Below, one piece after another: positions 1-64,000 of a stretch of DNA of 64,000 nt. The stretch is taken from assembly GCF_965363235.1 (NCBI RefSeq), contig NC_134843.1, positions 92,661,795 to 92,725,794 of the forward strand, written 5' to 3'. The DNA is from Mytilus galloprovincialis (lineage: Eukaryota > Mollusca > Bivalvia > Mytilida > Mytilidae). The notes beneath the pieces were generated by a model. The model saw nothing but the letters and a program-made list of their open reading frames with translations, did not search any database and had not been told where the DNA came from. Both the position numbers and the translations under genes were made by a program. Each line of letters begins with the position of its first letter. Positions within the stretch are counted from its first letter, which is position 1.

Positions 1-420
1 CTACAAGGAAAATTCAAATAGGAAAGGCTGTAATCAAATGGCAAAATCAAAAGCTCAAACAAATCAAACGAATGGATAACACTTGTCATATTCCTGACTT
101 GGAACAGGCATTTTTTATGTAGAAAATGGTGGATTAAACCTGGTTTTATAGCTAGCTAAACCTCTCACTTGTATAACAGTCGCATCAAATTTCAAATATT
201 GACAACGATGTATGAACAAAACAAACAGACATACTTGGTAAACATGTCAATAATAGGGATACAGCAGTCAACTTTGTGTTATAATCTTAATCACTATAAA
301 ACAAACAAATATGTAACAAAGAAGCATTAAATGACATAAAGACCAAGCATATTAGTAAACATTAAAGAAAAGATTACACAAATTTACCATAGAACAATAA
401 CACAATGAAGGAATGTATAG
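1..420 (+). repeat. Interspersed repeat, mussel-type, copy A
   Basis: The stretch containing 'catattcctgacttgg' followed by 'ttaaacctggttttatagc' recurs at 63600-63980 in the same orientation and at 54740-54965 in reverse. Three dispersed copies in two orientations make this an interspersed element rather than a terminal repeat of something larger. It has no coding capacity that I can see. The family name is not known to me with certainty. Confidence 0.6.
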
Positions 421-1240
421 TACAAAGCCACGTCATATATGCCTCAAAGAATCATGAAAAGACATAAAGACGAAGCACATTGACAAAAATGTAAATAGTG
501 CAAATATAGTGTCCTTTCATTAACATGAAAACGTTTAACAAAATCTGGTCAAATTTAGATATGCTGTTTCCTGTGACTAAATTCGCCGATTTTAGCTTTA
601 AATTTTATTGTTGTTTTGTTGTACATCTTTATGTAGGGAAAATATTTTGGCTTTTTCAATTCTGAACCCTATAAACATTCATTTATGTTTTTTACCTGAT
701 CTTGTTTATAGGGGGTCTAGGTTTGCAAATATCATTTCCATGAAAGAAAATCAGGTTTGCTGTCACTCTGACATCCTCTTGTGTAGCAATACAAGTTTGA
801 ACAATAGGGAAGCGATATACTATTAATCAAAAGCTACTGCCGTTATCTTTATATTTAAATTTCAGAATCATTCTTAGCATGATGCTTTTTCTATCCTAAA
901 ATGTACATAATCCTTTATTTGATTTGTCATGCTAACCGTCTTGATTATTCTAGCGACATTGATAGTCTTATAATATTGAGTCACTGATAAGGTCTTTGCA
1001 TCGGAACTAAACACATTTATTCTAAAAACAGTTGTTGGCATGACACGGGTTATGTTCTTCTCATATATGTTATGATGGTATGATACTAAACCCCTAACGG
1101 GAAGGATTGTGCCTGATGTTCATATGATGAAATCATAATCTTTCAGTCAGTTTAGTTGAAGTCTGGAGCTGGCATGTCAGTTAACTGCTAGTAGTCTGTT
1201 GTTATTTATGTATTATTGTCATTTTGTTTATTTTCTTTGG
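421..1240. other. Gene-free AT-rich flank
   Basis: I see no conserved protein, RNA gene or clear repeat boundary here. The one small ORF (608-826) encodes nothing recognisable and has no supporting splice context. Confidence 0.4.
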
Positions 1241-1244
1241 TTAC

Positions 1245-1640
1245 ATCTTCTGACATCAGATTTCTCTTGAACTGAATTTTAATGCGTATTGTTATGCGTT
1301 TACTTTACTACATTGGTTAGAGGTATAGGGGGAGGGTTGAGATCTCACAAACATGTTTAACCCCGCCGCATTTTTGCGCCTGTCCCAAGTCAGGAGCCTC
1401 TGGCCTTTGTTAGTCTTGTATTATTTTAATTTTAGTTTCTTGTGTACAATTTGGAAATTAGTATGGCGTTCATTATCACTGGACTAGTATATATTTGTTT
1501 AGGGGCCAGCTGAAGGACGCCTCCGGGTGCGGGAATTTCTCGCTACATTGAAGACCTGTTGGTGACCCTCTGCTGTTGTTTTTTATTTGGGCGGGTTGTT
1601 GTCTCTTTGACACATTCCCCATTTCCATTCTCAATTTTAT
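1245..1640 (+). repeat. Interspersed repeat (bivalve-type SINE/MITE-like)
   Basis: This GC-richer island ends in 'gttgtctctttgacacattcc', a phrase I remember as part of a very abundant mussel repeat. It has no ORF. It lies about 200 bp outside the left end of the giant transposon and so belongs to the host flank. The identification is from memory only. Confidence 0.45.
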
Positions 1641-1835
1641 TGTTTATTCGAAACTCTTGTCTTTCTACTGAATTATTTTATGTTATCTGAAACGAGCATA
1701 TATGACCTACATCACGTTTTGTTTTAATATTATACCTCTTAACATGTTTCATAAATCTAAGTCTCGATCCCAACATTTCCACGTTGATGACTTATTACCA
1801 AGATATATTTTTCACTGGACTTTTACCTGTTATGA

Positions 1836-1842
1836 AATATTG
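1836..1842. repeat. Left 7-bp target site duplication (AATATTG)
   Basis: AATATTG directly precedes the first base of the left terminal inverted repeat and recurs directly after the last base of the right one (51755-51761). An 8-bp duplication would need one mismatch (AAATATTG against GAATATTG, the latter borrowing the last base of the element). Confidence 0.8.
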
Positions 1843-1946
1843 CACCCAATTCTATTATATTAGCTGCTACTATCAGGAATCTATTAGTGATGTTAGTGTG
1901 GTAGTACCACTAACAACGGCCGACTTTCATACTGTACAGTACAGAT
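1843..1946 (+). repeat. Left terminal inverted repeat of the giant transposon
   Basis: It pairs with 51651-51754. Weaker similarity continues inward to about 1969, including a second copy of a 'gctaacaa'-type motif. It holds two internal dyads, an imperfect one at 1891-1915 (TGTTAGTG...CACTAACA) and a perfect 12-bp palindrome at 1930-1941 (TACTGTACAGTA). These are good candidates for transposase or accessory-protein binding sites. The transposase ORF opens 88 bp further in, so this repeat may also supply the promoter. Confidence 0.88.
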
Positions 1947-2033
1947 ATAACTGCTGTTAGCGCTAACAAAAGACAGGATACCATATCCGGAGATGAAACC
2001 CTCCGTCTACCGGGTCAAAACTTACGCACACAC

Positions 2034-5000
2034 GTGGTTCAACGCCCGTGGTTTAACGTTGGAAGCCCTGAACCGCCATTTTCAGCCGCCGTTTCAACTT
2101 TTTACACGCTATCTACTACTTTCACTACTACTTCTTCTAAGATGGTTGTGATTCGGAAAAGAAAAGCGTTCTTGTCTGCAAGATTTCATTCTGGGAAAAG
2201 TTCAAAAAAGGTCGTTTTCTCTAAACACTTTCGTGGTGTGAAAGCTGATGAGGGAGAAGTTTCTGACCTACAGCATCATGCAAAGTCATTTGGTGAAACT
2301 TCCACATCTTTATCATCTGTACTCTCTGTAGCCATGCCAGGTTCTTCAGCAATAGAAGAAATGATGAATGAAATTCAACCTGATGCTGAAACAGTTATGT
2401 AAAAAGGATTCGTAATCATGATTTAATTGCGGAGATTTGACCCCTTTTTTCTTTTTTGGTTTGATCATTAAATGCTTTAAATTATTTGTAGTGAGATATT
2501 TGGTAACGGGAAGATTTTTACTTGTTTTAATCTTTAGCACTGTCCCTAGGTGTCTCCCCTAGCAGGGAAATCAATCAATAAAACCAACATTTTGTACCCC
2601 CCTTTTTTTTCACTTCCCCTGAGTATCGTGCTGCACAAAACCCGCTTATTTTAAAGGTGTCTGTTTAATTTTGATATATATATGCTAGTATGATTCACTG
2701 TTTTTTTCATCAAATTGTATTGTTTGTGAAATATTGTTAAATGACTTAATTATGATTGTATCATTGTCATTGTCCCCTGTGGAATAGAAGATAAGTTGTA
2801 TTGTTACTGTATTGGCTTTGCTGTATTGTACTGTATGGTTAGAATTGCATCTTTTTTTTATTTATTAATGAACTTGATGTGTTTGACCCCCCTCATCCTT
2901 TCTGTTCCACTGATTATGCTGAAATTATGCCATTAAAAATTAAAATGCTTTTAATCTGAAAATTTGGTGAAAATAATGTTTTTCATTTACTTTTATAAGT
3001 GCTTTTAGATATTGAGCTGAATTTTGGTATTGTGAGTTGTCTACAAGGAGTTATGTTATTTAAGAATTGAATGCTTCATTTTGTAAATTTATTGGGGTTT
3101 AAAAGCGTTGACTGAACTACATTTTGTATGAAGCGTGAAATAACGGGACTATTCAAATCCATAACATTGAGTTATGTACATAATTAACCAGTCTAACATA
3201 AACAAAACAACGACATATATCAAGAATGACGTTTTCACACTATTTACAAACATTATTCTCTAGTGTAAAAACATGGTGGAATGAAATAATGCTTGCAGTA
3301 CAAATTTAAGTTTATATTCCTTTCTGCTAGCTTTGTTGATTTGATTTTTGAAAATTATGGCTTTGTAGTTTTGTAGACTATTTTTGTAGATAAAGGCCAT
3401 TGAACCACCTACTTGTATGTGTAAAATGTATCGTATGCATTACCAATGGTATTAACACTTGGTTCTGGTGTTTATATGTTTATTTTTTTCTACAGGGAAG
3501 CGTACATATTTATCTCTAAAGGAACAACGCTTGCATGATTGGAGTACCATTAGGGATGATATGTATGAGGCCTTTATCAGTACAGAAGCACCATCAACTG
3601 TTTCCTGCCATGAGTGCAACAAAGAGGCCCAACTTTTCAAGTGCATTGATTGCACACCATGGGAAATGGTCTGTGAAGACTGCTTATACAGGAGACACCA
3701 GTATCCACATTTGCATATGTTTGAAGCATGGAGGGTTAGCAATACTTACTGTTTGAATTTTTTTTTTTATGAAATCATGTTTGTACAATTCAAAGAAATA
3801 TGGAACATATTGTTTTATTGGACATGAAGATGTCCCCATTTTTATTTATTATTCTTAAACTTGAAATGAGTGTATTATTGTCATGGTCATGTAACATTGC
3901 CAAATGTAAAAACATTGATTAACATATTTATTCTTATTATTGGTGAATGGATCCACTAGCCTGATTTTTTGTTGGTCTGGTGAATATTTTAGTATTGTCA
4001 GTTAAGAAAAGAGCACATTTGATTATATATAAACACATAATCTAATTGACTGTTTTTCATATTTAAAATTATAGTATCAAAAAAGGTTAGTTTTTATATA
4101 TATGAAGATTCTACCCTTCATGCACTTAAGCAGCATTTATAGCTTAACTTTTTGAAAAAAAAACATTTTTTTAATTTTTAATATTTTCTTGTTTTCATGT
4201 ATTTTTTTGAATACATTGTTTTTTTATGATTATTACAGAATGAAGCATTTGTTGGGGCTGTCTTAAAAACACCTTCATGGATCTTGTCATCACACAGTGA
4301 TTGTGATTCCAATTATTTTAAGAGTATTGTAATTATAGATGTGAAAGGTATGTTAAATTAATGTATTGCTTATCAAGTTACAGTATAGTACACATGTATG
4401 TGTAAAAAAGAAGATGTGGCGTGATTGCCAATGAGACAACTCTCCACAGGAGACCAAATTACACAGAAATTAACAAATATAGGTCACCATAAAGCCTTCA
4501 ACAATGAGCAAAGCCCATACCATATTGTCAGCTATAAAAGGCCCCAAAATGACAAATGTAAAACAACTCAAACGAGAAAACTAACAGCCTAATAAATGTA
4601 CAAAACAATGAAGGAAAAACAAATATGTAACACAGCAACAAACGACAACCACTGACTAGGGACCGGCACATATTGAATAATAATGGAAATACATATCAAA
4701 GGTGCCAGGCTTACAATTTATATTACAACAGACATGATGATGATGATGATTTGTCTATAAAAGACTTATCAGTGACATTTGAATCAAAATAATTGAAAGG
4801 CCAAATAACAAAGTTTATGAGCATTGAGGAAACTTGGAATATGTCAAAGGTACAACAAAATGTATATACAACTTAAGGCCACCAATGGGTCTTCAACATG
4901 TGGGAAATCACACACCCAGAGGAGGTCTTGAGCAGGCCCCAAGATCCTAATGTATACTAAGTTAAAAAAAAAAGGAAATCACTCTTCACTTTGAAACAAA

Positions 5001-8000
5001 GAAAAACCGAAAGTATAATGTTTCTAATAAAAACATTTTTATTGTTCTGAACACGAGTTTACATTGAAAAAGAAAGTGTGACTTAGTATTGTATTTAACG
5101 GTTAAATGTTCATAGTTCCTTTACATAAACAATATAAAATAGTGTTCACATGAAGAACAAATGATGAATGGGTTCCAGAATATGTACTGGGGACACATTG
5201 TCTTGGTTAATATGTATATTTATATAAAATAATTTAGCAGCAGCAAAATTTAGCATTTATACAAGTTTTATCAACTTATTTATGTTTTTGAAATAGTGAA
5301 AAATATTTGTTTACCTTTTTAGGAAGACAGCATAAACGCAACATTCAGTTTTGCAAATGTGAACCAGAAGCTGTTACATTGGTGAAATACAGACTGTGGC
5401 CTTCAACCACTAAGTTTCCTAAACTAGCATTTGACATGGAACTACTCAAGTGGTTATATGGACTACTCATAGAGTGTCATGTCTCCTGCAAAGGATTTTG
5501 TGAGGCGTTGAAATTTAGAAGTTCTAAATACCAGAGAAATTATGTCAACTTTCAGGTTTGTTTATGAACATATTCACATTGTTTGTTACTCTATGATACT
5601 GTGAATGAACTGATTCTAAACAATGTTCTATTTCCTGACAAATAGATTTTTTTTCTGTACAGTTTTGAATACCATGTGATTTGGTGCCATTTATATATAT
5701 TGAACAATTATGGATTAAAATTTAGATTATAAAAACCAATAATTATCAATATACATATATGCTATTGCAAGAATAAAGGGTACAACACCAAAAGAAAGCC
5801 ATGAATAAATATTTAAGATAAAATTTATCCTTGGTAAGTATGATGTCAAATGATCCTTGTCTTAATATGTCAGAAGTTAAAAGTAAAAAAACACAAATCT
5901 TGTATGTTAAACAAATTAATAAAAACAGGCTTGTTTAGTTATATGAACTTTTTTTAATATTGACGATTGCGAGAAGAAGATAAGAACTTTAATCTGGTGT
6001 AATTTTTAGGTGTTAGACATCTACAAGTCTCTTATGACAGAGACTTTTGCAGAATTCAGGAACTTCTTCCAAAGAACTGAATTTCCAGACAAGTTAGATA
6101 ATGGAACTGAATGTCCAGCTTGTTTTTCAGTAAGTTTCTTTTAATTTTTATTTCACTACATTATTTAGATTTATGATTTATTATATATGATTAAATGATT
6201 TTACTTGTCTTTTGCATCCTTGTAGAAAAAAAAGAAAGGTATATGTATAAAGAAAAACTAATTTTCAGTGCTGAACAAAAACATTCTATATATTTTTTGG
6301 ATTAACCAAAAAGCAACAAAAACGATATAGTTTGTGTTTGGAATATTCGAACTGGAGTTGAAAATCAATTATCACAATGGAATTTAATACAATCAGAAGA
6401 TCAAGCCAATTTTCCAAATCATACACAATGTGCTTTGGTGAACCAGTGGTGACCAGTTCTCTTTTAAGACTGAAATTCCCACATAATGGCTAGGGACTTG
6501 GTACATCTTATACTTTTTCATTTACAAGTGTCAGCAACTAAGTAATATCCATAATATAGGAATAATAGTATGAAAACACCTGGGAAAATATCAGATTTTT
6601 ATTTAAAAATAGGTTAACCTTGTTTGTGTAATGAATGTTTTTTTTTGTGCATATATGTATTGATGAATTCAAATTCAGCTAAACATTATGATGATGAATT
6701 GAATATATTTCAGACATTGCCAAAGATATACAGTTTTGATGCTGATTTCCAGCTAGTTAGGAAGGCATCATCTGGCAAGCAGTGGGCAGAACCAAAACAC
6801 AGCAATAAATTTTTCTTGGACCAGGCTTCAGTAGATGCCTTTATGGGCAATTATTACGAAGACAGGGGAAAGCCTGATGTGGTAAATAGTTTTCTCTAAT
6901 TCTTCGGCAATTTATCCCTTTCTCAACCCATTGATTATCAAAATTTAATCAACGTGTGGTTCATTTGATCTCAATACTTCATTGGTCGAATTTCCATTAT
7001 GACGTCACATTTTCTTGCTTTCTCTAGAATTTTTCTATTGTGACGTCATGAAAAAAGGCGACCATGCCTGATGACGTCACAATTTTGACTAAATTTCGTC
7101 TAAATTTTAAATATTTTAAACACTCGGCAAGCCTCAAGTTTTAAATTTGAAAATTAAACTGTCTCGAGTGGATAAATATCGTATCACACTTGATGCATTG
7201 GTAGAATCTATATTTATAACATTTTTTTAAAACCCACAAGTAAATTGATTTATTTGTTACTGTGGATTAAGCGTTACAGGCCTCTACATTAACATTTTTT
7301 CTAACTTGTCCCTTCGGACAAGTGGCAAGAAAATCAGCTTGTCCGAACTCTTAACTCACTTGTCCGAATTCATAATTGAAAATCTAACATATTGATGATT
7401 TATGCAATAATAACACTTGGGCTTTGCTTGTGCCTAATAAAAGGATCATTTTGTAATGTTATATGAATACCGCATCAAAATACATTTCATTTAATATTTC
7501 AGAATGAAAGTTTTTTTGCAAGACTGTGTTCTCTGACTCAATTTTACTATCATTTGTCAATCATTAAATCATCATTTCTTCCCAAACCACTACGTTCCCC
7601 TATGGACCTATTCATTTTTTAGTAGTGGTATGGGTTAAACCAAGGATGTAAATACACCTGGCCACCTTGAACATGTATATGAGTAAACCTTTTTAATTTA
7701 TTGATGATGTCAAAACAAGCTTTTACAATTTATTTTGATTTGTATATACATTGATATATGATCATGGAGTACATACACATTTCACTAAAAAATCTGCCTT
7801 TTTAGATTTTTTTTTTTTCATCTTAAACTTTTATATCACATGTCATAGATCTTATCAAATAAAACCTCTTTTATTGTATTGTTATGCATAAAAGCAAAAT
7901 CAAATGAAACATACTTTAATTTAATATTTTAAAGTTTAGGTAAAACTCCATATGGAGGTGCTCCTAATTCAAGGCAGCTTATACTAAGAAGATACATTAA

Positions 8001-11000
8001 CATTGGTTTCTTTCCCCTTACTTATATCCCCCTGGTCAATGGCTGCCAGCATGTTCAATACTCCAAATCAGAGACATATTATACAAGTTTTATATGTCTC
8101 TGGTTCAATCAATGAATAATTATTTCATTAAGTACGATCAATAAAACAATCATTCATATTTTTGGGAATGTATAAATCTTGAATTTGATCTATTTTTATC
8201 TGACCTTGATTTTTCACTTGTCCCATCGGACAAGTAGTATGGTGAATCTACTTGCCCGACACCTGTGTCCACTTGTCCCGGACAATCGGACAAGCGTTAA
8301 TGTCGAGCCCTGCGTTAAAATCAAATAGTATGGGTAACTTTGAAAAAGATAAATCTAAATCTCATAAAACTGACTTTTGGAATCATCAATAAAGTTAGAC
8401 AATATTGGAGAAATAATCTTAAATAGGATAGTAGAGGGGCATTATGTTTTCTGGTCTGTTCGTCCATCTCACAGGTTAAAGTTTTTGGTCAAGGTAGTTT
8501 TTTATAAAGTCCAATCCTAATTTCACGGTCCACTGAACATAGAAAATGATAGTGCGAGGGGGGCATTTGTGTACTATGGACACATTCTTGTTTTACAGAA
8601 TTTAAGGATTATTAATTTTTATTTCATAGGAGTGTAATGACTTTCAAGCCGGAAACCATCTCCGGTCTAAGAATAAGAATAAGAAGCTAGCAGAAACAGC
8701 TGTATTTGGGTCTACATGTAGACATGAATTCCCAAAGTATTTCTTCAGTCTGAAACATGGTGAAAGGTAATTAACAATTATTTCAGTTTTATACAACTGC
8801 AAAAAAATATATTAATCACAATCCAAATTCAGACCTGTATCAAGCTTGGATATTGTGTCTATTTTTGGTAAAATAATAGCAGTTCACCAGACAAATCACC
8901 ATACATATATAAACCAAAAAGACAGCAGTTTTTATTTATTTCTGTTCTATTCAATGAGAGAACATACAATAAGTGGTACATATTTTAAAAAATAGTTCAT
9001 AATTGCTACACTGCTGTAGCTTTGTCAATGAATAAAGTAGTTCGGTTATTTTAGAACCAAATGAAAGCATTTTTGATCACTGTAGAACCCTCGTTGAAAT
9101 TTTTTTAATTGAAGCATATATGAAATTTGAATTGAATTGTGGCTTTATTATACCAATACAAAATTGATTTGTACTTTTAACCTTTTAGACTTGGATATGC
9201 AGTTTACTTATTGCGAAAGTTATTGGAAGAAGAAAATAGTGATGACAAGGATCCCTTGTATATAATGTATGACATTGCTTGCAGTCTAGAAAGTCATCTC
9301 AAGGTACAGTTTACACTCGTTGTCTTGAACTCGCTCAAGTCGAAAGTTTTCATACTACCAAACTTTGCTCCATATAAATATATGTATTTCATGAGTCGAA
9401 ACATCATGTTACTCAAACTAAAATTATAGTCCCCAGTTCAAAAAACACATTGAAATCGCGTTTTTTATCTTTATTAAATACACACGTCAATCATGATCTC
9501 AGGATTTAAATGGCTTGCCCAGTTAATCTGACAAATGTAATTTAATTTCTGATCATTGACCACTGTATTGATTTTTGACATTCTTTTCCCTTATATGTTT
9601 TATAGAAGATTCTCTTTATTCACCTTCATATAATTAATTAGCAATTCATTGTTATAGATTATATGGAATTTATTAAAATTATTTTTTTATCTATTAGCTG
9701 TGATCATGCACTTGTATATGTCAACCCTTTCAACTTTAAATCACGCTAAGATCTCAATGAAGGAGTTCAAATTAAAAAGGTCACAACATCAGGAATAAAA
9801 GTGTGGAAACACATACATTGTACAACATTTATACTTGAAACAAGTTAAAAAATTATGATGTGGACTGACAACTAAGTTTAAACCAAAAAACAATTGTATT
9901 AAACTATACTAAAAAATAACCAAGATACAAAAAGCATATAACTTAATTAATATGATAAAAGAATAGATTATGATACATCCATCTTAATCCTCAATAGCCC
10001 ACTTGCCAATTAGCACGGAATTCCCGAATTTGACTTTGAATTTTACACTTCATGCAAAGGGGAGTTACTCTAGCCCCGGACAAGCTCGGCGATTTCCAAC
10101 GTTAACTAACCAAATGTAAAAATCATTTTCTCTTGACCTGTACGGTTTCAAAACTTCATCTTTGGTGTAACTGGTTGAAATAATAGGGACATTTTATCTT
10201 TAAATTTGTTTTGTTTAAAATATAAATAGATTTTACATTACAAGATGCCGATTTTATAAGGGTTTGTTCAGTAAATCAGACGTCTTATCCGTTGTCACGT
10301 TATCTAATTTTTGATTGAATTACTTCACTTAGAGTGGAAATTTTAAAGCACGGAATCGAAGTCGTTAATTGGCAAATAGACTATTTCAATCTCCATCCAA
10401 TATCTATTGAGACTTATTTTAGCCTTACAAAGCCAAGTAAGAGTTGTGTTCCTTGATCTGCCAATCTTCTGGTAAATGAGTCGAACTATTTCTCTGGTCA
10501 CGCTCGCATCACCCACATTCAATAGTTCAACTTCTATTGACCTACCCTCCCACACACATTTTAATGAAATAGCCCTTACAGAATTATGCAATATGTAGTG
10601 AATTTTGGCACATTAAATTTTAAGTTTCTTAAACAAGGTTTATTTATTAAGTTTAGCCCTGACATTTTTTTATTCAAATTGACTGCATACCACTTATTAA
10701 GAAGACATTGCAGTGTCATACCACCTGAGTATTTTCCCTAACAGTCTTTGTTAAATTAAAGGTTTTCAAAAATTTGTGCAGGATTGATCTTTGTTTCAAA
10801 AAAATTCATATTTGTCCTGAATCAAGTTTATTCCTGTCCAATGCAACTGTGAAAAAATCACACAAGCTTTCATTGCATATAAGAAAAAAAAATTCACTGG
10901 ATGTCACATTTCCATTTGTTTACTTTAATTTTCATGTTTACAATCATAAACCATGACGTCACCTAATATTGCACAGATATTTTACAGAATCATCAATTAA

Positions 11001-14000
11001 AAAAACCTGCTGCCATTATGATCCTAATATAAACATTACTGCCTCAGAAAAAAAGATCTGCAGTGAAATGCAGGGTTTAACTCCTCACAATTGTCAAACC
11101 TAGGGGATTATTTTCTAGCCTCTTGATTACATGAATTTCCTGGAAGTGGGGTCCATGGTTTTGGTGATATATTACACCTTAAAAGCCACAATAAAATACA
11201 ACCTTATCAAAATGTCATCAATCATTTTAAACTGATATGAATAAGCAACTTTCATCCTTGTCTTTAATTTGAATAAGTAAATAATTTGATTTGATATTCT
11301 TTCTTTTTTTTCAGAAACAAAATGATCAGTCCATACTAGATAAAGTACAGTTTGCAATTCCCATATTCCATTGTTATGGCCATAAAATGGCATGTCAGGT
11401 AAAATATCCTACACTATATTTCTTAATGTTCATCATTATTTTGCTTGACTGTTTCTTTTAACATAACTTTATATGGTCACTAATTGGATTTTATTTTGTC
11501 TCATGATATTGACATACTGTTGGTTACCTTGTCTGTCCATCACAAGAGTAAACTTTCCAGTTTTATTCTGCATCTTTTAAGCTATAAACTATATCAAATA
11601 AGTTGTATTTACATGAAGTAAGGGTTTTGGTATTATATAATGATTATGATTTTGATTTTTTTTTCTTAATTGATAAAAAAACAAAACAATTTGGATTGTT
11701 ATTTACCTTTTTTTCAAATTCAGACATTGCAACCTTATAAAATCACTCAGCAACTCTTCTCACAAAATTGTCTTGTTGGAAAATGTAAGAATTGTGTAAC
11801 ACTAGTTATTTTGGGCCCTTTATAGCTTAGTTGAAGGCTGTACTTTGACCTATAATTTTTAACTTTTTATACATTGTGACTTGGATGGAGAGTTTTCTCA
11901 TTGGCACTCATACCACATCTTCTTATAAAGATGGAGAAATTTAAAATTTACAAATACTTTCAGGTTCTGTATAACCCAAGGAAAAAAAATGGCATAGGAC
12001 TGACAGATGGTGAAAGCCTTGAAAGACTTTGGTCATATTTAGGGAAGTTCTCTAAAATTACCAAAGAGATGACCCCGGAAAACCGTATTGATCTGCTTAC
12101 TGATGGTTTAATTCATTATGGACAGAAAATCAGAGAAAAATTAGGTAAGTAACCATTATAGTGATTACTGCATTGAGTATCAATCACATTGAAACACAGT
12201 TGTGGTGCATTTATTGGACAAGTTGACCTTATGTTTGCTAATCTGAAAGAAGAACAAAAATATCAATATACATTAAAAAAAACATAAATAAGAAATCATT
12301 CCAATTTAGTTGAATCTGAGTGCCTCATAATTGATAACATGAAAAATGTTTTTAAAATTATGTTATATCTATACAATATCAGGGCTATTCCATTTAAACA
12401 TAGATCAACCCCCAGGAAGGCATTTTGAAACCACTTCTAGTGGTGGGTGCCCTTTTCAAAGTTTTGATGAGGACAATCCTTCAAAATTTGTAAAAATGCT
12501 TCTCTGGGTGGCTGCCCTATTGTCATAGTGCCTTCCTGGGGGTTGATGTATGTTTAAATGGAATAGCCCTCACATAAAATTATAAAAGGTATTTACAAAA
12601 ACAGTATTAGATACAATTTACATTCTTCTGATTTCCAGATTCAAATTTTATAATATGTGTGGTATGAGTGCCAATGAAACAACTCATCATCCAAGTCACA
12701 ATGTAAAGTTAACAATTATAGGTTTAAGTAGGGCCTTCAACATGGAGCATTAGCTCATACTGAACAGCAAGCTATAAAGAGCACCATCTTCACATGATCT
12801 CCTCAGTTGCCAATGGTTGTTATGCTCTGCTCAGCTAGTAGTTGTATGTGAGCATAATATTACCATAAAATTGAAAATTTATATCTTAGTAGTACAACTT
12901 TTATTACCATAAAAGGTTTATAAGTGAACATAATTAACTTTCTAATTTTACATGTTATTCAGGCCATAGTCTTGTTGCAAAGATAGAGAAAGCCATCAGA
13001 TTAGAAAAATCAAGCATTGAGGAATTGGAAGAACTTCTAAAGCCATTTACAAGTAACTACTAGTACATTTATCACATTATTCATTTATGATATGTTCTAG
13101 TTTGTTAAAATAGTGGAGACATATAGATTCTTACATCGTGAGCAGTGGATTATCCTGTTTTTCCAATCGAGATTGTTAAATTATGGAATTTTAAAGTCGA
13201 GTCTTGGCGAAGATTTCAAATTCCATAATTAGTTTATCAAGATAGAAGATACACGATAATCCACTGCCAACAATGTAAGAATCTGTTTCTCTAATGTCCA
13301 AAAAACCCTAATTTAATTTCAATAGAGAGTAAATTCTCCCAACTATGCTTTTACTACGTCGTGCGATAGTTTAAAAATGCATGCTGAAATGTACATCACT
13401 TGGCCAAAAATAACAGCCCATGTCTGATCATGACCTTTTGATAACATGTTTTCCAATCCAATTTAATCCAAACGTGTTTATAATTGATTCATATTAGAAG
13501 AAACACCTTTTTTTGCAGACTTTTAAAGACATTTTGTTTCTTTAAATGACATTTTCTAGACCAAACAAAATTGTTTTTGTACTACACCAAACTAAGACGT
13601 TTTTTAAGACGGGTTACGATTTTTGTATAACCAATCATTTGCCAAGAACAAATTTTTCACTAGAGACAAGAAATATATTTCTCACACTGGTCTAGAAACA
13701 TGAAAATTGCATCAAAATTAGAGAAATATGATTCTCTTTTGCTTCAAATTAAAAAAAAGAAAGAAAAAAAAATCTAAATCAACATAAAAAACACTAAATT
13801 GCAAACTCCTGATTTGGAAAAGGCACATACATGACGTAATGGGTAAAATGTGTTTAAGGGCATGCCAACCCTCATCCTAAAATCAGCTAAAAAGGGCTCA
13901 ACTCTTCAGATTGGTGCTAGTATTTTTGGCAATTTAACCTATAAATAAAACTGTTAGTTTTAGTTTGGTTTAATGATGATTTATTTCCATGAATGCTGAT

Positions 14001-17000
14001 AAATGTCTAAATTTAATAACTGAAAGGTAGATATTCATATGCTTAATGATAGTTAATTGCTGAAATGATTGCCTTTTTAATTATAAATGTATATTGAGCA
14101 TCTATTAAAATCATCAAAATTTCATGAAGAGAATTGATTTGTAGGTATTACAGAGGAGGTGGTCTTGAGTTGGATTGAAGATGAAAAAGTTATGGTTACC
14201 TCATCTCAGAACGAACCAACATGTAAGTGTATTGTATTTAATTTTTAAATAAGTGGGCTTGCTGTATTGCCATCTTAATATCATAATATTTTAACATGAT
14301 AATCATATATGTCACATATGAACTGAAATAAGTAAATTAATGATATCTGAATGCAAGTTCATTAGTTATCCATAAATATCACTGTAACATTCTAGAAAAA
14401 GATTAGTAGAATCTTACAGTCATTTATTTCAGTGATGTGATGATTATAGAAATAAGGGCTGTTCCAGAAAATACTATGTCACCCCCAGGGAAGGCATTTT
14501 TTTTAATTTTATGTGGGTGCTTGTTTTTGAAATACCAAAATGCAAAGGAAGTGTTGTTCTAATTTATTTTTATTTCTGTGGGTGGTGGGGATTAAAAAAA
14601 AGGGCCTTCCTGGGGGGGGGGGGCATCGTATTTGCTGGAACAGCCCTTAAACCAGTACTGGTGAATATTTTCCAATTAGATTTTTTATAGTTGATCACAA
14701 TAAATAATTTGTTCAATCAATTACTTAATATTATAACAATCTGTTTATTTATTCCAGTAACCTTAACAACCCAGGAACAGTACTCTTTGGAACTAGAAAA
14801 GATGGATGATTTGAGGTATATTTTGTTATTGTAATTTAGGACAAAAACTGATATTATTACAAAGGGCGTGGAATTTTAATTTTTTGGTTTATAGATCTGT
14901 CAATGAATTTAAGTTTTGTTAGGTAAATTAAAAAAGGGAAAAAATTATAAAGGCATAAACATGTATAGCATATTATTCTGTAGTTAAACAATATGTGAAT
15001 AAGGTTTTTCTGTCTTTTGTTAATGAATTTGTATGTAAACAAAATGAGCTGCACCTTAAAATTTTAATGTAACTCGATCACATACCTATATAATGGGAAA
15101 AAGTGTACTTTAGACTGTTTGACATTGCATGTTTTTCGTAAGTAGAATGTTTGATATTGCCATGTTAATTTGTATGCTTGAATAATGCTTTATAGTGAAA
15201 TAAAAAAAGTTGACTTTAATTTCAGAAAAAGAGTTCCCCCTGCCAAACTGGAAGAAGATCAAACATATAAGAAGTAAGTTATTATTTATTATCACTCATA
15301 TATAAAGTTTGGGTCTTTAAGTTCATATTATACTTTTATCTCAAGTAGTCACATATAGTATAATGTCTTGTTGAAAGTGCAAGTTTTCAGTAATTAATCC
15401 ATTTTCCTGTCATTGTATAACTGAATATGTAAACTATTAAAAAAAAACTGAATATGTAAACTATTAAAAAAAATCTAATTTGTGAAACAAGAAAATATTC
15501 ATACTGTTGAACAACTGTACCAAAAGCTTCTAAACTTTAATTGAATGTTCCTAATTGAGTCTATGGTAAACATGTCCACCATTGTTAAAGATAGAACAAA
15601 GGGGATAAATGCTGTTTTTGGCTTGAAAACATAATAAATTGTCAAACTATAACTATAAAAAAGAAGATTTGCCAATGAGACAACTCTTCACAAGAGACCA
15701 AATGACACAGAAATTAACAACTATAGGTCACTGTATGGCCTTCAACAATGAGCCAACCCCATACCGCATAGTCAGCTATAAAATGCCCAGAAATGACAAT
15801 TGTAAAACAATTCAAGCGATAAAACTAACGGCCTTATTAATGTACAAATAAAGAAAAGTGTTTATAGGCAGGCAGTTTATATAGAACTGTTATTATTAAT
15901 TTGTGTTGAATAACAGTAAATGATGATGCTTTTTTTCAGGTTGACTTCAACTATACAAAAGTTGCAGCGGAAATTGAAAGAAAAATGGGACATTACTGCT
16001 GATCATGATGTATATGAAACAAATTTGGCTGCAGCCAAGGAGAAAAGCAGGAATGTTGTCTTGGTTAAATTGGGAGGCTTAGTTTCAGAGAGACATTTTC
16101 TGCTGGAGTTAGTGAAGAAATATGCCAGTTTGTATAATTTTTTTAATTCTCTTTAGATTCAGTATATTTTAATTATTTTCAATGAGTGTGCATTTTGATT
16201 AACGTTTGCTTATCTGTATGTTCCATTGTATTCTTTATACATGGATAGGGAAATTAACACTGTATAACACAGTTAAATTAATCTTAATTTCGCACTCAGA
16301 AGACTTGGAGGTTTTGGTTTAAGTGCATTTTCAGTATGACTAAATGGAACATCAAATATAATTGATTGTTTCTTATAAAAAAAGAAACATAGTTGTGCTA
16401 AAATGGTTTTTAAACAGTAAATTTAAATAAGGACAATATCATTGATAATTCATGGAAACACACACTCAAGAGAAAAAATATCCACCCAGTTATTGATAAT
16501 ACTATTATACTAATACTATCATGCTTCTCTTTTTTTTATACAAGTGTATTTAAAATTTAAAAACTTATTGATTTTAAAAATCTTACGTTCTTGTTGACGT
16601 TATTTCAGGGGGACAAAGCATTGCCATCAGACTGTGCAGACAATTAAAGAAGACTGGCAACAAAATACACCATACAATTAAGGAATACAATAACATAGGA
16701 GGTCCAACAACAACCCTGCCATTGAATATACTATTCAATGATATAAAAGATCGCAATGGGGATATTTGGAAGACAATTGATCTTCAAGATTCGGGGGAAA
16801 TTCCTGCTGAAATTAAACAAAGAGCTGTCAATGCAAAATCACTGATTGAACGATCAAAAGAGGAGAAAAGTCTTTTAAGGCTGGAGATGAAGTCTACTCT
16901 TGACTGGCATTTTATGCAACATTCAATCCTATTAGATGCATTCAATCATACAAGAGATGGTAAAAGAGCATGCATTGTCAAAGAAGGTCTTTACATTGAA

Positions 17001-17345
17001 ACAAAGTTGTCACATTTAGAAAATTGTTTCAGATTATACCTAGACAGTGAAATCAAAACTCCTAATGTTTTCTTTGAAATGATAGAAATGGGTGAAAATA
17101 GCAATGGTCAGGAATTTGAGAGTTTGCTTAGAGATCGAAATAATATGGACAATTTCAATTTTTGTGAAGATGATGATGTTGAGGATGATGACAATGATGA
17201 TGATGTTGAAGATGATGACAATGATGATGATGTTGAGGATGATGTTGAGGATGATGACAATGATGATGATGTTGAGGATGACAATGATGATGATGTTGAG
17301 GATGATGACAATGATGATGAGGATGAGAATTACGATGATTACTAG
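2034..17345 (+). CDS. KDZ-superfamily (Zisupton-like) transposase, 16 exons
   Basis: Predicted transposase of the surrounding element; it would bind the inverted repeats and cut and join DNA in the nucleus. Exons: 2034-2340, 3496-3734, 4239-4347, 5323-5555, 6010-6129, 6714-6881, 8630-8766, 9189-9303, 11315-11398, 11964-12144, 12963-13052, 14145-14222, 14758-14815, 15226-15273, 15940-16127, 16609-17345. All introns are GT-AG, all phases match, and the product is 963 residues (927 if the in-frame ATG at 2142 is used). A CxC2-like zinc cluster uses C140, C143, C152, C155, C162, C165, H170 and H176. CPAC leads into SFDADFQLVRK (D345). MYDIAC gives D466. FHCYGHKMACQ and then TDGESLERLW (E521/E524) complete the KDZ core. 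A strongly acidic tail covers about 905-963. No frameshift or internal stop is seen, so it looks intact. Family assignment is by motif recognition; exon joins are inferred from splice signals. Confidence 0.85.
4405..4700 (+). repeat. Interspersed repeat in transposase intron 3
   Basis: It begins 'agatgtggcgtgattgccaa' and runs through 'gagacaactctccac' and 'cccataccatattgtcagc'. The same family recurs at 15655-15850 (+), 12655-12790 (+), 36940-37065 (opposite orientation) and elsewhere. I remember it as one of the commonest mussel repeats. It has no ORF and lies wholly inside an intron. Confidence 0.6.
6885..7215 (+). repeat. Interspersed repeat with partial foldback, copy 1
   Basis: It starts a few bases after the splice donor of transposase exon 6 and shares long near-identical stretches with 40495-40930 ('attcttcggcaatttatccc', 'tgacgtcac' motifs, 'gtggataaatatcgta'). 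This copy lacks the left arm of the foldback that the other copy retains. No coding sequence. Confidence 0.65.
7277..8312. mobile_element. Non-autonomous hAT-like (5-bp TSD) transposon
   Basis: The ends are CAGGCCTCTACATTAAC on the left and, reverse-complemented, CAGGGCTCGACATTAAC on the right, flanked by the direct repeat CGTTA (7272-7276 and 8313-8317). CAGGG-type termini fit hAT elements, and a 5-bp duplication fits the hAT5 group. The interior carries several CTTGTCCGA motifs near both ends and no ORF of note. It sits in transposase intron 6. Confidence 0.7.
8429..8600 (-). repeat. Interspersed repeat, reverse copy
   Basis: This reverse-oriented copy matches the family at 34160-34455 and 34600-34860, sharing 'cattatgttttctggtctgt' and 'gtccatagtacac' in complement. 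It is a short non-coding element in transposase intron 6. Confidence 0.6.
11800..11930 (-). repeat. Interspersed repeat fragment
   Basis: 'ggcactcataccacatcttc' and the preceding 'cctataatttttaac' match copies at 52205-52380 and 62575-62705, and the complement of 12655-12790. It ends about 30 bp before transposase exon 10. Confidence 0.5.
12382..12569. mobile_element. MITE, 188 bp, 3-bp TSD
   Basis: The termini GGGCTATTCCATTTAAACAT and its complement at the other end form inverted repeats of over 20 bp, followed inward by matching 'ccaggaaggca' arms. It is flanked by TCA on both sides (12379-12381 and 12570-12572). Short GGG-starting ends with a 3-bp duplication recall PIF/Harbinger-type MITEs, but I cannot prove the family. 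Confidence 0.65.
12655..12790 (+). repeat. Interspersed repeat fragment
   Basis: 'gtggtatgagtgccaatgaa' and 'gccttcaacatgga' match the dispersed mussel-type family also seen in complement at 11800-11930. It lies in transposase intron 10. Confidence 0.5.
13125..13284. mobile_element. 160-bp foldback MITE
   Basis: The left arm AGATTCTTACATCGT pairs with the right arm ACAATGTAAGAATCT, and the similarity continues inward through 'cagtggattatc' and 'gataatccactg'. Its size and layout match the foldback at 40770-40930, so they probably belong to one family. Confidence 0.6.
14456..14646. mobile_element. MITE, about 190 bp
   Basis: The ends GGGCTGTTCCAG and CTGGAACAGCCC are exact inverted complements, with internal 'aaggcatttt' and 'gggccttcctgg' arms like the MITE at 12382-12569. 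A G homopolymer lies near the right arm. The flanking duplication is not clear. Confidence 0.6.
15655..15850 (+). repeat. Interspersed repeat in transposase intron 14
   Basis: It is the same family as 4405-4700, sharing 'gccaatgagacaactcttca' and 'ccccataccgcatagtcagc'. An accidental 70-codon ORF runs through it. Confidence 0.55.
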
Positions 17346-17846
17346 GACAAAGATGATGTTGATGAATCAGAGGGAGTTGGCAGAGACACTTTAATTAATT
17401 GATTCAATGACTATTTGTACATGTGTATCATGAAACAATATTTGAAGAAATTGTATCTTTTAAAATGGCATATGTTTTAGGAAATTTTTCAAATCAACAT
17501 TTATGTACCTCTGAAAAAAATATATTTTGTTGTCTTTAACTTTTGGTGAAATGAAATCCTTATGCATTCAAAATGTGATTTCCAGAACAGTATGAAACCC
17601 TCTGGCGTACTGAAAAGTCATTAGGTTGCAAGTCACTGGCGTAAATAGAAAAATCTTGAACTTGACTTGTTACAATCAAATCTTGCCAATGGTATTTTGG
17701 TTGTTATTAAATCATATGTCATTTGATAAGGTACATCATAAATGTTTTATGTGTGAAAAAATCATATGCCTATATCAAAGTCCTGATTTTTCTACTTTTG
17801 AATTTTTTTTTTGTTAAAATTTATGATAAGGCTATTGCTAAGGGAT

Positions 17847-18720
17847 CAATTAAAGAAGACTGGCAACAAAATACACCATACAATTAAGGAATACAATAAC
17901 ATAGGAGGTCCAACAACAACCCTGCCATTGAATATACTATTCAATGATATAAAAGATCGCAATGGGGATACTTGGAAGACAATTGATCTTCAAGATTCGG
18001 GGGAAATTCCTGCTGAAATTAAACAAAGAGCTGTCAATGCAAAATCACTGATTGAACGATCAAAAGAGGAGAAAAGTCTTTTAAGGCTGGAGATGAAGTC
18101 TACTCTTGACTGGCATTTTATGCAACATTCAATCCTATTAGATGCATTCAATCATACAAGAGATGGTAAAAGAGCATGCATTGTCAAAGAAGGTCTTTAC
18201 ATTGAAACAAAGTAGCCAAATTTAGAAAAGTGTTGCAAATTTTACCTTGACAGGACAGGGAAATCAAAACTCATATTAGGGGTATTCAATGGAAGGCAAT
18301 AAAATCCTTAATTGATAGTGCTAACAAAAATAAATTTCCTACATCAAAGTCATGATTTTTTGTAGTTTTTCATGGTTAAAAATTATGATAAGGTTATTGT
18401 TTGGGGATGATTAATCTTCAAAACAGTGTTGAAATTCCTACTGAAATTAAAGAACAAGATGTCAATGCAAAATTACTAATCAAAAGAGGATAAAAGTCTG
18501 TAAGGCTGGAGATGAAGTCTACTCTTGACTGGCATTTTATGCAACATTCAATCTTAATATGCATTTAATCATACAAGAGATGGTAAAAGAGCATGCATTG
18601 TCAAAGAAGGTCTTTACATTGAAACAAAGCAGCCAAATTTAGAAAAGTGTTGCAAATTATAACTTGACAGTTCAATCAAAACTTTCGTTTTCTTTGAATG
18701 GATAGAAATGGGTGAAATTA
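17847..18720 (+). pseudogene. Partial tandem copies of the transposase last exon
   Basis: 17847-18212 repeats 16641-17006 of the true last exon with one difference that I can see (an Ile codon becomes Thr), then meets a stop where the original continues, and it lacks the acidic tail. A third, more eroded copy covers about 18481-18720 with small indels. Downstream 3'UTR-like sequence is also repeated. No splice acceptor precedes these copies, so they are probably untranslated debris of tandem duplication in the 3' region. The near identity of copy 2 points to a recent event. Confidence 0.8.
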
Positions 18721-19410
18721 GCAATAGAAATTTGAGAGTTTGCTATTTTAGTATCTTTAACTTTTGGTTAAAGGAAATTATAATGATTGTCAAAAAATGA
18801 CTTGCCAAACAGAATGAAACCCTCTGGTGCACTGTGATGGTCTTTAAATTAAAAGTTTTCTTATTTATAAAAGAGTTACAAATTATACCTTGACTGTGAA
18901 ATAAACACTTGTAATTTTTTTTTTTGAAATGGGTGAACATAGCAATGGTCAGAAATTTGGGTTCTCTTCGGAATGAAAATCATATTGACTATAATTTTAT
19001 AATAACACATAAATTATAAATAATTTGATGAAATTTTATATAGAGAATTGAAACCAAATGACTAATAAAAAATCCTTTAAATAGTACAAGGTAGTCCAGT
19101 AAAAGAGCTTGCATTGTGAAAGAGTCTTTTTTTTTCTATTGAAGGCCAATAATAATTAAAAATTAGAAAATGCTAAAAATTAATCGACTTCCAGGCATAA
19201 GCAGGTCATTGTTAAACTATTGAACTTGAACTACCAATATTTTTTACTCTAATTTATTGGTGTGTTTTGTTCATAATAAGAAACCAATAGGTCTCCAATT
19301 AACTCATTTCACGACAATCAAATTCATGATTAATGCCTAAAAAAAAAATGTAAATTTTACAAGCAATTTACAAATTTAAAAAAAAGTTGTATAGGATCCT
19401 TTTGTTAATT

Positions 19411-20310
19411 GTGCAGTATATAGAAATTATGTATTTCTGTTTATTGAAGCATTGTTATGTAAATAAAGTTATTTATTGTGATTTTTGAAATTTGATCTGT
19501 CAGACTGTTCATATAAATTTTGAAGCAATATTTAATAAAATAATCTGTTTTCAAATGACATATATTTTAGGAAACTTTTAAAAGAAACACTTCTGTAGCT
19601 CTTGAAATAAAATATTTAACTTTTGGTGAAATGAAATCTTTATACATACAAAATGTGATCTGCAGAACAGGATGCAACCCTCTGGCGTACTGTGAAAAGT
19701 CGTAAGGTTGTAAGTCACTGGCGTAGATGGAATAAGCTCGTAAACTTGACCTGCTGCAAATCAAACCTTGTTTATGATATTTTTACAAATTTTAAAATAA
19801 GATGTATAGGATCTTTTTATTAATTGTGCAGTATATAGAAATTATGTATTTCTGTTTATTGAAGCATTGTTATGTAAATAAAGTTATTTATTGTGATTTT
19901 TGAAATCTGATCTGTCAGACTGTTTATATAAATTTTGAAGCAATATTTAATAAAATAATCTGTTTTCAAATGACATATATTTTAGGAAACTTTTAAAAGA
20001 AACACTTCTGTAGCTCTTGAAATAAAATATTTAACTTTTGGTGAAATGAAATCTTTATACATACAAAATGTGATCTGCAGAACAGGATGCAACCCTCTGA
20101 CTACTGTGAAATGTCGTAAGGTTGTAAGTCACTGGCGTAGATGGAATAAGCTCGTAAACTTGACCTGCTGCAAATCAAACCTTGTTATGATATTTTTATA
20201 TGAATATATATGTCATTTGATAACTGATAACATATATCATAAATGTTCGTTGTGTATTTGTTTTGATTTATTTGACTTTAAAGTTTTTCAATGGTCAAAA
20301 TTATGATACT
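19411..20310 (+). repeat. Tandem 415-bp repeat of transposase 3'UTR-like sequence
   Basis: The unit starting 'gtgcagtatatagaaattat' occurs at 19411 and again at 19826, period 415, with very few changes. It includes 'gtaaataaagttattta', a plausible AATAAA polyadenylation region, and a segment ('aacttttggtgaaatgaaat') also present after the true stop codon at about 17538. It appears to be amplified 3'UTR. Confidence 0.7.
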
Positions 20311-20324
20311 AGTGTAGAAGAGAT

Positions 20325-21230
20325 GAGTAAAGGCCCTATATAACATGCATACATCAATGAGGCAGAGATATTTGGTGGGTCAAGGCTCTATATAACATGC
20401 ATACATCAAATTGAATGAGACGCAATTATTCAATAGGTATAACTCTATATAACATGCATACATCAATGAGGCAGAGATATTCGGTGGGTATAGGCTCTAT
20501 ATAACATGCGTACATCAAATTGAATGAGACGCAATTATTCAATAGGTATAACTATATAACGTGCATACATCAATGAGACAGATATTCCTTGGGTATAGGC
20601 CATATATAATACCCAATCATTAATAAGGCAGAGATAATTAATGTGTATAGGCCCTATAAAACATTCATAAACAAGCGAGACTATAGCTATAGGGTTAAGC
20701 ACTTTTTACACCACTGACTGACAAGATTTCGATGAGACTATAAACCCATTAGAGATATTAGATGAGTATAGGCCCTACATAACGTTCAAACACAAATGAG
20801 ACCGAGATATTCAGTGGGTCTATATAACATGCATACACCCATGAGATAGAGGTTATTCAGTGGTTATAGGCTCTCTAAACGTTCATACACCAATGAGAAA
20901 GCTATTTGATTGGTATATGCCGTATATATCGTGCATGCACCAATAAGGCGCAGCTATTCGATGGGTAAAGGAACTTTATAACGTTCATACAACAATAAGA
21001 CAGACATATTCGGTTGGTAAAAGCCTATAATTATAACATTCATACTCCAATAAGACTATTATTCAATGGGTATATGGCTAAAGGCTCTATATAGCAAGCA
21101 CGAACCAACGAGTTATTCAATACATATAGGGCCTATATGACGTTCATACATCAATGAGACAAAGTTATTTGGTGGATATATATGCCGAATATATCGTTCA
21201 TGCACCAATGAGGCCAGATAACATATATTT
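20325..21230 (+). repeat. Degenerate tandem repeat, about 60-bp period
   Basis: The phrases 'ctatataacatgcatacatc' and 'gaggcagagatattcggtgg' return roughly every 55-65 bp with growing divergence toward the right. There is no ORF. It runs directly into the satellite that starts at about 21230. Confidence 0.75.
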
Positions 21231-24200
21231 GATGAAATTCACGATGTCTTGAGAGTTGTCTTATTGTTAGTGTTATTCATTGTTGAAGGCCAGATAACGT
21301 ATAATTGATGAAATCTATGATCTCTGCAGAGTTGTCTTATTGTATGGATTATTCATTGTTGAAGGCCAGATAATATATAATTGATGAAATCCATCATCTT
21401 GTGGAGAGTTGTCTTATTGTAAGGATCATTCAGTGCTGAAGGCCAGATAACGTATAATTAATGAAATCCATAATCTCTGGTGGAGAGGTATCTTATTGTA
21501 ATGATTATTCATTGTTGAAGGCCAGATAACATAATTGATGTAATCTACGATCTCTGGTGGAAAGTGGTCTTCTTGTTAGTATTACTCATTGTTTAAAGGC
21601 CAGATAACGTATAGTTAATGAAATCCATCATCTCTGGTGGAGAGTTGTCTTATTAGTTTTATTCATTATTGAAGGCTAGATAACATATAATTAATGAAAT
21701 CCGCGATCTCTTGTTGAAAGTTATCTTACTGTAATGATTATTCATTGTTGAAGGCCAGATAACGTAAAATTGATGAAATCTACGATCTCTGGTGGAAAGT
21801 TGTCTTCTTGTTAGTTTTATTTATTGTTGAAGGCAAAATGATATATAATTGATGAAATAGAGTTATCTTATTGTAAGTATTATTCATTGTTGAAGGCTAG
21901 ATAACATATAATTAATGAAATCCGCGATCTCTTGTTGAAAGTTATCTTATTGTAATGATTATTCATTGTTGAAGGCCAGATAACGTATAATTGATGAAAT
22001 CTACGATCTCTGGTGGAAAGTTGTCTTATTGTTAGTTTTATGACACTGGCTACGGTTACATGGAAATGTAACAATTGTTACATTGGAGACTAATTGCCGG
22101 AATGCAAAGTTGGGTAAGGAACCGATTAATTAAAATGTAACTATAATTATTGAGGCTACGGTTACATGACTTTATTGTTACAAGAAAAAACAGCAATGTA
22201 CGCTAGATTTAATATTAAACTTTAAAAAAAAAAGGGGGGCTCGCGGGTCTAAATCGATTTTTCAGTATATAAATATAAATAATAATATTATTATTCAACA
22301 AATGGTGTTAAAATAGTTTTACGTATTAATGGTTTTGATGTTCTTAAAGATACTACTCCAGATTAGGAGTGTCCTAGGCGAAAAATATAATAGGCCAATG
22401 GTTTCACTTTTAAGTATGTAACTGCACACCTCTCTAATTACTGTCATTATACTTTGAACAATGGATGAAGAGATTCCCAATTTTGTTTAGGGTGAAAAAT
22501 TTAAATCTTGGGATGCGTTTTAAACGAAACTGAATCAATATCAAGACACAAACTTCTTACAGCTATACAAACGCAGTTCTAAAAAAAGCAAAGTCTGCTA
22601 ACTGTAAATACTGGGAACTTCTGTATGTACATGTATCCATGAAGGACGTAATTTCGTTCATCAAAAATGTGTCGGACTTAAACATATGCTTTAAAAACCA
22701 CTTACTGGATTTGTAGAAACTGTCATTGTAAATAAAAAATTACAGTAAAGAAATTGTATGTAATAAATGTATGTATTGTAAATATAAAATAAATGTCTTC
22801 AACTTTTATTATTTAGTACATATTACTAGTCCCATCGTACATTGCTGTTTTTCGTGTAACAATAACGCAATGTAACCGTAGCCTCAATAATTATTGTTAC
22901 ATTCGTTAACAGGTCCTTACCCAACCATGCATTCCGGAATTTAGTCTCCAATGTAACAATATTATTTTTATTATTGTTATATTTCCATGTAACCGTAGCC
23001 AGTGCCTAGTTTTATTCATTGTTGAAGGCTAGATAACATATATTTAATGAAATCCGCGATCTCTTGTTAAAAGTTATCTTACTGTAATGATTATTCATTG
23101 TTGAAGGCCAGATAACGTATAATTGATGAAATCTACGATCTCTGGTGGAAAGTTGTCTTCTTGTTAGTTTTATTTATTGTTGAAGGCAAAATGATAATTG
23201 ATGAAATAGAGTTATCTTATTGTATTATTCATTGTTGAAGGCTAGATAACATATAATTAATGAAATCCGCGATCCCTTGTTGAAAGTTATCTTATTGTAA
23301 TGATTATTCATTGTTGAAGGCCAGATAACGTATAATTGATGAAATCTACGATCTCTTGTGGACAGTTGTCTTCTTGTTACTTTTATTTATTGTTGAAGGC
23401 AAAATGATATATAATTGATGAAATAGAGTTATCTTATTGTAAGTATTATTCATTGTTGAAGGCCAGATAACGTATAATTGATGAAAACCACGATCGTTTT
23501 AGGAGATTGTCTCATTGTAAGGGTTGTTCATTGTTGAAGGCCAGATAACATTACGATCTCTGGTGGAAAGTTGTCTTCTTGTTAGTTTTATTTATTGTTG
23601 AAGGCAAAATGATATATAATTGATGAAATAGGGTTATCTTAATTATTGTAAGTATTATTCATTGTTTAAGGCCAGATAACGTATAATTGATGAAAACCAC
23701 GATCTTTTGTGGAGATTGTCTCATTGTAAGGATTGTTCATTGTTGAAGGCCAGATAACATATAATTGATGAAATTCACGATGTCTTGAGAGTTGTCTTAT
23801 TGTTAATGTTATTCATTGTTGAAGGCCAGATAACATATAATTGATGAAATCTATGATCTCTGCAGAGTTGTCTTATTGTATGGATTATTCATTGTTGAAG
23901 GCCAGATAACATATAATTGATGAAATCCATCATCTAGTGGAGAGTTGTCTTATTGTAAGGATCCTTCAGTGCTGAAGGCCAGATAACGTATAATTAATGA
24001 AATCCATCATCTCTGGTGGAGAGGTATCTTATTGTAATGATCATTCATTGTTGAAGGCTAGATAACATATAATTAATGAAATCCGCGATCTCTTGTTGAA
24101 AGTTATCTTATTGTAATGATTATTCATTGTTGAAGGCCAGATAACGTATAATTGATGAAATCTACGATCTCTTGTGGACAGTTGTCTTCTTGTTAGTTTT

Positions 24201-27200
24201 ATTTATTGTTGAAGGCAAAATGATATATAATTGATGAAATAGAGTTATCTTATTGTATTATTCATTGTTGAAGGCTAGATAACATATAATTAATGAAATC
24301 CGCGATCCCTTGTTGAAAGTTATCTTATTGTAATGATTATTCATTGTTGAAGGCCAGATAACGTATAATTGATGAAATCTACGATCTCTTGTGGACAGTT
24401 GTCTTCTTGTTAGTTTTATTTATTGTTGAAGGCAAAATGATATATAATTGATGAAATAGAGTCACTTATTGTAAGTATTATTCATTGTTGAAGGCCAGAT
24501 AACGTATAATTGATGAAAACCACGATCGTTTTAGGAGATTGTCTCATTGTAAGGGTTGTTCATTGTTGAAGGCCAGATAACATTACGATCTCTGGTGGAA
24601 AGTTGTCTTCTTGTTAGTTTTATTTATTGTTGAAGGCAAAATGATATACAATTGATGAAATAGAGTTATCTTAATTATTGTAAGTATTATTCATTGTTTA
24701 AGGCCAGATAACGTATAATTGATGAAAACCACGATCTTTTGTGGAGATTGTCTCATTGTAAGGATTGTTCATTGTTGAAGGCCAGATAACATATAATTGA
24801 TGAAATTCACGATGTCTTGAGAGTTGTCTTATTGTTAATGTTATTCATTGTTGAAGGCCAGATAACATATAATTGATGAAATCTATGATCTCTGCAGAGT
24901 TGTCTTATTGTATGGATTATTCATTGTTGAAGGCCAGATAACATATAATTGATGAAATCCATCATCTTGTGGAGAGTTGTCTTATTGTAAGGATCCTTCA
25001 GTGCTGAAGGCCAGATAACGTATAATTAATGAAATCCATCATCTCTGGTGGAGAGGTATCTTATTGTAATGATCATTCATTGTTGAAGGCTAGATAACAT
25101 ATAATTAATGAAATCCGCGATCTCTTGTTGAAAGTTATCTTATTGTAATGATTATTCATTGTTGAAGGCCAGATAACGTATAATTGACGAAATCTACGAT
25201 CTCTTGTGGACAGTTGTCTTCTTGTTAGTTTTATTTATTGTTGAAGGCAAAATGATATATAATTGATGAAATAGAGTCACTTATTGTAAGTATTATTCAT
25301 TGTTGAAGGCCAGATAACGTATAATTGATGAAAACCACGATCGCTTTAGGAGATTGTCTCATTGTAAGGGTTGTTCATTGTTGAAGGCCAGATAACATAT
25401 AATTGATGAAATTCACGATGTCTTGAGAGTTGTCTTATTGTTAATGTTATTCATTGTTGAAGGCCAGATAACATATAATTGATGAAATCTATGATCTCTG
25501 CAGAGTTGTCTTATTGTATGGATTATTCATTGTTGAAGGCCAGATAACATATAATTGATGAAATCCATCATCTAGTGGAGAGTTGTCTTATTGTAAGGAT
25601 CCTTCAGTGCTGAAGGCCAGATAACGTATAATTAATGAAATCCATCATCTCTGGTGGAGAGGTATCTTATTGTAATGATCATTCATTGTTGAAGGCTAGA
25701 TAACATATAATTAATGAAATCCGCGATCTCTTGTTGAAAGTTATCTTATTGTAATGATTATTCATTGTTGAAGGCCAGATAACGTATAATTGATGAAATC
25801 TACGATCTCTTGTGGACAGTTGTCTTCTTGTTAGTTTTATTTATTGTTGAAGGCAAAATGATATATAATTGATGAAATAGAGTTATCTTATTGTATTATT
25901 CATTGTTGAAGGCTAGATAACATATAATTAATGAAATCCGCGATCCCTTGTTGAAAGTTATCTTATTGTAATGATTATTCATTGTTGAAGGCCAGATAAC
26001 GTATAATTGATGAAATCTACGATCTCTTGTGGACAGTTGTCTTCTTGTTAGTTTTATTTATTGTTGAAGGCAAAATGATATATAATTGATGAAATAGAGT
26101 CACTTATTGTAAGTATTATTCATTGTTGAAGGCCAGATAACGTATAATTGATGAAAACCACGATCGTTTTAGGAGATTGTCTCATTGTAAGGGTTGTTCA
26201 TTGTTGAAGGCCAGATAACATTACGATCTCTGGTGGAAAGTTGTCTTCTTGTTAGTTTTATTTATTGTTGAAGGCAAAATGATATATAATTGATGAAATA
26301 GAGTTATCTTAATTATTGTAAGTATTATTCATTGTTTAAGGCCAGATAACGTATAATTGATGAAAACCACGATCTTTTGTGGAGATTGTCTCATTGTAAG
26401 GATTGTTCATTGTTGAAGGCCAGATAACATATAATTGATGAAATTCACGATGTCTTGAGAGTTGTCTTATTGTTAATGTTATTCATTGTTGAAGGCCAGA
26501 TAACATATAATTGATGAAATCTATGATCTCTGCAGAGTTGTCTTATTGTATGGATTATTCATTGTTGAAGGCCAGATAACATATAATTGATGAAATCCAT
26601 CATCTTGTGGAGAGTTGTCTTATTGTAAGGATCCTTCAGTGCTGAAGGCCAGATAACGTATAATTAATGAAATCCATCATCTCTGGTGGAGAGGTATCTT
26701 ATTGTAATGATCATTCATTGTTGAAGGCTAGATAACATATAATTAATGAAATCCGCGATCTCTTGTTGAAAGTTATCTTATTGTAATGATTATTCATTGT
26801 TGAAGGCCAGATAACGTATAATTGACGAAATCTACGATCTCTTGTGGACAGTTGTCTTCTTGTTAGTTTTATTTATTGTTGAAGGCAAAATGATATATAA
26901 TTGATGAAATAGAGTCACTTATTGTAAGTATTATTCATTGTTGAAGGCCAGATAACGTATAATTGATGAAAACCACGATCGCTTTAGGAGATTGTCTCAT
27001 TGTAAGGGTTGTTCATTGTTGAAGGCCAGATAACATTACGATCTCTGGTGGAAAGTTGTCTTCTTGTTAGTTTTATTTATTGTTGAAGGCAAAATGATAT
27101 ATAATTGATGAAATAGAGTTATCTTAATTATTGTAAGTATTATTCATTGTTTAAGGCCAGATAACGTATAATTGATGAAAACCACGATCTTTTGTGGAGA

Positions 27201-28925
27201 TTGTCTCATTGTAAGGATTGTTCATTGTTGAAGGCCAGATAACATATAATTGATGAAATTCACGATGTCTTGAGAGTTGTCTTATTGTTAATGTTATTCA
27301 TTGTTGAAGGCCAGATAACATATAATTGATGAAATCTATGATCTCTGCAGAGTTGTCTTATTGTATGGATTATTCATTGTTGAAGGCCAGATAACATATA
27401 ATTGATGAAATCCATCATCTTGTGGAGAGTTGTCTTATTGTAAGGATCCTTCAGTGCTGAAGGCCAGATAACGTATAATTAATGAAATCCATCATCTCTG
27501 GTGGAGAGGTATCTTATTGTAATGATCATTCATTGTTGAAGGCTAGATAACATATAATTAATGAAATCCGCGATCTCTTGTTGAAAGTTATCTTATTGTA
27601 ATGATTATTCATTGTTGAAGGCCAGATAACGTATAATTGACGAAATCTACGATCTCTTGTGGACAGTTGTCTTCTTGTTAGTTTTATTTATTGTTGAAGG
27701 CAAAATGATATATAATTGATGAAATAGAGTTATCTTATTGTAAGTATTATTCATTGTTGAAGGCCAGATAACGTATAATTGATGAAAACCACGATCTTTT
27801 GTGGAGATTGTCTCATTGTATGGATTGTTCATTGTTGAAGGCCAGATAACATATAATTGATGAATTAAATTCACGATCTCTTGAGAGTTGTCTTATTGTT
27901 AGTTTTATTCATTGTTGAAGGCCAGATAACGTATAATTGATGAAAACCACGATCTTTTGTGGAGATTTTCTCATTGTAAGGATTGTTCATTGTTGAAGGC
28001 CAGATAACATATAATTGATGAAATTCACGATGTCTTGAGAGTTGTCTTATTGTTAATGTTATTCATTGTTGAAGGCCAGATAACGTATAATTGATGAAAA
28101 CCACGATCTTTTGTGGAGATTTTCTCATTGTAAGGATTGTTCATTGTTGAAGGCCAGATAACATATAATTGATGAAATTCACGATGTCTTGAGAGTTGTC
28201 TTATTGTTAGTTTTATTCATTGTTGAAGGCCAGATAATGTATAATTGATGAAAACCACGATCTTTTGTGGAGATTTTCTCATTGTAAGGATTGTTCATTG
28301 TTGAAGGCCAGATAACATATAATTGATGAAATTCACGATGTCTTGAGAGTTGTCTTATTGTTAATGTTATTCATTGTTGAAGGCCAGATAACATATAATT
28401 GATGAAATCTATGATCTCTGCAGAGTTGTCTTATTGTATGGATTATTCATTGTTGAAGGCCAGATAACATATAATTGATGAAATCCATCATCTTGTGGAG
28501 AGTTGTCTTATTGTAAGGATCATTCAGTGCTGAAGGCCAGATACCGTATAATTAATGAAATCCATCATCTCTGGTGGAGAGGTATCTTATTGTAATGATC
28601 ATTCATTGTTGAAGGCTAGATAACATATAATTAATGAAATCCGCGATCTCTTATCTTATTGTAATGATTATTCATTGTTGAAGGCCAGATAACGTATAAT
28701 TGATGAAATCTACGATCTCTTGTTGACAGTTGTCTTCTTGTTAGTTTTATTTATTGTTGAAGGCAAAATGATATATAATTGATGAAAGAGTTATCTTATT
28801 GTAAGTATTATTCATTGTTGAAGGCCAGATAACGTATAGTTTATGAAATCCATCATCTCTGGTGGAGAGTTGTCTTATTGTTAGTTTTATTCATTGTTGA
28901 AGGCTAGATAACATATAATTAATGT
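21230..28925 (+). repeat. Satellite array, 76-80-bp monomer with higher-order structure
   Basis: Monomers are marked by 'tcattgttgaaggccagata', then 'aattgatgaaat' and 'agttgtcttattgt', spaced mostly 76-80 bp apart, giving roughly 85-90 units. A diagnostic variant 'ggatccttcagtgctgaagg' occurs at 23959, 24991, 25597, 26629 and 27444, with spacings 1032, 606, 1032 and 815 bp. This shows multi-monomer higher-order repeats. The array is interrupted by the transposon at 22042-23006. It is non-coding; small ORFs inside it are by-products of the repeat. It lies between the 3' ends of the two converging genes. Confidence 0.95.
22042..23006. mobile_element. 965-bp transposon with about 160-bp inverted repeats, 9-bp TSD
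   Basis: It begins GACACTGGCTACGGTTACAT, and the complement of the right end begins GGCACTGGCTACGGTTACAT. Arm similarity continues for about 160 bp to 'cagcaatgtacg'. TAGTTTTAT flanks both sides (22033-22041 and 23007-23015), and satellite monomers resume on either side. Long inverted repeats with a 9-bp duplication fit Mutator/MULE-like elements. It has no transposase ORF, so it is non-autonomous. Confidence 0.8.
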
Positions 28926-30355
28926 TTTTGTTTAATATACACATTTAAATATAATGTGAAATTACTACAACCACAGGAGTACAATAGACCAAAAATTCAG
29001 ATTTATTTATGTCTATTACATGATGTTACTTGTCAAAAGAATTCATGTTAAAATCAAAACTGTTTGATGTTCAAATATAGTATTTAAAGTAAAGTAAAAT
29101 TAAACTAAATTAATCTTTATTAAATAATAAAAATTTAACTTGTATGGTAAATAATGAAGCAGTGTCATAAATTACATATTTTTTTTTTATAAAAATAGCA
29201 TAACTGACATGCTTTTAAAAGAATTATTGTTTTAATGACAATAATAACCTTGCAGAAAACTGTAAAAGTGGAACCAAAGTACAAATTAAATGAATAGTTT
29301 TCTAGGTTCCAATACATAAATTGTGTTATTTCTTAAAAAATATTGTCATGGTTTTGTTAACTACCAATTCAGTTCATCCTCTTTTTTGCTTACTTAGACC
29401 ATGACAAGATTTTGTGAGGTAAATTAATCTTGCCTAAATATAATCAAATTACCCTTTAATGATAAAAAAAAGTACTAGATTGGTTAAATTGTAACTTTAT
29501 TAGACCTCTGCTTTCATTTGCCTTTAATTGGAATTATAACAGCAAAATTATAGTGAAAAATAGATTTTTTTTTAATAGGACAACTGTTTTTAATAACTTG
29601 TGTAAACGTATGTTAAAGGTATTTCAGAATTTATCTGTAAAAAATTCAACTCATTGTATTGATTAAAATTAGTACAATCTGTATGATTCTTAATTGATGC
29701 TACTTTGACATGGATAAGATTTTCTGTATTATGAAAAACTAATTTATCCTTCCATACCGTGTGTTCAATTTATTCAAATAATGAACTTGCCCTTGTTCAC
29801 TTTGGATGTCCAATTAACTATTGACTTTATACAGAATTTCATCTTTTCAAAGGAGTATTTTTAACAAATAGTAAACCTATTCATAGCAAAAATATACTGG
29901 AAAATCTCATTCTATTACTTCATTGGTACTGTCATAAGGTACTGTCATAAATTACCTTTGGGTGAACTATGGTATGGCAAACATTGAATTCCATCACAAA
30001 ATCTTGTTTCACATTAAAGTGAGTATTTTGCTTATTTGTTCACCCCAAAAATTGGAATAATGAAAATAAAATTTTGTAAACATACATCATTATTATACAG
30101 TATTACTTATTTAAAGAGGCAGAAGCTATGATTTCTTTTTAAAAAAATAGTTTCCATTTCTTTAAAAGAATATAATTAGTTAGACTACAAGTTGGTCTCT
30201 TAATTACATAAGGTTCTCACCATAAAAATTCATTTTTTAGTTGCAGAATTCAATCCATTATTTCCCATAATTTATGTCTGTCCATATTCATATAATGAAG
30301 ATAGACCAAACAAGTACTCATGCCTAGATAGATGATTCAGAACTAGAATCTGGCT
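28926..30355. other. Gene-free AT-rich spacer
   Basis: I find no coding exon, repeat family or RNA gene that I can support between the end of the satellite and the direct-repeat element. It holds only scattered homopolymers. Confidence 0.5.
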
Positions 30356-32554
30356 GGTCCGAGAACACAATTAATTCGTAGTGCATTTCTTTTAGAACAT
30401 AAATGAAAATTAAAAAATTCCCACCTGCGCTTTCTCAATGAAATTTTTACAGTGTGTTGTACTACTTTTGGGACAAATTATATCAAAATTATAGAAAACT
30501 TCATCGCCTCTAACTCAAAATATGGACAATTTTGTGTTTAGGGTGTCTTGAAATCTTTTGACAGCTTCCGAAGTGCTAATTTTTAACCTTTTTCAGCTGG
30601 ACCAAATCACTACTTTTCTGTAAAATTCTGGACCCAAATTTTTTTACAGTGTAATTTCACCCCCCTACTTACAATTTGAGGCATTAAACATGGAGAAATA
30701 AATTTGGAAGAGGTATAAAAATTATTGGCAAGTAACCCACTGTTAACACTAGGGACTATATTCGTGAACAACGAAAATCAAGGGACGACAATTGTGGTCT
30801 CGGACCTAATAGGATAGAAAGAGTTGACAAATCTTAAAAAAACTTGGTATGACCAAAGCTTAATAAATTATAACACTACTTGCAAAGTTTCGTAACAATA
30901 GGATATATATTATAGACAATATGTTAAATTCTATACTCATCTTTGCGTGTTAAATTTTGACGTTAAAATTGAATAATTTCAACTATCAACATTTTGGGCT
31001 TTGAAAATTAAAATATTGCAAAAAAATACTTTTTAAATGCCCTAATATATCATTTATTATGTACTAAAAGCAATAGAGTACTCATTTGATTTATCAGAGT
31101 TAGCATAATTATTCAAAAGTCAAATTTATATCAGCCTGGGCCTAAAAATTGAGGTTTTTCAATGAAAGGGGGCCTTACATGAAGATGTAATATTTTCCAG
31201 CAATTTTAAATTTGTGAAGCTTTTTGGTTATAAATAATCCTTACATATGTATTGAATGTACTTTAAATGGAAAGAAAAGTCACAAATAACACATCATATT
31301 AGTTTAAAAGGGTCTTAAGCCAAGTAAGACTGGAAAAAAATAAGGGTCAATTTAGGCCGTGCCACATATTTACATTAAAAAATGCATATTGAGGCTATAA
31401 GAAATAAAAAATTGTGTCTTTTTTATCATTTCTATACTCATGTGATATGATACAACAAATCTGAGCACAAAAAGGCTCTTGCAATTAACTTTTCTTACAG
31501 ACAGTATGGTCTGATACAAAGATTTTTGCCTTTTTAATGAAAAACTTGATTGTAATTTTAGTCTCAACAGGCTTATATTTAAACCACTTGCTATCCTACA
31601 GAAGAAAAGAGAGATATTATGTGAGATGGAACAGGTACAATAGACATTGTAAAGTGCTTTTGATACAAATTTAGTGAGGTCTTTATTGTGGACTTCAAAT
31701 TTTATGTACCAAGAACCCCACTTTTGACTTCATCCAAACAGGGCGTTAGACAAGGGTCATTTATACAACACATTTTGTACATATTGTCTGAGATAATCTT
31801 CTTTTCTGTAGATTCTGAGTTCAAAAACAAGTAAAAGAACTAGATAAAGGCATAGAAACACAAGTATTGACACATGAAAGCCTGTCAGATAGAAAGTCAG
31901 GATGCCATGTATGCATCAGTATTGAAAAAGCCTTGAAATGCCTATTTTGACCATAAAATGCCAAAATTGGTCATTTTTGCAGATATTCTATTAAATAAAA
32001 GTTTAAATCCTTTAGTTTCATGCTATTTGACAAATTGACACCACCAAATCATTTAGGGAAGATGCCAAAGTACAGATTCTATATTTACAGACTTCACCTC
32101 TTAGGTCCGAGAACACAATTAATTCGTAGTGCATTTCTTTTAGAACATAAATGAAAATTAAAAAATTCCCACCTGCGCTTTCTCAATGAAATTTTTACAG
32201 TGTGTTGTACTACTTTTGGGACAAATTATATCAAAATTATAGAAAACTTCATCGCCTCTAACTCAAAATATGGACAATTTTGTGTTTAGGGTGTCTTGAA
32301 ATCTTTTGACAGCTTCCGAAGTGCTAATTTTTAACCTTTTTCAGCTGGACCAAATCACTACTTTTCTGTAAAATTCTGGACCCAAATTTTTTTACAGTGT
32401 AATTTCACCCCCCTACTTACAATTTGAGGCATTAAACATGGAGAAATAAATTTGGAAGAGGTATAAAAATTATTGGCAAGTAACCCACTGTTAACACTAG
32501 GGACTATATTCGTGAACAACGAAAATCAAGGGACGACAATTGTGGTCTCGGACC
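30356..32554. mobile_element. 2.2-kb element with identical 451-bp terminal direct repeats
   Basis: 30356-30806 and 32104-32554 look identical over all 451 bp. Each copy begins GGTCCGAGAACACAATT and ends AATTGTGGTCTCGGACC, so each is bounded by short inverted repeats. The outer flanks both read GGCT, a 4-bp target duplication, while the inner flanks do not match in direct orientation. The pair therefore seems to have inserted as one unit, like a small non-coding LTR element or a composite of two MITEs. The 1297-bp interior has no recognisable gag, pol or transposase. LTRs normally start TG, so the class is open. Confidence 0.75.
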
Positions 32555-32820
32555 GGCTGTTAAATATTAGATTGAGAATAAAAATCATAAATCATTATTG
32601 TAATTGTTTCAAATTACCATCACACATGATTGTGAAACAGGCAAAAGCATTTTAACTGTTAATTAAGTTTTCCAGATACCTAAAATGATATGAATCTTAT
32701 ATATTTTCATTCATATTTTTAGTACTTTTATTTCAAATCTTTCACCAAAAAAAAATTTTCATAGCTACTGCCTTTTTTAAATAATCATTACAAATATAAA
32801 AACTTAATTCTAAATTAATT

Positions 32821-35800
32821 TTACAAAGACACATTATTTTTAATGTTTGTTTGAGGCTCCCATGTTGGTTTAGCAAAGCCTTCCCATTTGATCAGGGCTT
32901 CTGTTTTCCCTCTTCTCACACGGGTTTTCAACACATTTTCGATGGCAAACAGTTCATCTGAGGATAAAAGAAATTATAAATTATTATCAAGAAAAGACAA
33001 ATATAAATAACAAGGCAAACAGGTTAAAAAAATAACTTAATGGTTAGTTTATTGTATTAAACTTTTATTCATATACTTGTTTTAGAGAAAACTCATATAT
33101 ATTTTTTAATATAAAATTCTAAATTATTATCTTCCATCAGGTATTTGTTCTGAGATTCACAGACCACAGTATGCATGATATCCCAAGTAAAAAAAGTGTT
33201 TTCAATGCCTGCTTTTGTTAATTGTTTGTCAATGTAAATATGCTAGATGTCAGTCATCAGAAGGTTATCACAGACTTTAATTAGAAGACCTGTTTTCCAG
33301 ATTGAGATTCAGATTCAAAATTTTATTATAGTATCACCACATACAAACATAACATATTGACATAGTAACATATAAAACATATAAAACATTTGCATTGTAT
33401 GCACCAATCAAAAAAGATTTATGAGAGACTGTTTAAGACAAGTTTATATATACATACATTTAAATACATAACATCATATAAAATGAACACAATTCAAACT
33501 AAAACAATTTTCTTTCTTCATAGAACTATTGATATAAAATACTATTTCTTTGTATTAAAATACTGTTGCAGGTTTCGGCAACTATATGCGAAACATTTTC
33601 ATTCTTAAATAAAAATATAAATTTTTCATTATCTGATAAAAGATTAAAATGTTCATCAAAATTTAAAGCTTCGTTTATCATTATTTGTCTTTTATTTTTT
33701 CAGAGGAGAAGATTTTTTAAAGTTACCAAACATGATGAACTAATTCAGTAAAATTGTCTTTAAAGGGCAATAACTCTATAAGAAGACATTTGTTAAGTAA
33801 AATTAATTTAAAACTAAAAAGATAAAAACCTTCTGTAGGGTTAACCAACTCTTGTGTTGATTCATCTAATAAGAGAGGACTTAACATCTCCACATCTTCT
33901 GATGATAACTCTGCACCTATATGAAGATGTAACAATTAATATTATATTTATACATCATAATGAATAGATATATATTTATTGTAATCAAATGGACCAACTG
34001 AGATACTTATACATCCAGCAGCCACTTTCATATTCATTTTAAATTTATAATTTTCAAGAGTTATTTAATTCTAAACCTGCATGGCTTAAGGAAAATTGCT
34101 ACATTTCAAAATAAAAGCTTTTCATAATAATGTTATATTGATAGAGGATAAATAAGGGATTGACAAGAATGTGTCCATAGTACACAGATGCCCCACTCGC
34201 ACTATTATTTCCTTGTTCAGTGGACCGTGAAATTGGGGTCAAAACGCTAATTTTGCATTAAAATTAGAAAGATCATATCATAGGGAACATGTGTGCTAAG
34301 TTTCAAGTTGATTGGACTTCAACTTCATCAAAAACTACCTTGACCAAACACTTTTACCTGATGAATGAATGGATGGACGGACGGACGGACGAACAAACGG
34401 ACGAATGAACGGACGCACAGACCAGAAAACATAATGCCCCTCTACTATTGTAGGTGGGGCATAAAAAAGAAGTAAATTATTCTTACAGAAATATTTGTAA
34501 GTCATAATAGGAAATAGACAAAAATTGAGATGGGTTAGAGGGAGGGATTGAAAAACATTTTAAGTATAGATGTTCTATTAAAGCTTTAAAAGAAAAAAGA
34601 ATGTGTCCATAGTGCACAGATGCCCCACTCACACTATCATTTTCTATGTTCAGTGGACTGTGAAATTGGGGGTCAAAACTCTAATTTAGCATTAAAATTA
34701 AAAAGATAATATCATAGGGAACATGTTTACTAAGTTTCAAGTTGATTGGACCTCAACTTCATCAAAAACTACCTTGATAAAAAAATTTAACCTGACATGG
34801 GACAGACCGACAGACCAGAAAACATAATGCCCCTCTTCTATCGTAGGTGGGACATGGAAATATTCTAAACAATACCTCTTTGACTTTCCACTGGTTTTTG
34901 CTTTTCTTTTTTTCCTTCTGAAAATATATATTATTCATTAGACCAAGAATCTCATATTTTTTTATCAAATATGTAGAGAAGCTTTGGAATACAACATATT
35001 TGCTGTATAAGGTGGTACCCAACACCATAACTAAAATAAAATTGGCTCGTTTGTTTTCATAAAATTTGGGCAAAATATCTACTTTGACATGTTGATAAAA
35101 ATATAAAAATTTTGAGGAATTTGAACCACACAATTTACGGTAATAATTTGACTGGTTTGGTAGCAGTTTGACAAACACTAATTTTGATCATTGAGAAGCT
35201 TAATTTCTCTCAACTAATAATAAGTGATTAAAATGTTCAGCTAATTTTTTAAAGAGTTATCTCCCTGTAGTGTTGGGTACCACACTAAACCAATGGCAAG
35301 TTTAAATTTCATCTAATTTAAAATAAAATAAAAGATGTCTCATGTCAGATATCTTAAACAATCTAGTTTTTTCAAAAACCTTATAAACTTTATAAGATAC
35401 CCTATATACAGTATATCTACTTTAGTGTTTTTGGGTTGTTTTTTTTGCCTATCCCCTGTCCCATGTGTGTTTTTCTGGAAAAGCCCTTATATACTTTATA
35501 GTATCAACTTTAATAAATACTATTTCTTGGCATCTCTATAAATACTAAAAACTATATATATAGCCGATAGCCCAGCAATACTGGTGGACCCCGATTTTAT
35601 TAATATAAATATAATTGATAAACACAATATACATAAAGCATTTAACTATCAATGCATAATAAATTTATATTTCATTCAAGAATTTACTACATTATTAATA
35701 AGTAAATTGTGTTCAAAAATATTTTACTCTGTCATCAACGATCTCGCTGACCAGGAAAAACAAACAAAAACGAGTTAACTTGGTCAAACTCCATTTAACA

Positions 35801-38800
35801 TGTAGTCAAAAAGACTACATTTTAAATAAAGTGGAAAATGTCGGAAACCTGTGTCCAAACCCCAATGTTCGGAGGAACGTCTCGAGAGTTTTACTTGGAC
35901 AGTAAATAAAATAATTATTGGTACATCATAAAGTAATAAATTAACTTTCTCTTTAGTAAAATATATAAATCCTACTAAATACAAAATAGAGTAAAACATT
36001 TAATTGAAAAAGAACTTTATTTCACTGTTGTCCAGTCTGATGCTTGGCTAGAAGTGACCAACGAGGGAAATATTTCCACTTATCACGTGATATAAATATA
36101 TCATACGTGTACTACAAAGTTCCCGTATCAATAGTATTCACTAGTACCGTTAGTACAGTAATTTCCCACTATACTATCGAACCGTGGGAAATTATAAAGA
36201 TAGTTTTATATGACATCTTATATACATTTTTTAATCTTTAAAGAACCACATATCCTAAACAGTTTTAAAAGTGAAAATCATCAATCTCACCTCCATTGCT
36301 TTTCTTATATTCTTTTTTTCTTTTGTTTACATCTGAAAATATTCAGTTTTGTTTATATAATTTTAAGTGCAACAATGACACAGACATATGTATATATATA
36401 TATATATAATGTATAATGTATAATGTATAATGACTCTAAATAACAGCCCAACAATGTGTATTGGTATTTATATTGATTTTGTTATCAATAAATTAAAAGC
36501 AAACTTAATATTAATATTATATACATATGCACATTTATGGATCTACAATCTGTCTTTACCTGTTTCTTGGCGTTGCACAAGGTCATGTTTTTCTCTGACT
36601 GTTTATGACGTCTTGACACTAAATCCATTGGATGTTGGATGTGTAATGATTGATAATTTAGTCTTAGATGCATGATTTTTTTATTAGTTGTTAGTGGCTT
36701 TGAACTAGCTGTCTGTAACTGTGAGTACTATCAGACCTGTACATAGTCTTTATGTTGTTGGAATGTATAAGTAGTCAGCCACATCCACTCTGTGTATTTG
36801 TTAGATGTATTTCTATTTGTATCCATATGATCGGAGTTAAGCCTTTTTCAACTGATTTTTATAGTTTATTCTTATGTTGTACTGTTACACCAATGTCCCA
36901 GGTTAGGGGAGGGTTGGGATTAGGGCCTTTTAAAGCTGACTATATGCTGGATGGATTTTGCTCATTGTTGAAGTCCATACAGTGACCTACAGTTGGTAAT
37001 TTTTGTGTAATTTAGTCTCTTGTGAAGAGTTGTCTCATTGGCAATCACACCACATCTTCTTTTATTATATAATATGAAGCTAAGCATCATTTAAAATTGA
37101 AAAAAAATATCACATCTGCTTTATAGCAGAGGATCAACTCAAAGATGTAATATTTTGTTTCAACTGTTTCAGTATTAAAAAAATATAGCTTACCAGTGCT
37201 ACATCCTGGTTTTTCAAATACATTACTTTTGCTAACTGTAAAAAATATAAACAAAACAACATATTATTTAATAAGCGTTTCCAATTTGAAAGTTAATAAT
37301 TTTGATTATCTGTTCTTTGATAAATAGGACTATATAGTATAAGATAATATGTTGTATGTATTCAGATAGTTAACAGCAACTGGTTGTGGGGTAAGACTCA
37401 ATGTTCAAGATCTTTTGTTTTGAATGAAGAGATGTAACATTGGCAATCATACTACATCTTATCAATCGCCAAATTGCTTTATATTGTGGCTTGCAGCTGA
37501 TATTTAAATATATCAATATGCAGAAGACCTGATAATTGTTTATTGAATTTGATTTCTTAAGCACTTAAGTTTCTAGGTCAAATCACACTGTTTTTGATGA
37601 TTTATGCCGTCTGCAAAGAAGTGAAAACTCTGGCTGTAGCATTGTGACATCCATTTTAAATAACGATGGCTGAAACATTGTGACATCACTATTAAACTCT
37701 GGTTAAGATGTAACAAACACGATACAGGATTTTCCTAAGCTGAGCAGGGTGATATCAGCATAGGGAAGTCGGATAAGAAATTATATACAACATATATCCT
37801 TTTTTTCTACTTCATATATACCAGTCAAACATTAATTTGTCACTAGTTCAGATTTTATACAATACCTCCATTGCTCTCTCTTTCTAGGTTTCTTTTTTTC
37901 ACATCTGAAATCATAAATTACTTCTGAGACAACAGAAAAATAGAAAAGTATATTTCTTCAGTTAATTTTCAGTAATGTAATCTTTTTGTCTTGAAAAACT
38001 GATAACCATTAAAAATTATAAAAAAATGTGCAAAAATACAAAGATGATCTTGAAACTAAGTATAGAAACCTATATGCATAGATATGAGTAGAGACTTTGA
38101 ATTGTATGAATTGTATATCAATGATAACTCATGTGTATTTGATTTAAATGTGTCATAAGAGCTTGTGGAATTTGTCATAAAAGGGCAATAACTCCTTTTT
38201 AGGCTTTATATTGGAAATTTGGTAATGTTGATTTATTTTAATATTTTATTTAGCTTATAATTTTCTCTGTTAATAGTTCCTCTCATTATATTCAAGATAC
38301 TAGTAATCAACAACTAAAAAAATCGTTAATATCAACCTTAAAGAAGCTTGGGTTAATTAATATATATATTTATCTGAAAATTTAACACTATTATAGATCT
38401 CAAGCTGCTGCTGATTTTTATGAATTGCTGTTAGGCTTTCTGTTCATGTTTTTTTTTTAATTTTAGATTTTAACTTATTATACAATACCTCCTTTACTCT
38501 TTCCTTTTGATTTTCTTTTTTCTACATCTGAAATCAAAAAAATACTTTTGAGACAAAAGAAAATTAGGAAAGTTCTCAGTATTGTATTTCTTCTCAAATA
38601 TAAACCTTGCTGTATAAAATTTAATCTACAAATACCCTGTCAGATTGGCTATAAATAATTTTTAGAAACATAGGTCAAAATCTGCATATTAACCCTATGT
38701 TCTGTGGCTATCTTAGTTAGTTGGCTGGTTCATAAGATATATTTATAAAACTAGACAATCTAAAGGTGATTTAATTCAAATTTTGGTTCAATTTAGCCCA

Positions 38801-41800
38801 GTAGTTTCAAAGGAGAAGATTTTTGTAAAACTTAACATACAACAACAGATGACAACAGATGTTGTCGACCAACTGATGACAGACCTGAGATGTTACTTTA
38901 GGTCAGAGAGGGTTATCTGAAAATTAAAAGTATAAATTACCTTCCCCTGATATTGATGCTTTATTTTCAACAGTGTCTCCATTTGCTGAAAATCAATTAA
39001 ATATATTAATCTTGATTGTTATTAATAATTTATGATTCAATTGAAAAATATGTAATTTGTTTTCTCTTTTTAATATTTTTTTTTGAAGAACATTGAAAAC
39101 TAGTTTTTTTAAGTGTTTTTTTTTTTTTTTTTTTGCCTTGATGTTACCTGATTTCATTCAATTTTATATAATATGTATTTCATGGTCTCAAAACATGAAT
39201 GAACAGTTCTAAATAATGTGGTCTTTTGGGCAGTAAATAATGCAGTTTATTGGACTCAGCTATTTCAATAACATTGAAACCAAATTGCAAACTGACAAGC
39301 AAAAACAAATAAAATATACAAAAAATTATGTCTGACAGTCTTATGAACATTTAACATCTTTTATTTTGGTATCTAGCAATCCTTAAAAAATTTGAAGACT
39401 ATTTAGAGAATATTGATGATTTCATATAAAAATGGTAGATTTGTTTTCCTAGGGGCCAATTAAATAGCCTTATTATACCTTCTTCTTTGATATATAATCA
39501 TTACTTACAATTCACAACATCTTCTGTTAGTTCTTTATTCCTATGAAAGCAGAACATAATAAAACAAGTGTCCAAATTTTGCAATGACTTAATTTTGATC
39601 ACTGTCAATTGTATATATTATTTGTTCATTGTTTTGAAAATTAACAAAGTTGTTAGGTTTCATTTAAATAGGTTTTGCAATATGTTAAGTGACTTTTTAA
39701 GATTGGTAATCCTTTTTTCTTACCATTTTAATATGTTCTAAGCCATTAATTTCTATTTCTTTTTACAAAATAAATACTAGCAATCAATACTTTAAAAAAA
39801 GCTCTTAACAAAATGTACTTTTATTTTGAATATAAAAACACACGACAATATCAATAAAACTTAAGTGCTTAAGAACTGTAAAATTCATATCATCATAAAA
39901 TATAACTGTACATTAACTTGTTATATAAATGTTCAAGAAATCATGTTAAAAGCTCACTCTACGCTTTGTGTTAAGTGAACTCAAAATATGAGTTTTATAG
40001 AAGTTATATTTATTTAATACCTGATCTGAAATTTCATCTCTGTTTTCAACAACTCCTTCAGAGTCTCTTTTCCATAAGATGATGGGTCTTTCAAGGTAAT
40101 GCCCTCTGGCAATCCTTCAACTTCTACCAATATATTCCCTGCTGTAATTTCCTTGTACGGAACTTGGGTTGCCAATTTAGTTGAAATGGCTAAAGTAGAA
40201 TATAAGAATAACATTTATAATTTTGTTTATTTTATTATATATTTTCGATTTATAATATAATTTGGGTTTTTTTTATTTCAAAAGTAACATTTCCTGATCC
40301 AATCAAGCTTTCACACATATCTGTTTGAAGATTTTGAAAATAGATTAATACATGATTTATTTTTGTTAACTGAAACCCCAACTAATTTGAATATCTTGTA
40401 TAAATATCAAGCATTTATTGTTAAGTCTTTAGTGTTTTTTCTCTTTCTTATTTTCCACTAAATTTTTGGTAATTGTTCTTAGTGTCTTATTTCTATTTTC
40501 TCTAATTCTTCGGCAATTTATCCCTTTCCCAACCCATTGATTATCAAAATTTAATCAACGTGTGGTTCATTTGATCTCAGTACTTCATTGGTCGAAATTT
40601 AATTATGACGTCACATTGTCTTGCTTTCCCTAGAATTCTCTATTGTGATGTCATGAAAAAAGGCGACCATGCCTGATGACGTCTTATATAAAGAACACAA
40701 TTTTTTGCAGAACATTGTAAAGAAAGTATCCATTTTGACTAAATTTCGTCTAAAAATCATTAGAGAAACAGATTCCACCACTATATCTCGTGTAATACGA
40801 TATTTATCCACTCTCGACAGTTAAATTTTAAATATTTAAAACACTCGGCAAGCCTCGTGTTTTAAATTTGAAAATTTAACTGTCTCGAGTGGATAAATAT
40901 CGTATTACACTCGATGCAGTGGTAGAATCTATATATCTCATCTTGTATTTGATTTTACGTTTTTCTCTTTTTCTTAAATGTACTTATGTCGACTAGCTGT
41001 CACTTGATGTATTATGTTTTTTTTTCATGGGATATAATACATTTTGTTTGCCTCTGCTTTTATTCTTATGATGTTTCAATATATGTAACAATAAATGACA
41101 ACCACTGAACAACATGCTCTTGACTTATAACAGGTGCATGTAAATTGCAGTAGGTTACAATTGCTTGGTTTCTACAAATGCTGAGTACATGTATATAAAT
41201 GTTTGTTCAAATATTTTTTTCAACTAAGCTATTTGAGGAGTGATCACTATTATAGTATTTTTTTATTTATTTATTTTTGGTGTTTTAATGCCTCTTTTAA
41301 GCACCCCTTTTGGGCTATTTCCTGCAGTCAGTTTTTAGTGGTGGATGAAGCTGTAGTACCCAGAGAAAACCATCGACCTTCGATAGAAAAACTGATTATC
41401 TTAGTCAATTGAGATTGGAGTCAAGTTCCCAGCATAAGTGAGATTCAAACTCACATTAACCTCAGTGCTGACTGGCTTCACTGTTATAGTATAAATGAAC
41501 TCAAAAATACATCAACAGAGAGTCATATTCTTTTTATTAAACACCTAAAATTTGTAAAACTTTTGACTGTATCTAACTTACATACCCCAAGCTGCATTAA
41601 AATGCTTTCTCACAAGCTGTCTTAGCTCTTTCTTTTCTTCTTCATTGCAGATAGTTTGATCAGGTTTTGTAGCTTTAATTTTTTTTCCTGAAATAAATTA
41701 CCTACATTGTAATAAAAAAATAAACATAAAGTGTGATCCATTAGGTCACAGGTACATATTATTGATATTTCAAACTAGGTAAGGTCAAAATATTACTTAT

Positions 41801-44602
41801 AAATCGAAAAAAATATGATAAATGTAATAAATTTTACCTGAAACGAACAAAATAAATTTCTCTTGCAGGTCAAAATCAAAAAATGGGGCAGCATCTTGTG
41901 TACCAAAGAAATCAGGTGCTGCCTCCTTCTCCCTATCACAGCCTAATCCACAAACTGCATATCCAATGGAATCCAAAGTTTGACACTGAAAATACATGTA
42001 TAAATCAGTAAAGTTTATGATCATTGGGATAGAATTAAAATGAATATCTGAGGCCTTTTCATTCATTAATGATGGATTATTGCCTTTTTGGGGGGTTGGT
42101 GGGGTGGGGGTTGAAAAAAAATACTTTGGCATTGCTGAAATAACTGAAAATAAATATAACAAATTTAGTATACCAAAGAGGTTCTGTTCCCAAATCTATA
42201 CAGGACAACACAGTAAAATGGCTGTGTTACAGTAAAACATTTTTAACAAAATCTTACCAAGAAGAAATCTTGTTTCACCCAATAGTTTTGTTGTGAAAAT
42301 AAGTTTCATACAACAAAGGATTAACCTCAATGTAAAAAATAATTGTGATATTCAAGTTTGCATTTTTACTTGTACCTATATATAGATTTGCAAAATTTAA
42401 AATCAACCTAAGTGAATTAAGCTATTATTAAAAGAGGTTTGATAATTCAAAACCTTATAATTATTTTAATTTACTGATCTACTCTGAGATAGTTGCAATC
42501 TATGTAAAACATACCTTTGACCTAAATAGAATTCCATCTCTCTCTAACTTCTATTTGCCTTAATCAAATGGAATGACACATATTACCACAACACATTGGA
42601 TGGCAATTTTGAATTAGGGTGGATTGACTTTTTTGGTTCTAGAGTTATGTCCCTTTTTAACTTAATATGCCAGCATGCTATATGCATGGATACATTCTCA
42701 ATTTATTAAATAACACAACTCATTCAGCTAATCCATATTTTCAATTGTGTAAGTGTTTCAGTTCAATTTTTGATAAATTTAGCAGCTTGTTATAATCAGA
42801 CTATCTATTTTATTAGGATTACTAATAATAACAGTTAATATTATACAGTTGAAATCGATAGGCAACACAGAACAAAATGGTACCCTTATAATTGCTGAAG
42901 GTTAAAATAATTAACACTTACAGCCTGGCCAATAATGTTAAGCTGTGCTGATATCACAGCCTCCCTAGGCTTTCCTTTATAGGGATCAAGCCTAATCTGC
43001 TGTGCATCTTCCCTGAAGACCTCCTTTTCTCTCTCGTCTAATTTTCCCCACTCATTTGCAATATGTTTGCAATATGTGGGACCATCCATTGTTCCTGAAA
43101 TAAATAAACAAGTCCTTTCAGTTCAGAATTAAGATGTCAAATTATTAGATACATAATTATGTGCAGACAAGTTTTGTTTTTAGCCATTAATAAATGCAAT
43201 TTGTCTGTTATTTTTATGTTCCGTTAAATATGTTTAGTAAATTTATAAGTGTAAAAGTTGGTTCTACTGGGGAAAAAATGTGTTTCTTGCAATGCTGCTA
43301 AAATTATATATATGGTTTAACAAAAAATGTAAACGTCTAAAATAATCAACTTCAAACTGCATGGCATTATTATGTTCAAAGCCAAAAAACAATATAAAAA
43401 ACAAAGAAACTAAAAACAAACCCCTTTTAACTGTTTTAGCAAACAAGGCATAGGAATTGGTCCCTGTTGTTATTGCTGCCTTTCTTTTCATAGGTTTACC
43501 CTCTCCATTTTCTCGTCTTTCTTTGGCATTTCTATTGCCAATCCATTCCTTAAATATTTTTAAACTGAATTCACATTGACAGGAAGTAATAAGGTAGATA
43601 CAGTATATAATTAATAAACTAAGTATAAAGAAACTAATTTTGAAAGATGAATCTTATGACAATTGAATAAGAATGGAAACGGGGAATAAGCAAATACATG
43701 TAACGGATAAGATACTCATATATATGTTAATTTTTTACATGAAATATTATACAATGTGAACAAATAAAGTTTTCACTTAGTGAAATGTGAATAACTCTTA
43801 AATAGCGAAAAACATATACTTAATTATTTTACAAATTACAGGCTGTCACAAAAAACTTTTTTTGGGGTAAATTTAAAATTGATGATTAGTTAAATACTGC
43901 CATTAATAGTTGTTATTCTTTGACCAATAAGCGTATTTAAAAATAAGCTGTATTAAAATTGATTGACTATTCATGAGAGAGAAATATGATTGTCTGTTCA
44001 GTATAATCCAAACAAATGGCTAACCATTGTTGTCATTTGTGTTTTTACTAACTAACCTTTATTCTAAATATAAAGTCAATATATAAATCATGAAACAAAT
44101 GAAACAAAAAATAGTCTTAAAAAACTGAAAAGCTAAATTATCTGGAAAAAAAGTAAATTGCACTTTTGTAATTTGCTACATACTTATCTTGAACAAACAG
44201 GTTTTAAAGTACATTAAAGCATATAATTACACACTACTTTGTGAACAAATGATATTTTAAAAATAAAATGATTGGTAGATTTCATTTTGTTTGATCAGAT
44301 GTAACTTTTATTTTCTGAAGATTTTCTCTCTTACTATTTTCAAAATGCCTCAAAAGGCAAATTGTGTTAAAAATAATCTAAATTAGCATATCTAATTGAT
44401 GCATTAATCATAAAAGACTGCCTGAAAGAATTATGTATAAAATTCTAGTATTTACCTTGACCCTCTCTGTTGAAATTGCCAAAGAATTGGCAACTTCCTC
44501 TATCTCATCCTTACATCTTTTTCCGGCATACTTCATTCCCCCTTTCCAGGCTTCCTCCAACTTCACATTCATATTATGTGAATAATCTTCTCTTGATCTC
44601 TT
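32821..44602 (-). CDS. Homeodomain-HMG box-chromodomain protein carried by the transposon
   Basis: Fifteen exons read on the minus strand: 44602-44456, 43548-43422, 43094-42922, 41985-41838, 41687-41586, 40189-40021, 39540-39509, 38985-38941, 38527-38489, 37904-37866, 37235-37194, 36332-36291, 34917-34876, 33916-33830, 32957-32821. Phases match throughout, giving 456 residues and a stop. Counting from the first visible codon: residues 1-62 form a homeodomain (LEEAW; STERVKEWIGNRNAKERR with W51 and N54); about 76-125 an HMG box (NSYALFAKTVKRG, then IANEWGKLDEREKEVF); 298-382 a Lys-rich linker made of microexons; 412-456 a chromodomain (LFAIENVL, RGKTEALIKWEGF, TWEP). It should be nuclear and bind DNA and methylated histone tails; a role in transposition or silencing is inferred. 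The upstream start is unresolved because the first visible exon opens on an acceptor in phase 0. I know no named gene with this layout. Confidence 0.75.
34160..34455 (+). repeat. Interspersed repeat with GGAC tandem tract
   Basis: 'gtccatagtacacagatgcc' opens it, 'gatggacggacggacggacg' is a short tandem tract, and 'ataatgcccctctactat' closes it. A second copy follows at 34600-34860 and a reversed one at 8429-8600. It lies in an intron of the homeodomain gene. Confidence 0.65.
34600..34860 (+). repeat. Interspersed repeat, second copy
   Basis: It belongs to the same family as 34160-34455, but the GGAC tract has shrunk to 'gacagaccgacagacc'. It ends close to the microexon at 34876-34917. Confidence 0.65.
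36555..37065 (+). repeat. Long copy of the common mussel-type interspersed repeat
   Basis: It runs from 'gtctttacctgtttcttggc' to 'caatcacaccacatcttc'. Its last 110 bp ('ctcattgttgaagtcc', 'gtctcttgtgaagagttgtc') resemble a satellite monomer of the 21230-28925 array. Shorter copies lie at 62035-62205. It fills much of an intron of the homeodomain gene. Confidence 0.55.
40495..40930 (+). repeat. Interspersed repeat with 161-bp foldback, copy 2
   Basis: It matches 6885-7215 but is more complete. The segment 40770-40930 folds on itself, with 'agattccaccactatatctc' pairing with the complement of 'gatgcagtggtagaatct', and 'gtaatacgatatttatcc' present in both arms. It is intronic to the homeodomain gene. 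Confidence 0.65.
41203..41490 (-). repeat. SINE-like repeat
   Basis: 'tagtacccagagaaaaccat' and 'gagattcaaactcacattaa' resemble a tRNA-derived SINE of bivalves read from the other strand. The latter matches the complement of a tRNA B-box region. The recognition is from memory and the copy is diverged. Confidence 0.4.
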
Positions 44603-44755
44603 CTAAAATAGATGCATTTACTAAGTAAAACTTTATGATATTAAATAAAAGATGTTTGGAGTTTGCGTTTATTAAAATACTTGTCTTAGTAAGAGTAAAA
44701 AGAGCTGCATCACAAAATGTTCTGTCTAATGTAAACTTTAATTATTGCATAAAGT
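44603..44755. other. Upstream side of the first visible homeodomain exon
   Basis: No start codon in frame and no donor in the right phase is seen immediately upstream. A polypyrimidine-AG acceptor precedes the exon, so at least one more 5' exon should exist between here and the right terminal repeat. Confidence 0.4.
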
Positions 44756-44955
44756 CACAAAAAGAATACAACACAATGGGTGCCACATGTGCCAAATGTA
44801 GAGCAAGAATTATGCTTACCCTTCTGGAGCACCATCTGAGGTCCCCCAGTTTTTGGTGGGGGTTTGTGTTTCTCAGTCTTTAGTTTTTCTATGTTGTGTT
44901 TCGTGAAGTATTGTTTGTCTGTCTCTTTTTAAACCATGGCATTGTTGTACAAAAA
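44756..44955 (+). repeat. Interspersed repeat (mussel-type)
   Basis: 'gtgccacatgtgccaaatgt' followed by 'ccagtttttggtgggggttt' matches an interspersed sequence that I remember from mussel genomic DNA. A small ORF passes through it by chance. Confidence 0.4.
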
Positions 44956-45589
44956 TGTGATTCACATGGAAGGTTAATGAGCTGTAAAGCTGAGGTTTTA
45001 CCCACCATTTTTCTCATGCAGATAATGCTAACCCAAGTCATTAATAATTGTTTCACAATTTATATTTTTCACAGATTTTATTTCCAGTTTCAACTTTTGA
45101 TCTGTTCTTTGTATGAATATGAATCTGACAAGACACTGAACCTGAAGCAAACATCATTCCATCCTTTAGATTTTGATGTTTTTGTTTTTAACCTTGTTAT
45201 AAGATTTGATGCACTTTTTACAATATAGGATCAGATTAATAAAAATGTACTGTCACGGTGTCACCTTGCAATAGTGAACAAGAATGTTAAAAAAAAGTCT
45301 CTGCATCTTGGTCTTAAGTGCAAAGCAGGGCCAATATTCATTAGATTTTGATGTTTTTGTTAACTCCAAATATTTCATCAATATTGATCCAGTTGTTAAG
45401 GAGGAGTTGTGCTTAAGAGACTTGATGCCACATATTGCTATATTTAAATTAAGTACCAGTTCAATTATCTCCTTGAAAAAATTCTGACAAGAATTATTCT
45501 CAAACCAGTTTAATATAACTGATTCATATAATTATTCCACTGTAGGCTTGACCTTCAACCAGTTAAATATATATACAAAGTGGTGGTGT

Positions 45590-46060
45590 GATCTTCATTT
45601 CCTGTGAAACTGGTGCTAGGGTGCATCATATGATTGCAGTTTAATTTTTGCACTACATTGATGGCCTTAATATGAATAACTTTGAGATGAAGAACAGCAA
45701 TAAAAACAGTTCTCTTTTGCTTTTTGGGGTTAAATTAACAATCTTGACTGGCTGGTAAGTCCTCGCACTGTCAGCTTTGTGAGCATTTAAATATTTACAT
45801 TGATGGTGTGATCTTCATTTCCTGTCAAACTGGTGCTTGGGTCCATAAGATTGCAGTTTAATTCTTGCTCTTCATTGATGGCCTTACAATGAATGACTTT
45901 GAGATGAAGAACAGCAATAAAAACAGTTCTCTTTTGCTTTTTGTGATTTGTCCAGTGTATTGCAGATTAATTTTTGCTCTATCTGATGGCCTCAATATGA
46001 GTGATTTTGAGATGAAGAACAGCAATAAAAACATTCTCCTTTACTTTTGTGATTTGTCCT
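45590..46060 (+). repeat. Three imperfect tandem repeats
   Basis: 'ttgagatgaagaacagcaat' occurs at about 45681, 45898 and 46008, with matching flanks 'gtgatcttcatttcctgt' and 'tgcagtttaat' in the first two units. Spacing is about 217 and 110 bp, so the third unit is shortened. Confidence 0.7.
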
Positions 46061-46519
46061 GTATATTTTTTATGTATGGATTGTGTATTATCAACTGATA
46101 TTATACCCATGGACAATAACCTTTCTTTTCAATTATATTGACTATTTCATCAAGAACAGTGATCTGTTTTTTTTGAAAAAAAACAAAGTTTCAAGGATTA
46201 AGTTTTTATTTCTAAAAGAAATATCATATTATTTATGTCATGTATATACAGTTGTACAAAGAGTTTGTTTGGACTTTGAATATAAAGTTATTCAAAAGAA
46301 CTTAAATCTGAAACTAGAGAGATAGTTAAAAAAAAAACAGACAGACAAGTTATTCTATAGCAAAGTTCTGTATTTCATTTAAGTTTAAATTGTTCACATA
46401 TTCTTTTTCCATTCAATGCCACTTTTAGTCATTTCAAAAAGGGCAAGTGATTCTACATGTATAAATGTATAAAGAGTGAACAAGGAAGTTGATGAGAGAT
46501 GAGGGAAAATGCTATATAT

Positions 46520-47402
46520 ATATATATGTTCCGGACCATATGAGTATCTGGACCATATGAGTATACTTGTTTGGTTATGAACGGGTCGGACCATATGAGT
46601 ATTTGGACCATATAGGTACTTTCGATTATAAATGAAAAAAGTTTTACTACATCGAGGCATGATTCTAACAAAATGAATAAAATAAAAATTGCTATTATGA
46701 ATTATGAAGTATTAATTAAGACAATTAAACATATTATGAAAATTGAAAATGAAAAAGTCATCAATGGAATTTAGGCATGTACGTTTAAGGTGATATTTAC
46801 TTCCACACGGAACCATTGTTTTCCTGCATTTTTTTCTTCTTTTTTGCGGCTGCATGAAACGGTACATGATACAAATTGAAAGCTTCTCTCCTTTATATAT
46901 TGTCTGAATCTGGGCGTTTCTGTTTTATTTCCTTTGTTATTGTTGAATAAAAATGACTTTATCCTGCTGACTTTACATCTGTGAGCAGAACAGTTGATTT
47001 TAGCTAAGAATTTGGTGAAATTTTATTCCCAAGTCGCCATAGTGTACGACAAATTGATAATGACCATGTTTAATTGTGGTCAATATAATTTGTTTGTGAG
47101 TAAAATTCACTTGGTCATTCGTCTTCACTTTATTTAATTAATTAATTAATCGTGTAACAATTACGACCATTTTACTCAAAAACTAAAAGAAATCATTATC
47201 AAAATCTCATTTTTTTTTTAAATCGAAGGGTCATACCTAAAAAAAATATTATTATAGATTTCTATATTCATCGTTTTGGTAAACCGGACCATACGCGTAC
47301 GGCTATGACCATACCCGTATGGTCGGACCATATGAGCATATGCATATGGTCATGACCATACGCGTATGGTCCAGATACTCATATGGTCCGGAACATATAT
47401 AC
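46520..47402. mobile_element. Foldback element with GGACCATATGAGTAT motifs
   Basis: The left end 'gttccggaccatatgagtat' followed by 'ctggaccatatgagtat' pairs with the complement of the right end ('actcatatggtccggaac'). The GACCATAYGNGTAT motif recurs several times in each arm, in both orientations. The ends sit in TATATA runs, so the duplication is ambiguous. The interior (46640-47270) is non-coding. Confidence 0.65.
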
Positions 47403-48429
47403 ACATGTACATGTATCTTAGTCATTTGAATATTCCCAACAAATTTGAATGAAGCTTTGAATTCAAGTTGAAGATAAATTAAGCTACATGTATCATCACA
47501 TTCATTTTTAATTATTATATATATATATATATAAATACAATTACACAAATGTACGTAGTTTTATTAACCTTTGTACTGATTAAGGTATTCAGGCCTGTGC
47601 ATTCATAAAAATTTAAAGTGCGATAATATGTACAGTTCAGTGTTCATATACATGTAGCTTAAAGTACTGAACATTTATAACACATTCAAATAAAAATCAA
47701 TATCTTCTCTGAAATCATCTTCATGAACATCTGAAAAGTTTGTAGATTATCAGTAAAAAGTTAAAGTGATACATGCATGTATCGTGTCTTAAGAAAGTTA
47801 AGTATGACATGTACACTATTAGAAATATTCATGTTTATATTTGGAAAACATTCAATACATGTAATTTAACCAATAAACACATTTCAACATGTAAATGTAA
47901 AGTTAAAAGCACCACTTATTATGATTTAAGCATTCAAAACTAGCATTCCAAATAGTGGACACAGTTGAGTGTGGGTAGTATTTATGGATTATGAGTATTG
48001 CATAAATCTGTGAGTCAACTCACAAAGGATACTCCCCATGGCAGTATGGCATATTTACTAATCTGTATTCAAGCTTGACACAGCTCTGAATTTGGATTGT
48101 GATTAAATATTTAACACAGTACAGGTTTCTGACACAGAATGAATGTTCAACTACTATTGATGAGTTTAAAGAAAAGGAATACACATACATTTACAATTTT
48201 ACATACTGCTATATTAAACTGAAAGAACATATAAAATAAATAATGATTAGAGATATCTTATTGTATCTCCTTTGCATATTCTATGTAAGTGTGTGGAAAC
48301 AAACAAAAAATAACTACATCTAAATATAATCTATATAAAGTAAGTAAATTATCCCCTTTACATATTTAAGACCAAGAATATCTTCCTTTATGAACATTAT
48401 CTTTTTATTTACTGGAACTGTGTTAAGTT

Positions 48430-48545
48430 TCATAAATATTGCTACAGCCATCTAGGAGGAGTTGTACTTACAAGACCTAGTGCCACATATTGTGGTTTTT
48501 AAACTAAGTAATTTCAATTATCTCCCTTGAAAAAATCTGACCAGA
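48430..48545 (+). repeat. Old interspersed repeat, part 1
   Basis: 'gttgtacttacaagacctag', then 'tgccacatattg' and 'atctcccttgaaaa', recur with changes at 45395-45480, 48765-48834 and 49611-49780, indicating an old dispersed family. Confidence 0.5.
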
Positions 48546-48554
48546 AATATCCTC

Positions 48555-48728
48555 CTTTATGCACCAGTGGCAGATCCAGAACTTTTCATAAAGGGGGCCC
48601 GCTGAGTGACCTAAGGGGGGCCCGCTCCAGTCATGCTTCAGTGATTCCCTATATAATCAACCAAATTTTTCCCACGAAAGGGGGGGGGGGCCCGGCCCCC
48701 AGCCCCCCCCCCCCTGGATCCGCCTATG
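48555..48728. mobile_element. Small MITE with G/C-run interior
   Basis: 'gtggcagatccag' near the left end and 'ctggatccgcctatg' at the right form imperfect inverted repeats, enclosing 'gggggcccgctgag' segments and long G and C runs. This resembles a 'GGCGGATCCAG' MITE abundant in invertebrates, by memory. Confidence 0.5.
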
Positions 48729-48834
48729 TGCACATCTACAGGTTGTGTACAACAACTGTGTAAAGTTTCATCAATATTGATAAACATTTAGGAGTAATTA
48801 CACTTACAAGACTTGTTGCCATTTATTGCTATAT

Positions 48835-49610
48835 CAGTCAGGGAACTTACTGAAATAAGTGATTTTTAAATCACTTATTTAAGTAGCAAATTCAAAGTTT
48901 TGTCACAAATTGGGATTTTGTAGTTTTTTCAAAATTTTAAACACATAGGTTTAAATAATATCTTTTAATTAGTAAAATTGAAAAAAAATGAACTTTTTGC
49001 TTCTTTTAAGTAGCAAGTTTATGCCTTTGATGCTATCATTTAGCTGAAAATTCTATTTTAGTTGAAAAAATGCTATAATAATGGCTTTACATAATGAACT
49101 GATACTTTCTTAACAGATTTTTCCCAGCAGTGGGAGTATTTTTCCTGTAAAGTTCAAGGTTTCATCTTTCAGATTATGTAATAAAATTCTACTGTTCGCG
49201 ATAAAAATTTCACTGTTCGGGGGTGTTGAAATTAGTGGGGGTTATTAAAATAATGATACTTAAATAAGTGATTTTTGGAAAGGAAATTGAGGTATGATAC
49301 TTAAACAAGTGATTTTTATGTCATTATCCTAGATTCAGTACAAGGTCATCACCTGAAATGACCTGGTCATCCTAGACAACACAGATGTTGGTTCTGATAA
49401 GTTTAGAAACATAATTAGTCCCTGGATCATTTGTATTCTATATTTAAAGCTACAATAAGATTAAATCACTTCTTCTAGTGATTAATTTGTACTACTCAAA
49501 TAGGTGATTATTAAAGAAAGACAACTCTTACTTGCAACTTTTATGGAAATAATGTTACTAAAACCAGTGATTTAGAAAATCACTCATTTAAGTAAGTCCC
49601 CTGATGACTG
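48835..49610. mobile_element. hAT-like 776-bp element, TATAT target duplication
   Basis: The left end CAGTCAGGGAACTTACT and complemented right end CAGTCATCAGGGGACTTACT form inverted repeats that continue inward through 'agtgattt'. TATAT flanks both sides (48830-48834 and 49611-49615), and the older repeat it split resumes on either side. The dyad 'aaataagtgatttttaaatc' at the left arm and at least four further AAGTGATTT motifs lie inside. No transposase ORF. Confidence 0.65.
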
Positions 49611-49799
49611 TATATTAAACTAAGTAAATTCAGTTATCTCCCTTGAAATAATTCCAACCAGAAATATTTTCCTTCTTGCACATCTTCAGGTTATGTACTA
49701 CAATTGTGTAAAGTTTCATCAATATTGGTTCATCCATTAAGGAATAGTAGCGCTTACAAGATCGAAATATGGACAAACAGACAGGGTGAGGTCTAATTA

Positions 49800-51650
49800 T
49801 TCATATAAATAAAAAACAAAAAAAATATCCACAGTAAACATCTTCATCAGTCAAGGTGCTACACATTACGACATTTAAATGTATGCACCACTAATGTGTC
49901 AAGTGTCTAAATTTAATCTTAGCATCAGGTTCTAATAAGATCTGTGAGTGGTGAGGAGCTATCCTTAGAGTGTGCTGAGTTTTCAAAAATAAGTGGGTCT
50001 AAAATGTTCCAATCTCTGATGGTGTTTGGTATGAAGATGTACTTGTAGTATCTGTTCTTGCATACATGATATATATGTAAAATTTGTCTCTACATGTTTT
50101 ATGGTTGTTCCTGGTGTTTGATACAATGTGTGTCATTGGGATGTTTGCTTTACCATTTAGTGTAGCAATATATTTTTGTTTTCTCTTATTCTATCTTTTA
50201 CTGATTTCTAGTTTAGATCTTTTAGTATCTGTGTCATCAAGCCTTCTTCTGGAGTAAGTAACTAAGTTATTGTTATAGTTTATATTATTGTTGTCATTAT
50301 CACATCAAAACTTTGATATTAAGAATTACAATGATTTTTCTTTAAACTTTCCACCAGTAACATCCATAGTTTTTTTTTAAATTCTCCATTTCCATGTACA
50401 TAACTAGAATAACAGTTACATGTACTGAGTTAGATGTAACATCTATGGTTACATTACACTTAAATCATACATCTGTCTACATTTCAAATATGTGCATCAC
50501 GATCCTCCACTAAATAGCAACATTTTAAACTATTTATTTCTAAAGATGATCTCCACGACGGTCACCAGTCACTGAGTCTGTAACAGAACTAAACTTGTTT
50601 TGTACTTGTAGAGTGATGACTATTACTTTTAATTTTATTGAATATATTTCTCCATCTGACTAGGGACGTTTATAAATTATATAAGTCCTGACCTCACATC
50701 TATAAAATTGTGTCCATACTGTGAAATTATGTACAAATTGCCTTCAAAGTTTCCAACTTTTCAATTCATTATGTGGTTTTAAAATTGGTCAACCAATGTC
50801 AACCTGTGTCTACAAAACGCATAAATGATATAGATGATTTACGTTATCCGTAATACCCAAAAACCGACAACGGACGAAAATTACGTGTATGGCATTGCAC
50901 GAATAATAAGCAGATTTAACCCTTAGTTATCTAAGACATATAAATTTTATCAATATTTTTATATTAACATTGTTAAACGAATAAGAGTTTTATCATGGAG
51001 CCATCCTTATACATGTTCAACACTGGAATTGATCAATATTGCGAACACGAATCTATCATAACGTCACTGAACGGACTCCCGTTTCAGACAGCACACTGAG
51101 AAGTCTGAGATTATGAAAGATGACTATCAATAAACATATAAGAAAGTAAAGACGCTAAACTCATTTGAACTTCACTTCAGGCTGCATCATTTTAAAATCT
51201 TATTAATGATTTTAATAGGCCTTGATTATCATACTGTACAGCATATTTAACAAAAATCTGAGAAAAAGTATTTGAATATTGTCAATTAGGAGACGTTTTG
51301 ATAAATCTTTACAATGAGTCAATGCGTTCTATGTAAAGAAAATAATAAAGGCACAATGCTGACTGTGCTTTTCTTTTCGAAATTGATAGAATAAATGAAT
51401 ATGCAGAGTAATTATGTAAATGATATTTATCAGAAGTGTAAGGTCTTTAAGTTACCATCATTTTTACTGTAGATCTGAAACTGTAACAAATGTCGAAAAT
51501 TAAATATTCGTGCTTTTTATACTTCCATGGAATGGTTTTTAAATTGCAAGGAAGGCTTTCATTGGATGGCTTCTGATGCTGAATATTCTAAAACAAATCC
51601 GGATGATAAGCGGAATCAAAGTATATGTTGTTAGTGCTATCAGTGGTAAC
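49800..51650. other. Gene-free stretch next to the right terminal repeat
   Basis: I see no supported protein-coding exon or repeat. The missing 5' exon of the minus-strand homeodomain gene could lie here. One weak candidate is an ATG-GAA followed by a GTATAA donor at 51528-51521 (minus strand), which would splice in the correct phase, 123 bp inside the terminal repeat. Confidence 0.3.
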
Positions 51651-51754
51651 ATCTGTACTGTACAGTATGAAAGTCGGCCGTTGTTAGTGGTACTACCACA
51701 CTAACATCACTAATAGATTCCTGATAGTAGTAGCTAACATAACAGGATCGGGTG
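51651..51754 (-). repeat. Right terminal inverted repeat of the giant transposon
   Basis: It pairs with 1843-1946 over 104 positions without gaps. The five mismatches are at positions 6, 9, 12, 17 and 24 from the tip, and the inner 80 positions look identical. It keeps the same dyad and TACTGTACAGTA palindrome as the left end. Confidence 0.88.
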
Positions 51755-51761
51755 AATATTG
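51755..51761. repeat. Right 7-bp target site duplication (AATATTG)
   Basis: It is an exact copy of 1836-1842, directly outside the right terminal repeat. Confidence 0.8.
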
Positions 51762-51789
51762 GATATTAGTGGTCATATCAGTACTGAAA

Positions 51790-52195
51790 TCTATGACAAT
51801 TTTATAATAAATAAATACAATATTTATAGAGCGCATTATATAATAACAAAAATTACTCTAAGCGCTTCACATTTAAAAAATAAAGTAAAAAATACAAAAA
51901 TACATAAAACATAGATAACAAAGCATTAATTTAAAAGAATCAAACAAGCATATAAGATATATGTACTTAAAAAAGAAAAAGGAAATAAAAGAAATGAAAA
52001 ATGCATGTACCCTAAAATATACAAACCAAAATAATCCTTAAAAGCAGTACGAAATAAATGAGTCTTGAGTTGCTTTTTAAAAACATCTAAAGAATGTACA
52101 CTCCGTAAAGACGATGGCAAATTGTTCCAGAGTGTAGGTGCAGCCTTGTCAAAACGCCTCTCACCGTAGCTTAAACATTGTCTATGACCGTTGGT
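51790..52195 (-). pseudogene. 5'-truncated LINE remnant (reverse transcriptase C-terminal end)
   Basis: The minus strand encodes SYGERRFDKAAPTLWNN followed by LPSSLRSVHSLDVFKKQLKT and LFRTAF, the typical end of a non-LTR retrotransposon reverse transcriptase ORF (CR1/L2/Jockey-like group). It is followed by a 3' tail with 'gaagcgcttagagtaa', 'atgcgctctataaat' and an AT-rich microsatellite-like end. Only the last 70 or so codons remain, as expected after incomplete reverse transcription. It belongs to the host flank just outside the giant transposon. Confidence 0.7.
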
Positions 52196-52204
52196 TTTCC
52201 CGTT

Positions 52205-52380
52205 TGAATGGTTTTACACAAGTAATGTTGGGGCCCTTTATAGCTTTTAGTTCGGTGTGAGCCAAGGCTTCGTGTTGATGGCCGCACATTGACCTATAAT
52301 GGTTTAATTTTATAAATTGTTATTTGGATGGATAGTTATCTCATTGGCACTCATACCACATCTTCCTATATCTATCTAGT
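52205..52380 (+). repeat. Interspersed repeat fragment
   Basis: 'gggccctttatagcttttag' to 'cactcataccacatcttcc' matches 11800-11930 and 62575-62705. Confidence 0.55.
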
Positions 52381-53340
52381 CTTGTCGTGTCTGACCACAA
52401 TCACTAGTTTGGGCACCCATAAAACTATTAAGTTTGAATATTCTAAAAGTAATGTTTGGTATTTTGATATTAATGGTATCGTTTAGATTGTAACATTTTA
52501 ATTTCCTTAAGTTTCATCACGTCATACAAATTTTAATACATTAACAAAATATGCATGTATAAAAATAAAAAAAAATCCTATTATACAGTTATAAGCCTTT
52601 ATAGAATGAGAACAAAACAGTTATGTTCACTATCTTTTTGCAATATTTAACCCGGTAAGTCTCCTTAATTCTACATACTGGTATTAAAATGGTAAATCGA
52701 TTTAATACAGAGCATATAATGAATTCCCATTAGTTCAACAAAAAACAAACTATTGACCGTTCGAAAAGTTGTGTAACGTTAACATCATTGCCAGTGACTG
52801 ATGACGTAAACACCCAAACACAATAGTGTGGTCGACCTTTTATCAAATTGAAGTCTATATCAGGTTAAATGATGTAATTTTCAAATTTTATGCCGATGCC
52901 ACAAAAAATCGGGAAATATGTCTTGTTTGGGTAAATCTTTCTCCAGCTTTAGCAGAAATTTTACAGAATTGTTCTACTTTGTAAATTGTTTGCGCAAACA
53001 GAGCAATGGGGTGATTTTTTAAATTTTGTTTTATCATTTTTAAATTTAAAACAAAAGATAAAAATGTTTAACCTTTGTCGCACATACTTTAAAATTGAAT
53101 TTGATGGACGTGACCTTTCGGTCTTATTAACGTTGATTAGATATGGCAGTTATCATATATTCATTTTTGAATTAATCCTTTTAAGTAGTAAATAAACGGT
53201 GAAAAAACATATACAAAATTCAAAATGACTCAGTTTTAGCACTTTTATTTGCCATGCATTTTGACCGTGAATGATCAAAATTTAAATGGATACAAAAATG
53301 CTTTAAATGACATATAAGACTAGTTGAAACAGGTTCAAGC
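52381..53340. other. Gene-free AT-rich stretch
   Basis: The small ORF at 52986-53195 shows no family resemblance. I see no repeat or RNA gene. Confidence 0.4.
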
Positions 53341-53369
53341 TTTGCATACATTTTCGTGAAAATATATAA

Positions 53370-54330
53370 TAAAGGGCTGCGCTTTAGCGCATGATACGCC
53401 CGTTGCTCTTTTAACTTGTCTTTTATGCTTTAAATGAATTTAATTTATATGATCAACTAGAAAGAGTGTGAGCCCTGTCAAATACCCCCCCCCCCCCCCA
53501 AATAATAAATAAAAATACTCAAAAAAATTGGCACTATTAAGGTCAATAGATATAAACAATTTATCAAAGTTGCATAAAATTTTTGTGAAAGTGTTAGTTA
53601 TTGTCCCAAAATTGGAAAATCCCCCCTTTTTTAAGCATAAAAATTCATAACACGGAAATGTAAAATCTGAAATTTATAAAAATTGAAAGGGAGCTTACAT
53701 CAATAGACATAAACAATTCACCAAAGTTTCATGGACATTGGTGAAAGCCTTTTTGAGTTATTGTCCGAAGTGTTGACGACGGACCCCCTATTTTATGAAT
53801 AAAGCCCCATAAATCCAAAACTTAAAATCTGAAATTAAAAAAAAACGAAAGGGAGCTTACGTCAATAGATATAAACAATTCACTTAAGTTTCATGGAAAT
53901 TGGTGAAAGTGTTTTTGAGTTATTGTCCGAAGTGTGGACGACGGACCCCCTTTTTTTATGAAATAAAGCCCCATAAATCCAAAACTTAAAATCTGAAATT
54001 AAAAAAAAACGAAAGGGAGCTTATGTCAATAGATATAAACAGATCACTTAAGTTTCATGGAAATTGGTGAAAGTGTTTGTGAGTTATTGTCCGAAGTGTG
54101 GACGACGGACCCCCTTTTTTTATGAATAAAGCCCCATAAATCCAAAACTTAAAATCTGAAATAAAAAAAAAAACGAAAGGGAGCTTACGTCAATAGATAT
54201 AAACAATTCACTTAAGTTTCATGGAAATTGGTGAAAGTGTTTTTGAGTTATTGTCCGAAGTGTGGACGACGGACGGACGGACGAACAACGGTATACCATA
54301 ATACGTCCCGTCTAAAAGACGGGCGTATAA
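53370..54330 (+). repeat. Interspersed element with 162-164-bp tandem units
   Basis: It opens with 'gggctgcgctttagcgcatg' and 'gatacgcccg' and closes with 'agacgggcgtata', so the tips are short inverted complements. Inside, the unit containing 'gggagcttacgtcaatagat' and 'attgtccgaagtgtggacga' repeats at about 53689, 53851, 54015 and 54179. The last unit runs into a GGAC tract like that of the 34160 family. Confidence 0.7.
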
Positions 54331-54739
54331 AAACGATACTAGGAATTATTTCAACACTAAACAAATCGTATATGTGAAGCGCTTTTATAGATTTTCCTTC
54401 CTCAGGAATACTGAAACCCACACTGGATAATTATGACCAAATGAGACCTTTAAAGAATAGCCAACATACTTAAATGTTTCTTTTTCAAGAGATGGAACCT
54501 TAGTCTCTAAATGTATAAGCACTGATCGCTGGGGAAATAATTTCTATGATAATACCGATATTGACAAAGTCTGATGCATCCGATGCCCTTTTACTAAAAT
54601 GTTTCTAAATAATCATAGGAAGTTAATGCCAAAACACTGACCATTGGAAGGATAACGCGCGTCTGGGGTAATAACTTATAATCCTGGTACCTTTGATAAC
54701 TATTTACCCATATTCTGACTATTTTAATTATTGTGTCTG
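54331..54739. other. Gene-free stretch with repeat scraps
   Basis: Only 'cgcgcgtctggggtaataac' and 'ataatcctggtacctttgat' are recognisable; they recur at 59735-59815 as part of another dispersed repeat. Confidence 0.4.
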
Positions 54740-54965
54740 TTTAGTTAACGCATCAATGTAAATATAACGGAACTTGATGAGACTGTCACCAAAGTGAGAG
54801 GGTTAGCGCTATAAAACCAGGTTTAATCTACCATTTTCTACATTTGAAAATGCCTGTACAAAGTCAGGAATATGACAGTTCTTGTCCATTCCGTTTTTGA
54901 TGCGTTTTGTTATTTGATTTTGCCATGTGATTATGGACTTTCCGAATTGATTTTCCTCTAAGTTC
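54740..54965 (-). repeat. Interspersed repeat, copy C (reverse)
   Basis: In complement it carries 'catattcctgactt' and 'ttaaacctggttttatagc', as in copies 1-420 and 63600-63980. Confidence 0.6.
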
Positions 54966-55339
54966 AGTAATTTTGTGATTTTACTTTTTAGTCTAACCAT
55001 ACTATGTCCGAATCACATGCTAAAGACTGATATATGATGCTGAAAATAACATGGTGTGCATAATTTGCACAAAATGATAACTTGTACACATCATATACAT
55101 TAAAAAGTTAATCATCTTTATAGATAGTATACTTTTGTATTTTAGTTTCCTGTCTATTCAGTCGTTTATTGTATTGTATTTGTGTTTGAGTTTAATTAAA
55201 GAATGGATTTGATATTGGTCAAATCGCTTTCATCGATTTTATTTTAATCTAAAATAGATATTTTTCTATTATCTGTGTATTTAAATAATATCTATAAAGA
55301 TATGGAGATAAAAAAAACACACAATCATTTTAATAAAGG

Positions 55340-55800
55340 CAACAGTAGTATACCGCTGTTCAAAACTCATAAATCCATGGACAAAAATCAAAATCGGGGT
55401 AACAAACTAAAACTGAGGCAAACGCATTAAATATCAGAGGAGAACAACGACACAACATTAAAATGTAACACACACAGAAACGGATTAAGCATTAGACAAA
55501 ATCCTATGAGAATAACAAATATAACATCAAAACCAAATACATGAATTTGGGATAGATAAGTACCGTGACACGTCTTATAGTAATGTGAATTAACACTCCA
55601 AATTAAGAGAAAACAAACGACACAACGGAAACACAACGTTAAAATGTAACACACAGAAACGAACTATAATATAACAATGGCCATATTCCTGACTTGGTAC
55701 AGGACATTTTTAAAGGAAAAGTGGTGGGTTGAACCTGGTTTTGTGGCATGTCAACCCTCGCACTTTAATGGCAATGTTTAATATAACATTACAATGACAA
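55340..55800 (+). repeat. Interspersed repeat related to copies A-C
   Basis: 'aaaactcataaatccatgga', 'atcagaggagaacaacgaca' and 'ccatattcctgacttggtac' mark a longer relative of the 1-420 family. 'aacacaacgttaaaatgtaacac' -like phrases occur twice inside, showing an internal duplication. No coding sequence. Confidence 0.55.
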
Positions 55801-56189
55801 TACAATATTACAGGACTACAATACAAATAAATAGGAGAACGTATTATGCAAAGAAAAACATGAATAATAGATAACAAAAGGCATCAGGTTTAAAATGCAA
55901 TACGCCAAAAACGCGCCTCGTCCACACAAGACTTGCAAGTGACGCCCAGATATAAAAGTTCGAAAGTAAAAAAAAGTACAATGTTGTACAGCACTGAGGA
56001 CCTAAAGATGAAAAAGGTTGTGCCAAATACGAGAAATTACGAAATTAAGAAAAACATTATAATAAGAAATAATAATTGAAATCGAAAACACAGACCATTA
56101 ACGGTACATTGATGGAATTCCATACTCTGACTAATTCACATATTTAACTAATGTCTTATTCTGTAAATAACAGATTTGTATAAATTACA

Positions 56190-57720
56190 TCGTTAAAACC
56201 GCTTTTATCATTTTATTTTAAGCTAAAAGAGAAAATTTTCTATTTTCTGTGTATCTAAATAATACAAATATATTTAACTTTCTATATAAATATGAAGATA
56301 AAAAAAATAACCAATCATTATAATATTATATTCTATTATTATTACCTTTGATAACTATATACTATTAATTTGGCAAGATTTCTACGAAATGACGTGTTTT
56401 TTAAATTGACCATATCAAATAAAATGCACGCAGTTCGTTAAGTATAAATTACGTTGTCAAAAAAGATAGACAGGAATAAAATAAAGAGTGAGAGGTAAGA
56501 ATACAGTATTAAATAAGACGAGCAATTTTCACTGTTGCTGTGAATAAATGTCTGTAACTTAAAACTTTTATTTTCAGTTGTCGAACTTTTCTTATTGATA
56601 ATACAAATTGATATGTAGTTTACAATAAGCGTGTTACTTACAAATAATAGATAACTTTCATAATAGTTCAATTAAATTGATTTAAAATGTAAAGCACACA
56701 TGATTGCGTTTAGGAAGAAACCGCTTTCATCATTTTATTTTAAGCTAAAATATTTGTTTTCTATTATCCGTTTATTTAAATAATACAACTATAAATAACT
56801 TTCTATATAGATATGAAGATAACAAAAATAACCGAATAATTATTATACTATTTTTATTAATTTTGCAATATTTCGACGAAATATTTTTTAAATAGAACTT
56901 TGAAATTTTACATGACTGACCATATCAAATTTAAACAAATAGTTCTATCTGTATAAACTACGTTATTGAAAAGGATAGACAGGGATAAAATAATAAGTGC
57001 CAGGTAAGAATACTGGTTAAAATTAGACAAGTAATTTTCACTGTTAATAATAATATAGACTTAAGGCGTGTCTGATGCGTTTTTATCAAAAACATTTAAA
57101 TGAAAAATAATAAATCTCATCGAAAACATAGACCATTCAGAGTATATTAAAGGAAACATTTACTCAGACCAATTACCATGCCGATCTGTTGTCTTAAGCT
57201 GAAAATTGCAGGTTTGTATGAATTACGATGTTAAATCTGCTTTCGTCAATTTCATCTTAAGTCTAAACTATTTTTTTTTCTATTATCTCTGTGTATTTGA
57301 ATAATACAAATATATATAACTTTCTATATAAATATAAATATAAAAAAATAACCAATCATTATTTTACTATTTTTATTAATTCGGCAAGATTTCAACGAAA
57401 TGTGTTTTAAATATAACTGTGTTTTTCCATTGATCATATCAAACATAAGACACACATTTCTATCAGTATAAATTACGTTATTGAAAAAGATAGACAGGAA
57501 TAAAAAAAGAGTAAGAGGTAAGAATACAGAAGACGAACAATTTTCACTGTTGCTGTGAATTTAAACTTTAATCATCAGTCGTTGAACGTTTCTTGAAGAT
57601 AATTCACATTGATTTGTAGTTTACAACATACGTGTTACGTACAATTGGAAGATAACTTTTAAAATATTTCATTTTAATTGATTAAAAACGAAATTGTAAA
57701 GCACACATTAATATTTTTCC
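56190..57720 (+). repeat. Three degenerate tandem repeats of about 510 bp
   Basis: The block starting 'ccgctttcatcattttattt' recurs at about 56202, 56730 and 57238, each followed by 'ctttctatat', 'aaataaccaatcatt', 'gatagacaggaataaa' and 'gaggtaagaatac'. A partial fourth copy lies at about 55226-55330, before the inserted repeat at 55340. Identity is moderate, suggesting an old duplication. No ORF is conserved between units. Confidence 0.7.
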
Positions 57721-60690
57721 ATGGAGGTATTACATTAACGATTTAATGTTAAGATAAAAACAAGAACGGATGACCGTATATGGATTTAAAGCTCCTCTTG
57801 TTTACTTCTACCGTTTCAAATCGGTCTTTATTATTTGACAATACTCGACTTTTGCTATGGTAGTAATTACCGGTTTTTCCAAGAATTTAGATTTTTGATT
57901 TTCGGCCTTTTAGTCTTCTTAGTTTTGTTATTAGGTCTTTCCACTATTCTGCGGAAAGACCGATTGTATTTGTTCTGATTCTTTTTTTTCTTCCACCAAA
58001 TTTCAAAACGTGTATTGTGGTTTTGCAAGATTTTGCTTAGATTTTTTGCATATGATATCGAACAGCTATTTTACTCTTGAGAATGACCCTATTTAGTCGA
58101 AGACTTTTTATTGTAAGAGTTATCTCCCAAAACACTTTGTGGTGACATCTCGTCTACAACCGTAAAAGAAAGTTGAAAATTTATTTCGCCAAATGGCTTG
58201 CCGTATCCTCAGAATCCCCCCTAATTTTGACGAAAGCGATAGGAAGGCTTCATATGAGAGTTATTTCCCCTAATGCATTTGAAATAAATGATATGTATTT
58301 AAAACTGGTAAACCGTAAGTGATAGAGACCAGGGTCTGTTAATTTGATGTCCGTGGTCCAAAGAATAGAAAACTAGATAAGGTCAAAATCAAAATTTGAC
58401 TTTTCCTTGTTCCAATATCTCCTCTGTCACTTTTAAAGATATCTATTATAGAACTATTTTTGCGAAATGTTTGCGATTGTGATTTGATTAAGGGGACGAC
58501 CATTTAGTTTTCGGGGGGGGGGGGGGGGGGGCAGGAGGATTTGTTTTGGATCGGTTATTTATTTTTGTAAACTAAGAGGACAGGTTATCTATTTTCTGTA
58601 CTATTGAGGCAAGATTAAAGCAAGCGACTGATTATTTAATTTCACAACTATTTTATAATATTCGAAAACATAGTTTTTAAATTATTTGTTTATTTATTAT
58701 ATAACTAATACATGTATAGTCAAGTCATTATGTACCATTTAATTACAATTTATCCTCCTCCTCTGCAGAAATGAATCTTCTATATTCTGAACTGCATATA
58801 CATATATTGCATACATTCACAGTATTTAAGTTTGGTGGTATCTAGATTTTTTTGGAAAGTATTGGGAAAGATGTTTCACCGAGGGGAGCGAGGCAAAAAT
58901 AATTTTGAAGAGTTTTTGAGCCACTGAAGGCCCAAGAAGCTATAGAACAAATGATGCAAAATCATGCTTTCTGGATGTTCCCCTTTCTTAATCTGAAAAT
59001 GCAAGTTCTGTTTTGATAATTATTTGACAATATTTTGGTCACAAAGCAAAAAGTATAGATTCAGTGTAAGACTTAAGTTTCTAGGGACAACATCAAAAGA
59101 CCAATATGCATGATGAAGCAAAAATGTAACTCGCATTGTTAAGGAAGCTGGCTTGTCATGTTTTGTTTTTTTTGTCAGATTTTCGGAATCCTCGGGTTTT
59201 ATCCATTTGAATGCCTTGAAAAAATTTGCTCGGTGACCCCCATTTTTCTTTTTGTAAATCTTTTACATGTATAATGATAAGCCATCTGTAAAAGTCTTAT
59301 AAAATTTTAATTACTTTTTAACAGTTTTTGAGAACTTGTCAATGATAAAGCTATAAAAAGTCAAAAGAGAATATTTTCCCGCCAAAATTTCAATGGCTTA
59401 TATCTCGAAAACAAGCAAGGTGGCCTATATATTTTATTTGCTCTTGGAGTCCTTTATTAATTCCCTATCAATATAAACTAGTGTTTTGAAAAGTTAATTA
59501 CTTTGAAACTGAGAAGCGAACTCCTTTCAGTCTGTGGCTTCTGTTTTTTTTTAACTCATGATCAAGTCATTTTTATAAATTTTCTGTTTACAAAACTTTG
59601 AATTTTTCGAAAAACTAAGGATTGTCTTACCCCAGGAGTAGATTACCTTAGCCATATTTGGCACAACTTTTAGGAATTTTTGATCCTCAATGCTCTTCAA
59701 CTTTGTATTTATTTGGCTTTTTAACTATTTTGATCTGAGCGTCACTGATGAGTCTTATGTAGACGAAACGCGCGTCTGGCGTATAAAATTATAATCCTGG
59801 TACTTTTGATAACTATTATAACAAAATTACTAAATTACAAAAGGAATGCAACACTCACAGAATACAGAAGGGCAATCAATGAACAAAAGACAAATAAATA
59901 AGAAAAATTGATCCCGAAAAATCAGGGTCTATATCTGAGGGAGAACAGAACTTTCTTGTCGCAAGGCACTCGCCGTGAACTTAATTTGATATGGAGACAA
60001 GCGTTTGGTGTTGAAATTTCCTACATGAGTAAAAAATATACTTTCACTCAATTGCCTTTTAATTATGTTTATGTTTCGCTGAAAACAGAAGTTTAAGATA
60101 TCAGAAATCAGAAATCAGTTGAATTAGCATTGCGTTAAGACGCCCATTGTTGGAATTGTACCAAGCATTTATAACATTGAAAGTGAAATCATACAAATCA
60201 ATCTTAAATTTTATAGGTAAAAAAGCATTAAGGATGTCAAGAATTCTTTCTAAGGCGTCGGTTCGTTTGTTACAAACCTACTGCTCCAACAGCGCATTTC
60301 TTAGATATGTGAAATACAATATAGACTCACATACATATAATCATATGTTGAAATATGATATATATATAAATAAATATTTAAGAAGGCCTACATATAATAT
60401 ATTAGTCTATATTTAGATCTTTTTTAATCTTTTCTGTAATTTAATTCATAAAATATGTGTCATACTTGAACATATAGTCCACACATCTGTTTTTAATTGG
60501 ATCTTGTTTTAATTAAAGCTAACTTCTTCGTCAGTTTTACCATGTATGTTTTTTTTTATCCTTTAGAAATCACAGAATCCTCACCATCTACACGTTGAAG
60601 CTGGTAACTAAAATAATTCCCTTTTGGTAGATTTGAACAGTGCAACTGAACAATTAGAAGACTTTACTATATCAATTTATTAAAAGGATT
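57721..60690. other. Gene-free stretch upstream of the alpha-kinase gene
   Basis: It holds a G-run of about 20 at 58504-58531, repeat scraps at 59735-59815 ('gatgagtcttatgtagacga', 'cgcgcgtctggcgtataaaa') and otherwise AT-rich sequence. The ORFs at 59908-60096 and 60147-60416 show no recognised motif. 'tttttttatcctttag' near 60566 could be the acceptor of a 5'UTR exon for the downstream gene. Confidence 0.4.
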
Positions 60691-60694
60691 TACA

Positions 60695-61543
60695 ATGGGC
60701 AATAATTACTCAGACGGCATGAATTCTACATACCATTCAATATCTTCCGATGAAAGGGAAATACATCGGTGGTCTAGTTTCGAATATTATCCTTTCAAGT
60801 GCGGAAGACGTAGAATTGTGTATAAAGGTATCTCATTCCAGTCAAAACGTATTGACGAGATCGAAGAACCAACAGATGGAAATTTCCATGGCAAAGGTAC
60901 TAAAACTAAGAGTAAGAGGGTGAAAACCACCGACAATATTGACAATTCATACTGGTCAAAGCGAAAATGCGTCGTGAAAACGGCAAGTAAGGACGACATT
61001 ATGATGAACGACAAAAGCAATACGGATTCGCAGTGGTTTAGAAAAATGTTTATCACAGGGAACGACAATATCAGTTTGTTTCGGAAAGAACTAAATATGG
61101 ACACAGAAAAGAAACTAGGAATTGCTTTTGCTAAATCTTATTTGGCGGAGATAGACAACATGTCATCAGTATGGAACCCAATTTGTTACTATTGTTGTAG
61201 ATATAAAGGTAGACTTAGCATGGATGACATTGTTTTAATAGAGGACAGAATAGAAGGACCATTCAGGCATTTTATATTCGTCGACGGGACTTGCGAAGAT
61301 GACTGTCCTGCTATTTTGAACGCGTTTCTCCATTTCACATACCACCAGAGTGAAGGAAAATTGGTTATGTGCGACTTTCAAGGAGCTGAGGAGAAAAGCA
61401 ATATCCTTCATCTTACCGTGCCAACAGTTCATTCAATTGAGAGGTCATTTGGACCAAAAGACCAAGGCGAAGAAGGTATTAAAGAAGTTCTATCGAACCA
61501 TAAATGTAACGAGTTATGTCATAAGGACTGGTTGAAACCGTAG
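60695..61543 (+). CDS. Alpha-kinase family protein, single coding exon
   Basis: This 282-residue protein ends in an atypical (MHCK/eEF2K-type) alpha-kinase fold, which normally phosphorylates Ser/Thr. Visible landmarks: RRRIVYKG (38-45) and CVVKT with the likely ATP-binding K95; RIEGPF (185-190); FLHFTY (211-216); CDFQG with D227 and Q229; FGPKDQGEEGI (252-262); and HKCNELC (269-275), the C-terminal zinc-binding part. It starts MGNNYS, a good N-myristoylation signal, suggesting membrane attachment. The position normally Asp in the LTDP motif is Val here (LTVP, 240-243), so catalysis may be altered. Residues 46-90 look like an extended N-lobe loop. An AATAAA lies 53 bp after the stop. It is a host gene, 9 kb outside the giant transposon. 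Confidence 0.82.
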   Translation: MGNNYSDGMNSTYHSISSDEREIHRWSSFEYYPFKCGRRRIVYKGISFQSKRIDEIEEPTDGNFHGKGTKTKSKRVKTTDNIDNSYWSKRKCVVKTASKDDIMMNDKSNTDSQWFRKMFITGNDNISLFRKELNMDTEKKLGIAFAKSYLAEIDNMSSVWNPICYYCCRYKGRLSMDDIVLIEDRIEGPFRHFIFVDGTCEDDCPAILNAFLHFTYHQSEGKLVMCDFQGAEEKSNILHLTVPTVHSIERSFGPKDQGEEGIKEVLSNHKCNELCHKDWLKP

Positions 61544-61595
61544 TGCGAAAACCAAAACTTTCATAGAAAGCTTAACTACAATAATCCGTATGTGT

Positions 61596-61601
61596 AATAA
61601 A
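61596..61601 (+). terminator. Polyadenylation signal of the alpha-kinase gene
   Basis: AATAAA occurs 53 bp downstream of the stop codon, the first such hexamer after the gene. Confidence 0.5.
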
Positions 61602-62030
61602 TCAAATTAAGATTGGACATCGCCGCAAACTTTTGAAAAGTAAAACAAAACAAAATATAAATAAGAGTAAAGGGACCAAAAGGAATACTGACGAATGGGA
61701 AATGGAATTTAAGTTAAAAAAATGTATAAATGAGACTTTATAAAACATTGTATAATTACAACTTGAAAGATCAATGAATCTAGTGTATATCTTGAATCAA
61801 GTGATTTGTGACCCAACAAACAAATTCCAATTTGAGAAATGTTATCGTTCACGAGATTTTTTTTCAATATGAGAAATCATTCTGATGGTATTTATCTACG
61901 ACAGTTATTTTCTTTTAGAACGATATATCAGACGGTACTAGTCTCAATGAAAAGTACTTTGAGGTATATATCTATATATAACATTATATTTATTTTTAAA
62001 AGGTCAAATCCTAACTATCCAACTTTCTGT
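61602..62030. other. Gene-free 3' flank
   Basis: AT-rich sequence without a supported feature. Confidence 0.4.
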
Positions 62031-62034
62031 TCTT

Positions 62035-62205
62035 ACTTTTATTTTGGGCAAGTCATGTCTTCTTTGACTGTCCATGGCGTTAAAACAGTAAAACCCTGCG
62101 ATGTGTTTTCTATGATGCATGATTTTTTATCGTTAGTTGTTTTTGGCTTTTAACTAGCTTTCAGAAACTGCGAGTATCACTATTATTATATGTAAATGTA
62201 TTAAG
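62035..62205 (+). repeat. Interspersed repeat fragment
   Basis: 'gatgcatgattttttatcgt' and 'ggcttttaactagctttcag' match the long copy at 36555-37065. Confidence 0.5.
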
Positions 62206-62574
62206 ATGTAAGTATGACGATACATTTTTACTTCTCGTACTATGGACAACACTATTTTTAAAAGTTGTAATGTTATTCGTACGCCATTATTCAGTTCAAC
62301 ACAATTGTTTTACATCTCCCCCACCCCTTTAGAAAAAAAAATATTCTAAAGGATGCCCGCGAAATCGCGAGATATTTGGTCAAGTTTTGAAACAAGGAGT
62401 TTTAAAATTTTGCGGCCAGTACATCGACTGAGCATGTGCGAAAGCGCAACAAACACGGGTCGATAACGGTGTCCAAATCGGAATATTTTCTCAAATTATT
62501 TTTTTTTCTGTGGAAAGACGATTGTTTCAAAGGAAATTTAGGAAGTACAAAACACTACATTTAATTATACATAT

Positions 62575-62705
62575 ATATTTATGGTGTGAGCAAAGGCTTT
62601 GTATGGAAGAACGCACTTTGACCTTTAATGGTTCACATTTACAAATTGTGACGTGGATGAAGAGTTGTCTCATTGGCAGTCATACCACATCTTTTTATAT
62701 CTAAT
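62575..62705 (+). repeat. Interspersed repeat fragment
   Basis: 'agttgtctcattggcagtca' and 'taccacatctttttatatct' match 52205-52380 and 11800-11930. Confidence 0.55.
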
Positions 62706-63600
62706 TAAGAATTACGATATGACACTATCTTAAATATTGCACACATGGATTCCGATATAATTCTTTTACGGTTTGGCCCTGTAGGCTAATAGTTTACTAC
62801 AAGAGGTCAAATATCAGCATTGAAAGCCAACCTTTAAACAAATTAAAGCTGCGATGAATGATTATTATTATAACAGGACCGAATGTGAAGGGCACTGTTT
62901 GGTGCTCCCGTGAATGAATTTTAAAGATAAACTTTTAATTAAATAAAAAAATGTTTACTTCTAGACAATTTTTATATCCCCTTGTAATTCGATTAGTTTA
63001 CTGGTCATTTCAACATCTTTTATTATTTGGATCCAACAAAAATACCAAAGACTGTGTATCAATTTAAGAGATTTCAGCTAATTAAAAGTAAAATGACAAA
63101 AATACCGTAAAACTTTGACATTTTTGCAATATATTAGTATAGTGTGTACTTATATAGAGAAAAATAATGGTACTAACGTTTTTTTTCATATATTTATGTA
63201 TGGACACGTGATATAATGTAGTATCACGTGAGTGGTAATTTTTTCGCGGATGAATTTCCCAATTAGACCATTTTCTCGCCAACTTCGAACTGGTCAAGAT
63301 CAGATATAATATTGTTTCATTGTTGTTTAATTTTTTTTGGTTTTGTAATAAATGTATGTATATTGTTTACCAGTATACATTTTGTTGTATTTTGTTTAGG
63401 TAAACATAAGCCAATTTCGAATACTGTCCAATATACACCTCTCTAGACGCTCTTCCGAGCATTAGTTTTGTTTTCCAATTCGTATTGAAAGCTTGAATAT
63501 ATTGTTTATATATGTGTATATATATTATTTGCATAAAATTAGAACGTGTATTAATGATAGATTATAATAAAATTCGGTGTCCTTCTAGACTTGTGGACGA
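62706..63600. other. Gene-free stretch with a CACGTG dyad
   Basis: No gene is supported. The only structured piece is an inverted repeat at 63205-63230, CACGTGATA and TATCACGTG around an 8-bp centre. It contains two E-box palindromes and might bind bHLH factors; function is unknown. Confidence 0.4.
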
Positions 63601-63980
63601 TCGAATATTCAAAACGGAAAGTCCGTAATTAAATGGCAAAACCAAAAGTCCGAAAACATCAAACGAAAGTATTAAAAGAAGTCATATTCGTGACTTGGTA
63701 TAGGTATGTAGAAAATGAGGATTAAACCTGGTTTTATAGCTATCTTGTTGATAGTCGCAAAAGTATTTCATGATATTGTCAATGATGTGTGAATAAAACA
63801 GACTTAATTGCTAAAAGTAAAAAAAATGAGGTGCATCAGTCATTATCATGTTATACTCGTAATCACCATAAAACAAACAAATATGTAACATAGAACACAA
63901 CCATGCATATATAGACAAATCACATTAGCAGAAATGAGAGACAAAAATACAAAAATTGACTTAGCATAATAACGGGATGT
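63600..63980 (+). repeat. Interspersed repeat, copy B
   Basis: It shares 'ttaaacctggttttatagct', 'aaaacaaacaaatatgtaac' and the same order of blocks as 1-420, with about the divergence expected of an old dispersed family. Confidence 0.6.
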
Positions 63981-64000
63981 TCAAGTACAGAGCCGGGTCA

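Follow-up and report, generated by a model that had tools for sequence, protein, structure and literature searches.

The locus analyzed here raises the question of whether a unit of almost 50 kb in a mussel chromosome can be one DNA transposon, whether it has moved and whether a second gene inside it belongs to the element. The window, by which we mean the whole stretch of 64,000 nucleotides analyzed, comes from Mytilus galloprovincialis (GCF_965363235.1, NC_134843.1), and the unit covers its positions 1843-51754, that is 49,912 bp, the size given by the initial annotation. The unit very probably goes back to one insertion event of a giant DNA transposon that belongs to the KDZ superfamily and moves by cut-and-paste, and this reading explains the observations best as a whole. 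The longest KDZ element found in the literature, as far as the accessible part of the source goes, has 31.7 kb (PMC12477816).

Structure of the element

The coordinates of all features are collected in Table 1. The two ends are inverted repeats which align without gaps at 99 of 104 positions in their outer part, exactly as annotated, and the alignment continues to 116 of 127 when extended. The annotated 7-bp target duplication was found on both sides and is perfect. In a plain count, seven of the ten GTTAGYG matches of the entire element fall in its two ends. The satellite array, which had also been noticed before, was located between the two genes; its units have 76-79 bp with a higher-order period of 158/308 bp, and it makes up about 6.6 of the 7.7 kb there. 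No tRNA and no Rfam family above threshold was found within the window.

Table 1. Features of the element and its flanks in window coordinates
Feature	Position	Strand	Remarks
Uninterrupted relative of the C6b target	1081-1087		TGATACT; outside the element, in the host repeat of the left flank
Target-site duplication, left	1836-1842		AATATTG
Terminal inverted repeat, left	1843-1969	+	Begins CACCC; 99-100% matches at 4 other places
GTTAGYG motif cluster, left end	1884-1967		Candidate transposase-binding sites
KDZ transposase gene	2142-17345	+	16 coding exons, 945 aa; spliced alignment to M. edulis protein
Transposase exons 1-8	2142-2394, 3496-3734, 4239-4347, 5323-5555, 6010-6129, 6714-6881, 8630-8766, 9189-9303	+	
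Transposase exons 9-16	11315-11398, 11964-12144, 12963-13052, 14145-14222, 14758-14815, 15226-15273, 15940-16127, 16609-17345	+	
Intron 1 donor	2395-2396	+	Not GT in the window copy
Nested insertion	7277-8311		In transposase-gene intron; 6-bp duplication GCGTTA; empty site in C6b
Duplicated truncated copy of last transposase exon	17802-18215	+	Duplication also in the C10 relative
Satellite arrays	21211-28924		Between the two genes; 21211-22041, 23012-23486, 23643-28924
Gene 2	32824-44572	-	15 coding exons, 446 aa; LOC143080738 isoform X1
Gene 2 domains	aa ~5-51, 69-119, 210-278, 405-443		Homeodomain-like, HMG-like, GTF2I repeat, chromodomain, respectively
Nested insertion	48835-49610		776 bp; flanked by 5-bp duplication TATAT; C6b and C11c have the empty site, and C11d lacks the insertion too
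Terminal inverted repeat, right	51628-51754	-	Finishes GGGTG; 99% matches on C6 and C11
Target-site duplication, right	51755-51761		AATATTG; 7/7 identical to left

The transposase gene

The spliced alignment of the transposase gave 17 exons, of which one spurious exon of 6 bp was left out. The initial annotation had described an unbroken 16-exon transposase; the sixteen exons stand, in one frame of 945 residues with a single terminal stop and with AG acceptors at 15 of 15 introns, and GT donors were found at 14 of 15, the break being at intron 1, which has no GT donor at 2395. The donor is canonical in all five other copies that span the site (C6b, C8, C11a, C11b and C11c), and a weak in-frame GT at 2293 is a possible substitute. 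Although almost intact, the window copy probably yields less transposase, or an altered one, because intron 1 is without a GT donor.

The Pfam scan was run on an 864-aa gene-finder version, in which the acidic C-terminal tail is not included. KDZ (PF18758) was matched at 143.3 bits against a cut-off of 26.6 (E 1.2e-41), CxC1 at 45.3 bits against 26.9 (E 1e-11) and CxC2 at 37.5 bits against 27 (E 3e-9), the last two giving the N-terminal CxC zinc cluster. The DDE motifs are FDADF at 326, MYDIAC at 446 and DGESLERLW at 501, and when 42 of the 56 database relatives are aligned, D327, D448, E503 and E506 fall in columns that do not vary or are conserved to 90% or more. A structure model made from the M. 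edulis protein (P0001) has a mean pLDDT of 75, and its Foldseek search against PDB gave no match at E<=0.001; an RNase-H fold of the KDZ core is suggested by Pfam, by background knowledge and by the sequence in which strands and helices follow each other in the model. A dN/dS of 0.37 for the KDZ 3′ part was set aside because its first ~50 codons are visibly misaligned. Scans of viral contigs with the KDZ and gene 2 proteins found no relative.

Distribution of other copies and mobility

The terminal repeat was searched in the mussel's own genome and gave 12 matches. Eight of these, among them the two ends of the window copy itself, reach 91-100%; the repeats are not single-copy, and the same ends lie at other loci. 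Six other copies were found in the assembly, and every one of them shows truncation, deletion or rearrangement in the sequence read (C8 is a rearranged one). The initial annotation had proposed several full copies as a check, but no full-length copy besides that of the window was found. Substitutions relative to the window copy, counted in matching pieces of at least 300 bp, amount to 0.63% in C8, 0.72% in the element part of C11b, 0.77% in C6b, 0.93% in C11a, 0.96% in C11d and 1.01% in C11c. With a single full-length copy, transposition at 50 kb has no second example.

The most informative copy is C6b, which is 9.25 kb long, keeps both ends and is inserted in a host repeat. A relative of this repeat without an insertion lies in the left flank of the window copy; the two flanks of C6b match neighbouring segments of it, and because they join up there the insertion can be read directly. 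The sequences beside C6b are TAATACT and CAATACT, against TGATACT in the uninterrupted repeat; the duplication matches at 6 of 7 positions on the assumption that 4 bases are missing from the left end, and its length may equally well be 6 bp or 7 bp. Such a loss is favoured over a left end with two substitutions and no loss because the flank alignment runs right up to the missing bases. The target duplication could be tested in two copies, with 7/7 in the window copy and 6/7 in C6b, where a related empty site is available. Mobility is supported by the same ends at other loci together with this empty-site relative.

Two further candidates were rejected. Two left ends on C11, at 33649928 (+) and 33950007 (-) and so 300,080 bp apart, are not one giant element because the flanking 7-mers differ and, in the 45 kb read, both belong to truncated left parts. 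A match of C11b to window positions 7277-8312 is not a further part of the element; it is a copy of the nested repeat.

The unit might also consist of two independent repeats joined by the assembly, as satellite DNA and nested insertions are hard to assemble and C8 is rearranged. C6b and C11c, both internal-deletion forms, have the left part of the unit joined to its right part without a change of order, and the same 7 bp lie beyond both ends of the unit, which argues against such a join and leaves it extremely improbable. An old immobile insertion, fixed at the orthologous place in the blue mussels, deserves more weight and is still unlikely. It would agree with the near identity of the M. 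edulis protein (935 of 941 aligned residues) and the M. trossulus protein (544 of 547), in each of which two of the differences are an artefact of the exon 2 boundary in our model; the M. edulis protein stands for one member sequence and the M. trossulus protein for three. The lost intron 1 donor and the single full copy would also fit. Against it, the copies at other loci are only 0.6-1.0% different, the target duplication is perfect, and there are copies without the two insertions that the window copy carries.

The second gene

The initial annotation had also pointed to a second multi-exon gene, which was recovered with 15 exons on the minus strand. Its spliced alignment reproduces 446 of 446 residues of the annotated M. 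galloprovincialis protein, and that protein is probably the annotation of the window locus itself, so it does not count as independent support.

A GTF2I-like repeat (PF02946) was found at 47.9 bits against a cut-off of 27, and PDB profiles of TFII-I repeats (2d9b, 2dn4, 1q60 and others) were matched with E values of 4e-7 to 1e-6; each of the four proteins scanned has one matched stretch and not multiple repeats. The chromodomain (PF00385) reaches 25.1 bits in P0057, exactly at the cut-off, and 30.5 bits with the exon alone; the relatives P0059 and P0058 have 45.0 and 26.1 bits, a PDB profile match has E 8e-9, and the M. trossulus relative (P0061) has no Pfam match to this domain. The homeodomain (13.4-21.5 bits, cut-off 22.9) and HMG_box_2 (16.1-20.0 bits, cut-off 22.4) stay below threshold where listed, and neither is listed for P0058. 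A profile match at E 1.9e-8 was obtained to 2da4, which we take to be a homeobox domain. The protein search scored 7,999 candidates and returned five, including three query rows, under a length filter that left out long vertebrate GTF2I proteins. A structure model from four sequences had a mean pLDDT of 41.7, too poor for use.

Gene 2 DNA is present in four of the seven copies (window, C8, C11c and C11d). A diverged gene 2 (P0058) lies on another chromosome (C10) at 21367866-21380039 on the minus strand, and KDZ 3′ exons lie 64 kb from it at 21302154-21303387 on the plus strand. Each follows the order of the window copy for the most part, and the two face each other as they do there, in sequence read on both sides of a 60-kb middle stretch. 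A look at 26 kb upstream showed no KDZ 5′ exons. Over 444 codons of a 17-exon alignment, which has a few short and probably spurious exons, the dN/dS of gene 2 is 0.29 (0.60 in the linker) at a dS of ~0.9, and this overall ratio points to purifying selection on the diverged gene 2.

These data bear on whether gene 2 is a host gene captured by one ancestor of the family and carried as passive cargo with no role in transposition. In Ectocarpus, additional genes whose function is unknown are frequent in giant elements, according to the accessible part of that report (PMC12477816). Gene 2 is absent from C6b, C11a and C11b in the stretches seen, and C7 has one gene-2-like exon match (2.8e-13) with no KDZ match among the C7 matches listed. 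All this would suit a passive passenger, and we hold that view to be possible and yet doubtful. On C10 the diverged gene 2 (dS ~0.9) again has KDZ exons nearby and again runs opposite to them, which speaks against it, as does the purifying selection, though less so in the linker. So do the KDZ protein (P0004) and the gene 2 relative (P0061) of M. trossulus, which are on contigs both of 113,486,924 bp with near locus numbers. Gene 2 is probably a KDZ accessory protein, with a DNA- and chromatin-binding function predicted from its domains. It seems to travel with the element, and the pairing of a KDZ transposase with a GTF2I/chromo gene looks new: the titles and abstract openings surveyed gave no account of the element or of such a gene in a transposon, and the search found no paper naming both Mytilus and KDZ.

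Classification and comparison with known elements

The element has the KDZ domain with DDE residues, the CxC cluster and dispersed copies sharing ends and duplications, by which it belongs to the KDZ superfamily, and the annotated KDZ transposon with clean ends in a mussel is upheld by the Pfam score, the ends and the duplication. The epithet Zisupton-like had to be dropped on the length of the duplication (7 bp in the window copy, 6-7 bp in C6b) and on domain type, as Zisupton has 8 bp in the accessible part of its description (PMC12730594) and CxC7 was not among the Pfam matches to E 1 of the 864-aa version without the acidic tail. The 7-bp duplication and CA..TG ends are like those of Kyakuja, which is without terminal inverted repeats in the two fungal families reported; no assignment to it was made, as such repeats are present here and the tree contained no labelled reference sequences. 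Duplication length may separate lineages poorly, since KDZ2 and KDZ3 of Cryptococcus neoformans give 4-8 bp in what is accessible of PMC12810828.

In the transposase tree the family is placed among bivalve KDZ proteins, and those of Pecten, Mercenaria, Sinanodonta and Saccostrea, 36-51% identical, belong to the same transposase family; the accessible sources give no description of their ends, size or a second gene. KDZ elements had been taken as best known from fungi and some fish; among the 56 database relatives, fungal sequences stand beside those of bivalves, gastropods, lancelets, a sponge, cnidarians, an ascidian, an echinoderm and a nemertean, and KDZ genes are widespread in animals. The KDZ domain is enriched in Crassostrea gigas in the part of PMC10546077 available.

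The following comparisons draw on the accessible parts of the cited papers. Kyakuja-1_LB and -2_LB of mushrooms (PMC12730594) share the 7-bp duplication, the CA..TG ends, a KDZ transposase and an accessory gene; theirs encodes a TET/JBP dioxygenase and the elements have no inverted repeats, whereas the mussel element has repeats of 104-127 bp and a GTF2I/chromo protein. KDZ1, KDZ2 and KDZ3 of C. neoformans (PMC12810828) are mobile and have the KDZ core with CxC1 and long inverted repeats (139-241 bp), but they measure ~9-11 kb with duplications of 8 bp (KDZ1) or 4-8 bp (KDZ2, KDZ3), and the accessible text does not mention a second gene. Oversize is shared with KDZ elements of Ectocarpus (up to 30.3 kb) and a 31.7-kb element of Chlamydomonas that moved (PMC12477816). 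The giant Ectocarpus elements also have nested insertions, extra genes and often a damaged transposase, for which mobilisation in trans was proposed; these elements are algal and shorter, and their accessory genes are mostly of unknown function (PMC12477816). Zisupton of fish (PMC12062965) and nematodes (PMC9297572) is likewise an animal KDZ transposase with many exons; the fish protein differs in having CxC7 and Zisupton in its 8-bp duplication (PMC12730594), and for Pristionchus inverted repeats were found and a target duplication was not (PMC9297572).

Proposed mechanism and significance

In the mechanism that we propose, the KDZ protein, with its CxC zinc domain and RNase-H-like DDE core, would bind the GTTAGYG-rich ends, excise the element and join it at a 7-bp staggered target. 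The gene 2 product may be an accessory protein that binds DNA and chromatin and is kept by selection because it benefits the element; most likely it would tether the element to chromatin or direct it there, or else relieve silencing. A much bolder version, in which bivalve KDZ elements have an obligatory protein with I-repeat and chromodomain that reads chromatin to steer or protect them, and in which the TFII-I repeats of vertebrate GTF2I proteins, which are lost in Williams syndrome, derive from such a transposon accessory and not from an ordinary host gene, is quite improbable.

In fungi, KDZ elements are known to carry an accessory gene of epigenetic function (TET/JBP). The mussel element would be their counterpart in animals, with another kind of protein that probably reads chromatin, and this suggests repeated recruitment of chromatin factors by large DNA transposons. 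The mussel element also offers a concrete case for how a cut-and-paste element of 50 kb can exist, and a mussel protein with a TFII-I repeat. For annotation the locus is a warning, as the closest database entries of both genes are labelled as uncharacterised mussel proteins.

Element structure and transposase gene

The element opens with CACCC at 1843, ends with GGGTG at 51754 and is flanked at both ends by the seven bases AATATTG. Its terminal inverted repeats (TIRs) were recomputed from the raw sequence and are ungapped and identical at 99 of the 104 outer bp (116/127 when extended), by which both the repeats and the 7-bp target duplication claimed in the initial annotation are confirmed. 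An inverted repeat of 104 bp at 95% identity is unlikely by chance, and so is a 7-mer duplicated at the borders (probability about 6 in 100,000). Of the 49.9 kb, about 6.6 kb is satellite array and 1.8 kb is contributed by two nested insertions, each with its own duplication.

The gene finder and the spliced alignment to P0001, the M. edulis KDZ protein and closest database protein, gave largely the same transposase structure; they differ in the end of exon 1, two exon starts and one additional 13-bp exon, and a spurious 6-bp exon of the spliced alignment was dropped from the exon list. The 16-exon reading keeps its frame with a single stop at the end, having AG at 15/15 acceptors and GT at 14/15 donors, the exception being intron 1 at 2395. 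Precisely this point is also where the junction falls in the M. edulis and M. trossulus proteins, and the donor is canonical in all five other spanning copies of the same genome (C6b, C8, C11a, C11b and C11c). Thus the frame of the window copy is intact but its normal splice signal is lost, and the transposase can be called unbroken, as originally claimed, for the reading frame only. The gene finder chose a weak in-frame GT at 2293, and splicing there would remove 34 residues from a region predicted as disordered in the M. edulis protein (residues 1–86, pLDDT <50 in the predicted model). Pfam gave KDZ at 1.2e-41 with CxC1 and CxC2 exceeding the cut-off, and three acidic motifs were found whose columns are conserved in an alignment of 42 of the 56 relatives.

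Positions of the genes, insertions, copies and related loci (C, contigs of the M. galloprovincialis genome)
Feature	Position	Strand	Details
KDZ transposase gene	2142-17345		16 exons, 945 residues; gene finder and spliced alignment
Gene 2	44572 to 32824	minus	15 exons
Nested insertion	7277-8311		empty site in C6b
Nested insertion	48835-49610		empty site in C6b and C11c
Window	C6:92661795-92725794
Copy C6b	91883195-91892449		~9.25 kb; both ends kept, middle lost
Copy C8	67117523-67124014		window 46265-47688 joined to 1952-7043
Copy C11a			window 1843-5269
Copy C11b			window 1843-6049
Copy C11c			window 1843-5459 joined to 38738-50634, gapped
Copy C11d			window 51754 to 42998, gapped
Gene 2 relative P0058	C10:21367866-21380039	minus
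KDZ exons near P0058	C10:21302154-21303387	plus
Third pair, gene-2-like part	C11:25833653-25833778	plus	three stops
Third pair, KDZ part	C11:25865863-25867101	minus
Another KDZ family	C3:75391030-75397379; C3:75492606-75504750; C10:19985330-19995771
Alpha-kinase ORF	60695-61543	plus	single exon
Tandem array	53661-54274		164-bp unit, 3.8 copies, 94% matches
ORF right of element	51926-52213	minus

Distribution and insertion of the copies

The genome of the same species (1.385 Gb, 331 contigs) was searched with both ends. Twelve places matched the left end: two are the ends of the window copy itself, six others on C6 and C11 match at 91–100%, and those on C1, C13, C10 and C4 match at 72–80% (four places); the right end gave the identical 12 places, and the additional copy on C8 was detected by protein search. 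Matching pieces of at least 300 bp differ from the window copy by 0.6–1.0% substitutions. The C11 copies were read about 45 kb inward and only 10 kb was read around C8, and the copy counts are lower bounds. Several full copies had been proposed as a check, and no full-length copy besides that of the window was found in this genome. In the C8 copy (read within C8:67117501-67127500) the right-hand piece precedes the left-hand piece in equal orientation, which is the order expected of tandem or circular forms; its match to the window begins at 46265, the same point where about 325 bp present in C11c and C11d are missing from the window copy.

Eight 1.5-kb flanks were compared in all combinations. 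Three pairs matched, all C6b against the window (77.9–83.8% identity over 111–596 bp), and the remaining 25 pairs gave no match. The left flank of the window copy carries a host repeat at about 968–1648 which is 78.7–83.8% identical to the C6b flanks; the left flank of C6b aligns up to window position 1087 and its right flank from 1083 onward, so that two of the three matches give a related empty site within one uninterrupted repeat. The target bases are TGATACT in the window repeat as against TAATACT (left) and CAATACT (right) in C6b, whose left end lacks four terminal element bases. Since the flanks join in an uninterrupted repeat, C6b inserted into a pre-existing repeat, duplicating 6 or 7 bases.

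From superfamily membership and the target duplications, the KDZ transposase would move the element by cut-and-paste, and the GTTAGYG motif is a candidate and likely binding site in the ends, where 7 of its 10 matches sit (no shuffled control). C6b keeps both ends without the catalytic exons, which implies that it either moved in trans or suffered its deletion after insertion, as is likewise proposed for giant families of Ectocarpus (PMC12477816).

The second gene and its probable linkage to KDZ

The product of gene 2 is the M. galloprovincialis LOC143080738 protein (446/446 residues), and its DNA is present in four of the seven copies (window, C8, C11c and C11d). Pfam gave a single GTF2I-like repeat (1.7e-12), a chromodomain scoring at the cut-off, and homeodomain and HMG-box matches under it, while a PDB search with a profile of three relatives gave chromodomains (8e-9), 2da4, which we take to be a homeobox (1.9e-8), and TFII-I repeats (~4e-7). 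This combination points to a protein that binds DNA and modified histones. Gene 2 might be passive cargo, but it remains under purifying selection and we therefore rate a putative helper or chromatin-steering role above it. Between the gene 2 copies of the window and C10 (Nei-Gojobori, 444 codons) dS is 0.91, dN 0.27 and the ratio 0.29; by block the ratio is about 0.16 (1–140), 0.24 (140–204), 0.29 in the I-repeat, 0.60 in the linker and 0.38 in the chromodomain.

The nearest relative of gene 2, P0058, lies near KDZ exons on C10. Both blocks are largely collinear with the window (~70–87% nucleotide identity), besides short scattered matches, and as the genes stand on opposite strands the opposed pair appears, from this collinearity, older than the window family. 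The gap between these genes is 64 kb, read outside the 60 kb of 21306001-21366000, and upstream KDZ exons were not found within the 26 kb read. In M. trossulus, the KDZ protein P0004 and the gene 2 relative P0061 have near locus numbers and contigs of equal recorded size. A weaker third pair on C11 means little, because KDZ remnants are abundant across C11 23–37 Mb, where KDZ fragments and gene-2-like ones from several families are densely clustered. Against the link stand a gene-2-like exon match on C7 (2.8e-13), with no KDZ match on C7 among the matches listed, and another KDZ family near whose loci on C3 and at C10:19.98 Mb no gene-2-like match was found. The three loci of that family have near-equal scores, and the two on C3 are oppositely oriented and separated by about 100 kb.

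Comparison with known KDZ elements

KDZ elements had been described as best known from fungi and some fish; the 56 database relatives include fungi, and judged by these protein sequences KDZ is widespread across animals. In the tree the window family groups with M. trossulus P0004 and the Mercenaria protein P0008 (support 100/99). According to PMC12730594, fungal Kyakuja has 7-bp duplications and CA..TG ends as here, but no TIRs, whereas Zisupton and a Dileera have 8-bp duplications. The label Zisupton-like is therefore not supported, and the element is assigned to no named lineage of KDZ transposons. C. neoformans KDZ elements are ~9–11 kb with TIRs of 139–241 bp (PMC12810828), and the longest found reported are 30.3 and 31.7 kb (PMC12477816). 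As far as the literature search could show, the size of the element, described KDZ ends in a bivalve and a GTF2I/chromo accessory gene are new.

Outside the element, the ORF immediately to its right presumably resembles the C terminus of a non-LTR retrotransposon polyprotein; it is followed by the tandem array and, at a distance of about 9 kb from the element, by the ORF that encodes an alpha-kinase domain (Pfam 4.6e-24).
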